A stretch of DNA of 64,000 nucleotides from NCBI RefSeq assembly GCF_014126825.1, contig NZ_CP059900.1:4106954-4170953 (forward strand), read 5' to 3'. Position 1 is the first letter of the stretch. Each line of letters starts with the position of its first letter. A model generated the notes under the pieces. That model had not been told where the DNA came from. It worked only from the letters and a program-made list of their open reading frames with translations, and did no database searches. Positions 1 to 64,000 of this stretch are shown piece by piece. The DNA is from Tomitella gaofuii. Its GTDB lineage: Bacteria; Actinomycetota; Actinomycetes; Mycobacteriales; Mycobacteriaceae. The position numbers and the translations under genes are program-made.

Positions 1-1
1 C

Positions 2-739
2 AAGGCGATGGTGCGCCTGCTGCGCCGCCTGGGCCACGAGGTGGTCTTCCCCCGTGGGCAGACGTGCTGCGGGCAGATGCACTTCAACACCGGCTACCAG
101 GACGATTGCATCCCGCTGGCCGAGCATTTCTGCGACGTGTTCGACGACTACGACGTGGTGCTCGCCGCGTCGGGCTCATGCGCGTCGATGGTCAAGGAGT
201 ATTACCCGACGCTGGCCGACCGGGCGGGCTCGCAGCGCCTGCACCGCCGTGTCGATGCGGTGGGAGCCCGGCTCTACGAGCTGTCCGAGCTGCTGGTGGA
301 CGTGCTCGGCGTGACCGACACCGGCTCGTACTTCCCGCACCGCGTCACCTACCACCCCACCTGCCACACCCTGCGCATGCTGCGGATCGGGGACAGGCCG
401 ACGTTGCTGCTGCGCAATGTCGAGGGCATCGAGCTGGCGGAGCTGCCGGAGGCCGACGAGTGCTGCGGGTTCGGCGGCACGTTCGCGATCAAGAACGCCG
501 ACACGTCCACGGCGATGGGGTCGGACAAGGTGGCCAACGCGATGCGGACCGGCGCGGAGGTGATCACCGCGGCCGACAACTCCTGCCTCATGCACATCGG
601 CGGGATGATGTCGCGCGGCCGGTCGCCGATGCGGCCCCTGCACTATGCCGAGATCCTCGCCTCCACCCGCGCGGACCCGCTGGGCACCGGCGGCCCGGTG
701 CGCGCGGTGGACCGGCCGACACGGGAGTTCGCGCCGTGA
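2..739 (+). CDS. lutA: LutA, lactate utilisation (Fe-S) oxidoreductase, 5' partial
   Basis: Subunit of the cytoplasmic LutABC complex, which oxidises L-lactate to pyruvate. The frame is already open at the window edge and the family has a short conserved stretch before VRLLRRLGHEV, so the true N-terminus lies upstream. Two CCG-type cysteine motifs are visible, TCCGQMH near residue 20 and DECCGFGG near residue 155; in this family they bind an iron-sulfur cluster and contribute to the redox centre. The TGA stop overlaps the GTG start of lutB (GTGA), so the two genes are translationally coupled. No promoter or LutR-type regulator is visible because the operon start is outside the window. Confidence 0.93.
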   Translation, partial: KAMVRLLRRLGHEVVFPRGQTCCGQMHFNTGYQDDCIPLAEHFCDVFDDYDVVLAASGSCASMVKEYYPTLADRAGSQRLHRRVDAVGARLYELSELLVDVLGVTDTGSYFPHRVTYHPTCHTLRMLRIGDRPTLLLRNVEGIELAELPEADECCGFGGTFAIKNADTSTAMGSDKVANAMRTGAEVITAADNSCLMHIGGMMSRGRSPMRPLHYAEILASTRADPLGTGGPVRAVDRPTREFAP

Positions 740-2316
740 GCCCCAGGACCGCCGCAGAACCGCCCGCCGCCGGCCGGGGCGCACGCCGCCGCATCGCCGC
801 CGCCGGGGCCGTCGTGCCCCCGCAGCGCGAGCACTTGGGCATGCCGCCGTTCCCCGAGGCCGCCGCGCACGCGCTGCGCGATTCTCAGCAGCGCCACAAC
901 CTGCACAAGGCCACGCGCACCATCCGGGCCAAGCGCGACGCGCTCGTCGCCGAGCGTGACGACTGGGAGCAGCTGCGCCTGTCCGCCGAGGCGATCAAGA
1001 ACCGCACGCTCGCCCATTTGGACGAGTACCTGCTGCAGTTCGAGGAGGCCGCCACCGCCGCCGGTGCCACCGTGCACTGGGCGCCGGAGGCGGAGAGCGC
1101 CAACCGGATCGTCGCCGGCCTGGCCATCGACGCGGGCGCCGACGAGGTGGTCAAGGCCAAGTCGATGACCACCGAGGAGATCGGCCTGGACCGGGCCCTC
1201 GCCGCGGCCGGCGTGGACGCGTTCGAGACCGACCTGGCGGCGCTGATCGTGCAGCTCGCGGGCGACGTCCCCTCGCACATCGTCGTGCCCGCCATCCACC
1301 GCAACCGCGCGGAGATCCGGCAGATCTTCGAGCAGAACATGGGCGCGTTCGGCAGGCCCGCCCCGGACGGGATGACCGACGACCCCGCATCGCTGGCCGC
1401 GGCCGCCCGCGCCCATCTGCGCGAGAAGTTCCTGCGGTCCGACGTCGCCGTGACGGGCGCGAACTTCGCCGTCGCCGAGACCGGCACGCTCATGCTCGTC
1501 GAGTCCGAGGGCAACGGGCGCATGTGCGTGACCATGCCGAAGACGCTCATCAGCGTCGTGGGGATCGAGAAGATCATCCCCACCTGGCGCGACACCGAGG
1601 TGTTCCTGCAGCTGCTGGCCCGCTCCGCCACCGGCGAGCGGATGAATCCCTACACCTCGACGTGGACGGGGGTGCACCGCGCCGGCAGCGGATCCGGGGC
1701 GTCCGTCATCGACGGCCCCGAACAGGTGCACATCGTGCTGCTCGACGAGGGCCGCACCGACGTCCTCGCAGATCCCGCGGGGCGCTCAGCGCTGCGCTGC
1801 ATCCGGTGCGCCGCCTGCCTGAACGTGTGCCCGGTGTATTCGCGGACGGGCGGGCACGCCTACGGGTCGGTGTATCCGGGGCCCATCGGGGCGGTGCTCA
1901 CCCCGCAGTTGCGCGGGCTGCGCAGCGAGCAGGACCGCAACCTGCCGTACGCGTCGTCGCTGTGCGGGGCGTGTTTCGACGCTTGCCCCGTGCGCATTCC
2001 CATCCCGCATCTGCTCACACACTTGCGGGCCGAGGTGGTCGACGACGAGCCGGCGTTCCCGCCGTCGCCGGAGCGCGTGGCGATGAAGGCCGCGTCCGCG
2101 ATGTTCGGCCGCCCCGCCGCGATGGGGCTCGGCGAGCGCCTGGCGGGCTTGGCGCACAAGGTGATCCGCGGCGGGCCCGACGCCACGGTCCCGTCCGTGC
2201 CCGGCCTCGCCGGTTGGTTCGGCTCCCGCGACGTGGCCGTGCCGCCGGCGGAGAGCTTCAGCAACTGGTGGTCCCGCACCGACGGCGGCACACGCGAGAG
2301 CGGAGACGGCCGATGA
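736..2316 (+). CDS. lutB: LutB, lactate utilisation iron-sulfur protein
   Basis: Second subunit of the L-lactate oxidase complex, 526 residues from the GTG that overlaps the lutA stop. An internal ATG at 841 (MPPFPEAA) is where homologues become conserved, so the first 35 residues may be a lineage-specific extension or the start may be internal. The N-terminal two thirds is a LUD (DUF162) domain. The C-terminal part carries two ferredoxin-like clusters, CIRCAACLNVCP and CGACFDACP, each a CxxCxxC plus distal CP pattern for [4Fe-4S] binding. The stop overlaps lutC as ATGA. The order lutA-lutB-lutC is the standard one. Confidence 0.94.
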   Translation: MSPRTAAEPPAAGRGARRRIAAAGAVVPPQREHLGMPPFPEAAAHALRDSQQRHNLHKATRTIRAKRDALVAERDDWEQLRLSAEAIKNRTLAHLDEYLLQFEEAATAAGATVHWAPEAESANRIVAGLAIDAGADEVVKAKSMTTEEIGLDRALAAAGVDAFETDLAALIVQLAGDVPSHIVVPAIHRNRAEIRQIFEQNMGAFGRPAPDGMTDDPASLAAAARAHLREKFLRSDVAVTGANFAVAETGTLMLVESEGNGRMCVTMPKTLISVVGIEKIIPTWRDTEVFLQLLARSATGERMNPYTSTWTGVHRAGSGSGASVIDGPEQVHIVLLDEGRTDVLADPAGRSALRCIRCAACLNVCPVYSRTGGHAYGSVYPGPIGAVLTPQLRGLRSEQDRNLPYASSLCGACFDACPVRIPIPHLLTHLRAEVVDDEPAFPPSPERVAMKAASAMFGRPAAMGLGERLAGLAHKVIRGGPDATVPSVPGLAGWFGSRDVAVPPAESFSNWWSRTDGGTRESGDGR

Positions 2317-3011
2317 ACGCCGACGGCCAGGCTCTCGACGGGCGGGCTCTCGACGGGCGGGCCGTGATCCTGGGCCGCATCCGGCGGGCGCTGGGCCCGG
2401 ACCGCGACGCCCCGCCCGTCCCCCGTGATTACGCGCCGGCGTCGCTCGAGGTCGGCACCCCGGAGCTCATCGCCCTGTTCGCCGAGCGGATGGAGGGCGC
2501 GCACGCGACGGTCCGCCGCGTGCACGACGCCGAGGTGGCCGCCGCGGTCGCCGACATCGCCGGGCGACGCGGTCTGCGCCGCATCATCACGCCGCCCGGA
2601 CTCGACCGGCGGTGGCGGCCGGAGGCGGGCGCCGAGTGGCTCGCCGACGACCCGCCGCTGACCACCGGGCAGGTCGAGGGGGCCGACGCCGTGCTCACCG
2701 CCGCGACGGTCGCAGCCGCCGACTCGGGCACGCTGGTGCTCGACGGCGGCCCCGGCCAGGGCCGGCGGGTGCTGTCGCTGCTGCCCGACGCGATGATCGT
2801 CGTGCTGCGCGCCGGGCAGGTGGTGGCCGACTTCCCGGCCGCCGTCGCGCGCATGGACCCCGCCCGGCCGCTCACCGTCGTCTCCGGGCCGTCCGCCACC
2901 GTGGACATCGAGCTGAGCCGGGTCGACGGCGTGCACGGGCCGCGCGAACTCGACGTCGTCATCATCGAGGACGCGGCGGCGGAACCTCCGCTGGCGGGCG
3001 GGCGCGGTTAG
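2313..3011 (+). CDS. lutC: LutC, lactate utilisation LUD-domain protein
   Basis: Third subunit of the LutABC lactate oxidation system, 232 residues, a single LUD (DUF162) domain. The ATG overlaps the lutB stop. The N-terminus contains an exact in-frame duplication of a 15-bp unit (2331-2345 and 2346-2360) that gives the pentapeptide ALDGR twice; this lies before the conserved domain and probably has no functional weight. The typical LUD core is seen around DAVLTAATVAAADSGTLVLD. The operon ends here, because the next gene converges from the other strand eight bases downstream. Confidence 0.92.
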   Translation: MNADGQALDGRALDGRAVILGRIRRALGPDRDAPPVPRDYAPASLEVGTPELIALFAERMEGAHATVRRVHDAEVAAAVADIAGRRGLRRIITPPGLDRRWRPEAGAEWLADDPPLTTGQVEGADAVLTAATVAAADSGTLVLDGGPGQGRRVLSLLPDAMIVVLRAGQVVADFPAAVARMDPARPLTVVSGPSATVDIELSRVDGVHGPRELDVVIIEDAAAEPPLAGGRG

Positions 3012-3019
3012 CGCACCGC

Positions 3020-3445
3020 TCAGCGGCCGCGGGTGAGCCTCGTCGTCATCGTGTAGTCCTTCGACGGTCCGGCCACGTCCCAGCGCACGGTCCAGCCTTC
3101 CGGCCCGGCCAGTGCGATCCGCCCGCTGTAGAGGTCCGCCCCGCACAGGTGCTGCACCTGCTCCCCGGTCGTCCACGGGTGGAAGTCGTGCCCGTCCTCG
3201 AAGACGACGAACCAGCCGTCGCCGCGCGGCTCTACGAACATCGTGCGCGTCACCGGCAGGTCCTGCGCGCCCAGGTGCAGGGTGCCGTCCTCCTGCCAGC
3301 GCACCCGCTCGCCGTCGATGCTGAGCGTGATGCTCCCGTCCACCGTCTTGGTGTCGCCAGCGATGCGGTCGTCGATGGTGCGGGCGAAATCCCAGCGCCC
3401 CAGGAGCGAGCGCGGGTCCGATACCTCGCCGCCGTGTCGGTCCAC
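3020..3445 (-). CDS. DUF6314 family protein
   Basis: A 141-residue soluble protein matching the small DUF6314 family of Actinobacteria and other bacteria; function unknown. The recognisable core begins at LLGRWDFARTIDD and ends in DYTMTTRLTR, with several aromatic and histidine residues (DGHDFHPW, HLCGADLY) suggesting a beta-barrel-like fold. The GTG at 3445 is chosen because TAGACT lies seven bases upstream (3453-3458), fitting a leaderless promoter; the frame stays open further upstream but that extension looks non-coding. It converges with lutC and diverges from the alpha/beta hydrolase at 3619. Confidence 0.75.
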   Translation of the reverse strand: MDRHGGEVSDPRSLLGRWDFARTIDDRIAGDTKTVDGSITLSIDGERVRWQEDGTLHLGAQDLPVTRTMFVEPRGDGWFVVFEDGHDFHPWTTGEQVQHLCGADLYSGRIALAGPEGWTVRWDVAGPSKDYTMTTRLTRGR

Positions 3446-3452
3446 GCGGCCC

Positions 3453-3458
3453 AGTCTA
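3453..3458 (-). promoter_or_regulatory. -10 element of a probable leaderless promoter
   Basis: TAGACT on the minus strand, followed by seven bases and the GTG start of the DUF6314 gene. The spacing would put the transcription start at the start codon. No convincing -35 element is seen. Confidence 0.4.
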
Positions 3459-3618
3459 GGCAGCCCGGGCCGCGCGTGGTCCGCCGTGCCGGACATCACC
3501 ATGACGGACAACGGACGGCCGACGCCGGCGGGCCGGGCGGTGGCAGAATCGGCAGGAACGCCCGCAGCAACCGCGCACTGCCCCGCGCACACCCGCGCGC
3601 CCCGAGGAGAGCATCCGC

Positions 3619-4512
3619 ATGGCAGACCATTCCCCGCTCACGCTCGCCCCGCACGACACCGTGATCACCCCCGACGGCATCGCCCTGGGCGCATGGTGCC
3701 GCGGCGAGGGACCCGCCGTGCTGCTCATCGGCGGGCTCGGCATGCCGTCGATGGTGTGGGAGATCTGCGGCCTCGCGCCGGCGCTGGTCGACGCCGGCTT
3801 CCGCGTCATCCGCTACAACGCCCGCGGCCTGGCCCCGTCGATGGCCCCGCCCGCGCCGTACTCGATGGACGACATGATGGTGGACGCGGTCGCCGTGCTC
3901 GACCACTACGGCGTCGACCACGCCATCGTCGTCGGCTACTCGATGGGCTGCTACACCACGCAGATGCTGCTGCGCTCGCACCCCGGGCGCGTCTCGGCGG
4001 CCGTGCTGTTCGCCGGCCTCCAGCCCACCCCCGTCGGCGAGATCGTCGGCGAGATGGAACTGGGGTTGATCGACAAGTACGGGGAGGTCCCCCGCGAGGT
4101 GCTCGTGTTCGAGCAGCTCATGACCACGCTGCACCCCAGCCTGTTGCAGGAGCCGGCGGCCGTCGGCGGCTGGCGCGACGTGTTGGCGCACGGCGACGGC
4201 GGCTGGGCGGATCCGGAGGGGTTCCGCGGCCAGCTCACCGCCTCGCAGCAGTGGATCACCTCCCGCGAACCCAAGCCGGAGCATCTCGCGCAGATCCAGG
4301 TGCCCACGCTGGTGCTGGCGTTCGAGTTCGACCTGTTCTTCCCGCCCGGCCAGTGCGCGGCCACGGCCAGCCTGATCCCGGGCGCGAAGTTCGTGCAGAT
4401 CGACGGCGCCGGCCATGGCGGGCTGTTCACCGGGCCGGGCGACAGCGCCAAGCGGATCACCAAGTTCTGCACCGCCCACCGCGACGATGCCGACGGGCAC
4501 CATGCGGGCTGA
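3619..4512 (+). CDS. alpha/beta hydrolase
   Basis: A 297-residue alpha/beta-fold hydrolase. The nucleophile elbow reads GYSMGC (Ser near residue 107), the likely acid is in AFEFDLFFP near residue 236, and the catalytic histidine is in GAGHGG near residue 265. The N-terminal GGLGMPSMVWE matches the oxyanion-hole region. The substrate is not predictable; relatives include esterases and 3-oxoadipate enol-lactonase-like enzymes. The ATG is preceded by a good ribosome site (GAGGAGAG). It stands alone, diverging from DUF6314 and converging on the ATP-grasp gene. Confidence 0.88.
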   Translation: MADHSPLTLAPHDTVITPDGIALGAWCRGEGPAVLLIGGLGMPSMVWEICGLAPALVDAGFRVIRYNARGLAPSMAPPAPYSMDDMMVDAVAVLDHYGVDHAIVVGYSMGCYTTQMLLRSHPGRVSAAVLFAGLQPTPVGEIVGEMELGLIDKYGEVPREVLVFEQLMTTLHPSLLQEPAAVGGWRDVLAHGDGGWADPEGFRGQLTASQQWITSREPKPEHLAQIQVPTLVLAFEFDLFFPPGQCAATASLIPGAKFVQIDGAGHGGLFTGPGDSAKRITKFCTAHRDDADGHHAG

Positions 4513-4521
4513 CCCGCGCCG

Positions 4522-5745
4522 TCACGTCGGCAGCGGCCGGCCGTCCCACTCGTTCTCGTACATGAACGCCTCGGGCACGTTGACGCGGTAACGCACTGCC
4601 TGGGCCAGGATGTTGCCCACCGCCAACGGCACGCCGAACGCCGGGCCCAGGTCGTCGCGCTGGGTGATCACTTCGTCGGTGCGCCGGAAATCGCGCAGGA
4701 AGCCGCGCAGCGTGTTGCCCTCGAGCGACGACTTGCGCCAGCCGTACATGGCCATGCCCGGCCCGAGCATCTTCGCCACCCCGGGCCGCGGCCTGATCAC
4801 CTCGTCGTTCTCGCCGAGGAAGGCGCGGTCCACGCGGTCCTCCGGCTCGAAGAGCATCACCCCGCTGGTGGCACGCGGGTTGCATTCGATGGTGAACAGC
4901 CCGCGCTCGGGGTTGTCGATGAAGTCGAAACCCACCTGGCCGGTGAAGTTGAGCTCCTTCACCCGCTGGCGGATCCACTCGGCGATGCCCTCGTGTTCCA
5001 CCTGCTCATAGCTCAGGCAGGAATGGCCGTCGATCGCGTAGTGCACCGGGTAGAGCGCGTCGGCGTACACCTTGCCGTTGTGGCAGATCGAGTACGAGCA
5101 GTACTTGTCGCCGCTGAGCCACTCCTGCGCGATCCACGGGTTGGCCGGGTTGAAGCTGAGATCGCGCGGCTTGGCGTCCGGGTGGACCTTGTGGATGTCC
5201 TGCGCACCCCGGGAAAACACCTGCTTGAGCGCGAAGGTGAAGTCGAAATCGAGCGCGTCGAGGTCCTCCTGGCTGCGCACCAGCGCATAGCGCAGCGTGG
5301 GCACGCCGATCGAATCCAGCAGCTGCTGGTACTCGTACTTGTTGTGCATCGAGTGTTCGAGCTCGAAGTCCGACAGCAGCAGACGGCACGAATCCGGGAA
5401 CAAGTCGGGGTAGCGCATGATCACCTGGGCGAGGATGTCCGTCTCCTCGTGCACCGTGACGAGCAAGTCGATCTTCTGCTCGCGCACGATCCCCGCGATC
5501 GCGAACGCCCACTCGAGCGGCTCGTACTTGGGCCGCGGCGTGCGGTGCATCCTGGCCACGCGGTTGGAAAAACGACTCACCGCGAACGGCACCGCGTCCG
5601 CCACGTGCACCGTGTGCCCCGCCGAGCCGAGAAGCCGGGCGATGGACAGCGACAGGAACGAGCGGCCGAAGGTGACCAGTACACGCTTCGGCGTCTCCGC
5701 CGACATGGCGGACGCTGCGGCGCTGGCACGGTCGGATGCGGACAT
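4522..5745 (-). CDS. ATP-grasp domain protein
   Basis: A 407-residue protein of the ATP-grasp superfamily (carboxylate-amine ligases that form an acyl-phosphate). It has an N-terminal Rossmann-like pre-ATP-grasp part (VLVTFGRSFLSLSIARLLG), then the ATP-grasp lobes with FALKQVFSRGAQ as the nucleotide-binding lysine segment, and metal and phosphate residues in VGFDFIDN and FTIECNPRATSG. The substrate is unknown. The start at 5745 has a strong Shine-Dalgarno (GGAGG, seven bases before ATG). It is transcribed alone and ends next to the convergent hydrolase. Confidence 0.86.
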   Translation of the reverse strand: MSASDRASAAASAMSAETPKRVLVTFGRSFLSLSIARLLGSAGHTVHVADAVPFAVSRFSNRVARMHRTPRPKYEPLEWAFAIAGIVREQKIDLLVTVHEETDILAQVIMRYPDLFPDSCRLLLSDFELEHSMHNKYEYQQLLDSIGVPTLRYALVRSQEDLDALDFDFTFALKQVFSRGAQDIHKVHPDAKPRDLSFNPANPWIAQEWLSGDKYCSYSICHNGKVYADALYPVHYAIDGHSCLSYEQVEHEGIAEWIRQRVKELNFTGQVGFDFIDNPERGLFTIECNPRATSGVMLFEPEDRVDRAFLGENDEVIRPRPGVAKMLGPGMAMYGWRKSSLEGNTLRGFLRDFRRTDEVITQRDDLGPAFGVPLAVGNILAQAVRYRVNVPEAFMYENEWDGRPLPT

Positions 5746-6364
5746 TAGACCTCCGGTCTCTCGGGGGTGCCGGCAGTCCCCTGCATGCGGCGGACTTCCA
5801 CTGTGTTCCACGGGCGGACTGCGGCCGTCGTCCTCTTCGGACTCCGACTCTGCCACAGCGCGCCCCCTCGCCGACGGAGCCACCCTCCGCCCACGATATC
5901 CGGTAGTCCGTGCGCTTTGCGCGCTTCGCGGGTCCCCGGCGCAATCGTGTTCCCGCCTCGCCGCCGACTATGTCAACTAGCTCAGGATCAGCGTGTTCCG
6001 TACAATTCGCTCCCAGCCCGAAAGTCTGCGCGACGGGGTGCCGGCGGGGACCGCGCGGTGGTGCGGAGACGGATGGCGCGCGGGGTCGGCAGGCACGGGT
6101 GCAGCAGGCGCGGACCGCCCCGGTCCGACCCGGCCGCGCGACGTGATCCGGGTGACCATCTTGCCCGGAATGTACGGACCTCACCGGATGTTGACACATA
6201 GGGTATGCGGGTGGAGACACCCGGCTAGACCGCACGAAGTACGACTGCACGCACGACCACACTGACGCACGACGAAGAGCGGCCGGCAACAGCCTCCGCG
6301 CGGGAACCGGATCCGGGGAACCCGCCGGGGCCGCGGCGGATGACACGGGATCGGAGGTTGCCTG
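5746..6364. other. 619-bp divergent intergenic region without a supported gene
   Basis: This gap separates the divergent ATP-grasp and transporter genes. Short open frames exist in several phases but none has a ribosome site, codon bias or recognisable protein. A TTGACA hexamer occurs at 6191-6196 without a matching -10 at normal spacing. The region is less GC-biased around 5960-6240 and must hold both promoters. Confidence 0.6.
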
Positions 6365-7585
6365 TTGTTCCTGATCGGCGTGTTCTTCGCCAGCGGCGCG
6401 GCAGTGGCATACGGCGTGTCCACCGTGCTGCGCGCGCTGGGGGCGCGTTCCGCGGCGATCGAGGAGCGCAAGACCAAGACCCCGGGCACGGTCACCGAAC
6501 ACGACGGCCCCACCCTGACGTCCACCGTGGACACCTTCCGCAGCAGGGAGTTCGTGCTCGGCACCATCTTCCTCCTGGTCGGCTTCGCGGGGGGCGCGAT
6601 CGCCGCGCGGTTCCTCCCGCTGTTCCTGTCGCAGACGATCGTGTCCGCCAACCTCATCGTCACGGCCCTGCTCGGCGCGGTGATGCTGGAGAACAAGCTG
6701 CACACGCGCGACTGGGTCGCGATGATCACCGTCATCGCGTCGCTGCTCATGCTCGCGCTGTCGGCCGATCACCACGCCGGCGGCGGCGAGCAGCGCAGCT
6801 TCCACTGGTACCTGTTCCTCGCCACGGCGATCCTCAGCGTCATCGGCTGCCTCGCCGCCTACAAGCTGGGCAGCCGCGGCGCCATCCTGGACGGGGCGCT
6901 GGCGGGTGTCATGTTCGGCATCATCGCCGTCGGCGTGCGCGTGCTCGACGGCGTGAACCCGTTCGATCCGCTGCGCATCCTCATGGACCCGGCCGCGTGG
7001 ACCATCGCGCTGGCCGGCGTCGTCGGCTTCTACGTGCAGACGGTGGCGCTGCAGGTGGGCCACGTCAACGGGGTCACCGCCGTGCTCGTCGTGGGGGAGA
7101 CCGCCGCGCCCGGCATCATCGGCGTCGTCTTCCTCAACGACGACGCGAAGCCCGGCATGGCGATCGTCGCCTTCATCGGATTCATCGGCGCCGTCGTGGG
7201 CGCGGTGCTGGTGGCGCTGTACAGCTCCACCGAGGCCGACCATCTGGGCGAGCTCGAGCCGCCCTCCGGCGGCTGGAGCCTGCGGGGCCGCTTCACCAAG
7301 CGGCGCAGGCTGGCCGAGTTCGCGCAGGCGATCACCGGCGACATCCCGATCCTGCGCCGGTTCGAGGCACAGCGCCCGGCCGCGCCGCCGCCCGCCGCGG
7401 CCGAGTCGGCCGACCCTGCACCCGACGCGTCAGGCGCGCCGGGTGCTGCGACCGACGACGCGCAGCCGGAGACCGGCACGGCCGACGGCCGGACGGACGC
7501 ACCGCCCGATACCGACGCGTCCCAGTCGGACAGCGGCCCCGACGCCGACAAGCCCGCCGAACCCCATCGCAGTTCGCGTCACTGA
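6365..7585 (+). CDS. DMT/EamA-like integral membrane transporter
   Basis: A 406-residue membrane protein with about nine hydrophobic segments over the first 300 residues, then a cytoplasmic tail of about 100 residues rich in Pro, Ala, Asp and Glu. The fold resembles drug/metabolite-type or NIPA-like permeases that are common and uncharacterised in Mycobacteriales. The transported solute is unknown. The TTG start at 6365 is preceded by GGAGG eight bases upstream. The last seven bases overlap the end of the convergent gene on the other strand. Confidence 0.8.
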   Translation: MFLIGVFFASGAAVAYGVSTVLRALGARSAAIEERKTKTPGTVTEHDGPTLTSTVDTFRSREFVLGTIFLLVGFAGGAIAARFLPLFLSQTIVSANLIVTALLGAVMLENKLHTRDWVAMITVIASLLMLALSADHHAGGGEQRSFHWYLFLATAILSVIGCLAAYKLGSRGAILDGALAGVMFGIIAVGVRVLDGVNPFDPLRILMDPAAWTIALAGVVGFYVQTVALQVGHVNGVTAVLVVGETAAPGIIGVVFLNDDAKPGMAIVAFIGFIGAVVGAVLVALYSSTEADHLGELEPPSGGWSLRGRFTKRRRLAEFAQAITGDIPILRRFEAQRPAAPPPAAAESADPAPDASGAPGAATDDAQPETGTADGRTDAPPDTDASQSDSGPDADKPAEPHRSSRH

Positions 7586-8106
7586 GCTCGGCGGTCGGGC
7601 GCGGACCGCCTGCCGGGAGGTCGCGCAGTACGCTGAACGGGCAGGCCTTTCGGTTCGACGGCCCGCCGCAACGGCCGAGCAGGCGCGAAGTCCGCCGACC
7701 TGCCATCCGCCGACCCGCCATCCGCCGAATGGCCCTCCACCTGCGGGTGCACCGCAAACCCGCGTGCCAAGCGCCGCTCGACCTTCATCGCCCCCGGGCC
7801 GAACTCCGGGAACACCACGGGCAGGTAGGCGCAATAAATGCCGTGCGGATCGCCGCGCAGCACCGCCTCGTGCTGGCGCATCGCGCGCGACACCAGCGCG
7901 TTCTGCGCCGCCAGTGCGCCGGCCCGCCGCACGCGGCGCGCCTTCACCTGCCGGTCGATGACCCACATCGCGAACCAGCACACCGCGATGACGCCCACCG
8001 CGATCGCAATGGCCACGATGTACTTGATGATGAGGCTGATGACGGCCAACACCAGGACGACGAGGACCCAGCCCCCGCCGGAACCGCTCGAGCCGCGCCT
8101 GCTCAT
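7579..8106 (-). CDS. small membrane protein of unknown function
   Basis: A 175-residue protein. A Gly/Ser-rich N-terminus is followed by one long or two short membrane segments (VLVVLVLAVISLIIKYIVAI and following hydrophobics), a basic patch (RQVKARRVRR), a helical region with HGIYCAYLPVVFPEFG, and a low-complexity tail with SADGGSADGRSAD repeats. I do not recognise a named family. The ATG has a good ribosome site (GGAGGTCCGGCG). The tail overlaps the end of the preceding convergent transporter gene, which may explain its repetitive composition. Confidence 0.7.
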   Translation of the reverse strand: MSRRGSSGSGGGWVLVVLVLAVISLIIKYIVAIAIAVGVIAVCWFAMWVIDRQVKARRVRRAGALAAQNALVSRAMRQHEAVLRGDPHGIYCAYLPVVFPEFGPGAMKVERRLARGFAVHPQVEGHSADGGSADGRSADFAPARPLRRAVEPKGLPVQRTARPPGRRSAPDRRAQ

Positions 8107-8188
8107 CGCCGGACCTCCGATCCCTGCGCTCGCCCCTTATTCAGCACAGTGATAGCACCTGGGTCCGACAACTCCACCTGGCCTGCGG

Positions 8189-10717
8189 CTACCCCCAGGT
8201 CGCCCGCACACGGAGGGCGCGCGCCAGGTGGTCGCCCTGCTCGATCACGAGCCTGCGCAGGGCACCCGGCGCGTCCGGATGCGCGGCGAGCCACCCGTCC
8301 ACGGCGTCCGTCGACTCGCCCGCCGGGAACAGGCCCAGCACGATGCGGCGCGCGATCTCGATGCTGCGCCCGCGCCACACCCCCGTCAGACCCGCGAAGT
8401 AGGCGTCGTCGTACTCCGCGAGGAGGTCCCGGCGGCGGCCCGCACGGAATCCGGCGATGAGCGCGTCGACCTGGTCGTTGGTGAGCGTGACGTCGTCGAG
8501 GATCCGCCGGCGCGCGTCCCGCTTCACCCCCGCGTCGGGTCGCGCCGCCAGGGCGCGCAGGTGGGCGGTGCGGCCGCTGGCCGTATCGTCCGCGGCGAGC
8601 TCCGCGCCCAGCTCGGCGGCCCCCGCGTGTCCGGTCGCGGCCAGCGCCGTCCACAGCGACCAGCGCAGATCCTGGTCCAGGCGCAGGCCCGCCGGAACCG
8701 GGCCGGAGCCGTCGAGCAGCGCGCGGATCCCGGGAGCCCGGCCGTCGGCCACGGACGCCGCGCCCGCGAGTGCGCGCGCCCACGGGAGCCCGCCGCCGGC
8801 CTGCACCGCCGACCAGGCCGTCTCCAGCCATGCGGCGCGGCGGTGCGCGCGGTCGGCCGCGGGCACGTACCGGTTCACCGCGTCGTCCGCGTTGGCCAGG
8901 GCCGAGGCGAGCAGCGCGGTGTTCGTCTCACCCCGGGCGTGCCGCGCAACGACGGCCAGGTAGCGCGCGGGGTCCAGATCGCCGTCGCGCACCGCGTTCC
9001 ACAGCGCCGACCAGATCTGGCCGCGTGCAAGCGGGTCGGCGACCCGGCTGAGCCCGGCCTCGACGGTGGCCAGCGACTGCGCGTCGAGGCGGGTCTTGGC
9101 GTAGGTGAGATCGTCGTCGTTGAGCACGATCAGCGGGGCCGCCGCGAGCCGGACGGGCGCATTCTGCGGCGTACCGGACAACTCGACGTCCGCCCGCCCG
9201 ACGCACACGAGCGCGTCTCCGTCGTACTCGTACCGGCCGGCGCCGAAGCGGTGCGGGCGGGTATCGGACTGCGCCGCCACCGTTTCCCCACCGGGTTCGT
9301 CCTGCTCGAGGGTGAGCGTGGCGACCCCGGTCGTCTGCAGCCAGGCCCGCGCCCACGCGTCCAGGTCACGGCCGGACGCGGCGGACAGCTCCGCCAGCAG
9401 GTCGGTCAGCGTCGTATTGCCGTACTCGTGCGCCCGGAAGTAGCGGCGCGCACCGTCGAGGAACGCCTCGCGGCCCACGTAGGCGACGAGCTGCTTGAGC
9501 ACCGCGGCGCCTTTGGCGTAGGTGATGCCGTCGAAGTTGAGCTTCGCAGCCTCCAGGTCGACGATGTCGGCGACGATGGGATGCGTGGTGGGCAGCTGGT
9601 CCTGCCGATACGCCCACGCCTTGCGCCGTTCCGCGAACGCCACCCACGCCTCGGTGAACTCCGTGGCCTCCGCGCACGCGAGCGTGCCCATGTAGTCGGC
9701 GAACGACTCCTTGAGCCACAGATCGTCCCACCAGCGCATGGTCACCAGATCGCCGAACCACATGTGCGCCATCTCGTGCAGGATCGTCGTCGCCCGCGCC
9801 TCGTACTGTGCGCGGGTGGCGTCCCCGCGGAAGACGTACTTCTCGGTGAAGGTGACGCAGCCGGGATTCTCCATGGCGCCCAGGTTGTATTCGGGCACGA
9901 ACACCTGGTCGTACTTGCCCCACGGGTACGGATAGTCGAACGCGTCGTGGAAAAAATCGAGCCCTTGGCGCGTCACCGCGAGGATCGCGTCGGCGTCCAG
10001 GTGCTCGGCCAGCGACCGTCGGCACAGCACGCCCAGCGGCACGGTGAGGGTTCCCCCGTCGGGTCCCGCGCTGGGCCTGCTCCACTCGCCGGATACGCGG
10101 TGGTACGGGCCTGCGACGACCGCGGTGATGTAGGTGGGGATCGGCAGGGTGGGCGCGAACTCCACCCGCACCGCGCCCGGACCCGCGTGTTCCGCAGCGG
10201 CGGGCTCCGTCGTGGCCGCCTCCCGGTTGGAGATCACCTCCCACCCCTCGGGCGCGGTGATCTCGAAGACGAACGGCGCCTTCATGTCCGGCTGTTCGAA
10301 GCAGGCGAACACGCGGCGGCAGTCGGCCGGCTCGTACTGGGTGTACAGGTACGTTGCGCCGTCGGCGGGGTCGACGAACCGGTGCAACCCCTCGCCGGAG
10401 CGGCTGTAGCGGCCGGTCGCCTCGACGCGCACCGAGCTGCGCCCGTGCAGATTCCGCAGCGCGATGCGCGCCCCGTCGTACTCCACCGGCACCGCGGCGC
10501 CGTCGATCCGCACCGCCTCGACCGACGCACCGAGGAAATCCAGCCACGTATCCCCGTCCGCCTCCAGCTCCACGGTGACCGCGGTGGGGAACCCGTCGAC
10601 GGCCGCATCCGGTGCGCCGGTGACGTCGAGCTCGACGCGGTAGCCGTGCACGGTGACCTGTGCGGACCGGGCCGCCGTCTCGTCGCGGGTCAGATTGGCC
10701 GTGGTCGGTTCGCTCAT
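8189..10717 (-). CDS. pepN: Aminopeptidase N (M1 zinc metallopeptidase)
   Basis: Cytoplasmic M1-family aminopeptidase of 842 residues, close to the mycobacterial PepN length. The substrate-recognition motif GAMENPG lies near residue 280 and the zinc site HEMAHMWFGD near residue 312, with the third ligand in the downstream KESFADYMG segment. The C-terminal ERAP1-like helical domain is complete. The start at MSEPTTANLT is chosen because an in-frame extension upstream to 10819 looks unrelated. It lies 40 bp downstream of the RES toxin gene on the same strand and may receive read-through from it. Confidence 0.95.
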   Translation of the reverse strand: MSEPTTANLTRDETAARSAQVTVHGYRVELDVTGAPDAAVDGFPTAVTVELEADGDTWLDFLGASVEAVRIDGAAVPVEYDGARIALRNLHGRSSVRVEATGRYSRSGEGLHRFVDPADGATYLYTQYEPADCRRVFACFEQPDMKAPFVFEITAPEGWEVISNREAATTEPAAAEHAGPGAVRVEFAPTLPIPTYITAVVAGPYHRVSGEWSRPSAGPDGGTLTVPLGVLCRRSLAEHLDADAILAVTRQGLDFFHDAFDYPYPWGKYDQVFVPEYNLGAMENPGCVTFTEKYVFRGDATRAQYEARATTILHEMAHMWFGDLVTMRWWDDLWLKESFADYMGTLACAEATEFTEAWVAFAERRKAWAYRQDQLPTTHPIVADIVDLEAAKLNFDGITYAKGAAVLKQLVAYVGREAFLDGARRYFRAHEYGNTTLTDLLAELSAASGRDLDAWARAWLQTTGVATLTLEQDEPGGETVAAQSDTRPHRFGAGRYEYDGDALVCVGRADVELSGTPQNAPVRLAAAPLIVLNDDDLTYAKTRLDAQSLATVEAGLSRVADPLARGQIWSALWNAVRDGDLDPARYLAVVARHARGETNTALLASALANADDAVNRYVPAADRAHRRAAWLETAWSAVQAGGGLPWARALAGAASVADGRAPGIRALLDGSGPVPAGLRLDQDLRWSLWTALAATGHAGAAELGAELAADDTASGRTAHLRALAARPDAGVKRDARRRILDDVTLTNDQVDALIAGFRAGRRRDLLAEYDDAYFAGLTGVWRGRSIEIARRIVLGLFPAGESTDAVDGWLAAHPDAPGALRRLVIEQGDHLARALRVRATWG

Positions 10718-10757
10718 GGGCCCGATCCTGCCATCCCACGGGGAGCGGGCGGGCGCG

Positions 10758-11456
10758 TCACCGGGGCGCGTCCAGGACCACACCGAAGTCGTCGAAAAGA
10801 GAGTCTTCGACAAGATCACGCGACCACCCCGGACGGCCGAGTTCGCAGGTCTCGAGAATCTCGATCACCGGGGCACATTCTCGTTCGACCAGCAGCAACG
10901 ACCGTTCCTCGAAACCATTGCGGCATGAGTATCGAACACCATGAGCACCAGGGGTCCCCACGAGAATATCGGTACAGATGACGCGGCTGTTGCGATACTC
11001 GCGCCATGTGCAGGCGACCAACGAAGCATCCTGGTTCACCGCGACCAGACCCACCTGCGTGTCCAGCACGGCGACCGCCACGTCTTCGCTCGACACCATT
11101 CGTGTCAACGAGAGCTCCGACAGCGCTGCCGCCGAAAGAATTCCAGAGGGTGGGATGTCGGTCGAACGGAGGATGCCTTCTGCGACCACTGCACCGACCG
11201 TCAGGCCCACATACAAGTACCCGCCGAGCGAGCCTCCTCCTGGGCACACGCACTCGTCATGGACCGGGTCGAAGCGCCCTTGCCTGGGGATCCGCTCTTC
11301 TCGCAGGTCGATTGCGGACGCATCGACCAGGGGCGCGACATTTGTCGAGTTGAAGCAATTCGCAGGATGGATGCTGTCGGTGCGGTGGACACGCCACAGT
11401 TCGGTCCCTTCGACGACGGTATCAGTGATGGCGGGTGCCCAGTTGTATGCCCGCAC
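10758..11456 (-). CDS. RES-domain toxin (MbcT-like) of a RES/Xre module
   Basis: A 232-residue RES-family protein. Characterised relatives (MbcT, ParT) modify or degrade NAD+ or ADP-ribosylate targets. The family landmarks are ELWRVHR (the R), GRFDP, GYLYVGLTVGAVVAEGIL (the E) and GVRYSCRN near the C-terminus. At the last site the position normally occupied by the conserved Ser reads Cys (TGC at 10923-10925) next to a Ser, a possible loss or shift of a family residue. GTG 11456 is the likely start, four bases after the antitoxin stop, with GAGGT inside the antitoxin end as ribosome site. The order antitoxin then toxin is typical. Confidence 0.8.
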   Translation of the reverse strand: MRAYNWAPAITDTVVEGTELWRVHRTDSIHPANCFNSTNVAPLVDASAIDLREERIPRQGRFDPVHDECVCPGGGSLGGYLYVGLTVGAVVAEGILRSTDIPPSGILSAAALSELSLTRMVSSEDVAVAVLDTQVGLVAVNQDASLVACTWREYRNSRVICTDILVGTPGAHGVRYSCRNGFEERSLLLVERECAPVIEILETCELGRPGWSRDLVEDSLFDDFGVVLDAPR

Positions 11457-11460
11457 CCGG

Positions 11461-12165
11461 TCACATACCTCGGCGTGCGTTGTCGAGGACGTTGTCGATC
11501 GCGACTCTTGTGAGATTCCCGGCTTCCAGGTCCTCAAGCGGGCTGCGATCGTCGAGCACCGCTGTCGGCGTGAGCCACCAGCTCGCGGCGCCATACGGAT
11601 CGTTTGCGACGTCGAGGCTCCGATTGGCATGCACGACCAACGAACGGACCTGATGCCGTGCGCGGTCGAACTGGAAGTCCGGATAGCGGAAGTCCGGCCG
11701 CTTCCCCACCGGGAGTCCGATCAGTTCACCTGCCTTCCGCCGCTTCTGTGCCACGCTCCGGGCTGGCGCGCTGGTCGGCGCGAGGATGCAGGAGACCGCC
11801 TTCGAGTCGAGGACGTCGAACGCCCGGAAGATCGACTCGCGCCCTTCCTCCCGGACCTCCTCGCGCTGGTCCGCATTGTGGCTGGTGACCGTGCCGATGA
11901 GGTCCCGCGCGAGTTCGAGTCGCTGCCGTTCGGACAGCGTGGCCACTCCGAGGTCCACGAAGACGGAAACCAGATCGTGGGGTCGTCCGGCAGCGCGTCG
12001 CGTGTTGATCTGCTGAATGCGGCCCGCCGTCGTGATGGCGTCTTCACGCAGCGCAAATCCCGACTCCACAAGGGCGTCAGCAAACTTCTGAAGCGCTTCG
12101 ACTCCCACTCCGTCATCAACAATTTCCTGTGCAGCACCCCCTGTGGGAACAGGCTGTGTCGCCAT
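11461..12165 (-). CDS. Xre/MbcA-like antitoxin with C-terminal DUF2384 domain
   Basis: A 234-residue partner of the RES toxin. The last 55 residues match the antitoxin-specific DUF2384 (MbcA/ParS/Xre toxin-binding) domain: ANRSLD, then WWLTPTAVLDDRSPLEDLEAG. The family is usually 110-170 residues, so the long N-terminal half (helical, charged, FADALVESGFALRED) is unusual; a helix-turn-helix cannot be assigned with confidence. The ATG at 12165 has GGGAG upstream. It is likely autoregulated through the repeated GGTACG half-sites at 12181-12213. Confidence 0.75.
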   Translation of the reverse strand: MATQPVPTGGAAQEIVDDGVGVEALQKFADALVESGFALREDAITTAGRIQQINTRRAAGRPHDLVSVFVDLGVATLSERQRLELARDLIGTVTSHNADQREEVREEGRESIFRAFDVLDSKAVSCILAPTSAPARSVAQKRRKAGELIGLPVGKRPDFRYPDFQFDRARHQVRSLVVHANRSLDVANDPYGAASWWLTPTAVLDDRSPLEDLEAGNLTRVAIDNVLDNARRGM

Positions 12166-12180
12166 GCCACACTCCCATCA

Positions 12181-12213
12181 GGTACGAAATTGAACTAACG
12201 TACCTATCGTACC
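12181..12213. promoter_or_regulatory. candidate operator of the RES/Xre module
   Basis: Three copies of the half-site GGTACG/CGTACC: GGTACG at 12181-12186, CGTACC at 12199-12204 and CGTACC at 12208-12213. The last two are direct repeats with a nine-base period and the first is inverted. TACGAT inside the last one (minus strand) resembles a -10. The site lies just upstream of the antitoxin start, as expected for autoregulation. Confidence 0.5.
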
Positions 12214-12292
12214 TCAGAAGATCGTCCCTGTTGCAGTGACGATGGGAACAGTTGGAGCAGCAGTAGCGGACTTCCCCGGGCCACATGTCGGA

Positions 12293-12298
12293 TACGGT
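12293..12298 (+). promoter_or_regulatory. -10 element of a leaderless promoter
   Basis: TACGGT, then six bases, then the ATG at 12305. This TANNNT-N6-start arrangement recurs across the window and implies transcription starting at the start codon. Confidence 0.5.
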
Positions 12299-12304
12299 GG
12301 CGCG

Positions 12305-12730
12305 ATGCGGACCCTCCAGGGCACCTCCGCCGTTGCCGCGGTGTGCTCCGTGCTGATGTGGGGCTTCCTGCTGGTGCAGCCCGTCTTGCCCGTGAGCGCA
12401 TTCGTGGCCGTCGATGCCGGATTCGCCGTCTTCGTCGGGGGCATGCTCGTCGGGCTTCTCGCCGCGTTCGTCGGCCTCGTCGCCAGCGCTTCGCTGGGCC
12501 CGCGCCCCGCGTGGCGGCTCCGGATCCTGGCCGGGGGTCACGCACTGACGCTCATCCTGACCGGTGTCGTCGTCCTGTGGGCGTTCGTGTTCCCGCGGTC
12601 CGGATGGGAGCTGCTGGCGCTTCCGGGCGGCGTCATGATCGGCCAGCTGCCCGCGGTCTGCATCCTCGCGGCGGGCCTGTGGTCGCGCCGGGCCGGGGTG
12701 CCGCGTGGCCAGGACCGGCCGATCGGGTGA
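12305..12730 (+). CDS. small four-helix membrane protein
   Basis: A 141-residue protein with four predicted membrane segments (AVAAVCSVLMWGFLLV; AFVAVDAGFAVFVGGMLVG; ALTLILTGVVVLWAFVF; PGGVMIGQLPAVCILAAG) and a short basic C-terminus. No family is recognised. The ATG at 12305 fits a leaderless transcript, because there is no good ribosome site and TACGGT lies six bases upstream. It diverges from the RES/Xre module and converges with the exported serine hydrolase gene. Confidence 0.65.
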   Translation: MRTLQGTSAVAAVCSVLMWGFLLVQPVLPVSAFVAVDAGFAVFVGGMLVGLLAAFVGLVASASLGPRPAWRLRILAGGHALTLILTGVVVLWAFVFPRSGWELLALPGGVMIGQLPAVCILAAGLWSRRAGVPRGQDRPIG

Positions 12731-12745
12731 TCCCCGGCCGACGGT

Positions 12746-14218
12746 CTACCCGAACATCCCCAGCGCCTGCTCCATCAGACCGAAGACGTAGTTCTGCTCG
12801 ATGACCCCGATCGGCTCGTCGGACGCCATCTGGAACACCAGTACATGCGACGCGCCGTCGGCGCCGGTGACCAGCCAGCTTCCGGCGAGCTTGCCGGGCG
12901 TGCTGCCGCCCTTGTAGGCGACGTACCGCAGCCCGTCGACGTTCTGCACGCCCGGGTTCTCGGCGAGGATGCCGCGGATCGGCGCGGCCGCATCGTCACC
13001 GGCGGCCAATCGCTGCAGCGCCACGTGCGCGCGGCACACGTCCTGCGCGGAGGCGAACCACCCGATGTCGCGCGGACTCAGCGGCGTGCGCATGAGCTGC
13101 TGCAGGTCCACGTCGTCGAGCGACCGGGTGTCCGCCTCAGCGAGCACCGCGCGGCGCTCCGCCTCGGCCGCGGCCGCGTCAGGCAGATCGGCGGCATCGG
13201 CCCACCGCTGCCGCAACGACGGATCCGGGCCCCACCCGATGATGAACATCTCGCGCGTCGTCGGGAACGGCGTCAGCGCCGCGGGGTGCCCGTCGCCCAT
13301 CGAGCGCACGGCCGCCTCCACCCTGTCGCGGCCCACTGCGTGGATGAGCATGTCGGCCGCGGTGTTGTCGCTGATGGAGATCATCTTCTCGGCGGCCTCG
13401 CGCACCGTCACCGTCGACCCGGACGGCAGGTTCTGCAGCTCGCCGGACGGCAGGGACTTGACGTCGTCGGTGATCGTGAGCGTGTCGTCCCACCCGATCT
13501 CGCCGGCCTCCACCGCATCGCCCAGCGCACCGAGCACGTAGAGCTTGAAGATCGAGCCCAGCGGCATCACCTCGTCCGCGCCCGACGCGAACACGGCGCT
13601 GCACTGCGCGCCTGGGTCGGCGGCGTTGAGGTCCGCGTCGGCCGCGAGCATCGACACCCGTGCACCGACGGCGGCGACCGCGTCATCGACCTCTTCGAAG
13701 CCGGCGGGCTCCGGTACGTCCGGCAGCATCGTGATGCCGTCGATGAGGCCGACCGGGCCGACGTGCACCGTGAGCGTCGCCGGCACCCCGCGCACCGTCT
13801 CGAGGTGCGTCACCGCCGTGGGCCCCTCGTCCTCGATGCCCGTCACCGTGAAGGGGCCGCTGGCCTGCCAGGCGGTGAGCGCCGACGCCAACGACTGCGG
13901 ATAGAGCTCCGCGGCGAGCGACGGCGCGGACATGGCCAGCACCTCGACCGGGTCGACGGGCGCATCGGAACCGATGATCTGCAGGACCCGACCGGCGCGG
14001 TCGCGCGCCGGCTGCCACTGCAGCGAGCCCTGCGCCGCGATCGACTCGGCGGGCGCGGCGGATGCCGGTGCCGGTGCCGCAGCGGCGGGCACCGCCATCC
14101 CCGTCGCCGCGAGCGCCACGGCCGTCACCGTCGCCGCCGCGCCTCTGACCGCAGTGTTCCTGACCGCCGAGCTTCTCCGAATGGACACGGATCGACACCC
14201 TATTGCACGGCGGTTCAT
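12746..14218 (-). CDS. exported beta-lactamase-like serine hydrolase
   Basis: A 490-residue exported protein. The N-terminus has a signal peptide (basic stretch, hydrophobic AAATVTAVALAATGMAVPA, AxA cleavage sites). A region of about 130 residues of unclear fold precedes a class A beta-lactamase / PBP-like transpeptidase domain with SIFK (SxxK, near residue 220), SDN (ISDNTAADM) and KGG (AYKGGSTPG). Such actinobacterial proteins are often annotated only as serine hydrolases; lactamase activity is not implied. The ATG has GGGAGG upstream. It diverges from the crotonase gene. Confidence 0.85.
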   Translation of the reverse strand: MNRRAIGCRSVSIRRSSAVRNTAVRGAAATVTAVALAATGMAVPAAAAPAPASAAPAESIAAQGSLQWQPARDRAGRVLQIIGSDAPVDPVEVLAMSAPSLAAELYPQSLASALTAWQASGPFTVTGIEDEGPTAVTHLETVRGVPATLTVHVGPVGLIDGITMLPDVPEPAGFEEVDDAVAAVGARVSMLAADADLNAADPGAQCSAVFASGADEVMPLGSIFKLYVLGALGDAVEAGEIGWDDTLTITDDVKSLPSGELQNLPSGSTVTVREAAEKMISISDNTAADMLIHAVGRDRVEAAVRSMGDGHPAALTPFPTTREMFIIGWGPDPSLRQRWADAADLPDAAAAEAERRAVLAEADTRSLDDVDLQQLMRTPLSPRDIGWFASAQDVCRAHVALQRLAAGDDAAAPIRGILAENPGVQNVDGLRYVAYKGGSTPGKLAGSWLVTGADGASHVLVFQMASDEPIGVIEQNYVFGLMEQALGMFG

Positions 14219-14285
14219 CGCCCTCCCACGCCTTCCCGCTCCGCGTAGCATCGCCTGTGGGGTGGACACGGCACGGAGGTGGAGT

Positions 14286-15104
14286 GTGACGATCAGCGAA
14301 CGCGCCTCGGCGGCGGCCGCCGAGCGGCCGACGGCGGTACGGAAATCCCTCGACGCGGACACCGGGATCGGCCGCGTCGTCCTCGACAACCCGTCCCAGC
14401 GCAACGCCCTGTCCACCGCGGTGATGCGCACGGTCGCCTCCGCCCTGCGCTCCTTCGCCGCCGACCCGCATGTGCGCGTCGTGGTGATCACCGCGACAGG
14501 GCCGGTGTTCTCCGCAGGCCACGACCTGTCCGAGATGATCGACCGCACCGTCGACGACGAGCGCATCGTCTTCGACGCCTGCACCGAGATGATGGAGACG
14601 ATCCAGCGGATCCCGCAGCCGGTGATCGCGTCCGTCCCCGGTCCGGCCGTGGCCGCGGGCTGCCAGCTGGTGGCGGCGTGCGATCTGGCGGTGGCCTCGT
14701 CGACGGCGGTGTTCGGCACCCCCGGCGTGCGCATCGGGCTGTTCTGCTCCACCCCGATGGTCGCCGTGACACGCGCCGTGGGTCGCAAACGCGCCATGCA
14801 GATGCTGCTCACCGGCGAGACCATCGACGCGCACACCGCCGCCGACTGGGGGCTGATCAACGAGGTGGTCGGCCCCGACGAGCTCGACGCCCGCACGGAG
14901 GCGCTGGCGTCGACGATCTCCGCGTCCAGCCCGCTCACCCTGCGCATCGGCAAGGAGGCGTTCTACCGCCAGATCGACCTGCCCCAGCACGAGGCGTACG
15001 AACTGATGGGGGAGACTATGGCCACGAACGCGATCACCTGCGATGCGCAGGAGGGCATGAGCGCCTTCCTGGACAAGCGCACCCCGCAGTGGACCGGGCG
15101 CTGA
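14286..15104 (+). CDS. Enoyl-CoA hydratase/isomerase family (crotonase) protein
   Basis: A 272-residue crotonase-fold protein, probably acting on acyl-CoA. The oxyanion-hole segments are GPVFSAGHDLSEM and GPAVAAGCQLVAACDLAVAS, followed by the typical FGTPGVRIGLF. It resembles the ECHDC3-like branch, whose members often lack hydratase activity. The catalytic acids of true hydratases are not evident at the usual place (CSTPMVAVTRAVG). GTG 14286 is chosen from the GGAGGTGGAG ribosome site. It diverges from the beta-lactamase-like gene. Confidence 0.85.
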   Translation: MTISERASAAAAERPTAVRKSLDADTGIGRVVLDNPSQRNALSTAVMRTVASALRSFAADPHVRVVVITATGPVFSAGHDLSEMIDRTVDDERIVFDACTEMMETIQRIPQPVIASVPGPAVAAGCQLVAACDLAVASSTAVFGTPGVRIGLFCSTPMVAVTRAVGRKRAMQMLLTGETIDAHTAADWGLINEVVGPDELDARTEALASTISASSPLTLRIGKEAFYRQIDLPQHEAYELMGETMATNAITCDAQEGMSAFLDKRTPQWTGR

Positions 15105-15178
15105 TCCGCCCGCACTGACCGCAACGCCCGCGTCGGCGCCGGGATCCGGTGCCCGCACCCCCGTCGAAAGGCTCTGAC

Positions 15179-15316
15179 ATGTGCTATCCCGCCCCGTGCG
15201 CACGCTGCGGAAAGACCACCTGGGACGGGTGCGGCGAGCACGCGCAGGAAGTCATGGCCACCATCCCCGAGCCGCGCCAGTGCACCTGCGGGCCCGACCG
15301 CACGCCGGCGTCGTAG
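15179..15316 (+). CDS. 45-residue Cys-rich small protein
   Basis: A short open frame with ATG at 15179 and GAAAGG ribosome site. The product has CYPAPCARCGKTTWDGCG and a C-terminal CTCG, i.e. six or more cysteines including CxxC knuckles, which suggests a zinc ribbon. Very similar mini-proteins (MCYPxxCxxCGKTTWxGCG) occur widely in Actinobacteria without an assigned function. Codon use is GC-rich and consistent with coding. It lies 74 bp after the crotonase gene and may be co-transcribed. Confidence 0.75.
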   Translation: MCYPAPCARCGKTTWDGCGEHAQEVMATIPEPRQCTCGPDRTPAS

Positions 15317-15347
15317 GCCCCGGCGCCGGCCGGCCTGGGTGCGCCGT

Positions 15348-15412
15348 GCCGATCACGCAGAAACTGCACATTCCCGGGCCGGAACTGACACTTTCTACTG
15401 GGTCGGCGGGGC
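15348..15412. repeat. palindromic intergenic repeat, copy A
   Basis: A degenerate member of the CAAGCGGAT/CCGAAACGTGC palindrome family: GCCGATCACGCAGAAACTGCAC on the left, CCGGAAC in the centre, TACTGGGTCGGCGGGG on the right. It lies between the 45-residue gene and the convergent map gene; copy B lies just beyond the other side of map/xre. Confidence 0.6.
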
Positions 15413-15424
15413 GCAGACTCCGTC

Positions 15425-16195
15425 TCACCCGGCCCGGGCCGTCAGCACCAGCGGCTCGCCTTCGGTGACGGCGATGGTGTGCTCGCTGTGGGCGGTGCGT
15501 GAGCCGTCGGCCGAGCGGATGGTCCACCCGTCCGGGTCGTACACGATCCCGTCGGTGCCGCGGGCGAACCAGGGCTCGAGCGCCAGAGTGAGCCCCGGCC
15601 GCAGCGCCATGCCGCGCCCGGCCCGCCCCCGGTTGGACACGTGCGGGTCCTCGTGCATGGTGCGGCCCAGCCCGTGCCCGCCGAACTCCGTGTTCACCGG
15701 GTAGCCGTACTCGTCGGCGACGGCGCCGATGGCCGCCGAGACGTCGCCGAGCCTGTTGCCGGCCTGTGCGGCGGCGATGCCGGCGGCGAGCGCAGTCTCG
15801 GTGGCTTCGATGAGCCGCCGGTCCTCGGCGCGGGGTGTTCCGACGATGACGCTGCGCGCCGAGTCCGCCACCCAGCCGCCTATCGAGACGGCGATGTCCA
15901 TGCTGAGCAGGTCGCCGTCGCGCAGGGCGTAGTCGTGCGGCAGCCCGTGCAGCACGGCGTCGTTGACCGAGAGGCAGATGACGTTGCGGAACGGACCGCG
16001 GCCGAACGACGGGGCGTAGTCCCAGTAGCAGGACTGCGCGCCGCGTTCGGTGATCAGTGTGCGGGCACGGCGTTCCAGGTCCAGGAGGTTCACGCCCGCT
16101 TCCACGTGCGATTGCAGGTCGTCGAGCAGGCCCGCGATGAAGGAGCCGGTGACGCGCATCGACTCGATCTCGCGGGGCGTCTTCAGTTCCACCAT
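15425..16195 (-). CDS. map: Methionine aminopeptidase type I
   Basis: Cytoplasmic metallopeptidase removing N-terminal methionine, 256 residues. All five metal ligands are visible: two Asp in SMDIAVSIGGWVADSARS, His in FGGHGLGRTMHEDP, and two Glu in LALEPW and AHSEHTIAV. ATG 16195 is preferred over ATG 16201 because GAGGAGG then has ideal spacing. It is divergent from an 88-residue Xre regulator, and its promoter region contains two GGTAT/ATACC dyads. A regulated extra map copy is unusual, since map is normally housekeeping; another copy probably exists elsewhere. Confidence 0.93.
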   Translation of the reverse strand: MVELKTPREIESMRVTGSFIAGLLDDLQSHVEAGVNLLDLERRARTLITERGAQSCYWDYAPSFGRGPFRNVICLSVNDAVLHGLPHDYALRDGDLLSMDIAVSIGGWVADSARSVIVGTPRAEDRRLIEATETALAAGIAAAQAGNRLGDVSAAIGAVADEYGYPVNTEFGGHGLGRTMHEDPHVSNRGRAGRGMALRPGLTLALEPWFARGTDGIVYDPDGWTIRSADGSRTAHSEHTIAVTEGEPLVLTARAG

Positions 16196-16225
16196 GTGCA
16201 TCCTCCTCAGCCACGCCATCAAAAC

Positions 16226-16239
16226 GGTATATAAATACC
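16226..16239. promoter_or_regulatory. GGTAT-N4-ATACC operator candidate 1
   Basis: Inverted repeat of five-base arms in the map/xre divergent promoter. On the map side the AT-rich centre would overlap the -10 region. The centre lies about 30 bp (three helical turns) from the second dyad. Confidence 0.55.
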
Positions 16240-16255
16240 AGCCTAGCCTTGCGTC

Positions 16256-16270
16256 GGTATTTTCATACCG
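16256..16270. promoter_or_regulatory. GGTAT-N5-ATACC operator candidate 2
   Basis: Second dyad with the same GGTAT/ATACC arms (extending to CGGTAT/ATACCG), just upstream of the xre -10 element. It is probably bound by the adjacent Xre protein. Confidence 0.55.
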
Positions 16271-16280
16271 GGGGGGGCGG

Positions 16281-16286
16281 TAGAAT
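16281..16286 (+). promoter_or_regulatory. -10 element of leaderless xre promoter
   Basis: TAGAAT, six bases, then ATG 16293. It is close to the consensus -10 and the spacing places transcription start at the start codon. Confidence 0.6.
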
Positions 16287-16292
16287 GTGCGC

Positions 16293-16559
16293 ATGGTGCG
16301 ATCCCCCCTGACCCCGGAGCAGCGGGCGGCCGGCAAGCGGCTGGGCGCCCGCCTGCGCGCAGCCCGCGGCGATCGCCGGCCGGATGAGGTGGCCCGTGCC
16401 GCGGCGATCTCACCGGAGACCCTCCGCAAGATCGAGACCGGCCGCCTGGCCACCCCGGCGTTCACGACCGTGGCCGCGCTCGCGTCGGTGCTGGGCATCC
16501 CGCTGGACGAGCTCGCCCGCATCGCCCTGCCGAACCTGGGCCTGCAGCGCACCGGGTGA
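16293..16559 (+). CDS. Xre-family helix-turn-helix regulator
   Basis: An 88-residue single-domain DNA-binding protein of the Xre/HTH_3 type. The helix-turn-helix spans about residues 30-70 (VARAAAISPETLRKIETGRLATPAFTTVAALASVLGI). It starts at ATG 16293 without a ribosome site but with a leaderless-type -10. It is divergent from map, and the two GGTAT dyads between them make it the obvious candidate repressor or activator of map and of itself. Confidence 0.85.
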   Translation: MVRSPLTPEQRAAGKRLGARLRAARGDRRPDEVARAAAISPETLRKIETGRLATPAFTTVAALASVLGIPLDELARIALPNLGLQRTG

Positions 16560-16584
16560 CCGGGGACATCGCGGTGCCGTGCCG

Positions 16585-16647
16585 CGCCGATCAAGCGGAT
16601 AGTGCACGTTCGCGGGCCGGAATCGACCTTTTCTGCTTGGTCGGCGG
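16585..16647. repeat. palindromic intergenic repeat, copy B
   Basis: GCCGATCAAGCGGATAGTGCACGTT on the left and CTTTTCTGCTTGGTCGGCGG on the right, with GGGCCGGAATC in the centre. It has the same orientation as copy A by the central motif. Copies A and B bracket map and xre (about 1.2 kb). Confidence 0.7.
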
Positions 16648-16685
16648 TGCACGCCGCGCACCCCCACCGGAGCCCGGCCCGCCCG

Positions 16686-17099
16686 TCAGTCCTGCCGGTA
16701 GTACACGTGCGTCCCGGCCGGCGGCCGATCGGTGGACACGATGTCCTTGCCGAACGGGAAGCAGGTCACCGGGATCATCTTGATGTTGGCCAGCGCCAGG
16801 GGGATGCCGATGATCGTGATCGCCTGCACGAACGCGGTGGCGATGTGTCCGAGCGCCATCCACAGCCCGGCGATGACGAACCAGATCACGTTCATCACCA
16901 GCGAGGGCGACCCCGCCTCGGGCTTGTCCACCACCGTGCGCCCGAACGGCCACAGCGCGAACACGCCCATGCGGAATGCCGCGATGCCGAACGGGATGGT
17001 GATGATGAGGATGCACAGCACGATGCCGATCGCGAAGTAGCCGAGCGCCAGCCACAGCCCGCCGAACACCAGCCAGATCACGTTGAGCAGCAGGTTCAT
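16686..17099 (-). CDS. YccF-domain inner membrane protein
   Basis: A 137-residue protein with two similar YccF repeats, each a pair of hydrophobic segments: LLLNVIWLVFGGLWLALGY, and later VMNVIWFVIAGLWMALGH, each followed by an ITIPFGIAA or ITIIGIPLA strand. The family is widespread and its role is unknown. The ATG at 17099 has GGGAGGGGAG upstream. It is downstream of, and on the same strand as, the D-amino acid dehydrogenase gene; the 94-bp gap leaves co-transcription open. Confidence 0.88.
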   Translation of the reverse strand: MNLLLNVIWLVFGGLWLALGYFAIGIVLCILIITIPFGIAAFRMGVFALWPFGRTVVDKPEAGSPSLVMNVIWFVIAGLWMALGHIATAFVQAITIIGIPLALANIKMIPVTCFPFGKDIVSTDRPPAGTHVYYRQD

Positions 17100-17193
17100 C
17101 GCACTCCCCTCCCGAGTGTCCGGGCGCGAGCCGACCCACGCGCCGCCTGGGCCCCATCATGCCCGAATCCGCGGTCCGGCCGTGCGCTTCCGG

Positions 17194-18507
17194 TCAGCGC
17201 AGCGGATCGAACGCCGCGATGTCCTCGGGGGTGCGGCCGGTGTCGATGGCCTCGGCGAGCAGCATGCCCGTCGCCGGCCCCAGCGTCATGCCCCACATGC
17301 CGTGGCCGCCGGCGACGAACACGCGCTGCGAGCCCGTCGCCCCGATGAGCGGCAACCCGTCGGCGGTGCAGGGGCGCGACCCCACCCACTCGTCCCGGCG
17401 GTCGTCGAGGTCCACGCCCGTGAGCAGGGGGCGCACCGAGTCGACGACGGCGGCGATCCGGCGCGGGTCCATGGGGGCGTCATGATGCCGGAACTCCATC
17501 ATCCCGGCCACCCGCAGCCGATCTCCCAGCGGAGTGCAGGCGACCCGCGAGACCGGGAAGTACAGGGGCCCCGGCGGAGTCCTGTCCACCGGCACGCTGA
17601 AGCTGTAGCCGCGGCCGGCCCGCACCTGGGCGCGCACGCCGAAGCGGCCGGCCATCGCGTTGAGGTCCGCGCCGTCGGCGAGCACCACCGCGTCGGCTTC
17701 GAAATCGACCGCATCGCCGGCGGCCACCCCGGCCCCACCCGCACCAGCACCATCGACGGCTTCGCCGACCACCGCGGACCGCCGCCCCCGGTCCCGCACC
17801 GCGTCGATCCGGACCCCGCCGCGCACCGCGCCGCCCCGCGCAGTGACCGCGTCGGCGAGCGCGGCGACGAACTTCGGCGGATGCAGGTACCGCTGCCCCT
17901 GGAGCAGCAGCGTGGCCCGCACTGCGGAAGAGAGCATGGGTGCACGCCGCCGCGCCTCGTCGATGGGCAGCTCGTCCACCTGCACCGGCTGGCCAGCGTC
18001 GGTGATCTGCCGGGCCTCGTCCACCATCGACTGCGTCTGGGAGGGGTCGGTGTATCCGACGATGAACGGGTCGGCCTCGTGCAGGCAGCCGGCCATCGCC
18101 TCGTCGTCGCGCACCATCTTGTCGAACGCCTCGAGGGCATGGCGGTTGATGCGCACCAGCGATTCCATGGCCCTGCGCCATCTGCGGGGCGTGCTGTTGC
18201 GCGCGAACCGCGCGAGGAACCCCACCAGTCCCGGGTCGAGCGCGGCCGACGGCGGCACGTACACCGGCGACGACGGGCGCAGCAGCTGCCGGAGACCGTA
18301 GGCGAGGACGGCGGGCTCGGGCAGCGGGGTGCTGAGCGCGGGCGTGATCCACCCGGCATTGCCCCACGACGAGCCCGCAGCGGGCCCGTTCTCGTCGAAC
18401 ACCGTCACCTCGATGCCCCGTTCCTGCAGGTGCCACGCGGTGGACAGGCCCACCATCCCCGCACCGACCACGGCGACACTGCGCAATTCACCGTTCCGGA
18501 CCGTCAT
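17194..18507 (-). CDS. dadA: D-amino acid dehydrogenase (DadA-like FAD oxidoreductase)
   Basis: A 437-residue FAD-dependent oxidoreductase of the DAO fold that deaminates D-amino acids to 2-oxo acids. The Rossmann motif VAVVGAGMVGLSTAWHL is at the N-terminus. The DadA signature after it (SSWGNAGWITP) and the C-terminal GSRPCTADGLPLIG and GGHGMWGMTLGPATG are clear. A Gly/Ala-rich insertion (GEAVDGAGAGGAGVAAGD) between the FAD and substrate parts is lineage-specific. The ATG has AAGGAG. No amino acid racemase is adjacent. Confidence 0.88.
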   Translation of the reverse strand: MTVRNGELRSVAVVGAGMVGLSTAWHLQERGIEVTVFDENGPAAGSSWGNAGWITPALSTPLPEPAVLAYGLRQLLRPSSPVYVPPSAALDPGLVGFLARFARNSTPRRWRRAMESLVRINRHALEAFDKMVRDDEAMAGCLHEADPFIVGYTDPSQTQSMVDEARQITDAGQPVQVDELPIDEARRRAPMLSSAVRATLLLQGQRYLHPPKFVAALADAVTARGGAVRGGVRIDAVRDRGRRSAVVGEAVDGAGAGGAGVAAGDAVDFEADAVVLADGADLNAMAGRFGVRAQVRAGRGYSFSVPVDRTPPGPLYFPVSRVACTPLGDRLRVAGMMEFRHHDAPMDPRRIAAVVDSVRPLLTGVDLDDRRDEWVGSRPCTADGLPLIGATGSQRVFVAGGHGMWGMTLGPATGMLLAEAIDTGRTPEDIAAFDPLR

Positions 18508-18629
18508 CGCCCGCTCCTTCCGACGTGCGGCGCCCCTCCCCCGATCATGGCCCTTCGGCCGCCGGCCCGGCCACCCTCGGTGGAATGCCCCGCCGCCGGG
18601 GCGAGGGAGTCCCGGTCAACCGTCAGCGT

Positions 18630-19235
18630 TCAGCCTTCTATGAGCAGTTGGATCGAGCGGCCGTAGTACCGCACGATCTCGCCGTCGGATGCCGCGGCCA
18701 GCCCGGGATCCTCCACCACGTGCATCGACGTCATGAGCCCGGTGAGCTGCGCGGCCATGAGCCGGGCGCGCAGGTCCGCGTCGGCGCCGGCGAGCCTGCC
18801 TGCCACCAGGCCGACGAACATCTCCTCCACCGTCTCGGCCAGGTGCGCGCGCACGGTCGGCCGGTCGGAGGCGCGCAGCAGCGCGGCGAAGACGCCCGCC
18901 GAGTAGGACCGCTCCCCGTCCGCCCCGCCGGGCCGCGTCCGTTCCAGGACGAAGTCGACGGCCCGCTCGCCCAGCCCGTCCAGCGGGCCCGCCATCAGGT
19001 CGGCGAAGTCCACCGACATCGTCATGGTCCGCAGAAACAGCTTCTCCTTGGAGCCGAAGTAGCGGATGACCAGCGCGGGGTCCACGCCCGCCTCGCCCGC
19101 GATCTCGCGCACGCCGGTCGCGGTGAACCCCTTCTCGCTGAACAGCCGCGCCGCGGCCTGCTGCACCGCGTCGCGATGATGCCGGGGCCCCACCGCCGTG
19201 CCGTCGGACTCCTCGCCGCTGCCCATCGGGCTCAT
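18630..19235 (-). CDS. TetR-family regulator
   Basis: A 201-residue TetR regulator: N-terminal HTH (AARLFSEKGFTATGVREIAGEAGVDPALVIRYFGSKEKLF) and a variable ligand-binding C-terminal domain. ATG 19235 is chosen for its GGAGGTGGGA ribosome site; the frame is open further upstream. It diverges from the NDH-2-like gene, and a perfect 13-bp palindrome lies between them (19330-19342), the probable operator. Confidence 0.9.
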   Translation of the reverse strand: MSPMGSGEESDGTAVGPRHHRDAVQQAAARLFSEKGFTATGVREIAGEAGVDPALVIRYFGSKEKLFLRTMTMSVDFADLMAGPLDGLGERAVDFVLERTRPGGADGERSYSAGVFAALLRASDRPTVRAHLAETVEEMFVGLVAGRLAGADADLRARLMAAQLTGLMTSMHVVEDPGLAAASDGEIVRYYGRSIQLLIEG

Positions 19236-19329
19236 TCCCACCTCCGTGTCGTGCCGTCGCCGTCGTCCCGCCCCCCAGTCAACTCTGCGCACACCGGCAC
19301 CGCACAGCGTGCGATGCACCCCCGCATGG

Positions 19330-19342
19330 TCAACATTGTTGA
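19330..19342. promoter_or_regulatory. TCAACA-T-TGTTGA palindrome, likely TetR operator
   Basis: Perfect 13-bp inverted repeat (six-base arms, one-base centre) in the 131-bp gap between the divergent tetR and NAD(P)H oxidoreductase genes, in an AT-rich pocket that would hold the promoters. Confidence 0.6.
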
Positions 19343-19366
19343 ATAATCGTACCGGCTCGAAATCGG

Positions 19367-20686
19367 ATGACGTCGACTAGTTTCATGGCCATGACATCAC
19401 GGGGCCCGGAGGCGACGGACGGGGAACTGCAGACGGTGCACCGCGAGGTCGTCGTCATCGGGGGAGGATTCGCCGGGCTCGCGCTCGCCGAACGCCTGGG
19501 CCGGGAGGGCGTCGAAGTCCTGCTCATCGACCGCAACAACTACCACCAGTTCAAGCCGCTCAACTACCAGGTGGCCACGTCCCAGCTCGGCATCAGCGAG
19601 GTCGGCTATCCGCTGCGCGGGATCTTCCGGCGGCACGACTCGGTGAAGGTCGCCGTGGGCGAGGTGGTGGCGGTCGATCCGGAAGCCCGGTCGGTCACCC
19701 TCGCCGACGGCACCGTGTGCACCTCCCGCATCCTGGTGCTGGGGGTGGGCGTGGACGCGAACTTCTTCGGCGTCCCGGGCGCCGAGGAGCACTGCTATCC
19801 GATGTACACGCTCGAGGACGCGGAGCGGCTCAGCCGGCGCCTCATCGGCGAGCTCGACCGCGTCGACTCGCCCCTGGGCATCACCTCCGACATCGACGTC
19901 GTGATCGTGGGCGGCGGCCCGACGGGCGTCGAGCTGGCCGGCGCCATCGCCGAGAACCTCCGGGTGGTGATCGCCCCGCGCTATGACGGCGGGATCGCCG
20001 GCAAGGTGACGGTGCACCTGGTCGACCACGGCGACGCGCTGCTCAAACCGTTCTCCGACGCGTCCCACTCCTATGCACGGCGCGAGCTGGAGCAGTTGGG
20101 CGTGCAATTGCACTTCGGCACCTCGGTGACGAGCGTGTCGGCCGACGGCGTGGAACTCGGCGACGGCAGCCGCATCGGCTCGGGCACCGTGGTGTGGGCC
20201 GGCGGGCAGCGTCCGCCGAGCCTCATCGCCGATTCGTCCCTGCCCCTGGGGCACGGCGGGCGCATCAGTGTCGACGACGACCTGACGGTGCCCGGGCACG
20301 AGGGCGTCTACGCGCTGGGCGACATCGCGCTGATCCCCGACACCCACGGCCGCGGCGGCAAGACCGCGTCGCTACCGCAGCTGGGCTCGGTGGCACAGCA
20401 GTCGGGCCGACATGCCGCCCGCAACATCCTGGCGGACCTGGCGGGACGCGACCGCTCCCCATTCAAGTACCGCGACAAGGGGATCATGGCGATGATCGGC
20501 CGCGGCGCGGCGGTGGCGGAGCTCGGGCGGGGCCGCCGGCAGATCCAGGGGCACGTCGCGTTCCTCGCCTGGCTGGGTGTGCACGTGATGCTGCTGCCCA
20601 GCGCGTGGCAGCGGGTGGCCGCAGTGAGCTCGTGGGTCACCGACTACGGCACGTCGCTGCGGCCGCGGCGCGTCAACGTGGGCTGA
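19367..20686 (+). CDS. type II NADH dehydrogenase-like FAD oxidoreductase
   Basis: A 439-residue two-dinucleotide-binding-domain flavoprotein. It has an FAD motif VVVIGGGFAGLALAERL, an NAD motif VVIVGGGPTGVELAGAIAE, a second FAD site (GVYALGDIALIP), and a C-terminal amphipathic or hydrophobic segment (FLAWLGVHVMLLPSAW) typical of membrane-associated NDH-2 enzymes passing electrons to menaquinone. The start could be ATG 19367, 19385 or 19391; none has a clear ribosome site. Regulation by the divergent TetR is likely. Confidence 0.87.
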   Translation: MTSTSFMAMTSRGPEATDGELQTVHREVVVIGGGFAGLALAERLGREGVEVLLIDRNNYHQFKPLNYQVATSQLGISEVGYPLRGIFRRHDSVKVAVGEVVAVDPEARSVTLADGTVCTSRILVLGVGVDANFFGVPGAEEHCYPMYTLEDAERLSRRLIGELDRVDSPLGITSDIDVVIVGGGPTGVELAGAIAENLRVVIAPRYDGGIAGKVTVHLVDHGDALLKPFSDASHSYARRELEQLGVQLHFGTSVTSVSADGVELGDGSRIGSGTVVWAGGQRPPSLIADSSLPLGHGGRISVDDDLTVPGHEGVYALGDIALIPDTHGRGGKTASLPQLGSVAQQSGRHAARNILADLAGRDRSPFKYRDKGIMAMIGRGAAVAELGRGRRQIQGHVAFLAWLGVHVMLLPSAWQRVAAVSSWVTDYGTSLRPRRVNVG

Positions 20687-20691
20687 GGGCC

Positions 20692-20714
20692 GCAGCCGCT
20701 CGCTCCGCGGCTGC
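20692..20714. terminator. short stem-loop between convergent genes
   Basis: GCAGCCGC, seven-base loop, GCGGCTGC. It is placed in the 31-bp gap between the convergent oxidoreductase and marR genes. There is no U tract, so termination is only inferred from position. Confidence 0.35.
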
Positions 20715-20717
20715 CGC

Positions 20718-21221
20718 TCACTCCTGCGCCGCGCGCTCCGCGTTCGCCGTCACGCGGCGCAGCAGGTCCAGCAGGACGGCGCGTTCGTCGTCGTCGAGCC
20801 CCGCGAGCAGGCGCCGGTCGCGCTCGACGCGCGCGGGGAAGACCTTCCGCACCAGCTCGCGGCCCGCGTCGGTGATCTGCAGCAGCACCACGCGCTTGTC
20901 CTGTTCCCACGTGCCGCGCTCGACGAGCCCCTTGCGCACCAGCGCATCGACGTACTTGGTGGTGGCGGCGGGGCTGACCATCGTGGTCGTCGTGACCTCG
21001 CCGGGTCGCAGCGGATGGTCGCTGCGCACCAGGGCGCCGAGCAGCTCGTACTCCCCGCGTGAGACCGCCGTGTGCGCCAGTTCGTGCTCGAGCGCGCGGA
21101 GACTCAGCGTGCCGATGCGCGCGATGCGGACGATCACCTCGACGGGCGCGAGGCCGACGTCCGGGAACGCGGAATCCCATTCGTCGACGATCCTGTCGAC
21201 CAGGTCGCCGTCGGAGTGCAT
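20718..21221 (-). CDS. MarR-family regulator
   Basis: A 167-residue winged-helix MarR protein. The recognition region is PGEVTTTTMVSPAATTKYVDALVRKGLVERG, the wing contains EQDKRVVLLQITDAG, and dimerisation helices lie at both ends. ATG 21221 is chosen because TAGCCT lies exactly six bases upstream (21228-21233), fitting a leaderless start; GTG 21227 is an alternative. It is divergent from the FUSC transporter with a tandem 11-bp repeat between them, so it probably controls that transporter and itself. Confidence 0.88.
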   Translation of the reverse strand: MHSDGDLVDRIVDEWDSAFPDVGLAPVEVIVRIARIGTLSLRALEHELAHTAVSRGEYELLGALVRSDHPLRPGEVTTTTMVSPAATTKYVDALVRKGLVERGTWEQDKRVVLLQITDAGRELVRKVFPARVERDRRLLAGLDDDERAVLLDLLRRVTANAERAAQE

Positions 21222-21227
21222 GCGCAC

Positions 21228-21233
21228 AGGCTA
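21228..21233 (-). promoter_or_regulatory. -10 element of leaderless marR promoter
   Basis: TAGCCT on the minus strand, six bases before ATG 21221. Confidence 0.5.
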
Positions 21234-21253
21234 ACGCATCCCGCATCACATTA

Positions 21254-21275
21254 TTTTACTTGTGTTTTACTTGTG
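21254..21275. promoter_or_regulatory. tandem 11-bp direct repeat, candidate MarR operator
   Basis: TTTTACTTGTG occurs twice head-to-tail (21254-21264 and 21265-21275) in the 71-bp gap between marR and the FUSC gene, followed by TAGTAT (21276-21281) as a probable -10 for the FUSC gene. The 11-bp period is about one helical turn. Confidence 0.5.
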
Positions 21276-21292
21276 TAGTATTCTGATCGACG

Positions 21293-22474
21293 ATGCGCAC
21301 TCGGCCCCCTGCTCCCCCCTCTCCCGTTCCCACCACCACCGCACCCGGACACACGCCCCTCCGAAGCCACGCACACCGCGCCCGCACGGCTGCCCGGCAT
21401 TCCGGCGCCCCCGCAACATGGCGCCGCGCATTCTCGCTCAACCCGGCGTCGCCGAGCCTCGTCCCGGCGCTGCGGGTCGGCTTCGCCACCGCCATCGTCC
21501 TCGTCGCCGGCGGCGCGCTGGGGCACACGGAGCTCGCCGCCCTCGCAGGCCTGGGCGCGATCACCGCGGCCTTCGCCCGGGGCGAGCCGTATCGGCGCCG
21601 CGCGGGCAAGACAGCGATCGCCGGGGCCACGATCATCGCGTCGATCCTGTTGGGGTCCGCCCTCACCGGCACGCCGATGCTGCTGCAGATCGTCGTCCTG
21701 TCGCTCGCCGGCGGCGCGGGGGCGTGGCTGCTCGCGTCGCTGCGCATCGTCGGCCCCGGCGCGGTGGTGATCGTGTTCGCCGGCTCGGCGGCGGCCATGA
21801 CCGGCGACCTGCCCCGCGCCGCCCTCGCGACGGCGCTCGGCGTCGCCGTGGGCTGGCTCGCCGCGATGGCGCCGGTGGCCCGCGTGGCCCAGCACGGCAC
21901 CGCCGAGGAGCGCCGCTGGGTCCGCTCCGGCGCCGGACGTCTGGCCTCGGGCGAGTTCCTCGGCGCTGGCGCGCGCATCGCCGTCGCGTCCCTGCTGGCC
22001 GGAGCGGCCGCGCTGGGCATCGGGCTCGAGCATGCGCTGTGGGCGTCGATGGGCGCCACCGCAGCCCTGCAATCGATCACGTTCGCCAGCACGGTGCAGC
22101 GCTCGATCCAGCGCCTCGTCGGCAACGTCACCGGTGCCGCCGTCGCGCTCGCGTTCATCGCGACCGGAATGGGCTTCTGGCCGACGGCCGCGGCCATCGT
22201 CGCCCTGCAGGTGATCACCGAGATGACGATCGCGCGCAACTATGCCCTCGCCACCACCGCCATCACACCGATGGCCCTGCTCATGATGGGGCTCAGCGGC
22301 GGGCTGACCACGTCCATGGCGCTCAGCCGCGTCGCCGACACCGCGATCGGGGTGATAGTCGGCGTCGCGATCGCGGCCCTGACCATCCACCCCGCGGACA
22401 CCCAGCACCTCCCCGGGCGCACACAGGCCCCGCCCGGAGCGTCGCCGAAGCCGGATCCGGACGTCCGACAGTGA
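21293..22474 (+). CDS. FUSC-family membrane protein (aromatic acid exporter-like)
   Basis: A 393-residue integral membrane protein. A basic, proline-rich cytoplasmic N-terminus of about 50 residues is followed by two blocks of hydrophobic helices: VGFATAIVLVAGGALG onwards, and again IAVASLLAGAAALGIGLEHALW onwards. This is the duplicated FUSC/YccS-type fold of putative exporters of aromatic acids. A short Pro-rich tail ends it. The ATG has no ribosome site and lies close behind a TAGTAT -10, so a leaderless or near-leaderless transcript is likely. Probably repressed by the divergent MarR. Confidence 0.82.
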   Translation: MRTRPPAPPSPVPTTTAPGHTPLRSHAHRARTAARHSGAPATWRRAFSLNPASPSLVPALRVGFATAIVLVAGGALGHTELAALAGLGAITAAFARGEPYRRRAGKTAIAGATIIASILLGSALTGTPMLLQIVVLSLAGGAGAWLLASLRIVGPGAVVIVFAGSAAAMTGDLPRAALATALGVAVGWLAAMAPVARVAQHGTAEERRWVRSGAGRLASGEFLGAGARIAVASLLAGAAALGIGLEHALWASMGATAALQSITFASTVQRSIQRLVGNVTGAAVALAFIATGMGFWPTAAAIVALQVITEMTIARNYALATTAITPMALLMMGLSGGLTTSMALSRVADTAIGVIVGVAIAALTIHPADTQHLPGRTQAPPGASPKPDPDVRQ

Positions 22475-22775
22475 TCCCGATCACGATTGTGCAACGACTC
22501 CATCCACGCGCGGAATTCCGGCGTCCGCGCCGGTGAGCCGTGTGAAACACTGCAGGTCCCGATGCACGACACGCACCGCTCCGGCGTTCGCATGATTGGC
22601 CACGGCCGATTCACATACGTAACGTCGACCACCCGACGGTGACCGCGGACCCCGCACCGGCACGCACACGACAGGACCCGCCGGTGATCGGCCCAGCCCG
22701 CTGGGCGCGGCACCTGCAACGCCGATCGAAGTCGCGCCGCGTACCCGCGCGAACGACATCGGCGGAGGAGGACCC
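22475..22775. other. 301-bp intergenic region
   Basis: Between the FUSC and MHS transporter genes, both on the plus strand. No coding region is supported. A short AT-rich pocket with ATACGTAACGT near 22614-22624 may hold the promoter of the downstream transporter. Confidence 0.5.
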
Positions 22776-24224
22776 ATGCGCACAGACGCAGGCCTGCCGC
22801 CCGACGACGCGGACGCGTCCGGCGGCCAAGACGAGGCTGCCGCGACTCCACCGGGCGGCGTCACGGCGACCGGCGACGTCACCGGAACCCCCGACCCTGA
22901 GACCCCCGAGGGCCGGCGCCTGCTGCGCAGGGTGATCGCCGCATCCGCGATCGGCAACGCCACCGAGTGGTACGACTACGGCGTCTTCGCCGCCACCGCC
23001 ACGTACATCGGCGACGCGTTCTTCCCCGGCGACCTCTCGACGCTGTCGACGATGCTCACGTTCGCGATCTCGTTCGTACTCCGGCCGATCGGCGGCATGG
23101 TGTGGGGACCCATCGGCGACCGGATCGGCCGCAAGGCCGTGCTGGCCGCGACGATCCTGCTCATGTCCGCGGCGACCTTCCTCATCGCATTCATTCCGTC
23201 GCACGCGACCATCGGCGTGGCCGCCCCGATCCTGCTCGTGCTCCTGCGCGTGATCCAGGGCTTCTCCACCGGCGGGGAGTACGGCGGCGCCGCGACCTTC
23301 ATGGCCGAGTACTCGCCGGACAGGCACCGCGGCAAGTACGGCAGCTTCCTGGAATTCGGCACGCTCGGCGGCTTCGTCATGGGCGCCGCCGTCGTTCTGA
23401 TCTGCCAGACCGCGATGAGCGAGGCGGCGATGGGCGACTGGGGCTGGCGCATCCCGTTCCTCATCGCCGCGCCGCTGGGCCTGGTGGGCTGGTATCTGCG
23501 CTCGAAGATGTCGGACACGCCCGTGTTCACCGAGGCCGAGAGCAGCGAGTCCACCGAGATGGAAGGCTCCGCGTGGCAGCGGATGGTCGATCTGGTGCGC
23601 GACTACCGCGGGCCGATCTTCACGATGTTCGGCATGGTGATCGCGCTCAACGTGGTGCAGTACACGCTGCTCACCTACCAGCCGACCTATCTCGAGAACA
23701 AGATCGGCATGAGCGAGGATTCGACCACCCTGCTCATCCTCATCGGCGAACTGGTGATGATGGCGGTGATCCCGTTCATCGGCCGATGGTCGGACTCGAC
23801 GGGCCGAAAACCCATGTGGTGGGCGTCGCTGATCAGCCTGTTCGTCCTCGCGATACCCATGTACTGGCTCATGGGGCAGGGCTTCGGCTGGGCGCTGCTG
23901 GGGTTCGCCGTTCTGGGGCTGCTGTATCTGCCGCAGCTGGCGACGATCTCCGCGACGTTCCCTGCGATGTTCCCCACGCATGTGCGCTACGCCGGGTTCG
24001 CACTGAGCTACAACGTGGCGACGGCGGCCTTCGGCGGCACCGCCCCGTTCATCAACGACGCGGCGATCAGCGGCACCGGCTGGGACCTGTTCCCGGCGCT
24101 GTACATGATGATCGCGTGCGTGGTCGGCATGGTGGCGGTGTACTTCCTTCGGGAGACCGCCGGCTGCTCGATCCGCGGCACCGGCATCCCCGGCGAGGAA
24201 CCGGAGCCCGTCGGCGCACGCTGA
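22776..24224 (+). CDS. MFS transporter, metabolite:H+ symporter (MHS) family
   Basis: A 482-residue 12-helix major facilitator of the MHS subfamily (ProP, KgtP, ShiA relatives), importing a small organic acid or compatible solute with protons. Family signatures: GNATEWYDYGVFA in helix 1, GPIGDRIGRKAVL in loop 2-3, GFSTGGEYGGAATFMAEY in helix 4-5, and RWSDSTGRKP in the second half. The acidic/Gly-rich N-terminus of about 45 residues is cytoplasmic. The ATG has GGAGGAGG. A perfect 21-bp hairpin terminates the transcript. Confidence 0.9.
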   Translation: MRTDAGLPPDDADASGGQDEAAATPPGGVTATGDVTGTPDPETPEGRRLLRRVIAASAIGNATEWYDYGVFAATATYIGDAFFPGDLSTLSTMLTFAISFVLRPIGGMVWGPIGDRIGRKAVLAATILLMSAATFLIAFIPSHATIGVAAPILLVLLRVIQGFSTGGEYGGAATFMAEYSPDRHRGKYGSFLEFGTLGGFVMGAAVVLICQTAMSEAAMGDWGWRIPFLIAAPLGLVGWYLRSKMSDTPVFTEAESSESTEMEGSAWQRMVDLVRDYRGPIFTMFGMVIALNVVQYTLLTYQPTYLENKIGMSEDSTTLLILIGELVMMAVIPFIGRWSDSTGRKPMWWASLISLFVLAIPMYWLMGQGFGWALLGFAVLGLLYLPQLATISATFPAMFPTHVRYAGFALSYNVATAAFGGTAPFINDAAISGTGWDLFPALYMMIACVVGMVAVYFLRETAGCSIRGTGIPGEEPEPVGAR

Positions 24225-24240
24225 CCGGACCCCGCTCGAC

Positions 24241-24288
24241 AACACCGGAGCCCGGCGCGCTCTCCGGAGCGCGCCGGGCTCCGGTGTT
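24241..24288 (+). terminator. strong hairpin terminator after the MHS transporter
   Basis: Perfect 21-bp inverted repeat (24241-24261 and 24268-24288) with loop CTCCGG, 16 bp after the stop codon. There is no poly-U run, as is common for actinobacterial terminators. Confidence 0.75.
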
Positions 24289-24320
24289 GCACGGTGCGTG
24301 TCAGGCCTCACACGAGAATC

Positions 24321-24368
24321 ATTAGTTGTACGGCGCAACCAGTTGTATGGTTGACGAAAGCAACTAAT
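24321..24368. promoter_or_regulatory. nested dyads, candidate MarR operator for the exporter operon
   Basis: Outer arms ATTAGTTG (24321-24328) and CAACTAAT (24361-24368) enclose an inner dyad CAACCA-N6-TGGTTG (24336-24353). AGTTGTA also repeats directly at 24324 and 24341. It sits upstream of the exporter/marR operon in an AT-rich pocket, so autoregulation by that MarR is likely. Confidence 0.6.
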
Positions 24369-24500
24369 CACGCCGGGCCGTGCCCACCGCCGCCCGGCAC
24401 GTGGATTCTTTCCTGATAATTCGAGGACGCGACTGCATGACCACTGCCGAAACCGCCCGCAACGCCCCGCCCGGCACACCTCCCCGCCGGCACCGCGCCG

Positions 24501-26165
24501 ATGAGCCACCGCGAGGTGCTGCTGGCCCTGTCCGGCCTGCTCATGGCGATGTTCGTCGCCATGCTCTCGTCCACGGTGGTGTCCACGGCACTGCCGCGCA
24601 TCGTCGCCGACCTGGGCGGCAGCGAGGCCGGCTACACCTGGGTGGTCACCGCGTCGCTGCTGACGATGACCGCGACAACGCCCATCTGGGGCAAGTTCGC
24701 CGACCTGTTCAGCAAGAAGGCCCTCACCCAGCTGGCGCTGCTCATCTACGTGGCGGGCTCCGTCATCGCCGGACTGGCGGACGGGATCGGCGTGCTCATC
24801 GTCGCCCGGCTCATCCAGGGCATCGGCATGGGCGGCCTGTCCGCGCTGGTGCAGATCGTCATCGCCAGCATGATCACGGCGCGCGACCGCGGCAAGTACT
24901 TCGGCTACCTCGGCGCGGTGTTCGCCGTGGCCACGGTGAGCGGCCCGCTGCTGGGCGGGCTGCTGGTGGACGCCACCGCGCTGGGCGACGCGCTCCCCGG
25001 CTACATGTCCGGCGCCGCCTGGCGCTGGTGCTTTTACGTGGGCGTGCCCTTCGCCGTCATCGCGTTCGCGGTGCTGCAGAAGACGCTGCACCTGCCCACG
25101 GTCAAGCGCGACGTGTCCATCGATTACGTGGGCGCCACCCTCATCACCGCGGGCGTGTCCGTGCTGCTCGTCTGGGTGTCGCTGGGCGGATCGCAGTTCG
25201 ACTGGGGCTCGGCGCTGAGCATCGGCATGCTCGTCGGCGGGCTCGCACTGCTGGCGCTGTTCGTGTGGGCGGAGACCCGCGTGCGCGAGCCGATCATCCC
25301 CCTGCACCTGTTCAAGGACCGCACCACCAGCCTCGCCGTGTTCGCGTCGGTGATGGTGGGCGTCGCCATGTTCGCCGGCACCGTCTTCCTGGTGCAGTAC
25401 TTCCAGCTCTCCCGCGGCATGAGCCCCACCAAGGCCGGCCTCATGACCCTGTTCCTGGTGTGCGGCGTGCTCGTGTCGTCGGTGGTGTCCGGGCGGATCA
25501 TCGCGGCCAAGGGCAAGTGGAAGCGCTTCCTGATCTTCGGTTCTGTCCTGCTGGTCGCGGGCGCGGTCCTGCTGAGCACCATCACGGCCACCACGCCGAT
25601 CATCGTCGTCGGCCTGTACATGTCGATCCTCGGCATCGGCGTCGGCTGCCTCAACCAGAACCTGGTGCTGGCCGTGCAGAACAACGCGGCGCAGAAGGAC
25701 ATCGGCTCGGCGAGCTCGCTGGCCGCGTTCATGCGCACGATGGGCGGCGCGATCGGCGTGTCCGCCCTGGGCACCGCGCTGGGGCACAAGGTGGCGGCCT
25801 CGATCTCCGGCGCCGCCCATTCCGACCCGGAGGTCGGCCGGGCGATGATGGATATGGACACCCACCAGATCCCCGACGTCACCACGCTCGGCGACGTGCT
25901 GCGCCCCGTCTACGAGCACGCCTACGGGTCGGGTGTGGCGCAGGTGTTCCTGTTCTCGGTGCCGTTCGCCGTCCTGGCATTCGTCGCGGTGCTGTTCATC
26001 AAGGAGGTGCCGCTGCGTGAGACCATCGAGCGCGACGACGAGCTGGCCGACCTGCAGCGGGCGGCCGCAGCACCGGATGACGGCGGCGATGCCGCGGCCC
26101 CGGAGAAGGACGACCGCACGGAGGCCGGCGCCGCACAGGACCCCTCCGGAGTGAAGGTCGGCTGA
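24501..26165 (+). CDS. MFS drug exporter, DHA2 (14-helix) family; N-terminus possibly frameshifted
   Basis: A 554-residue exporter with about 14 helices. DHA2 signatures: MLSSTVVSTALPRIVADLGG in helix 1, GKFADLFSKKAL in loop 2-3, RLIQGIGMGGL and GAVFAVATVSGPLLGGLLVD in helices 4-5. It probably extrudes lipophilic or cationic compounds. The ATG at 24501 has no ribosome site. ATG 24437 has a good one (GAGGA) and begins MTTAETARN, a usual N-terminus for this family, but in another frame; a one-base difference in the C-rich stretch 24475-24490 would join them. The gene forms an operon with marR six bases downstream. Confidence 0.85.
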   Translation: MSHREVLLALSGLLMAMFVAMLSSTVVSTALPRIVADLGGSEAGYTWVVTASLLTMTATTPIWGKFADLFSKKALTQLALLIYVAGSVIAGLADGIGVLIVARLIQGIGMGGLSALVQIVIASMITARDRGKYFGYLGAVFAVATVSGPLLGGLLVDATALGDALPGYMSGAAWRWCFYVGVPFAVIAFAVLQKTLHLPTVKRDVSIDYVGATLITAGVSVLLVWVSLGGSQFDWGSALSIGMLVGGLALLALFVWAETRVREPIIPLHLFKDRTTSLAVFASVMVGVAMFAGTVFLVQYFQLSRGMSPTKAGLMTLFLVCGVLVSSVVSGRIIAAKGKWKRFLIFGSVLLVAGAVLLSTITATTPIIVVGLYMSILGIGVGCLNQNLVLAVQNNAAQKDIGSASSLAAFMRTMGGAIGVSALGTALGHKVAASISGAAHSDPEVGRAMMDMDTHQIPDVTTLGDVLRPVYEHAYGSGVAQVFLFSVPFAVLAFVAVLFIKEVPLRETIERDDELADLQRAAAAPDDGGDAAAPEKDDRTEAGAAQDPSGVKVG

Positions 26166-26171
26166 GGCGCG

Positions 26172-26642
26172 ATGACGGCCACGGATGCGGTGATCACGCC
26201 CGCCGAGGCGCTCGAGTTCAGCGCGGTGCGCGGCATCGAGTACGAGCTGCGCACGCTGGTGCGGCGCATCCGCCTGAGCAAGGCGGAGGTGGCCCGCACG
26301 ATCCACGAGGAGATGCCGCCGTCCACCTACACGGTGTTCGTGGTGGTGTCGGATCGACAGCCCACGCGCGCGGGCGAGATCGCCGAGGTGCTCGACATGG
26401 ACAAGTCCGTGATCAGCCGGCACCTCGCCGCGCTCACAGAGCTGGGCCTGATCCGCCGCGACTGCGACCCGGACGACCGCCGCTCGCACACCGTCTCCCT
26501 GACGGATCTCGGCGTGGAGAAGGTGCGCGAGGCCGTCGCCATGCGGTGGGAGGACATCTCCGCGCGGCTCGACGGCTGGACCAGGGAAGATCTCGAGGCG
26601 TTCGTGGTCCAGTTGCGTCGGTTCAACGCGGCCATAGAGTGA
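26172..26642 (+). CDS. MarR-family regulator of the exporter operon
   Basis: A 156-residue MarR protein. The recognition helix lies in RAGEIAEVLDMDKSVISRHLAALTELGLI, followed by a wing with CDPDDRRSHTVSLTDLG. The gene starts six bases after the exporter stop, so the two are one transcript. The dyads at 24321-24368 upstream of the exporter are its likely operator, giving substrate-inducible efflux. Confidence 0.88.
   Translation: MTATDAVITPAEALEFSAVRGIEYELRTLVRRIRLSKAEVARTIHEEMPPSTYTVFVVVSDRQPTRAGEIAEVLDMDKSVISRHLAALTELGLIRRDCDPDDRRSHTVSLTDLGVEKVREAVAMRWEDISARLDGWTREDLEAFVVQLRRFNAAIE
26635..26640 (+). promoter_or_regulatory. -10 element of a leaderless promoter for the uORF/rhodanese unit
   Basis: TAGAGT overlaps the end of marR and is followed by six bases and ATG 26647. 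The transcript would begin at the A of this ATG. Confidence 0.5.
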
Positions 26643-26646
26643 GGGC

Positions 26647-26673
26647 ATGAGCGGCCAGAAGAGAACAGCATGA
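26647..26673 (+). CDS. leaderless 8-residue leader ORF (MSGQKRTA) coupled to the rhodanese gene
   Basis: ATG at 26647 lies exactly six bases after TAGAGT and opens an eight-codon frame whose TGA (26671-26673) overlaps the ATG of the rhodanese gene (ATGA at 26670). A ribosome starting on the leaderless mRNA would therefore terminate on the rhodanese start codon. There is no regulatory-codon run (no Cys), so plain translational coupling is the simplest role. It is too short for composition tests; the support is the exact spacing on both sides. Confidence 0.45.
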   Translation: MSGQKRTA

Positions 26674-27551
26674 CCGGCCCCGCATCGCCGCTCGTCGACG
26701 CACGTGAGCTCCGGGACCTGCTCGCGTCGCGCACGCCGCCCGTGCTGCTCGATGTGCGGTGGGGGCTGTCGACGGGCCCCGACCGCGGCGGGTTCGACGA
26801 TGGGCACATCCCCGGCGCCCGGTTCGTCGACCTGGACGCGGAACTCGCCGGCCCGCCCGGCCCCGGCGGGCGCCATCCGCTGCCGTCGGCCGCGGCGTTC
26901 GCGGAGGCGATGCGCGCGGCCGGCGTCGGCGCGGCGTCGACGGTCGTCGTCTACGACGCAGGCCCGGCCACGGCCGCCGCCCGCGCCTGGTGGCTGCTCC
27001 GGCACCACGGGCACGCGGACGTGCGAGTGCTCGACGGCGGCCTGGCGCGGTGGGTGGCGGAGGGGCTTCCCCTGGATACCTCGGACGGCGGAACCCATGA
27101 CGACGTCTCCCCCGCGCGCGGCGACTTCCGTTGCGGGCCCGCGCCGTCCGAAGGTCCGGGCTCGGTCCTCGACGCGGACGACGTGCTCGGGTGCGCCGCG
27201 CGCGGGGTGCTCATCGACGCGCGGGCCCCGGAGCGGTTCCGGGGCGACGCCGAACCCGTCGATCCGGTCGCCGGGCACATCCCCGGCGCGGTGAACCGGC
27301 CGACCACCGCCAACGTGCGCGACGACGGCACCTTCCTGCCGGCGGACGCATTGCGCCGGCAGTTCGACGCCAACATCGGCGGCATCGGTGGGAGGCCGGA
27401 CGAGGTGGCCGCCTATTGCGGCTCGGGCATCACCGCGGCGCACGAGGTGCTGGCACTGCGGATCGCCGGCATACCGGCGCGGCTGTACCCCGGATCGTGG
27501 TCGCACTGGATCACCGATCCGGCGCGGCCCGTCGCCACCGGGGACGGCTGA
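26670..27551 (+). CDS. rhodanese-type sulfurtransferase (SseA-like)
   Basis: A 293-residue tandem-rhodanese protein of the thiosulfate/3-mercaptopyruvate sulfurtransferase family. The N-terminal non-catalytic domain has LLDVRWGLSTGPDRGGFDDGHIPGA split across residues 25-50. The C-terminal catalytic domain has LIDARAPERFRGD, HIPGAVNRP, and the active-site loop AAYCGSGITAAHEV with the persulfide-forming Cys. It transfers sulfane sulfur to cyanide or thiol acceptors. Its start is coupled to the eight-codon leader ORF, and its own ribosome site is weak. Confidence 0.9.
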   Translation: MTGPASPLVDARELRDLLASRTPPVLLDVRWGLSTGPDRGGFDDGHIPGARFVDLDAELAGPPGPGGRHPLPSAAAFAEAMRAAGVGAASTVVVYDAGPATAAARAWWLLRHHGHADVRVLDGGLARWVAEGLPLDTSDGGTHDDVSPARGDFRCGPAPSEGPGSVLDADDVLGCAARGVLIDARAPERFRGDAEPVDPVAGHIPGAVNRPTTANVRDDGTFLPADALRRQFDANIGGIGGRPDEVAAYCGSGITAAHEVLALRIAGIPARLYPGSWSHWITDPARPVATGDG

Positions 27552-27685
27552 GCGACGGCCGGCATGGCGGGTCACGTCTGGCAGGCCCATCATGACTGCC
27601 AGGTCCGTCACGTCTGCGGCCGCCGACACCCCCGGTAGGTATCGTGGCGGGCGACGTGGAATCCGGTTCGGGAGGGAGTGGGCGG

Positions 27686-28168
27686 GTGAGGCAGGGCCGA
27701 TCGGCGGTGCGCGGCCGCACGGTGCAGGTGCGCCGCGGAATGCTCGCCCTCGTCGCCGCCGCGCTCATCGTGCTCGCCGGCCCCGCGGGCATCGCCGCCG
27801 CCCAGTGCCTCGCCGGCACTGCCGCCCCCGCCGGTCACGGCGGCCACGCGGCGACCACAGACGTCGTCGTCGACGGTCACGGCGGCCCGGCGCACGCCGA
27901 ACACGGGCGAACCATGGCCGGCCATGGCGATACCGCCCTGCACGACGGGTGCCTCCCGGCGCTCGACTGCTGCGATCTGCACTGCCTCGCCCCCGGTTCG
28001 CCGGTGCCGGCGGCGATGCCCCTCACCACCCCCGCCCCCGCGGCGCCGCTCACCCCCGTCGTGCAGCTGCGCGCTCCGCCGGGGGCGGCCGGCGACGACT
28101 CCCCCGTCCTCCCGGTGCCGCCGTGGACGCATCCCACCCTGGAACAGCTGACGGTCCTGCGCGTGTGA
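27686..28168 (+). CDS. exported Cys/His-rich protein upstream of DUF305 gene
   Basis: A 160-residue protein with a basic N-terminus and a hydrophobic signal or anchor (GMLALVAAALIVLAGPAGIAAA), then a His-rich stretch (GHGGHAATT, HAEHGRTMAGHGD) and a cysteine cluster (DGCLPALDCCDLHC) suggestive of metal binding, then a Pro-rich tail. No family name is known to me. GTG 27686 is chosen for the GGGAGGGAG ribosome site; GTG 27644 or 27656 are alternatives. It lies 104 bp before the DUF305 lipoprotein, suggesting a joint periplasmic metal (copper?) function. Confidence 0.65.
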   Translation: MRQGRSAVRGRTVQVRRGMLALVAAALIVLAGPAGIAAAQCLAGTAAPAGHGGHAATTDVVVDGHGGPAHAEHGRTMAGHGDTALHDGCLPALDCCDLHCLAPGSPVPAAMPLTTPAPAAPLTPVVQLRAPPGAAGDDSPVLPVPPWTHPTLEQLTVLRV

Positions 28169-28272
28169 TGAGCGGACACCGCCCGGGCACGCCCGGCACG
28201 GACCCTGTCACACACTTCCCCGCAGAGCGCCGTCCACGGCGCCGCGACCGCACCCGATCCAGGAGGATCCCC

Positions 28273-29028
28273 ATGCGTACCACGACCTTCCGCCGTTCCC
28301 TGCACTCCAAGCCGGCCCTCGCCGTCTCCGCCGTCGCCGTATCCGCGCTGATCCTCGCCGGCTGCAGCTCCGGCGACTCCGGTTCCGACGCCGCCGCCAC
28401 GCCCACCGCGAGTGCAAGCGCCGACGCCGAGGGCGACAACAGCGCTGACGGCGGCGATGCCGCACAGGCGCAGTTCAACGAGGCCGACGTGGCCTTCCTC
28501 AACGGCATGTACCCGCACCACGCCCAGGCCATCGAGATGACCGACATGGTGGAGGGCCGCACCGACAATCCCGAGCTCATCGCGCTCGCCCAGCAGATCG
28601 ACACCGCCCAGGGCCCCGAGATGGAGCAGATGACGACGCTGCTCGCGCAGTGGGGCCAGCCCGCCCCCAGCGCGGACGGCGGCGAGGACACAGGCTCCGG
28701 CGACGACATGGGCTCCGGGCATGACATGGGCGACATGAACGGCGGCGACGGGGCGGACGACGCTGCCGACGGCGCCCAGGGCGGCCACGAGATGACCGGC
28801 ATGATGACGGACGAGCAGATGGACCAGCTCATGGCCGCCTCCGGCCCGGAGTTCGACCGCATGTGGCTGGAGATGATGATCCAGCACCACGAGGGCGCCG
28901 TCGAAATGTCGCAGGAAGTGCTCGGCTCCGGGACCAACCCGCAGGTGCAGACGATGGCGCAGGCGATCATCGACGGCCAGGAGGCCGAGATCGGGCGGAT
29001 GCAGGACATGCTGCAGAGCGGCTCCTGA
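28273..29028 (+). CDS. DUF305 lipoprotein
   Basis: A 251-residue lipoprotein: signal peptide ending in the lipobox LILAGCSS, an acidic Ser/Ala linker, and two ferritin-like DUF305 helical repeats marked by FLNGMYPHHAQAIEMTDM and MWLEMMIQHHEGAVEMSQEV. The paired HH and Met residues are the conserved possible metal ligands. A Met/His/Asp/Gly-rich insertion (DDMGSGHDMGDMNGG) separates them, also a likely metal binder. The family is often found with copper and oxidative genes. ATG 28273 has AGGAGG. A strong hairpin follows the stop. Confidence 0.9.
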   Translation: MRTTTFRRSLHSKPALAVSAVAVSALILAGCSSGDSGSDAAATPTASASADAEGDNSADGGDAAQAQFNEADVAFLNGMYPHHAQAIEMTDMVEGRTDNPELIALAQQIDTAQGPEMEQMTTLLAQWGQPAPSADGGEDTGSGDDMGSGHDMGDMNGGDGADDAADGAQGGHEMTGMMTDEQMDQLMAASGPEFDRMWLEMMIQHHEGAVEMSQEVLGSGTNPQVQTMAQAIIDGQEAEIGRMQDMLQSGS

Positions 29029-29034
29029 CGCCGT

Positions 29035-29073
29035 GCGCCGTGGCCTCCCCCGCCGCCGGGGAGGCCACGGCGC
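29035..29073. terminator. perfect 16-bp hairpin between convergent genes
   Basis: GCGCCGTGGCCTCCCC (29035-29050), seven-base loop, exact complement at 29058-29073. It can act as a bidirectional terminator for the DUF305 and DUF4185 genes. Confidence 0.75.
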
Positions 29074-30113
29074 TATGCCGCGACCGTCGTCCGAAACTGC
29101 AGCACGTGATACGGCGCGCCTTCCGCCGTGTTCCACTGCGAGACCAGCAGATGCAAGTCGTCGAGAGCCGAGTCCGGATGGATGAAGCCCCCGTAGATCT
29201 GCGCGAAGGTGCCGTCGCCGGCGCCCCACTCACCGCCCGCCACCTGCACCACCGGCTCCGACCACGGGCCCGTCGGATCCGGGGCGGTGCGCGTGGTGAT
29301 CGCGTACGCGGCCGGGTCGAACCCCGCCAGCACCCAGGTGCCCTCGATACGGCGCAGGCTCAGCTCGCCGACGGGCCCGGGCAGCACGGGGACCACAGGC
29401 GCGGAGCGCACCGACATCCATACGCCGCTGGGCATCTCGTCGCGCTCCGGCACCCACGCCTCGTACGCCCAGGGTTCTGCGATCCGGTGCTCGGGCACGC
29501 GACGCAGGATCACCCCGCCCGGGTTGGCGCGGTCGAACGCCGACGACATGACGTACACGTACCCGTCGGCGCGGTCCATCGTCCACATCTGGTCCAGGGC
29601 GCCGCCCGTGTTGTCCCAGCGCGCGTCGGTGCGCTGCCAGGTCACGCCCAGGTCGTCGGAGCGCGCCAGGTAGGTGAAGTTGGTGGGCGCGGCGGCGGAG
29701 TTCCACGAGTGCACACTCACCACGGACAGGTACACGCGCCGGTCGACGGTGATCGCGTCGCAGGGGATCACCGTGAACTCGCTGCCCGGGGTCTCCGGGT
29801 CGGGCCGCTGCGACGGATCGTGCGCGTTGGGCAGGATCTCCCGCGCGTAGCGCCCGCCGCATGCGCCGTCGAAGACGATCCCCTCGTCGAGCGCCGCCCT
29901 GTCGAGCCCACCCGAACGCAGCATCACCGGGCTGCGCCAACCGGGCCCGCCCGCGGCCGACGACTCGAAGGTGTCGCCGAAGAAGTACGCGACCGCACCG
30001 GAGGGCAGCCGCGCCGGGATGCCCAGGTCGGTGCCGGCCACGCCCCACCGGTCGGTGCGCAGGCGACCGGTCAGTGTGGCCACATACCGCGCGCGGCCGG
30101 GCGGTGGCGTCAT
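29073..30113 (-). CDS. DUF4185 domain protein (beta-propeller, glycosidase-like fold)
   Basis: A 346-residue protein of the DUF4185 family, a predicted five-bladed beta-propeller related to glycoside hydrolases. Characteristic segments: GTDLGIPARLPSGAVAYFFG near the start, SEFTVIPCDAITVDRRVYL, DDLGVTWQRTD, and YGGFIHPDS near the end. There is no signal peptide, although many relatives are exported. The biological role is unknown. ATG has GGGAGGTG. It diverges from the ABC exporter operon; palindromic repeat copy C is in the gap. Confidence 0.82.
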   Translation of the reverse strand: MTPPPGRARYVATLTGRLRTDRWGVAGTDLGIPARLPSGAVAYFFGDTFESSAAGGPGWRSPVMLRSGGLDRAALDEGIVFDGACGGRYAREILPNAHDPSQRPDPETPGSEFTVIPCDAITVDRRVYLSVVSVHSWNSAAAPTNFTYLARSDDLGVTWQRTDARWDNTGGALDQMWTMDRADGYVYVMSSAFDRANPGGVILRRVPEHRIAEPWAYEAWVPERDEMPSGVWMSVRSAPVVPVLPGPVGELSLRRIEGTWVLAGFDPAAYAITTRTAPDPTGPWSEPVVQVAGGEWGAGDGTFAQIYGGFIHPDSALDDLHLLVSQWNTAEGAPYHVLQFRTTVAA

Positions 30114-30244
30114 CGCGCATCACCTCCCGGCGCCGCCGACGGGTGCCGACGTCCTGTTCCGCCCCCGAGGCTACTGGCCGCCGGCCTCCGGAGCCGGTAT
30201 CCGCGGTGTGGGCGCGCCGCTGATCGCCTGAGCCCGTCTGAGCC

Positions 30245-30308
30245 CGCCGACCAAGCTTTTTCCGCACGTTCGGCGGCGCAGACGTGCACTGGATGCTTGC
30301 TCGGCGGG
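30245..30308. repeat. palindromic intergenic repeat, copy C
   Basis: CGCCGACCAAGC on the left, CGCACGTT then ACGTGC around the centre, GCTTGCTCGGCGGGG on the right. By the central motif it is in reverse orientation (minus strand CCGAACGTGC). It is in a divergent gap, so it is not simply a terminator. With copy D it brackets the ABC/ABC/TetR operon. Confidence 0.65.
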
Positions 30309-30327
30309 GTGCGCGGCGCCGCACCCC

Positions 30328-30356
30328 TTGACGCGGCCACCGCGCGAGCGCATAAT
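30328..30356 (+). promoter_or_regulatory. promoter TTGACG-N17-CATAAT of the ABC operon
   Basis: -35 TTGACG (30328-30333), exact 17-bp spacer, -10 CATAAT (30351-30356), then seven bases to ATG 30364. The transcript is leaderless or nearly so. Confidence 0.7.
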
Positions 30357-30378
30357 TCATCACATGATGAGTTCATCA
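30357..30378. promoter_or_regulatory. TCATCA/TGATGA operator overlapping the start codon
   Basis: TCATCA-CA-TGATGA-GT-TCATCA: a perfect six-base-arm dyad followed by a third half-site, each eight bases apart. It covers the transcription start and the ATG of the ABC ATPase gene. Likely bound by the TetR encoded third in the operon. Confidence 0.65.
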
Positions 30379-31152
30379 CTCGGTGAATTACAGGACCCCG
30401 CGATCGACGTCCGCGGGCTCACGGTGCGCCGCGGCGGCAATCCGGTGCTGCACGGCGTCTCGCTCGCGGTCCGCGCGGGGACGATCACCGGACTGCTCGG
30501 CCCGTCCGGGTGCGGCAAGACCACCCTGCTGCGCAGCATCGTCGGGACGCAGATCGTGCAGTCGGGGACGGTGTCCGTGCTGGGCAGCCCCGCCGGGACG
30601 CGCCGGCTGCGCTCGCGCGTCGGCTACGTCACCCAGGCCCCGAGCATCTACGGCGACCTCACCGTGCGCCGCAACGTCGCCTACTTCGCCGCCCTCGCCG
30701 GGGCAGCACGCTCGGCGGCGGGGGAGGCCCTCGACGCGGTCGGCATGGGCGCGTACGCGAACCAACGCGCCGACGCACTGTCCGGCGGCCAGCGCACCCG
30801 CGTCTCGCTGGCCTGCGCACTGGTGGCCGACCCGGACGTACTCATCCTCGACGAGCCCACCGTCGGCCTGGACCCGGTGCTGCGCGCCGAGCTGTGGGAG
30901 CGGTTCCACCGCCTCGCCGACGACGGCCGCACCCTCGTCGTCTCCAGCCACGTGATGGACGAGGCGGACCACTGCGATGAGCTCATCCTCCTGCGCGACG
31001 GGCGCTTGCTCGCGCAGCTCACGCCGGCCGCGTTACGCGGCACCACTGGCGAAGACCGGCTCGAGGACGCGTTCCTGGCTCTCGTGCGGAGCGGACCAGG
31101 CGGACGGCACACCGCCGAGGGCACAGCAGAAGAGCAGGAGGCGGCGCGATGA
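30364..31152 (+). CDS. ABC transporter ATP-binding protein (DrrA/CcmA-like exporter)
   Basis: ATPase of an export-type ABC transporter, 262 residues from ATG 30364 (ATG 30367 also possible). Walker A GPSGCGKTT, Q-loop VTQAPS, signature LSGGQRTRVS, Walker B VLILDEPT, H-loop SSHVMDEADH. Works with the overlapping permease to export a lipophilic compound or drug. Start codon sits inside the repeated TCATCA operator. First gene of a three-gene operon with ATGA and GTGA overlaps. Confidence 0.92.
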   Translation: MMSSSLGELQDPAIDVRGLTVRRGGNPVLHGVSLAVRAGTITGLLGPSGCGKTTLLRSIVGTQIVQSGTVSVLGSPAGTRRLRSRVGYVTQAPSIYGDLTVRRNVAYFAALAGAARSAAGEALDAVGMGAYANQRADALSGGQRTRVSLACALVADPDVLILDEPTVGLDPVLRAELWERFHRLADDGRTLVVSSHVMDEADHCDELILLRDGRLLAQLTPAALRGTTGEDRLEDAFLALVRSGPGGRHTAEGTAEEQEAAR

Positions 31153-31904
31153 GTGCACGCGCATACGGGGCGACGAGCCTGCGGGTGCTGGGGCAGCTCG
31201 GGGCGGACAGGCGCACCGTCGCCATGATCGTCGCCGTCCCGTCGCTACTGCTGGTGCTGCTGTACTTCGTCTATCAGAACCAGCCCGGCCCGCCGGGGAT
31301 GCCGTCGGTGTTCGACAGGGTCGGCGTGAGCATGCTCGGCATCCTGCCGTTCGTCGCGATGTTCCTGGTCACCGCCATCGCCATGCAGCGCGAGCGCACC
31401 TCCGGCACCCTCGAGCGCCTCATGACCACGCCGCTGACCAAGCTCGACCTGCTCGGCGGCTACGGCACCGCGTTCTCGCTGGCCGCGGTGGCGCAGGCCG
31501 TGATCGCCTGCGTGATCTGCTTCTGGCTGCTGGGCCTCGACGTGGCGGGCGGCGCGGCGCTGGTGGTGCTCATCGCCGTGGTGGTCGCCGTCCTCGGCGT
31601 GGCGCTGGGCCTGCTGTGCAGCGCGTTCGCCCGCACCGAGTTCCAGGCGGTGCAGTTCATGCCGCTCATCGTCGGGCCGCAGCTGTTCCTGTGCGGGTTG
31701 CTGGCGCCGCGCGAATCCTTGCCCGGCTGGCTGGAGGCGATCAGCAACGTGCTGCCGCTGAGCTACGCGGTGAGTGCGATGAAGCAGGTGGCGGCGCATC
31801 CGTCACCGACCGGCGCGATGTGGCGGGACCTCGCGGTGGTCGCCGGGTTCGCCGTGGTGTCGCTGTGTCTGGCGGCCGCGACGATGCGGCGGCGAACCGC
31901 GTGA
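31149..31904 (+). CDS. ABC-2 type permease
   Basis: A 251-residue membrane subunit with six predicted helices, typical ABC-2 permease: IVAVPSLLLVLLYFVYQ, an exporter-type coupling region AMQRERTSGTLERLMTTPLTK, and FMPLIVGPQLFLCGLLAPRESLPGWL. Its ATG overlaps the ATPase stop (ATGA), and its stop overlaps the tetR start (GTGA), so the three products are coupled. Substrate unknown; the local TetR suggests substrate-induced expression. Confidence 0.9.
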   Translation: MSARAYGATSLRVLGQLGADRRTVAMIVAVPSLLLVLLYFVYQNQPGPPGMPSVFDRVGVSMLGILPFVAMFLVTAIAMQRERTSGTLERLMTTPLTKLDLLGGYGTAFSLAAVAQAVIACVICFWLLGLDVAGGAALVVLIAVVVAVLGVALGLLCSAFARTEFQAVQFMPLIVGPQLFLCGLLAPRESLPGWLEAISNVLPLSYAVSAMKQVAAHPSPTGAMWRDLAVVAGFAVVSLCLAAATMRRRTA

Positions 31905-32506
31905 GCGGCGGGCCGCAGTCTCGCGGCGGGCGGCGGCCGGGCAAGTCCGGCACCCGCGAGCAGATCCTCGCCGCGGCGCGGGCGCGGTTCGCGGAGTCCG
32001 GCTTCGACAGGGTGAGCGTCCGCGCCATCGCCGCCGACGCCGCCGTCGACCCGGCCCTGGTCCACCACTACTTCGGCACCAAACGGAACCTCTTCGCCGC
32101 CGCGCTGGCCCTGCCCGTAGACCCGGAGACGGTGCTCGCGCAGGTCCGCGCAGTGCCCGTCGACCAGATAGCCCGCGCCGTCCTGCGCGCGGTGGTCGGG
32201 CTGTGGGACTCGCCGCAGGGGGCTGCGGTGGTCGGTGCGTTCCGCACCATCCTCGGTGGCGGCGATCCGCAGCTCATCCGCTCGTTCATTCTCGAAGTGG
32301 CGCTCAAGGAGGTGCGCGGGCGCGTCGATGCGCCGCCCGGGTCCGCCGATGTGCGCGTGAGCCTCGCGGCGTCGCACATGATCGGGATCCTCGTGGCCCG
32401 CCGGATCCTCGAGATCGAGCCGCTCGCCTCGATGTCCCTCGACGAGCTGGTGGAACGGTGCGCGCCGCAGATCCAGCACTACCTCACCGGGCCGTTCGAG
32501 GCGTGA
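31901..32506 (+). CDS. TetR-family regulator of the ABC operon
   Basis: A 201-residue TetR protein: HTH at AARARFAESGFDRVSVRAIAADAAVDPALVHHYFGTKRNLF (residues 25-65) and a helical effector domain of the TetR_C_7-like sort. The GTG overlaps the permease stop. As the third gene of the operon it probably represses from the TCATCA/TGATGA sites at 30357-30378. Confidence 0.9.
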   Translation: MSGGPQSRGGRRPGKSGTREQILAAARARFAESGFDRVSVRAIAADAAVDPALVHHYFGTKRNLFAAALALPVDPETVLAQVRAVPVDQIARAVLRAVVGLWDSPQGAAVVGAFRTILGGGDPQLIRSFILEVALKEVRGRVDAPPGSADVRVSLAASHMIGILVARRILEIEPLASMSLDELVERCAPQIQHYLTGPFEA

Positions 32507-32529
32507 GGGGCGGGGCAGGTCCTCAGCCG

Positions 32530-32591
32530 GCTGATCAAGCGATCCGTGCACGTTTCGGCCACTCGAACGTGCACAGATCGCTTGATCGTCG
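32530..32591. repeat. palindromic intergenic repeat, copy D
   Basis: Arms 32533-32554 and 32566-32587 pair over 22 bp with one mismatch (GATCAAGCGATC and GTGCACGTT segments). The minus strand reads CCGAAACGTGC at the loop, so orientation is reverse, as in copy C. Could also serve as terminator of the ABC operon. Confidence 0.8.
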
Positions 32592-32689
32592 ACGTCGGAG
32601 TGCCGCGAATCCCACCGACCCGCCGTGGGTGTCGGCCCCGTGCGGCAGGATGTATACCACGGTGCAGGAGCAAGGGGAGGCGGTTGCTG

Positions 32690-33184
32690 ATGAGTCGGGG
32701 CAAGCGGATGAGTCGGGGCGTTCGGGCGTCATGGAAAACCCTGCTCGTCAGGGCGGGCGCGGCGGCGGGCGCCCTGGCGGTGGGCGCGGCCGGCACGGCG
32801 GCACTGGGCGCACCGGCCACAGCCGCACCGCCGTCCTCGCTCGACGGCGCGACACAGGTGATGGATTGTGCGCACGAACTCGTCAAGGAGCCCGCGGACA
32901 TCATCCTCTTCTGCGCCGATGCGAACGGCGGCTTCACCGACATCACCTGGTACCTGTGGACGGACCAGCTGGCCGTGGGCACCGCCAACAAGTACTGGAA
33001 CGACTGCGACCCCACCTGCTACCAGGGCACCTTCCACAAGGAGCCGGTGTGGATCGCCCTGCACGACGTGGCCGCCACCGACGACGGCCCCGCGTTCCGC
33101 ACGCTCACGTCCGTCGACGATTCCGGTCCGCACGACGTGCCGCTGCCCGGGTTCCCCGTCACCGGCCCCATCGACTTCCCGTAG
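32690..33184 (+). CDS. exported protein of unknown function
   Basis: A 164-residue secreted protein. Signal peptide: basic MSRGKRMSRGVRASW, hydrophobic stretch of Ala/Gly/Leu, ATAAPP cleavage region. The mature part has four cysteines (VMDCAHE, LFCADAN, DCDPTCYQG) that could form two disulfides, and a Trp/Tyr-rich segment (DITWYLWTD). Similar short exported proteins occur in Gordonia/Rhodococcus-type genomes without assigned role. ATG 32690 has GGGGAGG; ATG 32708 sits in a repeated ATGAGTCGGGGC and is a weaker option. Confidence 0.72.
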   Translation: MSRGKRMSRGVRASWKTLLVRAGAAAGALAVGAAGTAALGAPATAAPPSSLDGATQVMDCAHELVKEPADIILFCADANGGFTDITWYLWTDQLAVGTANKYWNDCDPTCYQGTFHKEPVWIALHDVAATDDGPAFRTLTSVDDSGPHDVPLPGFPVTGPIDFP

Positions 33185-33272
33185 CAGCGCACCTGCGGCG
33201 GGTCACGTGATCCACCGCCCATCACACGGCACCGCCCGCCCCGCGCCGCGGACGCCCTGACACCCTGAGCGC

Positions 33273-34742
33273 ATGACCGGCACCCCCCACGACGACACGG
33301 CGCCCCCCAACGAGACGCCCGCGCAGCAGAACGCGCGGATCGGCGCGGGCACCTGGCGCGAGCTCTTCGGCCCCGCATACCGCGCGTCGGCTGTGGTGCT
33401 CGCGGGCGGGGTGGCCGCTTACGCCACCAACATCTATCTGACCACCAGCCTGCTGCCCAACGCCGTCGAGGACATCGGCGGCGAACAGTACTACGCGTGG
33501 GCGATGACGGTGTTCCTGCTGGCGTCGGTGATCACGTCGATGTTCGTCGGCGTATCGCTGCGCAACAGCGGACCGCGCCGCAGCTACCTGATCGGGTTCG
33601 GAGTGTTCGCCGTCGGGTCTCTGGTGTGCGCGGCGGCGCCGACGATGGCGGTGATGCTCGCGGGACGGGCGGTGCAGGGGCTCGGCGGCGGTCTGCTCAC
33701 CGGCCTGGCCTTCGCGGTGTTGCGGTCGGCGCTGCCGGAGCGCCTGTGGCCGCGGGCGGTCGCGCTCATCTCGGCCATGTGGGGTGTCGGCAACATCCTC
33801 GGCCCCGTCCTGGGCGGGCTGTTCGCGCAGTTGGGCGCGTGGCGCGGGGCGTTCCTCCTGCTGGCGGCGTTCGTCGCGGTGCTGTGCGTGATGTCGCAGC
33901 GGGCGCTCCCCCGCCGCCGCCCCGACGAGGGCGGCGAGCGCGCCGGGGTGCCCACCGTCGGCCTGGTCGTGCTCACCGGCGCCACCGCGGCGGTCTCCAT
34001 CGCGAGCATCGCCTCGTCCACTGCCGTCATCGTGGCGCTCGCTGCGGTGGGCGTCGCAGCGCTCGCGGTGTTCGTCGCGGCCGAGCGGCGCACGCGGGTC
34101 ACGGTGCTGCCCCGGTTCGCCTATTCGCTGCGCTCGCCGCTGCCGTGGGTGTATCTGGGGATCGTGGCGCTGGCCATCGGGTCGACCACCGAGACGTTCG
34201 TGCCGCTGTTCGGCCAGCACCTGGGCGGCATGGAACCCTTCGTCGCGGGCATGCTCGGCGCCGCGATCTCCTGGGGCTGGTCCATCGCGTCGATCCTGTC
34301 CACCTACGCCACCGCCGAACGCTCCACCACTGCCATCAAGATCGCCGGTCCGCTCGTGCTCGCGGCCGGCCTCCTGGGCTACGGGCTGCTGCAGGCCGAC
34401 GACCCGTCCGGGCTGACGGTCACCGGCTGGTTCATCACGCTCGCCGTCGCCGGGGCGGGCATCGGGATGGCGTTCGCCCACTTCATCACCGCCGCCATTT
34501 CCAGCACCGACGACGAGGCCGACGCCGCGAAGGCCTCCGCGGGCGTGAACACGGTGCAGCTGATCTCCAACACGTTCGGGTCGGCTCTGGCCGGGCTGCT
34601 GGTGGCTGTCGGCGGGCCGTCGCTGGTGGGGTCGGCGCGGCTGCTCAACTTCGGGTTCGCCGGCGTCGCCGCGGTGGGCGTGCTGTTCGCGGTCGCGGCC
34701 GCCCGTCGGGGACGGAGCGCGGCGGGCACGGCCGTCGGGTGA
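33273..34742 (+). CDS. MFS transporter
   Basis: A 489-residue major facilitator with about 14 hydrophobic segments in the drug:H+ antiporter style: YLTTSLLPNAVEDIGG in helix 1, FVGVSLRNSGPRRSYLIG in loop 2-3, AGRAVQGLGGGLLTGLAFAVL, and MWGVGNILGPVLGGLFAQLG in helix 5. Substrate unknown. ATG is preceded at six bases by CACCCT, close to the leaderless TANNNT pattern; no strong ribosome site. No regulator is adjacent. Confidence 0.87.
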   Translation: MTGTPHDDTAPPNETPAQQNARIGAGTWRELFGPAYRASAVVLAGGVAAYATNIYLTTSLLPNAVEDIGGEQYYAWAMTVFLLASVITSMFVGVSLRNSGPRRSYLIGFGVFAVGSLVCAAAPTMAVMLAGRAVQGLGGGLLTGLAFAVLRSALPERLWPRAVALISAMWGVGNILGPVLGGLFAQLGAWRGAFLLLAAFVAVLCVMSQRALPRRRPDEGGERAGVPTVGLVVLTGATAAVSIASIASSTAVIVALAAVGVAALAVFVAAERRTRVTVLPRFAYSLRSPLPWVYLGIVALAIGSTTETFVPLFGQHLGGMEPFVAGMLGAAISWGWSIASILSTYATAERSTTAIKIAGPLVLAAGLLGYGLLQADDPSGLTVTGWFITLAVAGAGIGMAFAHFITAAISSTDDEADAAKASAGVNTVQLISNTFGSALAGLLVAVGGPSLVGSARLLNFGFAGVAAVGVLFAVAAARRGRSAAGTAVG

Positions 34743-34768
34743 TCCCGCGCCTGAGAAGAATCTACATA

Positions 34769-34789
34769 TTTCTAGTGTTGAATCTAGAG
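34769..34789. repeat. TCTAG-N8-CTAGA dyad, copy 1
   Basis: TTTCTAG, eight bases, CTAGAG, in an AT-rich pocket after the MFS gene. It is followed by AGTGGAATATTC, which resembles AGCGGAATACTC following copy 3 at 36483. Purpose unknown. Confidence 0.5.
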
Positions 34790-34851
34790 AGTGGAATATT
34801 CACCTGACTTCGCGCGAGCGGTTTCCGGCGCGGGCCGCTACCGTCGCTGTC

Positions 34852-35427
34852 ATGGGTGAGATGAAGCGGCGCATGCTCTCCGGCGAGCCGTACCGCGACG
34901 ACGACGGCACACTGCTCGCCGAGCGCCTGGCCTGCCGACGCGCGCTCGACGAGTTCAACGGCGCCCCCGCCGACGACGACGAGCACCGTGTAGCGATCCT
35001 GCGGTCGCTGCTCGGGTCGCTGGGCGAGCGCACGCGCATCATGCCGCCGCTGAGGTGCGACTACGGCGCGCAGATCCACATCGGCGATGATTCCTTCCTC
35101 AACTACGATGCGATCCTGCTCGACTGCGCGCGCATCACCATCGGCAGCAACGTCTTCATCGGCCCGCGCGCGCAGCTACTCACCGCGCTGCATCCCATGG
35201 AGGATCATGCGGCGCGGCGCGCGGGATGGGAGTCGGCGGCGCCGGTGACGGTCGGCGACGGCGTGTGGCTGGGCGCCGGGGTGATCGTGTGCCCGGGGGT
35301 GCGCATCGGGCCGGACGCGGTGATCGGTGCCGGAAGCGTGGTCACGCGCGACGTGCCCGCGCGGGTCTTCGCCGCCGGCAACCCGTGCCGCGTCATCCGC
35401 TCGCTCGAGGGCGAGGCGCCGGCATGA
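34852..35427 (+). CDS. maa: maltose O-acetyltransferase-like hexapeptide acetyltransferase
   Basis: A 191-residue left-handed beta-helix acetyltransferase transferring acetyl from CoA to sugar hydroxyls. N-terminal Mac domain (MKRRMLSGEPYRDDD), hexapeptide repeats from IHIGDDSFLNYDAILLDCA to VTVGDGVWLGAGVIVCPGVRIG, the catalytic His in LTALHPM, and the end motif AAGNPCRVIR. ATG lies seven bases after TACCGT (34839-34844), compatible with a leaderless start; no clear ribosome site. Stands alone. Confidence 0.9.
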   Translation: MGEMKRRMLSGEPYRDDDGTLLAERLACRRALDEFNGAPADDDEHRVAILRSLLGSLGERTRIMPPLRCDYGAQIHIGDDSFLNYDAILLDCARITIGSNVFIGPRAQLLTALHPMEDHAARRAGWESAAPVTVGDGVWLGAGVIVCPGVRIGPDAVIGAGSVVTRDVPARVFAAGNPCRVIRSLEGEAPA

Positions 35428-35455
35428 GGCGCGGACGTCCTCGCTCCGAGTTCGG

Positions 35456-35484
35456 TCGACAGCCAAAGACTTTAGAAGTACTTT
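35456..35484 (+). promoter_or_regulatory. promoter TCGACA-N17-TACTTT of the RelE-like module
   Basis: -35 TCGACA (35456-35461), 17-bp spacer, -10 TACTTT (35479-35484), six bases, then ATG 35491. The -10 lies inside the tandem dyads, so bound antitoxin would block polymerase directly. Confidence 0.65.
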
Positions 35485-35490
35485 GTAAGT
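35469..35490. promoter_or_regulatory. tandem 11-bp dyads ACTT-N3-AAGT, operator abutting the ATG
   Basis: ACTTTAGAAGT (35469-35479) directly followed by ACTTTGTAAGT (35480-35490), and then the ATG at 35491. Two one-turn palindromes in phase is a classical autoregulation layout for antitoxins. Confidence 0.65.
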
Positions 35491-35964
35491 ATGCAGGTCG
35501 ATGAAGTGCCGTTCTCCGAGCTCCAGTTGCATGGCAAGGCCACCGTCGCACGCCTGCAGAGCACACGTGGCCAATCGCTGCTGATCCGGCGCCGCGACGG
35601 CGACAACCTCGTGCTGACCACCGCCGAACGTGCCGATCGCGACCGCGAAGTCTCCTCGGTCGCCATGCGGGTCCTCGCTACGGTTCTTTCACGCGACAAG
35701 AATGCACAGGACTCGATCTCCGGCGCCATCACCGACGTCTTCCCGTGGGCCACCTTCCTGCCCCCGGAGGACTTGCGCACGTTCGTCGACGAGCTCGCTG
35801 CAACGTTGCGGGCCGCCGATGCTCTCGACAATCCGAATCCACTGGCCCAATTGATCGCGGCCTGGCGCAACACCGCCGAGGCCCACGCCGATCCGGCGGT
35901 CGCCGCACAGCTGAGCGCCGACACCGGCGACGACCACGGCGCTGTGCCCGCACCCGCCGCGTGA
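35491..35964 (+). CDS. antitoxin-like protein of a RelE-type module
   Basis: A 157-residue acidic protein. The N-terminus (MQVDEVPFSELQLHGKATVARLQ, then LLIRRRDGDNLVLTTAERAD) resembles the Phd/YefM DNA-binding fold, and the C-terminal helices would wrap the toxin. Relatives are annotated as prevent-host-death or hypothetical proteins in Actinobacteria. It is leaderless, directly after the tandem dyads. Its stop overlaps the GTG of the toxin gene. Assignment as antitoxin rests on this architecture and the partner fold. Confidence 0.7.
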   Translation: MQVDEVPFSELQLHGKATVARLQSTRGQSLLIRRRDGDNLVLTTAERADRDREVSSVAMRVLATVLSRDKNAQDSISGAITDVFPWATFLPPEDLRTFVDELAATLRAADALDNPNPLAQLIAAWRNTAEAHADPAVAAQLSADTGDDHGAVPAPAA

Positions 35965-36317
35965 GCCCGAAGCGCGGAGATCGCGTCGCCCCGCCCCCGG
36001 ACCCCGCCGGCGGTTGGGATCTGCGTTTCGCGACGGCGGAGGCCGCAAGGGGCTGGGAGGCTCTTTGCCGGCATGCACCGGGAAACACGCTCACGGCCTG
36101 GAACAACTTGCGCGACCGTGCCACTGCCCCGACGCCGACCCCTCGGCACCATCGGCTCAAAGGTTCGCTCGCCACAGCTACTCATCGGGGAACCGTCATG
36201 GAGCAATGGCAGTACGAGGTCACTGGAAGCGGGCGGATCTGGTATCTCGTAGACACCGAACGCAGCACTCTGTGGGTGAAGGCAGCGACGACCGGGCACC
36301 CGAAATCCACCGAGTAG
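35961..36317 (+). CDS. RelE/ParE-fold toxin-like protein
   Basis: A 118-residue basic protein, translationally coupled to the antitoxin by GTGA. The pattern is RelE-like: WDLRFATAEAARGWEALCRH (helix), LTAWNNLRDRATAP, RLKGSLA, then strands QWQYEVTGSGRIWYLVDTE and STLWVKAATTGHPKSTE, with Arg, Tyr, His and Lys at positions used for mRNA cleavage in relatives. Ribosome-dependent RNase activity is inferred only from fold. Its codon use is slightly less GC-biased than neighbours. Confidence 0.7.
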   Translation: MSPKRGDRVAPPPDPAGGWDLRFATAEAARGWEALCRHAPGNTLTAWNNLRDRATAPTPTPRHHRLKGSLATATHRGTVMEQWQYEVTGSGRIWYLVDTERSTLWVKAATTGHPKSTE

Positions 36318-36343
36318 TCAAATTCGACATGCATCTCTACCTG

Positions 36344-36372
36344 TTTCTAGCCTGACTCCTAGAGTTCTCTAG
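36344..36372. repeat. TCTAG-N8-CTAGA dyad, copy 2, with extra CTAGAG-tt-CTCTAG palindrome
   Basis: TTTCTAG (36344-36350), eight bases, CTAGAG (36359-36364), which then also forms CTAGAG-TT-CTCTAG (36359-36372). Lies just after the RelE-like toxin gene and could fold as a small terminator-like structure. Confidence 0.5.
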
Positions 36373-36482
36373 CGAGACTTAGGGTCGGCGCCGCCATCGG
36401 CGACGAGCACACGCTCCTGCCGCCGGACATCGACCGTCCATCCCGTTGGGGCCGATGAGCGTCCATCGCACTCTCTACTGCT

Positions 36483-36503
36483 ATCTAGCACCTGATGCAG
36501 AGA
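36483..36503. repeat. TCTAG-N8-CAGA dyad, copy 3 (degenerate)
   Basis: TATCTAG, eight bases, GCAGAG, followed by AGCGGAATACTC. The 36-base stretch shows about 25 matches to the one at 34767-34802 in direct orientation, 1.7 kb away. Confidence 0.45.
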
Positions 36504-36548
36504 GCGGAATACTCCCCGATCGTGTCGGCCGCGCGCGGCGGGTGTTCA

Positions 36549-37160
36549 ATGACGCAGGTGGACTCCCCGTGGCGCATCGACCCCGTGACCCTCACCGGCA
36601 GCCTGGTGGAACTGGTGCCGCTGGCGCACGAACACCACGACGGCCTGGTCGACGCCGCACGCGACGGCGAGATGTGGGACCGCTGGTACACCTCGGTGCC
36701 CGAGCCCGACGGCATGCGCGCCGAGATCGACCGCCGCCTGGGCCTGGCCGAGCGCGGCGAGATGGTGCCGTTCACCGCCGTGCGCAGGTCCGACGGAGCG
36801 GTGCTCGGCATGACCACCTATTACGCGCTCGACCCGGTCGTGCCACGCCTGGAGGTCGGCTACACCTGGAACCGGCAGTCGGCGCACGGCACCGGCACCA
36901 ACGCCGAGTCGAAGCTGCTGCTGCTCACGCACGCCTTCGACACGCTCGAATGCCAGTGCGTGGGGTTCCGCACGCAGTGGCAGAACCGGCAGTCGCAGGC
37001 GGCGATCGAGCGGCTCGGCGCCCGGCGCGACGGGGTGCTGCGCGCCTACAGCCGACACCGCAACGGCGTGCTCAAGGACGTGGTGATGTACTCGGTGCTG
37101 GCGCATGAGTGGCCCGAGGTGCGTGCGGGCCTGGAGCACCGCCTGCGGCACCGGCGCTGA
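36549..37160 (+). CDS. GNAT-family N-acetyltransferase (RimJ/RimL type)
   Basis: A 203-residue acetyltransferase using acetyl-CoA. N-terminal TLTGSLVELVPLAHEHHDGLVDAA is the usual start of the RimL-like branch; the fold continues with PFTAVRRSDGAVLGMTTYYALDP, the beta4-alpha3 segment EVGYTWNRQSAHGTGTNAESK and the motif B region VGFRTQWQNRQSQAAIERLGA. The pyrophosphate loop is GTGTNAE rather than the strict Q/RxxGxG/A. ATG 36549 is chosen to match the conserved start. Acceptor substrate unknown. Confidence 0.85.
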   Translation: MTQVDSPWRIDPVTLTGSLVELVPLAHEHHDGLVDAARDGEMWDRWYTSVPEPDGMRAEIDRRLGLAERGEMVPFTAVRRSDGAVLGMTTYYALDPVVPRLEVGYTWNRQSAHGTGTNAESKLLLLTHAFDTLECQCVGFRTQWQNRQSQAAIERLGARRDGVLRAYSRHRNGVLKDVVMYSVLAHEWPEVRAGLEHRLRHRR

Positions 37161-37169
37161 CGGGCTTCT

Positions 37170-37676
37170 TCACCCGAGGTACGGCGACGACATCCCGGCG
37201 CCGGCGAAAGGCCCGAGCGGCCCGGTCAGCACGCTCACCATCCGGAGATTGTCGCCCAGCGGAAGCCGCGCGAGGGTGACCGGATCGGCGGGCACGATGA
37301 CCCCGTACGGCACGCCCGGCTGCTCCCAGGCCTCGGCCACCACGAACGCCTCCGGCAGCGCGGTGCCGACGAAGACGAACCTGGGTGCGCCCGGGATCCC
37401 GTCGCCGGCGGAGTGCACGCGCCGCAGCACCAGCTCATCGGCCGGAGGCGAGATGTTCTCCACGGCACGCACAGCCGCGACCTCGTACACCTGCAGCCCC
37501 GACCGGTAGAGGACCGCGTCGCCGAGGTGCTCGATGGAGGCCGTCACCGGATCCGGTGCCGCGGGACCCACCGAACCCGCCGCGGTCGCCGTACCGGCGC
37601 CGAGCACCACCCCGGCCGCGAGCAGCGCCGTGGAGATCACCGCCGTCGCGCCGCGCCTCAACGATGTCGCCGGCAT
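37170..37676 (-). CDS. exported protein of unknown function
   Basis: A 168-residue protein with a signal peptide (SLRRGATAVISTALLAAGVVLGAGTATAA) and a mature part with beta-rich segments (SIEHLGDAVLYRSGLQVYEVAAV, GAPRFVFVGTALPEAFVVAEAW). No cysteines and no recognised domain. ATG 37676 has GGGAGGTG. It lies 73 bp downstream of davB on the same strand but with its own ribosome site; a functional link is not evident. Confidence 0.68.
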   Translation of the reverse strand: MPATSLRRGATAVISTALLAAGVVLGAGTATAAGSVGPAAPDPVTASIEHLGDAVLYRSGLQVYEVAAVRAVENISPPADELVLRRVHSAGDGIPGAPRFVFVGTALPEAFVVAEAWEQPGVPYGVIVPADPVTLARLPLGDNLRMVSVLTGPLGPFAGAGMSSPYLG

Positions 37677-37749
37677 CCCGCACCTCCCGCCACCCCCCGT
37701 GGTGCACCGACGGTCCCACGCGCGGCCGGGGGTCACGGACGATTCGCCC

Positions 37750-39450
37750 TCACGTCACGTCCGGCAGCCGCACGGGCACGATTGCGGCGAACCTGTCGCC
37801 GGGGCCCGGGTTCGCCGCCGCGCACGCCCCGCCCAGGTGGTGCATGACGCCCCACACCGCGTTGAGCGCCGTCTGCACCGCGCCCTCCGCCCAGCCGGCG
37901 GTCCACGAGATGTCGTCGCCGGCGAGGAACACACCGCGGTGCCGGTCGTCGAAGCCGTCCTGCATGAAGTGGGTGAACAGCCGCTCCTGGTAGCGGTAGT
38001 GCCCGGGCAGGTTGGCACGGAACGCGCCCATGAAGCTGCGTTCGACCTCCCAGGAGATGGTGAGCGGCGAGGCGATGACGTGCGAGCGGATGTCCACCTG
38101 CGGGTAGATGGCGGACAGCGAGTCCAGCATGAGGTCCATCCGCTCGGCGGCGCCCAGGGGCACGAGCTTGAGCGAGTCGTCGGTCCAGGTGTAGGACAGG
38201 CAGATCGCGGCGGGGCCCTCCCCCGGCACGCCCGCCCCGGCCAGCGGGCCGTCGAGCAGGTAGGTGCCGCGCGGCATGCGGTCGGTGAGCGTCATGCCCA
38301 TCACCGGGCGGCCGGTCGCGGGGTCGGCGTCGCGCCAGAACGGCCGGTCCACCAGCACGAACACCTTGGACGAGCCCATGTAGTGGGTGCGCTCGACGGC
38401 GCTCCAGTGGAGCGGGCCGAACAGCGACTCGTCCGTCCGGATCGTGTTGAGCAGCAGCCACACCGGCGCCGTGTACACCACGGCAGGGTAGGTGGCGATG
38501 GCGCCGCCGGCGGCGGTGACGGTGATGCGGTGCGGGTGGGTACGCCGGATCCCTGTCACAGCGGGCCGGGGCAGGCCGCCCGGGTGCAGCGCGGCGAGCG
38601 ACGTGCCGCCCGGCCAGTACGCCGTCCCCGCGGGCGCCAGCGACCACAACCGCAGCGGGAGTTGCTGTGCGCCGCCGTCGATCCCACGGTGCTCCTCGTC
38701 AGCCGCGGTCGCCACCACGCGCAGCACCTCGAGGATCGAGTTGGAGAAGTCGGTGTCCCAGCCGCCGGTGCCGAACCCGACCTGCCCGAACAGTTCCCGG
38801 TCCGCGAACGAGCGCAGGTGCGGCGAGTCGACGAGGAACCGGTAGAAGGTGGTGTCGTCGTAGCGGCGGACCAGGGGATGCCACAGCGCCGCGATCGCCT
38901 GCGGATCACGCGCCCGGATCGCGTCGCGCAGGGCGGACATCCCGGCCCCGTCCTCGAGGGTCGCCTCCCAGGCCCGCGCCACCCGCCGGAACACCGCGGG
39001 CAGCTCGTCCAGCGTCCGGCCGCGGACCGTGGCGCCCTTGAGGTCGATGACGGTCTCGGGGGTGGCGGGTGCGAGCGGGTTGGGGAATGGCGAGGTGCTC
39101 AGTCCCACCTCGCGCAGGTATCCGTAGAGGGTGGTCGACGACGGCGGAAACCGCATCGCGCCCAGCTCGGCCACGCTGCCCGGGTGCCCGTCGAACGCGG
39201 CCGATCGCATGCGTCCGCCGATCTGCTCCGCCTCGTACACCACGGGCCGCAGCCCCATGCGCAGCAGCTCGTAGGCGGCGACGACGCCGGACAGGCCCGC
39301 CCCGATCACCGCCACCTCGGTGCCGTGCGCTGCCGCGGGCACCGCGCCGATGCCCGCGGGGTGCCCGCGGAACGTGTCGTACGGGAAGGGGAAGTCGGGT
39401 CCGGTCATCGATAGCGGGCTGCCGGGCCCGGGTGCGACGGGGATGCTCAC
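37750..39450 (-). CDS. davB: flavin amino acid monooxygenase, L-lysine 2-monooxygenase-like
   Basis: A 566-residue FAD enzyme. It is collinear with Pseudomonas lysine 2-monooxygenase (DavB): GPDFPFPYDTF at the start, FAD motif VAVIGAGLSGVVAAYELLRMG, GGRMRSAAFDG, VAELGAMRFPPSS, FGQVGFGTGGWDTDFSNS, and the C-terminal GDDISWTAGWAEGAVQTALNAVW. Such enzymes turn L-lysine plus O2 into 5-aminopentanamide, CO2 and water; tryptophan 2-monooxygenases are related, so substrate is not certain. GTG 39450 overlaps the amidase stop; ATG 39408 is an alternative. Confidence 0.83.
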   Translation of the reverse strand: MSIPVAPGPGSPLSMTGPDFPFPYDTFRGHPAGIGAVPAAAHGTEVAVIGAGLSGVVAAYELLRMGLRPVVYEAEQIGGRMRSAAFDGHPGSVAELGAMRFPPSSTTLYGYLREVGLSTSPFPNPLAPATPETVIDLKGATVRGRTLDELPAVFRRVARAWEATLEDGAGMSALRDAIRARDPQAIAALWHPLVRRYDDTTFYRFLVDSPHLRSFADRELFGQVGFGTGGWDTDFSNSILEVLRVVATAADEEHRGIDGGAQQLPLRLWSLAPAGTAYWPGGTSLAALHPGGLPRPAVTGIRRTHPHRITVTAAGGAIATYPAVVYTAPVWLLLNTIRTDESLFGPLHWSAVERTHYMGSSKVFVLVDRPFWRDADPATGRPVMGMTLTDRMPRGTYLLDGPLAGAGVPGEGPAAICLSYTWTDDSLKLVPLGAAERMDLMLDSLSAIYPQVDIRSHVIASPLTISWEVERSFMGAFRANLPGHYRYQERLFTHFMQDGFDDRHRGVFLAGDDISWTAGWAEGAVQTALNAVWGVMHHLGGACAAANPGPGDRFAAIVPVRLPDVT

Positions 39451-40388
39451 GCCGGCCCCTCGGCGCTGCGGGCCCCGGCCCCCTCGTCCACCTCTTCTGA
39501 GCCCGCCGGCCCTCCGCCCGCCGCCCCGTACAGGTCGGTGCGGCGGTCGCGCAGGTACGTGTTGCGTCGGCGCGAGCGGGCGAGCAACTCGGGGTCCAGG
39601 TCCACCACGAGCAATTCGGCTTCGTCTCCGGCGCGGGCGAACTCGGTGATGTCCGGCGCGACGGCGCAGGTGTGACCGCAGTAGTAGGTGACCGGCGCAC
39701 CCGTGCTCGCACCCGGCTCCTGACCGATGCGGTTGACGTAGACGATGAACAGCTGGCTCTCCACGGCGCGGGCGGGCACCAGGATGCGGGCCACGTGGTC
39801 GTCCGGGTAGGCGAGGGCGGTGGGCACGAGAAGCCAGTCGGTGCCGGCCAGCGCGTGGGCGCGCACTGCCTCCGGGAACTCGACGTCGTAGCAGATCAGG
39901 ATGCCGCAGGTCAGGCCGCCGAGTGGGAACTGCACGACGGGATCGTCGCCCGGGGTGAAGTGTGCGTCGTCCGGGTTGCCGCCGACCGACGGGTGGGCGT
40001 CGTCGCCCGCCGGCCGGTACAGGTGGGTCTTGCGGTAGTGGGCGAGCAGCGCACCGTCGGCCCCCACCACCGCGACGGCGTTGTAGAGGGCCCGGCCCGC
40101 ACCGCCGACCGCGCTACCGCCGTCCGCGGCCTGTTCGACGTACCCGTAGGCGATGGCGATGCCGGATTCGCGCGCGGCCTGGGCCATCGTCCGGCCGATG
40201 GGCCCTGCCGCGTCATCGTCGGGCCGCGGCTCGGGGCTCAGCGACCGGCGGTACCCGGTGCAGGTGAGTTCCGAACACACCAGGATGACCGCGCCCGATT
40301 CCGCTGCGGAGCGCGCCGACGCGGCGACCTCGGCCAGGGCGCCGTCGACGTCGGTCGACTCGGGCCCCTGCAGCAGTGCCACCCGCAT
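39447..40388 (-). CDS. davA: carbon-nitrogen hydrolase, 5-aminopentanamidase-like
   Basis: A 313-residue nitrilase-superfamily amidase. The catalytic triad is visible: Glu in VCSELTCTGY, Lys in AHYRKTHLYRP and Cys in GILICYDVEFPE. Paired with the upstream-acting monooxygenase (GTGA overlap) it would hydrolyse the amide product, giving 5-aminovalerate from lysine (DavBA route) or an indole/aryl acetate if the monooxygenase uses an aromatic substrate. ATG 40388 has GGAGG. An extra acidic tail (GSEEVDEGAGARSAEGPA) is absent from most relatives. Confidence 0.83.
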   Translation of the reverse strand: MRVALLQGPESTDVDGALAEVAASARSAAESGAVILVCSELTCTGYRRSLSPEPRPDDDAAGPIGRTMAQAARESGIAIAYGYVEQAADGGSAVGGAGRALYNAVAVVGADGALLAHYRKTHLYRPAGDDAHPSVGGNPDDAHFTPGDDPVVQFPLGGLTCGILICYDVEFPEAVRAHALAGTDWLLVPTALAYPDDHVARILVPARAVESQLFIVYVNRIGQEPGASTGAPVTYYCGHTCAVAPDITEFARAGDEAELLVVDLDPELLARSRRRNTYLRDRRTDLYGAAGGGPAGSEEVDEGAGARSAEGPA

Positions 40389-40410
40389 GTCGCGCCTCCG
40401 CCCGTACCGG

Positions 40411-40896
40411 CTACCCGGCGGCGTCGACGGCCGGCTCGTCCGCACCGGCCGCCGACGCACAGCAATTCCGGCGCGACAGCGCGGCGTCGATCAGCAGGCT
40501 CGCGCCGATGCCGAACAGCCACGAGTCCTTGGCGATGGCCGTGCCCTGCTGGGTGGGCCGCGGCGAGCCGTCCTCGTGCATGCCGGGCGTGCGGGCGTAC
40601 ATCGTCAGCAGCCCGGAGCTGAAGGCCACGAGCCCGGCGCCCGCCACGGCCGTGGGAACGAACGGCGCCAGCAGTGCCGAACCCAGCGCGATCTCCGCGC
40701 CCGCGAGCGCCTTGCCGAACGTGCCCGGACTCAGGCTCTTGACGGGCGGGACGGCGTTGGCGGCCATCGACTGCAGCCCCGCCGCGCCGTCGTCGTCCAG
40801 GGCCAGCTTGCCGACCCCCGAGTTGAGGATGAACGCGCCCGTCACCACCCGCAGCGGAAGGCGGCGGAGGCGGGCATTGCGCGGCTTCAGGTTCAC
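40411..40896 (-). CDS. DoxX-family membrane protein
   Basis: A 161-residue membrane protein with four predicted helices: VVTGAFILNSGVGKLALD, ALAGAEIALGSALLAPFVP, TAVAGAGLVAFSSGLLTMYA, DSWLFGIGASLLIDAAL. DoxX-like proteins are often linked to oxidases or redox stress. A Cys pair (NCC) is near the C-terminus. GTG 40896 has GAGGAG. It lies 22 bp upstream of davA on the same strand, so it is probably the first gene of the doxX-davA-davB operon. Confidence 0.8.
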   Translation of the reverse strand: MNLKPRNARLRRLPLRVVTGAFILNSGVGKLALDDDGAAGLQSMAANAVPPVKSLSPGTFGKALAGAEIALGSALLAPFVPTAVAGAGLVAFSSGLLTMYARTPGMHEDGSPRPTQQGTAIAKDSWLFGIGASLLIDAALSRRNCCASAAGADEPAVDAAG

Positions 40897-41006
40897 TGGT
40901 GGCTCCTCGATTCAGATCGACCATGGTCTCCTGGGAGGCCTCTTCCATCCCACCAGAACACCCGCCCGCGCGGCACTATTTCCGCGAAGCCGCAGCGGAC
41001 GCCGAG

Positions 41007-41025
41007 TTCCTACCGGTTCCTACCG
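41007..41025. promoter_or_regulatory. TTCCTACCG direct repeat, candidate operator of the MNT/HEPN module
   Basis: TTCCTACCG at 41007-41015 and again at 41017-41025 (10-bp period). An inverted half-site CGGTAG at 41058-41063 overlaps the -10 element. Confidence 0.45.
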
Positions 41026-41060
41026 CTCCGAGCACCCGTGTCCGCCGTCGGCAGTCCCGG

Positions 41061-41066
41061 TAGCAT
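41061..41066 (+). promoter_or_regulatory. -10 element of leaderless MNT/HEPN promoter
   Basis: TAGCAT, six bases, then ATG 41073. Confidence 0.55.
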
Positions 41067-41072
41067 CGGGCC

Positions 41073-41375
41073 ATGGCCACGGTGAGCGCGGCGCAGACCT
41101 ACGACCTGCCGCACGAGGACGAGGTGCGTGCTGTACTGCGTCGCTACGGGGTGCGCCGCGCGCAGCTGTTCGGCAGCGCCGCGCGCGGAGAGCTGACGCC
41201 GACGAGTGACATCGACATGCTCATCGACCTCCCCGGGCCGCTTGACTACGCAGTGCTGTTGCGCCTCTCCGAGGAACTCGAAGCTGCAACTGGTCGTCGC
41301 GTCGATCTCCTCACTTCCATCAAGCCTGTCTTCCGCCCCTACATCGAGCCGGAACTGGTCGAGATCGTCCTATGA
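41073..41375 (+). CDS. mntA: MNT-domain nucleotidyltransferase antitoxin (MntA-like)
   Basis: A 100-residue minimal nucleotidyltransferase. The active site GSAARGELTPTSDIDMLID matches GSxxRG...SDID, with the two Mg-binding aspartates, and a third acidic strand is in RRVDLLTS. In known systems MntA AMPylates the HEPN toxin on a Tyr and so blocks it. Leaderless start at ATG 41073. The stop overlaps the HEPN start (ATGA). Confidence 0.88.
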   Translation: MATVSAAQTYDLPHEDEVRAVLRRYGVRRAQLFGSAARGELTPTSDIDMLIDLPGPLDYAVLLRLSEELEAATGRRVDLLTSIKPVFRPYIEPELVEIVL

Positions 41376-41713
41376 AGTCACCCCGTCCGTACTTGCAGAT
41401 GGTGGTCGCGGCGGCAAGCCGGGTGGCAGAGCATCTTCCTGCCTCCGAGGACGAATTCCTCCGCACACAGCTCGTACAGGATGCCGTATGCATGCGCCTG
41501 CAGGAGATGGGCGAGAACCTCGGCAAGATCCGCCGCCAGTTCCCGAGCTTCTACGCGGACAACGGCTCTGAGAGATGGCAACGGTTAATCGGGCTACGCA
41601 ACGTCATCTCGCGCGGTTACGGCGAACTCGACATGCACGTCGTCTGGCAGATCGCCTCAGTCCACCTGGATCCGTTGACCGAAGACCTCCGGGCCCTCCT
41701 CGACCCGCCCTGA
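41372..41713 (+). CDS. hepT: HEPN-domain protein (HepT-like) with altered catalytic motif
   Basis: A 113-residue all-helical HEPN protein, partner of MntA. In HepT RNases the motif is R-x4-6-H followed by a Tyr that is AMPylated (RNxxxHxY). Here it reads RNVISRGY: the His position is Arg81 (CGC at 41612-41614), while Arg76 and Tyr83 are kept. One A-to-G transition from CAC would explain it. The RNase is therefore predicted to be weak or dead, although the pair is otherwise intact and coupled. Converges on the UvrA-like gene. Confidence 0.83.
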   Translation: MKSPRPYLQMVVAAASRVAEHLPASEDEFLRTQLVQDAVCMRLQEMGENLGKIRRQFPSFYADNGSERWQRLIGLRNVISRGYGELDMHVVWQIASVHLDPLTEDLRALLDPP

Positions 41714-41733
41714 CGGGTCCATAAGTCCGCCCT

Positions 41734-44139
<2,406 letters not shown>

Positions 44140-44285
44140 GGCTCACGATGTTACCGGCGCACCGCCCCCGCGAGTGGGGTGTTCTTCGGTGCTCCACCGT
44201 CGATCGGACACCGGAGAACCGCGCACTCGGCGGATGAAGGCCCCGGGGATCGCCGCAGACGACACTCGTCGCGCGGTTTCCACCG

Positions 44286-44627
44286 TCAACCACCGAATCC
44301 GAGGTAAGTGGTGACGGCCTGACGCACTTCGGCCATGACCGCCGGGCTGACGAATCCGCACCGCTGGCGCAGATTGCGCCGGTGGACCGTGGCGATCTTG
44401 TCCGCCTGGATCATGGACGGTTCGGCCAGCCCGGTCTCCCGGTCCGCAGGCAGGGGGATGCGCGTGAAGGCTTCGGTCTGATCGGAGGTGACCAGCAGAA
44501 TCGTCACGTAATCAAGACCCGAGAAGACGTCGCTGGTGAGTATCAGGGCCGGCCGCGGCGTGCTGGTGACGCTTCCACCGCCCCCGGCAACGGTCCACAG
44601 ATCACCGCGCCGAGGCGAGACCTTCAC
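44286..44627 (-). CDS. mazF: MazF/PemK-family toxin (module 1)
   Basis: A 113-residue MazF-fold endoribonuclease. Landmarks: RRGDLWTV at the start, RPALILTSDVF, VTILLVTSDQ, and the strand pair LAEPSMIQADKIATVHRRNL carrying the conserved Ser/Thr-Asp-Lys region. It cleaves mRNA at short motifs in known homologues. GTG 44627 overlaps the antitoxin stop. Confidence 0.87.
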   Translation of the reverse strand: MKVSPRRGDLWTVAGGGGSVTSTPRPALILTSDVFSGLDYVTILLVTSDQTEAFTRIPLPADRETGLAEPSMIQADKIATVHRRNLRQRCGFVSPAVMAEVRQAVTTYLGFGG

Positions 44628-44827
44628 TGCTCGCCCAGCGTCTCGGCTTGCACCTCGTCCAGAAAGTCGGCGGTGCCCTCGCTGCGGTCGGCCTCGTTGA
44701 GCGCGGGCGCTTGTTCGCTGATGCGCCGGACGAAGGCGGGATCGGTGACGTCGGGTACCCAGTACCTGACCTCTTTGTATCCGCGCGCCTTCATGCGAGC
44801 CCGATGCTCCGCCACACGATTGCCCAT
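44624..44827 (-). CDS. mazE: MazE-like antitoxin, DUF3018 type (module 1)
   Basis: A 67-residue antitoxin of the DUF3018 family: N-terminal basic helix (AEHRARMKARGYKEVRYWVPD, matching the family signature RGxRxxxxWxPD) and an acidic C-terminal toxin-binding tail (SEGTADFLDEVQAETLGE). Start at ATG 44827 with TATCGT six bases upstream, so probably leaderless. Coupled to mazF by GTGA. Confidence 0.83.
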   Translation of the reverse strand: MGNRVAEHRARMKARGYKEVRYWVPDVTDPAFVRRISEQAPALNEADRSEGTADFLDEVQAETLGEQ

Positions 44828-44833
44828 GCCCCG

Positions 44834-44839
44834 ACGATA
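44834..44839 (-). promoter_or_regulatory. -10 element of leaderless mazEF-1 promoter
   Basis: TATCGT on the minus strand followed by six bases and ATG 44827. Confidence 0.55.
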
Positions 44840-44882
44840 CGCCGCGCAGTGCGGCGTTGCGGATAATCCATCATCGTTTCCC

Positions 44883-44897
44883 ACTATTGATAATAGT
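44883..44897. promoter_or_regulatory. ACTATT-GAT-AATAGT dyad
   Basis: Perfect six-base-arm inverted repeat in the AT-rich gap between mazEF-1 and the agmatinase gene, about 45 bp upstream of the mazE -10. It is a candidate operator; which flanking gene it controls is not decided. Confidence 0.45.
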
Positions 44898-44987
44898 TAA
44901 GTCACTGAGAACGTGATTGCACGTAACACCCCGTGTTCCGGCTGTCCTGAACCAGCGGCGACCCGGTGCCGCAGGACTGAGCGGCAG

Positions 44988-44993
44988 TACCCT
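44988..44993 (+). promoter_or_regulatory. -10 element of leaderless agmatinase promoter
   Basis: TACCCT, six bases, then GTG 45000. Confidence 0.5.
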
Positions 44994-44999
44994 GGGGCC

Positions 45000-46013
45000 G
45001 TGAGCACCAGCGAGGTGGCACCCGATCCGGCACAGGATTCACCGGCGGCACGGGGTCGGCGGCCCCGCACCCCGGTCGGTCCGCCGGACGCCACCCGCAT
45101 CCCGCGGTTCGCGGGCCCGCCCACGTTCGCCCGCCTGCCCCGTATCGACCAGGTGGCCCCGGAATCGCTGGACGGGGGCGTCGCGATCCTCGGTGCGCCG
45201 TTCGACGCGGGCACCAGCTACCGGCCGGGCGCGAGGTTCGGGCCGGGGCACATCCGCGCGTCGTCGCGGCTGCTGCGGCCGTTCCACCCGGGGCTCGGGG
45301 TGTCTCCGTTCGCTGCGCGGCAGGTGGTGGACGCGGGCGACCTGGCGCTGAACCCGTTCGACATCCCCGCCGCACTCGGCGACGTGGAGGCGGGCGTGGG
45401 GTCGCTGCGCGCGTCGGGCATGCGGGTGGTGACTCTCGGCGGGGACCACACCCTCGCCCTGCCGATCCTGCGGGCGGTGGCCCGCGGCGCGGGCCCGGTG
45501 GCGGTGGTGCACTTCGACGCGCACCTGGACACCTGGGACACGTACTTCGGCGCCCCGTACACGCACGGCACCCCGTTCCGGCGGGCGAGCGAGGAGGGTC
45601 TGATCGACCTGTACCGCTCGGTGCACGTGGGCACCCGCGGCCCGCTGTATTCGGATTACGACCTGCGCGACGACGCGGTCCTGGGCTTCCAGGTGATCCC
45701 CGCGGACGCCTACGAGGCCGACGGCGTGGCGGGCGTGGCCGGGGCGATGCTGCGGCGCCTCGGCGACGGCCCCGTCTACGTGTCGGTGGACGTGGACGTG
45801 CTCGACCCGGCGCACGCCCCCGGCACCGGCACCCCCGAGGCGGGCGGGCTCACCTCCCGCGAACTGCTGCTGACGCTGCGGGCACTCGCGGGCCGGGAGC
45901 TGCTCGGCGCGGACGTGGTGGAGGTGGCGCCGGCCTACGACCACGCGGAGATCACCGGCGTCGCCGCGGCACACATCACCTACGAGCTGCTGGCGCTGAT
46001 GGCCACCGGGTGA
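45000..46013 (+). CDS. speB: agmatinase / ureohydrolase family protein
   Basis: A 337-residue binuclear manganese ureohydrolase. Metal-binding motifs: [19 protein letters not shown] and [22 protein letters not shown], all intact. It likely hydrolyses agmatine (or another guanidino compound) to putrescine and urea. An N-terminal Pro/Arg-rich extension of about 30 residues precedes the fold. GTG 45000 is preferred because TACCCT stands six bases upstream. It converges with the alpha/beta hydrolase; no urea or amine permease is nearby. Confidence 0.87.
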
Positions 46014-46027
46014 ACGATCCGCCCCGG

Positions 46028-46786
46028 TCAGTCCACCCGCGACGCCCACCGCGCGATGATCCGCCCCACCCGGGCCGCCGAGCCGGGCCAGGTGAGCAGG
46101 TGGTTGGCGGTGCCGTCGAGGGTGACGAGCTCCTTGGGTTCGCGGGCCGCGGCGTAGAGGCGTTCCGCGTCGGCGAGCGGCACCTCCCTGTCGCCGAGCG
46201 CGTGCATGAACAGCACCGGCACTCCCAGGTGCGCGGCGCTGGCGGCGATGTCGTGCGTGTCCAGGTCGTGGACGAACGCGCGGGTGATCGTCAGCGGACG
46301 GCCGGCCAGCGGCACGTCGGCCTCGCCGTCGCGCTCGATCCGTGCGCGCTGCGCGGTGAAGTGCCGGTGGAGCGCGGCGACGGTGTAGGGCGCGGCGACG
46401 GTGGCCACCCCGCGCACGCCTCGGATGTGTTCGGCGGAGGCCAGCACCGCCGCCCCGCCCAGCGAGTGGCCCACCAGCAGGTCGGGCGCGAAGCCGAGGC
46501 CGGCCAGGTGTTCGGCGGCCAGCACCAGGTCTTCGATGTTCGTGCTGAACGAGGTGTCGCGGAACGCGCCGCCCGATTCGCCGAGCCCGGTGAAGTCGAT
46601 GCGCGCCGCCGCAAACCCGGCGTCGACGAGGGCACGGCAGATCCGCGCGGAGGCGATAGTGTCCTTGGAGCAGGTGAAGCAGTGCGCGTAGAGCACGGTA
46701 CCGCGGGGCGGGCCGTCGGGCAGGTCGAGGATGCCCGCGACGGACGCGTCGACCGCGCCGAGGAAGGCGAACCGGCGGCGGGTCAC
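46028..46786 (-). CDS. alpha/beta hydrolase coupled to mazF-2
   Basis: A 252-residue alpha/beta hydrolase of the YtfP/OsmC-hydrolase-like type: YAHCFTCSKDTIASARI near the oxyanion loop, DFTGLGESGG, nucleophile GHSLGGAAVL, and C-terminal His in DGTANHLLTW. Relatives often precede OsmC domains; here the hydrolase stands alone. Its GTG overlaps the mazF stop (GTGA), making a three-gene antitoxin-toxin-hydrolase transcript, an unusual partner. Confidence 0.85.
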   Translation of the reverse strand: MTRRRFAFLGAVDASVAGILDLPDGPPRGTVLYAHCFTCSKDTIASARICRALVDAGFAAARIDFTGLGESGGAFRDTSFSTNIEDLVLAAEHLAGLGFAPDLLVGHSLGGAAVLASAEHIRGVRGVATVAAPYTVAALHRHFTAQRARIERDGEADVPLAGRPLTITRAFVHDLDTHDIAASAAHLGVPVLFMHALGDREVPLADAERLYAAAREPKELVTLDGTANHLLTWPGSAARVGRIIARWASRVD

Positions 46787-47124
46787 AGGCCCAGCCGGCG
46801 CAGGCCGCGGTCCACCTCATCCAGGATCGCCGCCGGCACGACGCCCGCCTGCTCGGTCAGGTCCCCCTTGTCCAGAGTGACCAGCGCAGTCACGTTGACC
46901 ACCGAATCACGGGGCAGCCCGGTGACGGCTGCGGGCAGGAACACGTTGCCGGGCATCGCGGCGAGGGCGGTGTTCGAGGTGACGACGGCGGCGACCGCCG
47001 TGGCGAGGCGGCTGTCGTTGTACGGATTGGCCTGGATCACAAGCACCGGGCGGCGCTCGGCGGGCCGACTGCCGACGGCGGGGCCCACATCGGCCCAGTA
47101 CAGCGCGCCGCGGCGGATCACCAC
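46783..47124 (-). CDS. mazF: MazF/PemK-family toxin (module 2)
   Basis: A 113-residue MazF endoribonuclease close to the mycobacterial type: IRRGALYWADVGPAVGSRP, RRPVLVIQANPYN, VVTSNTALAAMPGNVFL, TGLPRDSVVNVTALVTLDK. All the usual catalytic positions (Arg of RRPVLV, Ser/Thr of SVVNVTAL) are present. GTG start overlaps the end of the antitoxin by seven bases. Confidence 0.9.
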   Translation of the reverse strand: MVIRRGALYWADVGPAVGSRPAERRPVLVIQANPYNDSRLATAVAAVVTSNTALAAMPGNVFLPAAVTGLPRDSVVNVTALVTLDKGDLTEQAGVVPAAILDEVDRGLRRLGL

Positions 47125-47387
47125 TCGTCGTCCAGGGCGCCGAGCACCGCGCGACCGGCCGCGATGGCATCGCCCGAGCCCGAATCACCCTCTGCGTCCC
47201 CAGCGCCCGCCGCGGCGACGGTGTCGAGCGCCTCGTCGATCCGGGCGGTGAGCGAACGTGCGTCCAGCTCGTCGAGGTAGCGCAGCGCGGCGCGGGCGAA
47301 GAACTCCGACCGGCTCAGCCCCAGCTCGCCGGCGCGGCGGGTGGCGCGGTCGTAGGTGTCGTCGGGCAGGGAGATCGCCGTCTTCAT
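47118..47387 (-). CDS. mazE: RHH antitoxin of MazEF module 2
   Basis: An 89-residue ribbon-helix-helix antitoxin: MKTAISLPDDTYDRATRRAG forms the strand and first helix, LGLSRSEFFARAALRYLDEL the second, then an acidic, Gly-rich linker and toxin-binding end (GRAVLGALDDEW). The ATG 47387 has no ribosome site and lies six bases after CATACT, i.e. near-consensus leaderless. The start codon is embedded in CATAC/GTATG half-sites. Confidence 0.88.
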   Translation of the reverse strand: MKTAISLPDDTYDRATRRAGELGLSRSEFFARAALRYLDELDARSLTARIDEALDTVAAAGAGDAEGDSGSGDAIAAGRAVLGALDDEW

Positions 47388-47409
47388 ACCACGAGTATGA
47401 CTGGGTATG
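47385..47409. promoter_or_regulatory. CATAC-N5-GTATG-N5-GTATG operator over the mazE-2 start
   Basis: Half-sites at 47385-47389, 47395-47399 and 47405-47409 with an exact 10-bp period. The first contains the complement of the mazE start codon and the second overlaps the -10. RHH antitoxins bind such in-phase half-sites. Confidence 0.6.
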
Positions 47410-47531
47410 ACCGACGGTGGACCCACGCTTCGCGGCGCCCGTCGCCTGCGCGCCGCGCTCCCGCACCACACCCCGTCCCGTCCGTGTTCCTGGTGATCGA
47501 AAACCTGCCCCTCCACGCCGGGCGGCGCGCC

Positions 47532-47537
47532 TACTCT
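47532..47537 (+). promoter_or_regulatory. -10 element of leaderless promoter
   Basis: TACTCT, six bases, then GTG 47544 of the flavin oxidoreductase gene. Confidence 0.5.
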
Positions 47538-47543
47538 TTGATC

Positions 47544-49691
47544 GTGGCGACGAAGACTCAGACCTACACCCACCTGCTCAGCGCCGGCCGCATCGGCCCC
47601 GTGCAGCTGAACAACCGCGTGATGATGTCCGCGATGGACATGAACCTGTCCGCGGACGGCGTGGTGGAGCAGGAGGACATCGACCACTTCGTCGCGCGCG
47701 CCGCCGGCGGCACCGGCATGATCATCACCGGCTGCTGCTCGGTGGGCTACCCGGTGGGCAGCACCAGCAAGAAGGAGCCGGGGCTGTCGGACGACAAGTT
47801 CCTCCCGGGCCTGACGGCGCTGGCAGACGCGGTGCACGAGACCGGGAACAAGCTGTGCATCCAGATGGTGCACCACGGCAAGGTCGCACGCATCGACACC
47901 ATCGACGAGCGTCCCCTGCAGGTGCCGTCCACGCCGCGCCAGAAGCTGGACCTGAGCGCGCTGGCCGACAACACCCCCGGCGAGCTGGCCAAGATGGCGG
48001 CGGTGACCGGCGGAAAGCAGGAGAGCTACCACGAGGTCACCGCTGAAGACATCGCGGAGATCACCCGCCTCTACGCCGACGCGGCGCGGCGGGTGCGCAC
48101 CTCCGGCGCGGATGCGGTGGAGATCCACTGCGCGCATGGCTACATCCTCAGCGGGTTCCTCAGCCGGGCCGACAACTTCCGCACCGACGAGTACGGGGGT
48201 TCGCTGGAGAACCGCGCACGGTTCGCGTGCGAGGTCATCGCCGCCGTCAAGGAGGCCGTGGGCGAGGACCTGGCGATCCTGGTGCGCGTCTCCGGCAGGG
48301 AGTTCGGCGGCCCCGACGCGCTGAGCACCGCCGAGGCCACCGCGGCGGCGCGGATGTTCGAGAAGGCGGGCGCCGACGCCATCGACGTCACCGGGTGGGG
48401 CCGCAACCCGTTCTCCAACTTCACCGACGGGCCGCTGCCGGACCAGGTGGGCGCGTACGTGGACCTGGCCGCGGCCGTCAAGCAGGCCGTCACGATCCCC
48501 GTGGTCACCGTCGGCCGGGTGCTGCCCGAGGTGGGTGAGCAGGCCATCGCCGAGGGCAAGGCCGACTACGTCGCGATGGGCCGCCAGCTCCTGGCCGACC
48601 CGGACCTGGTGAACAAGCTGCGCGCCGGCACCCCGGAGCGGGTGCGGCCGTGCATCAACTGCTACGTGTGCGTGCAGGAGAACTTCTGGGACGCGACGCC
48701 GCTGTGCGCGGTGAACCCGGCCCTGGGCAACGAAACGCTGCTGCCGTTCCCCACCGCGCAGGCGCGCAAGCACATCGTCGTTGTCGGTGCCGGGCCCGCC
48801 GGGCTGGAGACGGCGCGCGTCGCCACCGAGCGCGGGCACCGGGTAACGGTGCTGGACAAGACGGACCGGCTCGGCGGCACCCTGTGGTTCTCCTCGCTCA
48901 CCACGCCCGCCAACTATCCGCTGCTGGAGTGGCTGAAGAACGAAACGGCGCGCCTGGGCGTGGACATCCGGCTCAACACCGAGGCCACCCCCGAGCTGAT
49001 CGCGTCGCTGCGCCCGGACACCGTCGTGCTCGCCACCGGCGCAGTGCGCGACCGTCCGCAGATCCCCGGCGGCGACCTGCCGCACGTGCACACCGGCGAC
49101 ACCATGCGCGCACTGATGACCGGCGTCGGCGATACCGCCGGGCAGTCCTGGTACCTGCGGGCCGCCGGCAAGCTGGGCAAGCTCTCCGGCATCACCAAGA
49201 GCCCACGCCTCATCCGCGAGGTGACCAAGAAGTTCCTGCCGATGGGCAAGGACGCCGTCGTGATCGGCGGCTCGCTGGTGGGCCTCGAGCTGGCCGAGTT
49301 CCTCGCCGAGCGCGGACGGCGGGTCACCCTGCTGCACGACGAGCAGCAGCTGGGACTGCCGATGGCGCTGCCCCGCCGCTGGACCGCGGTACGCCACACC
49401 ACCGAAGCCGGTGTGACCATCCACCGCAACGCCGAAGCCACCCGGATCACCGCGGACCGCGTGGAGTTCGACGTGGCCGTCAAGGACCGCAAGGGCAACA
49501 CCACCGAGACCAAGGCGATGTCCGCACCCGCGTCGATGGTGATCTACGCGCTCGGCACCGACGCCGCCGCACCCCTCGAACAACAACTCGCGGGAGTGGT
49601 TGGTGACGTGCGCGTGGTCGGCGACGCAAGCTCCGTCGACTACATCGAAGGCGCCATCCACACCGCGTGGAAGGTGGCGGCGGGGCTGTAA
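47544..49691 (+). CDS. 2,4-dienoyl-CoA reductase-like NADH:flavin oxidoreductase
   Basis: A 715-residue two-part flavoenzyme of the old-yellow-enzyme/FadH family. Residues 1-370 form the FMN TIM barrel (TTGCCSVGYP-like loop, HCAHGYILSGFLSRADN, VGRVLPEVGEQ). A [4Fe-4S] region follows (CINCYVCVQENFWDATPLC), then an FAD/NAD part with VVVVGAGPAGLETARVA-type and VVIGGSLVGLELAEFL motifs. It probably reduces dienoyl-CoA or related enoates. GTG 47544 is chosen because of the leaderless -10. The stop lies only 25 bp before the transposase remnant. Confidence 0.88.
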   Translation: MATKTQTYTHLLSAGRIGPVQLNNRVMMSAMDMNLSADGVVEQEDIDHFVARAAGGTGMIITGCCSVGYPVGSTSKKEPGLSDDKFLPGLTALADAVHETGNKLCIQMVHHGKVARIDTIDERPLQVPSTPRQKLDLSALADNTPGELAKMAAVTGGKQESYHEVTAEDIAEITRLYADAARRVRTSGADAVEIHCAHGYILSGFLSRADNFRTDEYGGSLENRARFACEVIAAVKEAVGEDLAILVRVSGREFGGPDALSTAEATAAARMFEKAGADAIDVTGWGRNPFSNFTDGPLPDQVGAYVDLAAAVKQAVTIPVVTVGRVLPEVGEQAIAEGKADYVAMGRQLLADPDLVNKLRAGTPERVRPCINCYVCVQENFWDATPLCAVNPALGNETLLPFPTAQARKHIVVVGAGPAGLETARVATERGHRVTVLDKTDRLGGTLWFSSLTTPANYPLLEWLKNETARLGVDIRLNTEATPELIASLRPDTVVLATGAVRDRPQIPGGDLPHVHTGDTMRALMTGVGDTAGQSWYLRAAGKLGKLSGITKSPRLIREVTKKFLPMGKDAVVIGGSLVGLELAEFLAERGRRVTLLHDEQQLGLPMALPRRWTAVRHTTEAGVTIHRNAEATRITADRVEFDVAVKDRKGNTTETKAMSAPASMVIYALGTDAAAPLEQQLAGVVGDVRVVGDASSVDYIEGAIHTAWKVAAGL

Positions 49692-49716
49692 ACATGGCGC
49701 CGCTTCATTGACCGGG

Positions 49717-50046
49717 ATGGAGTCCCGCTGCGAGGACCGGATCCGCTGTGCGAAAGATACTGGCCTGCAGAACCTTCCGCTGCACGGGTTCGAGCAGAAC
49801 CGCATCTGGCTCCAACTCGTGCAGCTCGCGTGCGAGCTGCACGCGTGGGCACAGATGCTCGCCTTCGACGACGGTGAGGCCCGCAGGTGGGAACCCAAAC
49901 GACTCCGGCTACGCCTGTTCTCCATCCCCGCCCGAATCACCCGCCATGCTCGGCGAGTCAATCTACGGCTGTCGACGACCGCGGCCTACGCCGATCTGCT
50001 CGTGACTGCGCTCGGCCGGCTGACGCAGCTGCCGGCGCCCGGCTGA
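49717..50046 (+). pseudogene. C-terminal remnant of an IS1380-family transposase
   Basis: A 109-residue open frame whose sequence matches only the C-terminus of IS1380-type transposases: EDRIRCAKDTGLQNLPLHGF, QNRIWLQLVQLACELHAWAQ, RWEPKRLRLRLFSIPARI, and the final RLTQLPAPG. A full transposase has about 450-500 residues, so the DDE catalytic part is missing. The left break is 25 bp after the flavin oxidoreductase stop. It is therefore a dead insertion-sequence fragment at the left edge of a low-G+C island. Confidence 0.8.
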
Positions 50047-50082
50047 CCAGTAAGAATCTTCCCCTCTGAGACGAAAGGTCAA

Positions 50083-50154
50083 ACCGGTACCGGGGCAGTG
50101 GACCCCGGCGCCACCCGACCGTGTCGGGTAGCCGGCCCACGCCCCGGTACCGGT
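50083..50154. repeat. nested inverted repeat after the transposase remnant
   Basis: Outer arms ACCGGTACCGGGGC (50083-50096) and GCCCCGGTACCGGT (50141-50154) are exact complements; inside, CCCGAC-CGT-GTCGGG (50114-50128). The 72-bp cruciform-like structure is 37 bp after the transposase stop, possibly part of the IS right end or its terminator. Confidence 0.6.
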
Positions 50155-50937
50155 CACCTGCCGAAACACCCCATCCGAACCGGATCAGGCCGGCACGCCA
50201 GCCTCACGAAAGATCGAGGCTAACTGAACGGTATTGAGGCTAAACCTGCGCAACTCAGGGGCGAGCAAGCGAGTGAATATGCTGACAGAGTGCAAGGCCG
50301 TGCCCTCCCTGGAGTTCTGAAACTTGGACAGTCCAGAACCTATGGGAAACACGGCCTTGCGCTCTCTCCGGGGCCTCACGCACCCACAACTACGCCAGTA
50401 GAGCCGCATCTCGACTCAACTGAACGACTCAGCGCTCGCCCATCCCCCCCCCCTGCGACGAAGCTTGATACAGACCAGACAGCGCGAGATTGACAAAACT
50501 TGATATCAACGAAAGCGAGCCTTCCCAGTATGCGGTAGACATTCTCAGATTACCTCCTTAGGACAAAGACTTGAGAAACTGCATGAGTGGATTCTGAAAA
50601 CCAGACCAAGACCCCAGAACTACCGCCAAAGAGTCCGTGAATACTTCCCTAAGCGACAACGTATACCCTTTCTCAATCCACCGGGAACCCGAAAGAAAGA
50701 ACCAACGGGTACTGAATCAAGAGCTGAAACAGAGTCGGAACGGACTGCTGCACTGATTGGCCAAGAGACATAGTTGAGTCTGCGATTGATTCCATTCGAT
50801 CATCCACCCCCTTCTAGGAATATTCCATTTTTGACATAGCGTTCAAACCGTCAAGCGACCCCGCAACCACCGGGGTAGACCCGTTCACGAACTGGCCAAG
50901 CGCTTTCACAAACATATAAAGCAATGTCAGCCTCCGA
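50155..50937. other. low-G+C stretch without a supported gene
   Basis: About 780 bp of clearly lower G+C than the rest of the window, with stops in all frames and no coding pattern. It belongs to the island 49.7-51.75 kb. A 10-bp TGGACAGTCC at 50325-50334 has an inverted partner at 51718-51727 near the other border. Confidence 0.6.
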
Positions 50938-51435
50938 TCAGGAAACGGTGAAGTGGAACTGGTAAGCCGAATCGAGGCCCGAGTACTTATGCGCCAGGAA
51001 CGTAACCGCCCCGACATGCGTTGACGAGAACAGACCGCCCGGCTCCCATGGGTTATCGCTCGTCACAGTGTACCCAGCCGGCAACGAAGTGACTTCCAGC
51101 ACTACGTAGCCGCCGCTTGTCACCGTATTCACGAGCGTTTCGTCACCCTCGACACAGTAAGCTCCGTCGCTATCAGTCGTATCCGAACCCGACAGAACGA
51201 AAGCATCTCCGCTATCATACAGAGTTGCCGTCACTTCAGCACCCTTGACACCCTGCGCATCGCCTGGAGGCGGGGCGTTCTTTACCCAACCTGCGTTTTC
51301 GTATACATTCCCGCACACTTGGTAGTCCGCTGACGGCACCGAATTAACCACTGCCGCCGACGCGATCCCCGTCCCGGCAAACACCATCGCAGTTGCGAGC
51401 CCCGTAAGCAGGGCTCCACTTGCAGCCTTACGCAT
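50938..51435 (-). CDS. exported protein with a Cna-B/SdrD-like beta domain
   Basis: A 165-residue secreted protein in the low-G+C island. Signal peptide MRKAASGALLTGLATAMVFA with an ASAA cleavage region. The mature part has VCGNVYENAGWV, GVKGAEVTATLYDSGD, TTDSDGAYCVEGDE and LPAGYTVTSDNPWEPGG, the pattern of one SdrD-B/Cna-B-like immunoglobulin-type repeat (D-x-DGxY, LPxGY), as in adhesin stalks; two cysteines could form a disulfide. No sortase motif or membrane anchor. ATG 51435 has AGAGGA. Codon use differs from neighbours, suggesting transfer. Confidence 0.72.
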   Translation of the reverse strand: MRKAASGALLTGLATAMVFAGTGIASAAVVNSVPSADYQVCGNVYENAGWVKNAPPPGDAQGVKGAEVTATLYDSGDAFVLSGSDTTDSDGAYCVEGDETLVNTVTSGGYVVLEVTSLPAGYTVTSDNPWEPGGLFSSTHVGAVTFLAHKYSGLDSAYQFHFTVS

Positions 51436-51832
51436 CGTGCATCCTCTCGTCGAATCAGACCGTGGCCACTTGCATTGAGGTCTGCGAACTCTGCATCATC
51501 ACGGTCACGACAGCCGCAATGTTGCCCAAATATACCCATCAATCCGTTGTGGCGACAGTCACGCTACCTCAGATTCGCTCGTCCCGAAACCCTTCGACAA
51601 AATTGCATGAGTCTGGCACATCGCTACCACGTAGTAACACGTTCATTCTCTCCTGACGCAGTCGTGGGCGGTTGAGGCTCCTGAAAGAACGCAAGACCCG
51701 CGTCTCCCTAACGTTTCGGACTGTCCAGGTGGGCCGGTGAACGTGGCTGCCACGTGCCTCCCGGTTCGCATACTCACGACGACGGCCTCGAGGCCTGGGG
51801 CCTGAGTTCCACCCAGGCCGGCAACGACCCTG
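51436..51832. other. 397-bp intergenic region at the right edge of the low-G+C island
   Basis: Falls from AT-rich to the GC-rich background near 51740. No gene is supported in it; a 78-codon plus-strand frame overlapping the signal-peptide gene lacks coding character. Confidence 0.5.
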
Positions 51833-52867
51833 CTACTCCTCCGCCACCCGCACCACGAGCTTGCCGAAGTTCCGCCCCTCCAGCATGCCCATGAACGCGG
51901 CCGGCGCGTTCTCGACGCCGTCGACGATGTCCTCGCGGTAGCGCACCCGTTTGCTCTGCACCCAGTCGGACATGTCCATCAGGAAGCCCGGATACCAGTC
52001 GTCGACGAACTCGCTCTGAATGAACCCGCGCACGGACAGGCTCTTGGTGAGCACGTAGTTCATGAATGCGGGGAGCCGGTCCGGTCCGTCGGGGCGGCCG
52101 GGCAGATTGTACTGCGACACCAACCCGCACACCGGCACCCGCGCGTACGTGTTGAGCAGCGGCAGCACCGTGTCCGTCACCGGGCCGCCGACGTTCTCGA
52201 AGTACACGTCGATCCCGTCGGGCACCACGTAAGCCAGCTGCTCCGCGAACTCGGGCGAACGGTGGTCCACGGCCTCGTCGAACCCCAGCCTGCCGCGCAC
52301 ATAGTCGCACTTGTCGGGTCCGCCGGCGATACCGATGACCCGCGCCCCCTGCAGCTTGGCGATCTGCCCCACCACCGACCCGACCGGCCCGCTGGCCGCC
52401 GCCACCACCACGGTCTCGCCCGCGACCGGTTTGCCTATCGCCAGCAGACCCGCATACGCGGTGAATCCGGGCATGCCCAGCACCCCCAGCGCCGTGGACA
52501 GCGGCGCCCGCCGGGCATCGAGCTTGCGCACGCGTGCACCGTCCTCCACCGCGTGCGTCTGCCAGCCGGAATAGGAGAGCACGTAGTCGCCCGCGTCCAC
52601 GCCCGGGAACCGCGATGCAAGCACCTGCGCCACGGTGCCGCCCACCATGACGTCGTCGATCTCCATCGGCTCCGCATACGACTCGGCGGTGCTCATGCGC
52701 CCCCGCATGTACGGGTCCAGCGACAGGTAGATGATCCGCAGCAGCACCTGCCCGCGCCCCACCGGCGGCAGCTGCGCCGTCTCCAGCCGGAAGTTCTCCT
52801 CGACGGGGGCGCCGTGCGGGCGGGACGCGAGAACGATGCGGGTGCTCTGGACGATCTGGTCGGTCAT
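51833..52867 (-). CDS. NADP-dependent medium-chain reductase (CurA/leukotriene B4 dehydrogenase-like)
   Basis: A 344-residue zinc-independent MDR enzyme reducing activated double bonds with NADPH. N-terminal LASRPHGAPVEENFRLE and RIIYLSLDPYMRGRM are diagnostic, then MPGFTAYAGLLAIG, the nucleotide loop AAASGPVGSVVGQIAK, IDVYFENVGG, and ENAPAAFMGMLEGRNFGKLVVRV at the C-terminus. No zinc-binding cysteines. ATG 52867 is chosen for the conserved start, with GAGG upstream; the frame extends further but without homology. First complete gene right of the island. Confidence 0.92.
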   Translation of the reverse strand: MTDQIVQSTRIVLASRPHGAPVEENFRLETAQLPPVGRGQVLLRIIYLSLDPYMRGRMSTAESYAEPMEIDDVMVGGTVAQVLASRFPGVDAGDYVLSYSGWQTHAVEDGARVRKLDARRAPLSTALGVLGMPGFTAYAGLLAIGKPVAGETVVVAAASGPVGSVVGQIAKLQGARVIGIAGGPDKCDYVRGRLGFDEAVDHRSPEFAEQLAYVVPDGIDVYFENVGGPVTDTVLPLLNTYARVPVCGLVSQYNLPGRPDGPDRLPAFMNYVLTKSLSVRGFIQSEFVDDWYPGFLMDMSDWVQSKRVRYREDIVDGVENAPAAFMGMLEGRNFGKLVVRVAEE

Positions 52868-53126
52868 CGACGGGTACCTCGTGTTGGCGGCCGGGCGCGG
52901 TGCTCGGTACCACCATAGGAGCACGAGTTGGTCGTGCGCCCGAATATCGCGGACTCCGCCCACGAAATCACCGTCTCACCCCGGGAGAGTCGGCCAGGAG
53001 GCGCCCGCAACCGGGGGAACGACCAGCGTCCTGTCGGGGCAGGAAGCGATCGGCCGATAGCAGTAGCCGGCTTCATCGCACTCCAGAAGGCCGTTGCACA
53101 TACTCCTGGCCCTTCTGCGTGATTGA

Positions 53127-53360
53127 TCAGGCGGGGCGGCGCAGTTCGTGTTCGGCGGCGCGGCGCAGCCACGCTGATACTGAACGGTCGTCAGCCTCGG
53201 CGGCGCGGCGGATCTGCTCGAGCAACTTGGGCGGAAACCGCACCGGCACCGGATCCGACAGTCTGGGCCGGCGACGCACCGCCGGGCCTTGGGGCTTCTG
53301 ATTCTCCGACTGCGCGTAGAAGTCGTATTCCTGTTCTGGAGTCATCGGCTTGGTGTTCAT
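53127..53360 (-). CDS. RHH antitoxin of a BrnTA-like module
   Basis: A 77-residue protein with an extended, Pro/Arg-rich N-terminus (PMTPEQEYDFYAQSENQKPQ) and a C-terminal ribbon-helix-helix (PVPVRFPPKLLEQIRRAAEA, DDRSVSAWLRRAAEHEL). ATG 53360 has GGAGGGACCG and overlaps the toxin stop (ATGA). It is encoded after the toxin, as in BrnTA. Likely represses its own promoter. Confidence 0.78.
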   Translation of the reverse strand: MNTKPMTPEQEYDFYAQSENQKPQGPAVRRRPRLSDPVPVRFPPKLLEQIRRAAEADDRSVSAWLRRAAEHELRRPA

Positions 53361-53662
53361 CGGTCCCTCCGATACTGCTCGGCGAGGCTGTGTGACGCTT
53401 GGTAGCACCCGATAGGGCGGCAGCGGCGGGGATCGCCCGACCGCGCCGGTGCCGGGGGCACGACGAGCACCATCCCTGCCACTTCGGCGCACATCAGCCA
53501 GTGTGCGGGCGGCTTCGCCGGATAGAACAACGGACCGGTCGCCCACACGTCGGCGATGTCGTCGACACCCAGGCGCGGGTGCTTGAACAGGTGTGCGGCG
53601 TGAACGTCGATCTCGAACGGATCCTCGTCGTCGAGCAAGTTCGGATCGAAGAGTTCACCCAC
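53357..53662 (-). CDS. BrnT-like toxin
   Basis: A 101-residue protein similar in pattern to BrnT (RelE-fold RNase): FEIDVHAAHLFKHPRLGVDDIADVWA corresponds to the FEWDxxKxxxNxxKHxVxFxxAxxVF start, followed by WLMCAEVAGMVLVVPPAP and RCRPIGCYQASHSLAEQYRRD at the end, where BrnT has RxIsARxAxxxExxxY. Toxin-first gene order supports this. GTG 53662 lies exactly six bases after TACATT; a TTG at 53680 would lengthen it. The identity as BrnT is probable, not certain. Confidence 0.68.
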   Translation of the reverse strand: MGELFDPNLLDDEDPFEIDVHAAHLFKHPRLGVDDIADVWATGPLFYPAKPPAHWLMCAEVAGMVLVVPPAPARSGDPRRCRPIGCYQASHSLAEQYRRDR

Positions 53663-53668
53663 ACCCAA

Positions 53669-53674
53669 AATGTA
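53669..53674 (-). promoter_or_regulatory. -10 element of leaderless BrnTA-like promoter
   Basis: TACATT on the minus strand, six bases before GTG 53662. Confidence 0.5.
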
Positions 53675-53769
53675 ATACAAACGAATACGAAGCGCTCAAC
53701 TTTCGGAGTTCGTCGCACTCCCTCGAACTTCGGCGGGCCCGCCTCTGCGCGGACCCGCAGGCGATGCCC

Positions 53770-55377
53770 CTACCGCCGCCCCTCCCACAGCGCGCGGGTC
53801 GACGCCTCGGGATCGTCCACCACCGCCGGTCCGCCGTCGGCTCCCACTCCGTCGCCGGCCCCGCCGCCTGCGCTGCCATGTCCGAACATGCGCACCGTGC
53901 GCCGGGCGCCGTACTCGTCCCAGCCCGGGTGCCCGGACTCGATGAAGCGCACCCATGCCCCGTGCATCGCGTCGGCCAGGTGCTGCGGAGGATTCGGCCC
54001 GGTCATGGGACGCGCGTCGGGGTGGGCGAGGGTGTCGAAGACGAAGCCGAGCTCCATCGCGTGGGCCGCGCCCAGCAGCCCGCCGAGCTCCGGCGACCTC
54101 CAGCCGAACTCGTACACGAAGCTTCCCGCGCCGTGCACCGCGCGCGCCTCCACCACCCGGATCGCGGGGATGCGGAAGAACACGTCCCGCATCAACGCCA
54201 TGAACAGCACCCCCGCCCGCTGCTCCGGCGGCAGGGCCGGCCCGGCGGCCGCGTAGGCGCCCACCGCCTCGTCGGCGTCCAGTCCCATCGACGCGGCCAG
54301 CCCCCGCACGCCGGCCTCCGTCATCGCGGCGTCCAGCCCGAACGGCACCGTGAACAGCGCGAACTCGTCGGCGTTCGTCCCGGTGAGCAGCCCGACGGAC
54401 GCCCCCGCGCCGCCCGCGATCCGGTCGATGGGGCGCCCGGGCAGGACGCTCCCGTCGACGCACGGTTCGAACGCCATCCCGTCCACCGCGGCCTCGCCCC
54501 ACCGGGTCGGGTCGGGCTGTGCGGCGATCCGCTCGGACAGCGCGCGCTGCGCGTCGATCAATTCCGCGATCGGCACCGTGCCCAGCCCCTCGGCGGTCGC
54601 CGCCACCCCCAGCGACTCGGCCAGCGCCGCCGTCACGGTGCGCGCCGTCTCCGGGTGCATGGCGTGATGCCCGGCGCCGCTCTGGGTGATGGCCCGCTGG
54701 AACAGCCCGTCCGCCGCGGGCATCGCCATCAGCGCGGTCACGCTCATCGCCCCGGCCGACTCGCCCGCCACCGTCACCCGGCGCGCGTCGCCGCCGAACG
54801 CGGCGATGTTGTCGCGCACCCACTCCAGCGCCGCCACCTGGTCGAGCAGCCCGCGGTTGGCCGGCGCGATGCCCGGCGCGTCCGGCAGCAGGGCGAACCC
54901 CTCCGCCCCGAGCCGGTAGTTCACCGTCACGCACACCACCCCGCTGCGTGCGAACGCCGACCCGTCATACAACGGCACCGCACCGGTGCCGTTGACGAAG
55001 GCACCGCCGTGGATCCACACGAGCACCGGCAGGCCCACCGAGCCGGTGTCCGGCGACCACACGTTGAGGTTGAGGACGTCCTCGCCCGGAATCGACGGCT
55101 CCGGCAGCAACGTGTCGATGGGCGCGCGGTACGGCGGCTTGGGCGGGGTGGGTCCGTAGTCCAGCGCGTCGCGCACGCCCTCCCAGGGCACCACCGGCTG
55201 CGGCGGCGCAAACCGGTTCTCCCCGTACGGCGGGGCCGCGAACGGGATGCCCTTGAACGCGGTGACCTGCGCGTGCCCGTTCTCGTGCCCGTGCCCGTTC
55301 TCGTGCTGGGCGTGTCCGTGCTGTGCACTGCGCACGCCGCGCACTGCGCCCGCTGCCGTCTCCACCACCACGTCCAT
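53770..55377 (-). CDS. type B carboxylesterase with a His-rich insertion
   Basis: A 535-residue carboxylesterase (COesterase, alpha/beta fold). Oxyanion loop WIHGGAFVNGTG, nucleophile GESAGAMS, the acid probably in GTNADEFALF, and the histidine in FIESGHPGWDEYG. Near the N-terminus, between VRGVRSAQ and FKGIPFAAPP, is a His/Gly/Asn-rich insert (HGHAQHENGHGHENGHAQ) encoded by short tandem repeats at about 55265-55325, not found in the family. It may bind metal, notable next to copB, or be neutral. ATG 55377 has GGAGG. Confidence 0.9.
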   Translation of the reverse strand: MDVVVETAAGAVRGVRSAQHGHAQHENGHGHENGHAQVTAFKGIPFAAPPYGENRFAPPQPVVPWEGVRDALDYGPTPPKPPYRAPIDTLLPEPSIPGEDVLNLNVWSPDTGSVGLPVLVWIHGGAFVNGTGAVPLYDGSAFARSGVVCVTVNYRLGAEGFALLPDAPGIAPANRGLLDQVAALEWVRDNIAAFGGDARRVTVAGESAGAMSVTALMAMPAADGLFQRAITQSGAGHHAMHPETARTVTAALAESLGVAATAEGLGTVPIAELIDAQRALSERIAAQPDPTRWGEAAVDGMAFEPCVDGSVLPGRPIDRIAGGAGASVGLLTGTNADEFALFTVPFGLDAAMTEAGVRGLAASMGLDADEAVGAYAAAGPALPPEQRAGVLFMALMRDVFFRIPAIRVVEARAVHGAGSFVYEFGWRSPELGGLLGAAHAMELGFVFDTLAHPDARPMTGPNPPQHLADAMHGAWVRFIESGHPGWDEYGARRTVRMFGHGSAGGGAGDGVGADGGPAVVDDPEASTRALWEGRR

Positions 55378-55468
55378 GCGTACCTCCGCTCCGCGCCCCC
55401 TCACCGGCAGCCTAGGCAGCGCGGGCGGCGTCCGGCCCCGAATCGGCGGGGGCCCGGGCACGGGAGCA

Positions 55469-55531
55469 TGCCGACCAAGCGAAAACTGTCACCTCGGCGC
55501 CCGAAACGTGCAGAAAACGCTTGGTTGGCGG
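55469..55531. repeat. palindromic intergenic repeat, copy E
   Basis: GCCGACCAAGCG on the left, CCGAAACGTGCAG in the centre-right and CGCTTGGTTGGCGGG on the right. Forward orientation. It lies between the carboxylesterase start and the copB end. Confidence 0.7.
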
Positions 55532-55557
55532 GAAGGCGGGGGCGGCGGGGCTGCCGC

Positions 55558-57702
55558 TCACCCCGCGGCGACGGCCGCCGGTTCCCGCGCGGCCTCCGAC
55601 TGCACCGCGCCCGCCACCGTGGCCGGGTCCAGGTCGAGCCGGCGCAGCAGCTGTGCGTTGAGCGCCACCACCACCGTGGACAACGACATGAGCACCGCGC
55701 CCACCGACATCGGCATCGTGAACCCGACCGGCGCCAGCACCCCGGCGGCCAGCGGCACGCTGATCAGGTTGTAGCCGGCCGCCCACCACAGGTTCTGCTT
55801 CATCTTGCGGTACCCGGCACGCGAGAGCGCGATCACCGACAGCACCGCGCGCGGGTCGTCGCCGGCCAGGATCACCCCGGCCGAGCCGATCGCCACGTCG
55901 GTGCCCGCGCCGATCGCGATGCCGACGTCGGCCTGCGCCAGCGCGGGTGCGTCGTTGACCCCGTCGCCCACCATGGCCACCACCCGGCCGTCGTCCTGCA
56001 GCCCCTGCACGCGGGCCGCCTTGTCCTCCGGCCGCACCCCCGCGAAGACGCCGTCGACGCCCAGGTCGTCGGCCACGCTGCGGGCCACCGACTCGGCGTC
56101 GCCGGTGATGATCATCACGACCTCCACGCCCGCCCGGTGCAAGGCGTCCACAGCCGGCTGCGACTGGGGCCGCACCGCGTCGGCCACCGCGATCGCACCG
56201 ATCACTTCGCCGTCGCGCAGTACGTGCAGCACAGTGTCGCCGTGGTCGCGCCACCGCCGGGTGCCGTCGAGCGGGTCGCGCCCGGCCTCGCCCAGCAGGT
56301 GCGGACCGCCCACGCGCACCTCGGCGCCGTCGACCAGAGCCGTCACGCCCACCGCGGGCGACGACGAGAACTCCGCCGCGCCGGGCACCGCGAGGCCGTC
56401 CGCCTCGGCGCGGCGCACGATCGCCCGGGCCAGCGGGTGCTCGCTGGGTGCCTCGGCGGCGGCGGCCAGCGCCAGCACCCGCTCCTCGCCGCCCGGTTCG
56501 ACGGCGAGGAGGCCGGTGACCTCCGGCTCGCCCTCGGTGAGCGTGCCCGTCTTGTCGAACACCACCACGTCCACCGACCGCATACGCTCGAGCGCCAGCC
56601 GGTCCTTCACCAGCACCCCGGCGCGCGCCGCCCGCTCGGTGGCGATGGCCACCACCAGCGGGATCGCCAGCCCCAGGGCATGCGGGCAGGCGATGACGAG
56701 CACCGTGATCACCCGGACCACCGCGTCGTCCCCCGACCCGGCCAGTGCCCACGCGATCGCCGTGATCACCGCCGCGCCCAGGGCGAACCAGAACAGCAGC
56801 GCCGCCGCCCGGTCCGCGATGCGCTGGGCCCGCGACGACGACGCCTGCGCCTCCTCGACCAGCCGCCGGATGCCGGAGAGCGCCGTGTCGTCGCCCGTGG
56901 CCGTGACCCGCAGGCGCAGGCCCGAGTCGGTGGCCACCGTGCCCGCCACCACCGTGTCGCCCACGCCGCGGCGCACGGGGCGCGATTCGCCGGTGATCAT
57001 CGACTCGTCCACGTGCGCGGAGCCGTCGGTCACCTCACCGTCGACGGGGACGCTGCCGCCGGGGCGCACCAGGACGACGTCGCCCACGCGCAGGTCGGCG
57101 GGTTCGACGGCGGTGGTCTCGCCGGTGTCGGGGTCCAGGCGCTCGGCCTCGTCGGGCAGTAGCGTCGCCAGCGATTCGAGCGCCGAGGTGGTGCCGGCGA
57201 GCGAGCGCATCTCGATCCAGTGCCCCAGCAGCATGATCACTACGAGTAGGGCCAGCTCCCACCAGAACTCCAGGCCCGAGTCGAGGATCGACAGCGTCGC
57301 ACCCCACGACGACAGGAACGCAACGGTGATGCCCAGCGAGATGAGCAGCATCATGCCCGGCTGCCGCTTGCGCAGCTCGTCCCAGCCGCCGGTGAGGAAC
57401 GGGCGCCCGCCCCAGACGTACATGACGGTGCCGAGCACCGGCGAGATCCAGCCGACGCCGCCCGGCAGGTGGTAGCCGATCAGGTGCGCGAAGCCCCCGG
57501 AGAACGCCACCACCGGCACCGCCAGCAGCAGGTTGAACCAGAACAGGCGGCGGAACTGGGCGACGTGGCCCGCGTGGCCTCCCGCGCCGTGGGATCCGTG
57601 GCCGGCATGCGCATCGTGACCGACATGCGCATCGTGGCCGGAGTGGTCCCCGTGTTCCGCAGTGCCGGCGGGGCCGTGGTGCCCCGCCTCATGTCCGTTC
57701 AT
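55558..57702 (-). CDS. copB: copper-exporting P1B ATPase, CopB type
   Basis: A 714-residue heavy-metal P-type ATPase. The N-terminus is His-rich (HGDHSGHDAHVGHDAHAGHG) instead of CxxC domains. It has the actuator TGES, the membrane metal site ACPHALG (CPH marks the CopB/P1B-3 group), the phosphorylation site DKTGTLTEG, the nucleotide motif EHPLARAI and the hinge GDGVNDAPALAQ. It pumps Cu+ or Cu2+ outward. ATG 57702 has GAGGTGGAG. A CsoR-type box precedes it. No csoR gene is in the window. Confidence 0.93.
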   Translation of the reverse strand: MNGHEAGHHGPAGTAEHGDHSGHDAHVGHDAHAGHGSHGAGGHAGHVAQFRRLFWFNLLLAVPVVAFSGGFAHLIGYHLPGGVGWISPVLGTVMYVWGGRPFLTGGWDELRKRQPGMMLLISLGITVAFLSSWGATLSILDSGLEFWWELALLVVIMLLGHWIEMRSLAGTTSALESLATLLPDEAERLDPDTGETTAVEPADLRVGDVVLVRPGGSVPVDGEVTDGSAHVDESMITGESRPVRRGVGDTVVAGTVATDSGLRLRVTATGDDTALSGIRRLVEEAQASSSRAQRIADRAAALLFWFALGAAVITAIAWALAGSGDDAVVRVITVLVIACPHALGLAIPLVVAIATERAARAGVLVKDRLALERMRSVDVVVFDKTGTLTEGEPEVTGLLAVEPGGEERVLALAAAAEAPSEHPLARAIVRRAEADGLAVPGAAEFSSSPAVGVTALVDGAEVRVGGPHLLGEAGRDPLDGTRRWRDHGDTVLHVLRDGEVIGAIAVADAVRPQSQPAVDALHRAGVEVVMIITGDAESVARSVADDLGVDGVFAGVRPEDKAARVQGLQDDGRVVAMVGDGVNDAPALAQADVGIAIGAGTDVAIGSAGVILAGDDPRAVLSVIALSRAGYRKMKQNLWWAAGYNLISVPLAAGVLAPVGFTMPMSVGAVLMSLSTVVVALNAQLLRRLDLDPATVAGAVQSEAAREPAAVAAG

Positions 57703-57740
57703 CGTGCTCCACCTCGTCCGTGTCGCGCCCCGCCCGATCT

Positions 57741-57759
57741 TATACCCCCCTAGGGTATA
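57741..57759. promoter_or_regulatory. CsoR-type copper operator upstream of copB
   Basis: TATACCC-N5-GGGTATA, the pattern bound by CsoR-family copper sensors (TACCC.....GGGTA). On the minus strand the end reads TATAAG, a plausible -10, so binding would block copB transcription when copper is low. Confidence 0.75.
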
Positions 57760-57817
57760 TCTCACCGCCTCTATTGATAACCCATGCGCGGAGACTCGTC
57801 AAGAGGTCCGCAGCCGG

Positions 57818-57879
57818 CGCCGAGCAAGCGGATTCTGCACACCGGGCCGCCGAAACCGGCAGAAATCACTTGGTCGGCG
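57818..57879. repeat. palindromic intergenic repeat, copy F
   Basis: GCCGAGCAAGCGGATTCTGCAC left, CCGAAACCGGCAGAA then CTTGGTCGGCG right. Forward orientation. It lies in a divergent gap between copB and the DUF559 gene; with E it brackets copB and its operator. Confidence 0.72.
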
Positions 57880-58017
57880 AGGCAGCCTCACCGGCACGCC
57901 CGCGTCACCGGAGCAGTCGTCCACAGCCCGCACCGCTCTCCACAGGTTTCTACATCTCCCCAGGTCGCGGGTCCGCGCACGCGGGGGCGCCGGCACCGGA
58001 GCCGTCATGCTCGGCCC

Positions 58018-58896
58018 ATGGACATCGACAACGCACCATTCCGGGGTGCCGAGGCGCTGGCATCCGGGGCCGTCTCGCGGCGGCGGCTGGCCTCGCAGTA
58101 CCGGCGCATCCTCCCCGGCGTGTACCTGCGCGCCACGGCAGCGCTGAGCCCGCTCCGGCGCGCCCGGGCGGTGTGGCTGTGGTCCCGGGGACGCGCGGTG
58201 CTGGCCGGGGTGTCGGCGGCTGCGGTGCTGGGCGCGCAGTACCTGGGCGACCACACGCACGCCTGCTGCATCCGCGCCACGCCCCACCGCCTGGCGCCGC
58301 GGTATCGCTGGCTGCACGTGCATCAGGACTTGCTCGACGCCGGCGACGTGCGGCGGGTGCGGGGCATGGCCGTCACCTCGCCCGCCCGCACCGCCTTCGA
58401 CGTGGCCTGCCGCATGCCGTACCCCGCGAACGTCGAGGTCATCGATCAGATTTACCAGGCGACGACACTCACCCGCCGCCGGCTCGCCGAGTACGTCGCC
58501 CGGCACCCCGGCTTCCCCGGCATCACGCAGGCCGCCGCGGCCGTCGAGGCCTCCGACGAGGGCGCCGAGTCGGTGTGGGAGACCCGGGCGCGGATGGCCG
58601 TCGTCGCCTCCGGACTACCCCGCCCCGAGACGCAGGTCTACATCTACGACGCGGACGGCCGTTTCCTCGCGCGCGTCGACATGTGCTGGCCGCAGTACCG
58701 GGTGATCTTCGAGTACGACGGCGACGACCCGCACTCCACCACCAGGCAGCGCGACCGCGACATCACCCGCTGGAACGACCTCACAGACGCGGGGTATGCC
58801 GTCATCCGGGTGCGCGCGCCGCACCTGCAGGGCACCATGCCGCGGGTGCTGGGCCAGCTGCGGGCCGCACTCCGAAAGGCCGGCGCGGATGTGTGA
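58018..58896 (+). CDS. AbiEi-like/DUF559 protein
   Basis: A 292-residue protein with an N-terminal winged-helix-like segment (GAVSRRRLASQYRRILPGVYL) as in AbiEi-type antitoxins, a middle region TSPARTAFDVACRMP, and a C-terminal DUF559/Vsr-like restriction-endonuclease-fold segment (VDMCWPQYRVIFEYDGDDPHS, then GYAVIRVRAPHL; the D...E.DG pattern is present). Such fusions are numerous in Actinobacteria and of unknown function. ATG 58018 is six bases after CATGCT. No AbiEii partner follows. It is bracketed by repeats F and G. Confidence 0.75.
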   Translation: MDIDNAPFRGAEALASGAVSRRRLASQYRRILPGVYLRATAALSPLRRARAVWLWSRGRAVLAGVSAAAVLGAQYLGDHTHACCIRATPHRLAPRYRWLHVHQDLLDAGDVRRVRGMAVTSPARTAFDVACRMPYPANVEVIDQIYQATTLTRRRLAEYVARHPGFPGITQAAAAVEASDEGAESVWETRARMAVVASGLPRPETQVYIYDADGRFLARVDMCWPQYRVIFEYDGDDPHSTTRQRDRDITRWNDLTDAGYAVIRVRAPHLQGTMPRVLGQLRAALRKAGADV

Positions 58897-58900
58897 GAGG

Positions 58901-58960
58901 GCCCGAGCAAGCGGATTCGGCACGTTCTGCAGCCGAAACGTGCCGAATCCGCTTGCTCGG
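58901..58960. repeat. palindromic intergenic repeat, copy G (perfect 24-bp arms)
   Basis: Arms 58903-58926 and 58937-58960 are exact complements over 24 bp; loop CTGCAGCCGA. It includes CAAGCGGATTCGGCACGTT and its complement. Forward orientation, between the convergent DUF559 and vapC genes. It is the best-preserved copy and can fold as a long hairpin. Confidence 0.9.
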
Positions 58961-58978
58961 CCGAGTATCAGGTCAGGA

Positions 58979-59410
58979 CTACCGGCCCGCGTCGCCGGGC
59001 ACCAGCGTGAACGCGCCGCCGCGGTCCGTGTGCAGAACCGAGAAGTGCCGATGGTCGAGCGTGGCGATGCGGTCGGTGCCGTACCGCCCCGCGAGAACGA
59101 CGTTGGATGCGTCCGCCACGCCGATGTCCTGGTCGCGGTAGCGCTGCACCACCGCGCGGGCCTCGGCCAACTCCGCCGCGCCGAACTCCGGCAGGTCCCA
59201 TGCGCCCTGCGCCAGCTCGTCCAGCACCGCGAGTTCCGCGTCGACGCCGATCCTGGCGGCGACGAGATAGTCCAGCTCGGCGACGACGAACGGAGACACC
59301 ACCAGCGCACCGGCCTCCGCGGTGAGCGCCGCACTCACCGCGGCATGGTCGGGTTCGGAGGCGTCGAAGAATGCGAGCAGCGCGCTCGTGTCCACGATCA
59401 GCGCGGACAC
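58979..59410 (-). CDS. vapC: VapC toxin, PIN-domain RNase
   Basis: A 143-residue PIN nuclease. The acidic residues are visible: IVDTSALLAFFD at the start, VVAELDYLV in the middle, and DQDIGVADASNVVLAGRY plus RIATLDHRHF for the C-terminal acids. It cleaves tRNA or rRNA in known relatives. The start lies three bases after the vapB stop. It is bracketed with vapB by repeats G and H. Confidence 0.9.
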   Translation of the reverse strand: MSALIVDTSALLAFFDASEPDHAAVSAALTAEAGALVVSPFVVAELDYLVAARIGVDAELAVLDELAQGAWDLPEFGAAELAEARAVVQRYRDQDIGVADASNVVLAGRYGTDRIATLDHRHFSVLHTDRGGAFTLVPGDAGR

Positions 59411-59413
59411 GCC

Positions 59414-59629
59414 CTACCTCTCCCCGAAGCCGGCCAGGTGGGCGTCCGCCTCACGCGCGATCGGGCTGCCGCTGCGGAACAGGCCGCCACGTGGTCGCGG
59501 ACGCTCGCCCCCGACGCTGCGGGCGATGGACCGGCGGATCACTTCCGCCTCCGACACGCCCTCCCGCGCCGCGCTGCGGGCTACGGCGGCCTTCAGCTCG
59601 TCAGGAAGGTACAGCGTCGTCTTCTTCAT
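59414..59629 (-). CDS. vapB: VapB antitoxin, RHH type
   Basis: A 71-residue ribbon-helix-helix antitoxin: MKKTTLYLPDELKAAVARSA (strand and helix 1), EGVSEAEVIRRSIARSV (helix 2), then a basic/Gly linker and a toxin-binding tail (SPIAREADAHLAGFG). ATG 59629; TACCAT lies seven bases upstream, with dyads around it. Cotranscribed with vapC. Confidence 0.9.
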   Translation of the reverse strand: MKKTTLYLPDELKAAVARSAAREGVSEAEVIRRSIARSVGGERPRPRGGLFRSGSPIAREADAHLAGFGER

Positions 59630-59654
59630 GCCACATATGGTACCACCGGTGGCA
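59629..59654. promoter_or_regulatory. TGCCAC-N14-GTGGCA dyad over the vapB start
   Basis: Arms at 59629-59634 and 59649-59654. CCACCGGTGG (59643-59652) is a further perfect palindrome inside. The first arm covers the complement of the start codon. Likely VapBC autoregulatory site. Confidence 0.5.
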
Positions 59655-59660
59655 TAACGG

Positions 59661-59721
59661 CCTGAGCAAGCGGATTTGGCACGTTCCGCAGCCGAAACGT
59701 GCCGAATCCGCTTGGTGGGCC
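59661..59721. repeat. palindromic intergenic repeat, copy H
   Basis: CAAGCGGATTTGGCACGTT, loop CCGCAGCCGA, AACGTGCCGAATCCGCTTG: one T/C mismatch. Loop nearly identical to copy G. Forward orientation, between vapB and the end of the fadB-like gene. Confidence 0.88.
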
Positions 59722-59731
59722 ATCAAGACAC

Positions 59732-61819
59732 TCAGGTCAGGCTCGCGCCCTCCTCCGCGCGCCGCACCAGCAGCGGAGCCGGCTCCCAGGGCTTGCCGTC
59801 CACGATGTCGCCCGCATGGAACCCGCGCAGCTTCTCCACCACCTCGGGCAATCCCACCCGGTCGGCGTAGAACATGGGCCCGCCGCGGTACCGGGGGAAC
59901 CCGTACCCGGCCAGGTAGACCAGGTCGATGTCGGAGGCCCGCAGCGCGATGCCCTCGTCGAGGATCCGCGCCCCCTCGTCGGTGAGCGCGAACACCAGCC
60001 GCTGGGCGATCTCCTCGTCGGAGAACTCCTGCCTGTCGGTGCCGTGCCGGTGGTGGAAGCGCTCGAGCAGCTCGTGCACCACGGTGCTGACCTTCGGGGC
60101 ACGACTGCCGGACTCGTAGTCGTACCACCCGGCGCCGGTCTTCTGCCCGTAGCGGCCCATTTCGCACAGCTCGTCGGCGATCTCGTCGCGCGGCATGTCC
60201 GGGTTCTCCGCGTACTGGCGCTTGCGCACGGCCCAGCCGATGTCGCCGCCGGCGAGGTCCTGCATGCGGAACGGCCCCATGGCGAAGCCGAACCCCTCGA
60301 TGGCCTTGTCCACCTGGTGCGGGGTGGCGCCCGCGCGCAGCAGCGCCATCGCGGCGTCGCGGTACTTGTGCAGCATGCGGTTGCCGATGAACCCGTCGCA
60401 CACCCCCGACACCACGGGCGTCTTGCCCACGCGCTTGCCCAGGTCCAGCGCGGTGACCAGCACGTCGTCGGCCGTCTTCGCGCCGCGCACCACCTCGAGC
60501 AGCGCCATCACGTTGGCGGGGCTGAAGAAGTGCATGCCCAGCACGTCGGCCGGGCGGTCGGTGAACTCCGCGATCTTGTCGACGTCGAGCGTGGACGTGT
60601 TCGACGCGAGCACCGCGCCCGGCTTCGCCACCTCGTCGAGGCGGGTGAACACCTGCTTCTTCACCTCCATGTCCTCGAACACGGCCTCGATGATGAGGTC
60701 GGCCGTGGCCAGGTCGGAGTACTGCATGCTCGGTGTGAGCAGGCCCATGCGCTGCTCGAGCTTCTCGGCGGAGAGCTTGCCCTTGTCCACCTGCGCCTGG
60801 TAGTTGCTCCGGATGGTGGCCAGCCCGCGGTCCAGCGCGTCCTGCGCCATCTCCAGGATCGTCACCGGGATGCCCGCGTTGAGGAAATTCATGGCGATGC
60901 CGCCGCCCATGGTGCCCGCGCCCACCACGCCCACGCGCTCCACCACACGCGGCTGCACCGCCGCGTCGATGCCGGGGATCTTGCGGGCCGCACGCTCGGC
61001 GAAGAACGCGTAGCGCAGCGCCGCCGACTGCCCGCCGGTGACGAGCTTCGCGAATGCCGCGGACTCGGCCGCCTTGCCCTCGTCGAAGCCGGTGGTGAGC
61101 GCAGTGCGCACCAGGTCCAGACCGACGGCAGGGGCCTCCTGCCCGCGCGCCCGACGGAGCACTTTGTCCGCCACCGCGTCGAGGTCGCCGCCGGCGAGCG
61201 GTGCGCGGTCGCGGGTGCGCACCGGCGCGGTGCCGGCCACCGACCGGGCAAGCGCGACGGCCGCCTGCACAACGTCGGCGGAATCGTCGACGACCTCGTC
61301 GAACAGCTGCTGCCCGTCAATCCGGGCGACGGCGGCAGCTGTGCGCGGCGCACCGGTGGCGACGATCTCGGCGACGACGGCCGGGTCGAGCAGCCGCGGC
61401 AGGCGCTGGGTGCCGCCGGCGCCGGGGATGAGGCCCAGCTTCACCTCCGGCAGCCCGATCTTCGACGACGCGGAGGCCACCCGGTAGTGCGTGCCCAGCG
61501 ACAGCTCCAACCCGCCGCCGAACGCGGTGCCGTCGACGGCGGCCACCACGGGCTTCGGCGAGTCCTCGACGCGCTTGATCAGCTCGGACAGATTCGGCGA
61601 CGCCGTGGCCTTGTCGCTGCCGAACTCGGTGATGTCGGCGCCGGCGGAGAAGAATCCGTCGGACCCGGTGATGACCACGGCGCGGACGGAGTCGTCGGCC
61701 GCCGCCCGGTCCAGGCCGTCGGCGATGCCCACGCGCAACGCGTGGCCCAGTCCGTTGACGGGCGGCTTGGCCATGCGGATGACGGCGACGTCCCCGTCGG
61801 TGGAGTATTCGGTGCTCAT
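59732..61819 (-). CDS. fadB: bifunctional enoyl-CoA hydratase / 3-hydroxyacyl-CoA dehydrogenase
   Basis: A 695-residue beta-oxidation enzyme. The crotonase domain (residues 1-200) has FFSAGADITEF and GTAFGGGLELSLGTHYRVAS with Glu in LPEVKLGLIPGAGGTQRLP. The dehydrogenase part begins near residue 295 with VGVVGAGTMGGGIAM and has the catalytic GMHFFSPAN and NAD/CoA motifs (GFIGNRM). It is of the FadB/FadJ/MFP type, without the alpha-subunit isomerase extension. ATG 61819 with AGGAAGG. Downstream gene of a cluster with an oxidoreductase and an acyl-CoA-linked kinase-like protein. Confidence 0.93.
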   Translation of the reverse strand: MSTEYSTDGDVAVIRMAKPPVNGLGHALRVGIADGLDRAAADDSVRAVVITGSDGFFSAGADITEFGSDKATASPNLSELIKRVEDSPKPVVAAVDGTAFGGGLELSLGTHYRVASASSKIGLPEVKLGLIPGAGGTQRLPRLLDPAVVAEIVATGAPRTAAAVARIDGQQLFDEVVDDSADVVQAAVALARSVAGTAPVRTRDRAPLAGGDLDAVADKVLRRARGQEAPAVGLDLVRTALTTGFDEGKAAESAAFAKLVTGGQSAALRYAFFAERAARKIPGIDAAVQPRVVERVGVVGAGTMGGGIAMNFLNAGIPVTILEMAQDALDRGLATIRSNYQAQVDKGKLSAEKLEQRMGLLTPSMQYSDLATADLIIEAVFEDMEVKKQVFTRLDEVAKPGAVLASNTSTLDVDKIAEFTDRPADVLGMHFFSPANVMALLEVVRGAKTADDVLVTALDLGKRVGKTPVVSGVCDGFIGNRMLHKYRDAAMALLRAGATPHQVDKAIEGFGFAMGPFRMQDLAGGDIGWAVRKRQYAENPDMPRDEIADELCEMGRYGQKTGAGWYDYESGSRAPKVSTVVHELLERFHHRHGTDRQEFSDEEIAQRLVFALTDEGARILDEGIALRASDIDLVYLAGYGFPRYRGGPMFYADRVGLPEVVEKLRGFHAGDIVDGKPWEPAPLLVRRAEEGASLT

Positions 61820-61866
61820 GTGCGTGCCTTCCTGCGGGGTGGTCCGCTGCGGGTGCGGGGTGCCGG

Positions 61867-62865
61867 TCACGGCTGGAACACCAGGCGTCCCACCGTGGTG
61901 CCCTCGCCGAGCCTGCCGATGCCGTCGGCCACGTCGGCGAGTCCCAGCCGCTCGCTGATCAACGGCGCGATGGCGCCGGTGTCGGCGAGCCGGGTGAGTG
62001 CATCGTGGCACTCGGCGATCACCCCGCGGTTCCGATTCTTGTACAGACCCCAGTGCAATCCCACTATCGAATAATTCTTGATCAGCGCGTGGTTGAGGGC
62101 GGGCTGCGGAATGGTGCCGCCGGCGAAGCCGATCACCACGATCCGGCCCTCGAACGCGATGCACTTGGTGGACCCGGCGTAGGCGTCGCCGCCGACCGGG
62201 TCGAACACGACGTCCGCGCCGCGTCCGCCCGTGTGCTCCTTGACGACGGCGACGAAGTCCTCGCGGTGCCGGTCCACCACCACGTCGGCCCCCAGGTTCC
62301 GGCAGTACTCGGCCTTGCGCGGCCCGCCGACCACGCCGATCACCGTGGCCCCGGCCGCCTTGCCCAACTGCACCGCGGCGCTGCCCACGCCGCCGGCGGC
62401 CGCGTGCACCAGAAGCACGTCGCCCTCGGCGATGGTGGTGCGACGGTGCAACGCGAACCAGGCCGTCTGGTAGCCGATGCACAGCGCCGACGCGGCCGCG
62501 TCGTCGAGCGACTCCGGCGCGGCGAACGCGTCCCCGGCGTCCATGATCGCCTGCTCGGCGAACCCCCCGTGCGGCAGCGACGGCGTACCGAGCACCCGGT
62601 CGCCCACCGCGATGGGCCGCCCGCCGGGGCCCACCGCGTCCGCGCCGGCCTCGAGCACCTCGCCGCACAGCTCCACGCCCGGGGTGAACGGCAGCTCCGG
62701 CTTGATCTGGTACTCGCCCCGGCACATCAGCACGTCCGGGAAGTTGGCGGGCGCCGCGCGCACCCGCACCCGCACCTGCTGCGCGGACGGCGCCGGCACG
62801 GCCACCTCCACCTGCTCCAACGCGTCCCGGGGCTCGCCGAGCCGCGTCACCTGCCACGCCTTCAT
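61867..62865 (-). CDS. zinc-free NADPH:quinone oxidoreductase (MDR family)
   Basis: A 332-residue quinone-reductase-like enzyme: ANFPDVLMCRGEYQIKPELPFTPG, the NADPH loop HAAAGGVGSAAVQLGK, DVVFDPVGGDAY and IGFAGGTIPQPALNHALIKNYS are typical of the QOR/NADPH:quinone branch of the MDR superfamily. No zinc cysteines. ATG 62865 has GAGAGGGG. It lies 47 bp upstream of fadB, same strand, so the two are likely co-transcribed and involved in fatty acid or enone catabolism. Confidence 0.9.
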   Translation of the reverse strand: MKAWQVTRLGEPRDALEQVEVAVPAPSAQQVRVRVRAAPANFPDVLMCRGEYQIKPELPFTPGVELCGEVLEAGADAVGPGGRPIAVGDRVLGTPSLPHGGFAEQAIMDAGDAFAAPESLDDAAASALCIGYQTAWFALHRRTTIAEGDVLLVHAAAGGVGSAAVQLGKAAGATVIGVVGGPRKAEYCRNLGADVVVDRHREDFVAVVKEHTGGRGADVVFDPVGGDAYAGSTKCIAFEGRIVVIGFAGGTIPQPALNHALIKNYSIVGLHWGLYKNRNRGVIAECHDALTRLADTGAIAPLISERLGLADVADGIGRLGEGTTVGRLVFQP

Positions 62866-62875
62866 CAGGCCCCTC

Positions 62876-62923
62876 TCCGTCACTGCTCCCGCTCCGTCAC
62901 TGCTCCGTCTCCATCACTGTCCC
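62876..62923. repeat. short tandem repeat of about 17 bp
   Basis: TCCGTCACTGCTCC at 62876-62889 and 62893-62906, and a degenerate TCCATCACTGTCCC at 62910-62923, in the 82-bp gap between the phosphotransferase and quinone-reductase genes. No function is evident. Confidence 0.6.
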
Positions 62924-62947
62924 GTTCTCTTCACTGTGCTCATCCCG

Positions 62948-64000
62948 TCAGATCCCCGCCTGGTCGGCCAGCTCCGTCGCCTTGTCCACCAGCGCGTCGA
63001 TGCGCGCCGGCGTGGGCGTGCCGGCGGCCGCCTTGTTGCGCGGCTCGTCCAGCGCCCGGCGCATCACACCCTCTGCGATGGACGCGACCTTCCACAGCCC
63101 CAGCACGTGCCAGTACCGCAGCGCCGACTCGTCGCGGCCGGTGAGCCGCAGGTACTCGGCGGCCACCTCCTCGCGGGTGGGCGAGCCCGCCAGCGCGGTG
63201 GCGGTGAAATCGCCGCCGAAGTCCTCACCGGCCTCCGGCCAGTAGGCGAGCATGCTGCCGATGTCGGCCAGCGGCTCGCCGAGCGTGGACAGCTCCCAGT
63301 CCAGTGCTGCCACCACCTCGCCGCACGCGCGCGGGCCGCCCTCGCCAGGGGTGCCCGCGACGAGCACGTTGCGCAGGTGGAAGTCGCCGTGCACCAGCGT
63401 CACCTCCGTCTGCTCGGGGGCCGCGGCGATGAGCCGGCGGGTGAGCGCGTCGAACGCCGGCAGCTCGCGGGTCTTCGACTGCTCCCACTGGCCGGCCCAC
63501 CGCTTGAGCTGCCGCGCCGCGTACGGCTTGCGGCCGGCGAGGTCGGCCAGGCCGGCCTCGTCCAGGTCGACGGCGTGGATGCGGGCGAGCACCGCCGGCA
63601 TCGACAGCCCGATGGCGCGGCGGCGCTCCGGGGTGAGCCCCTCTGCCACGGACATCCGGTCCACCGCCAACCCGTCGACGTGCTCCATGAGCACCAGCGG
63701 GGCGTCGGCGACGGGGGTGCCGTCGACGACGGTGTCCGGACCGGCCACCCCGTGGATGACCGGCACCGGCACGTCGGTGTGCTCGAGTGCGCGGATGATC
63801 CGCGCCTCGCGGCCCACGTCGTGCGCCGACGCCAGCAGGTGCCCGAGCGGCGGACGGCGCAGCACCCAACGGCTCCCGGCATCGTCCTCGGCGAGGTAGG
63901 TGAGGTTGGACTGGCCCAGCCCGATCCGCGTGAGCCGCAGCGCGCCGTCCACCGGCTGCCCCAGGCTCCGCATCCAGGCCGCCACCGCCGCGATGTCGAT
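62948..64000 (-). CDS. APH-family phosphotransferase (ACAD10/FadE36-like), 5' partial
   Basis: Aminoglycoside-phosphotransferase-fold protein of the kind associated with acyl-CoA dehydrogenases (ACAD10-type, 4-hydroxyacyl-CoA kinase activity in some). Brenner motif HGDFHLRNVL, metal-binding ALDWELSTLG, and the beginning IGLGQSNLTYLAEDDAGSRWVLRRPP. The frame is open to the window edge, so a few N-terminal residues lie beyond 64000. Same strand as, and 82 bp upstream of, the quinone reductase. With fadB it suggests a catabolic operon for hydroxy or branched acids. Confidence 0.88.
   Translation of the reverse strand: MDIAAVAAWMRSLGQPVDGALRLTRIGLGQSNLTYLAEDDAGSRWVLRRPPLGHLLASAHDVGREARIIRALEHTDVPVPVIHGVAGPDTVVDGTPVADAPLVLMEHVDGLAVDRMSVAEGLTPERRRAIGLSMPAVLARIHAVDLDEAGLADLAGRKPYAARQLKRWAGQWEQSKTRELPAFDALTRRLIAAAPEQTEVTLVHGDFHLRNVLVAGTPGEGGPRACGEVVAALDWELSTLGEPLADIGSMLAYWPEAGEDFGGDFTATALAGSPTREEVAAEYLRLTGRDESALRYWHVLGLWKVASIAEGVMRRALDEPRNKAAAGTPTPARIDALVDKATELADQAGI

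What the first reader, a model, noticed from the sequence alone, without database searches (positions are those of the whole stretch)
15348..59721. Eight-copy palindromic repeat family that brackets gene modules
About 60-bp inverted repeats occur at 15348, 16585, 30245, 32530, 55469, 57818, 58901 and 59661, always between genes. The shared parts are CAAGCGGATT near the left end, CCGAAACGTGC right of centre and CTTGNTCGGC at the right. The copies bracket discrete units: A-B around map/xre, C-D around the ABC/TetR operon, E-F around copB, F-G around the DUF559 gene, G-H around vapBC. Judged by the off-centre CCGAAACGTGC, each bracketing pair is in the same orientation (A, B, E-H forward; C, D reverse). 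That is what a site-specific recombination or cassette system would leave, though an ordinary scattered repeat in gene gaps could also look like this.
Basis: partly seen in the sequence, partly recalled or inferred. Interest (0 to 1): 0.8.

Follow-up and report, generated by a model that had tools for sequence, protein, structure and literature searches.

The report
Tomitella palindromes flanking toxin-antitoxin modules
A family of about thirty 62-letter near-palindromes, so far found only in a few species of the actinobacterium Tomitella, sits mostly just behind genes, keeps a short DNA word in each arm nearly unchanged, and marks places where small gene modules such as toxin-antitoxin pairs come and go.

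Summary
The eight repeats are real. They belong to a clade-restricted family: about 32 copies in this 4.35-Mb genome, 24 in G003 and 25 in G004 (Tomitella cavernea), none detected in two other same-genus genomes or in 26 relatives outside the genus. By my gene calls no copy lies inside a gene, and the 26 copies whose gap holds a gene end lie within 42 bp of a stop codon. By my reading 20 of 32 sit at the same place in all three species. Orthologous copies keep an outer box CGAnCAAG in both arms (4.6% changed) while the spacer beside it drifts (18.7%), which suggests selection in place, probably for a protein that binds them.

In most bracketed units (A-B, C-D, E-F, F-G) the gene content is fixed. 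But G-vapBC-H is a single palindrome in both relatives. Three further sites show palindrome-module-palindrome in one species and a single, remnant or missing form in another; two of those modules are TA pairs, one only probably. Copies flanking m1, m2 and m3 are about 92% alike.

I found no RAYT in the own genome, no clear solitary half-site and no obvious extra shared tyrosine recombinase. Best reading: REP-like, host-maintained palindromes whose near-identical neighbours recombine and swap modules. A true cassette (attC/pdif-like) system is not excluded.

The parts
15345..15410 (+). copy A, 15 bp from the stop of map (15425-16201, -)
   Evidence: CM hit 66.4 bits; counterparts in G003 L063:7450 and G004 L067:5867
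16583..16648 (+). copy B, 24 bp after xre (16293-16559, +)
   Evidence: CM hit 70.5 bits; counterparts in both relatives
30243..30308 (+). copy C, in a divergent gap upstream of the ABC operon; forward, not reverse
   Evidence: 66.7 bits + against 45.5 bits -; in G003; left arm decayed in G004
32527..32593 (-). copy D, 21 bp after the TetR stop
   Evidence: 73.9 bits; cleanly absent in G004; two copies around 3.2 kb in G003
55467..55532 (+). copy E, 26 bp from the copB stop
   Evidence: 65.5 bits; in all three species
57816..57881 (+). copy F, divergent gap copB / DUF559 gene
   Evidence: 71.1 bits; in all three species
58899..58964 (+). copy G, 3 bp after the DUF559 stop and 15 bp from the vapC stop
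   Evidence: 82.9 bits; left flank shared with the single copy of G004 and G003
58979..59410 (-). vapC-like toxin gene (PIN domain) of the variable module
   Evidence: PF01850 E 3.3e-13; no such module at the single palindrome of G003 and G004
59414..59629 (-). vapB-like antitoxin gene (RHH_1)
   Evidence: PF01402 E 2.8e-6
59658..59723 (+). copy H, 9 bp from the stop of the next gene (59732-61870, -)
   Evidence: 72.8 bits; 92% identical to G over 62 bp; right flank shared with the single copy of G004

Best explanation
A REP-like family of host-maintained DNA sites. Each copy is an inverted repeat of a bipartite half-site (CGAnCAAG, about 8 bp of A/T-leaning spacer, GC), about 62 bp in all with nearly constant length, mostly placed just behind gene ends. 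Shown: the family, its clade restriction in the genomes searched, its place near stop codons, the in-place conservation of the box, and modules present between two near-identical copies where a relative has one copy. Inferred: a host protein binds the box (as duplex or as extruded hairpin); neighbouring near-identical copies act as short homology, so that recombination between them removes or adds a module together with one palindrome. Toxin-antitoxin pairs are prominent among such modules perhaps because they survive well in gene gaps.
For: Clade restriction: 3 of 31 genomes hit at E up to 0.001, all of the window's genus; spaced-box pattern at chance level in 396 other genomes of the order, five single hits and five genomes with control hits. 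Placement: of 32 copies none lies inside a gene, two overlap a called gene end by 2 and 8 bp; the 26 with a 3' end in the gap are within 42 bp of a stop; 12 of 14 tandem-gap copies are nearer the upstream stop than the downstream start. In-place constraint over 46 syntenic pairs: box 29/636 changes, free position 24/91, spacer 135/722; box rate below spacer rate in 35 pairs, above in 4, equal in 7. Module turnover: m1 (own vapBC), m2 (3.2 kb in G003 at D), m3 (0.66 kb in G003), m4 (vapBC-like in G004, remnant in own, single palindrome in G003). Flanking pairs of m1, m2 and m3 are 92% identical over 62 bp (0.88, 0.91 and 0.91 over the full copies) and mutual nearest neighbours; adjacent copies are more alike than shuffled ones, p=0.0012 own and 0 of 20000 in G003. 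Breakpoint enrichment p=0.0014 in gaps of 66-300 bp.
Against: No binding protein identified. Homology of 62 bp is short for RecA-dependent recombination. The breakpoint enrichment depends on length matching (p=0.0014 to 0.067 over the cuts tried), and the loci were chosen around palindromes. Of 12 adjacent own pairs only G-H are mutual nearest neighbours, in G003 3 of 8. The m4 flanking copies are not near-identical (0.68 in G004, 0.55 in own). Subfamilies with other boxes (CTACTCAGC, GATCCAGC) exist, and one box change between species is a compensating double change (L030), which fits hairpin recognition rather than a fixed duplex word. Orthologs were mostly found by a model that itself weights the box, so the conservation is partly ascertained; three decayed copies found by synteny were included (C, L037 and L043:16005 in G004), but sites lost or internally deleted in G003 (L035, L043:10000, L045), absent sites, and L039 in G004 were left out.
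Confidence: 0.5

Rival explanations
1. A dispersed cassette system: the palindromes are recombination sites (attC- or pdif-like) and an unrecognised recombinase inserts circular modules, each bringing one palindrome.
For: Palindrome-module-palindrome in one species against a single copy in another at m1, m3 and m4, and at D in G003 against own; TA content of m1 and m4; a palindrome within 16 bp of the stop of the last gene in m1, m3 and m4; conserved outer box, ill-paired spacer, conserved inner G and an extra base near the loop resemble a folded site.
Against: The incoming copy should be unrelated to the resident one, but the two flanking copies are about 92% alike in m1, m2 and m3. No tyrosine recombinase common to the three carriers beyond two XerC/D-like genes in the listing. 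20 of 32 sites are static over three species by my reading. Serine recombinases were not searched.
Confidence: 0.2
2. Transcription terminators or mRNA 3'-end hairpins: the family is maintained because it ends transcription in both directions.
For: Location right behind stop codons; 12 of 32 between convergent genes against 36 of the 221 gaps of at least 66 bp in the same stretches, palindrome gaps included; stable stems in seven of eight window copies.
Against: Six copies in divergent gaps. Other unique hairpins exist and two lie just behind a family copy (L037:10123, L044:10080). Pairing is mostly not kept between species: 127 single changes that make or break a pair against 8 double changes that keep it, in 33 ungapped ortholog pairs. 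Constraint sits on words, not on the stem as a whole.
Confidence: 0.15
3. Ordinary non-autonomous mobile palindromes (MITE/REP remnants) now decaying, with no host role.
For: Whole-copy presence/absence with clean flanks: D absent in G004, L103 only in G003, L041:5195 and L042:10872 absent in G003; decayed copies (C, L037 and L043:16005 in G004, L045 in G003).
Against: Orthologous copies keep the box about four times better than the spacer, which decay would not do; no full-length element and no solitary half-site apart from one weak place; no RAYT in the own genome.
Confidence: 0.1
4. Chromosome-organising sites (like matS or parS) bound by a segregation or domain protein.
For: 25 of 32 copies lie in 3.02-4.17 Mb, on one side of the origin (dnaA at 0.8 kb; skew change between 2.26 and 2.73 Mb; positions); in-place constraint.
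Against: Clustering partly reflects local pairs; whole sites are gained and lost; does not explain module turnover.
Confidence: 0.05

Closest known systems
REP / REPIN elements (GTAG- and CGTC-tagged palindromes; PMC3733652, abstract and passages seen)
   Same: Short palindromes between genes, mainly downstream of coding regions and between unidirectional or convergent genes; many families of only 20-100 units; CGTC families lack a dedicated transposase.
   Different: About 62 bp with long imperfect arms instead of 20-40 bp; no constant unpaired tag seen; nearly constant length; found in an actinobacterium (the terms Actino, Mycobacterium and Corynebacter do not occur in that paper's main text); conservation of a word at orthologous sites and module turnover between copies.
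pdif/dif modules of Acinetobacter (PMC6449649, abstract seen)
   Same: Small adaptive modules with recombination sites on both flanks.
   Different: pdif sites are 28-bp XerC/XerD sites (recalled); the palindromes here are longer and in the chromosome.
Integron attC sites (recalled)
   Same: Imperfect palindromes of about 60 bp and more behind a gene; outer boxes conserved, ill-paired spacer, extra base; TA cassettes common.
   Different: No GTTRRRY/RYYYAAC boxes in the consensus; no array, no platform, no integrase identified; flanking copies are sister copies in m1 to m3.

Membership tests
REP elements mobilised by RAYT | RAYT (Y1) transposase in the genome | tested here: not met
   PF01797 0 matches in G000, with 5 of 14 control genomes ringing; not searched in G003 or G004
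REP elements mobilised by RAYT | short palindrome, intergenic, many near gene 3' ends | tested here: met
   26 of 32 copies within 42 bp of a called stop
REP elements mobilised by RAYT | unpaired GTAG or CGTC tag at one end | tested here: not met
   No constant tag at an end of the consensus, judged by eye; GTAG or CGTC occur in some copies, GTAG inside the stem
MITE | terminal inverted repeats shared with a full-length transposon | tested here: not met
   All half-site matches with up to 2 mismatches in G000, G003 and G004 lie within known palindromes, except one 2-mismatch place at G000:1346908
MITE | target-site duplication | tested here: inconclusive
   Empty sites show no clear duplication by eye
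Integron attC | R boxes RYYYAAC / GTTRRRY (recalled) | tested here: not met
   Box is CGAnCAAG / CTTGnTCG, compared by eye
Integron attC | integron integrase | tested here: inconclusive
   PF00589 in 5 genomes: only two XerC/D-like genes appear common to the carriers; IntI-specific model not run
pdif module | 28-bp XerC/XerD site (recalled) | tested here: inconclusive
   Layout of the aligned copies differs by eye; no dif model was run
Intrinsic terminator | hairpin at gene ends, stem conserved | tested here: inconclusive
   Location met, stem pairing mostly not kept between species
Known RNA family | match to an Rfam model | tested here: not met
   0 matches at gathering score in the window

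The most novel reading that the evidence does not exclude
A chromosome-wide, array-free cassette system in Tomitella: an unknown protein recognises CGAnCAAG inverted repeats (possibly as folded single strands) and inserts or excises small modules, often toxin-antitoxin pairs, at about thirty sites behind genes, each event adding or removing one palindrome.
Probability: 0.2. Interest if true: 0.85.

Novelty: new variant of a known kind. Interest (0 to 1): 0.52.

Why it matters
Small intergenic palindromes are often treated as decaying parasites. Here orthologous copies keep a defined word while the neighbouring spacer drifts, which predicts a specific binding protein, and neighbouring copies mark exact edges of module gain and loss. 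It gives a concrete handle on how toxin-antitoxin genes enter and leave chromosomes without an obvious integrase or transposase.

Tried and rejected
RAYT/Y1 source: none in the own genome. Solitary half-sites or a parent transposon: none apart from one weak place. Rfam: no match at gathering score in the window. Plasmids (copy G, blastn) and viral contigs (pattern): no match. Pattern scan of named genomes: six stretches, three from T. cavernea, the others single hits in two Streptomyces and one Lachnospiraceae, taken as chance without a control. PIN genes as a rule at palindromes: only 1 of 3 in own, 1 of 4 in G004 and 0 of 4 in G003. Compensatory evolution between orthologs as proof of a hairpin: not found (8 kept double changes among 221 changed pairs in 33 ungapped ortholog pairs), although covariation across 31 own copies is strong, which may reflect creation as palindromes. 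The 107-aa gene of m3 has no Pfam, NCBIfam or PDB match; its likeness to a BrnT-type toxin is recalled, its RHH partner passes Pfam's cut-off only for NikA-like and matches antitoxin models below their cut-offs, and distant homologues lie in 10 actinobacterial plasmid records. One partial model hit in own (3793031) was left out of the 32; one weak remnant copy (3604499) was kept. All genome-wide counts rest on a first look that scored 150 candidates per genome and are lower bounds.
Full report
What is there. The eight repeats exist at the stated places. They are imperfect palindromes of about 62 bp; seven of eight fold better than shuffles. Copy C is forward, so C and D are in opposite orientation. 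A covariance model of the eight found 29 distinct places in the chromosome; a second model of 31 copies gave 33 distinct places at E up to 1, of which I used 32. G003 has 24 copies and G004 25 (24, one more); two other same-genus genomes (G001, 81% complete, and G002) and 26 genomes outside the genus have none at E up to 0.001. A pattern with both boxes at fixed spacing, one mismatch allowed, gave 19 sites in the own genome; elsewhere in 396 genomes of the order it gave one site in each of five, and the backward control also hit five genomes (G001 to G004 are not in that list).

Where copies sit. With my own gene calls none of 32 copies lies inside a gene; two overlap a called gene end by 2 and 8 bp. 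Twelve are between convergent genes, 14 in tandem gaps and 6 in divergent gaps. The 26 with a gene end in their gap lie within 42 bp of a stop codon, and 12 of 14 tandem-gap copies are nearer the upstream stop than the downstream start. Other long hairpins, unique in sequence and terminator-like, occur in the same stretches; two lie just behind a family copy.

Conservation in place. By my reading, 23 of 24 G003 copies and all 25 G004 copies sit in gaps where the own genome also has a family copy (for G004 L115 the right flank alone agrees, at 75% identity). In the other direction 21 of 32 own copies have a counterpart in G003 and 28 of 32, three of them decayed, in G004; 20 are in all three. 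Palindromes are more alike between species than their 40-bp flanks (own-G004 0.85 against 0.73, n=23; own-G003 0.81 against 0.65, n=20), among copies that the model detected. Over 46 syntenic pairs the outer box CGAnCAAG (7 positions per arm) changed at 29 of 636 sites, its free position at 24 of 91, the adjoining spacer at 135 of 722, the inner GC at 14 of 181, the loop side at 133 of 894 and the rim at 94 of 450. In 35 pairs the box changed less than the spacer, in 4 more, in 7 equally. Across own copies the arms covary strongly (21 of 26 pairs with double changes, 0 of 500 shuffles as high), but between orthologs most changes are single and alter pairing. I read this as selection on the boxes, with palindromy left from how copies arise; one compensating box change (L030) speaks for a hairpin instead.

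Modules. m1: own has G-vapBC-H; G003 and G004 have one palindrome, and in G004 its left flank is that of G and its right flank that of H. m2: at site D the own genome has one copy, G004 none, and G003 two copies around 3.2 kb; of three ORFs scanned there one matches DUF6278 and the others no family above cut-off. m3: G003 has two copies around 0.66 kb with an RHH gene and a 107-aa gene of no known family, a probable TA pair; own and G004 have one copy. m4: G004 has two copies around a FitA/VapC-like pair; own keeps a roughly 165-bp vapC remnant between two copies; G003 has one copy. The flanking copies of m1, m2 and m3 are 92% identical over 62 bp, whereas those of m4 are not (0.68 in G004). 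In m2 the two G003 copies resemble copy C more than the own copy D (0.85-0.87 against 0.74). By aligned stretches G003 looks more distant from the own genome than G004 (for example 87% against 93% at L033); no tree was built. On that footing m1 is most simply a gain in the own lineage; polarity of the others is open. The gene content of the other bracketed units of the window is the same in the three species.

Statistics of breakpoints. Of 39 distinct indels of at least 200 bp in the compared stretches, 8 have a breakpoint within 30 bp of a palindrome and 6 have both ends within 40 bp. Gaps holding a breakpoint, palindrome gaps against others: 66-300 bp, 7 of 23 against 8 of 140 (p=0.0014); 90-500 bp, 8 of 28 against 11 of 137 (p=0.005); at least 66 bp, 9 of 31 against 30 of 190 (p=0.067); at least 20 bp, 9 of 31 against 34 of 248 (p=0.031); with 66 bp taken off palindrome gaps, 7 of 24 against 12 of 198 (p=0.0015). 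The stretches were chosen around palindromes.

Enzymes. No Y1 transposase in the own genome. Tyrosine recombinases: two high-scoring genes in each genome look like XerC and XerD (my inference from score and number); by the listing the others are not common to all three carriers. Serine recombinases and IntI-specific models were not searched.

Literature. Seven full-text searches. In their listings I saw no report of this family; Tomitella with genome and repeat gave 13 papers, 12 listed, none on such repeats by title or start of abstract. I saw the abstract and passages of PMC3733652 and the abstract of PMC6449649.

Verdict. A REP-like, clade-restricted palindrome family, probably under selection in place, whose close neighbours mark module gain and loss. 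A dedicated cassette enzyme is possible but not shown.

Noticed in passing
G000:C1:3.02-4.17 Mb: 25 of 32 copies lie in about a quarter of the chromosome, on one side of the origin (dnaA at 0.8 kb); G003 shows the same tendency because most sites are orthologous.
   Followed up: partly
L039:10066-10229 (G000 about 3,604,335-3,604,498): A roughly 165-bp remnant of a vapC-like gene between two palindromes, one decayed; an open pair is in G004.
   Followed up: yes
L041:14691 against L104:10019: Palindromes of the own genome and G004 that agree except for a block of five changes in the spacer and one at the end, more like a template switch than separate point changes.
   Followed up: no
L043:10000, L043:16005, L042:10872: A subfamily with the box CTACTCAGC instead of CGAnCAAGC but much the same length and layout.
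   Followed up: partly
G000:C1:94616-96971 and G002:C96:192-2550: Three tandem tyrosine-recombinase matches, as in recombinase-in-trio elements (name recalled); none such is listed for G003 or G004.
   Followed up: no
window 24240-24289, 29035-29073: GC-rich unique hairpins between genes, terminator-like, not of this family.
   Followed up: no
L036:3457-11306 against L115:2956-2990: A 7.8-kb segment in the own genome (genes that look catabolic by eye, and a second palindrome at 8747) where G004 has a single palindrome.
   Followed up: partly
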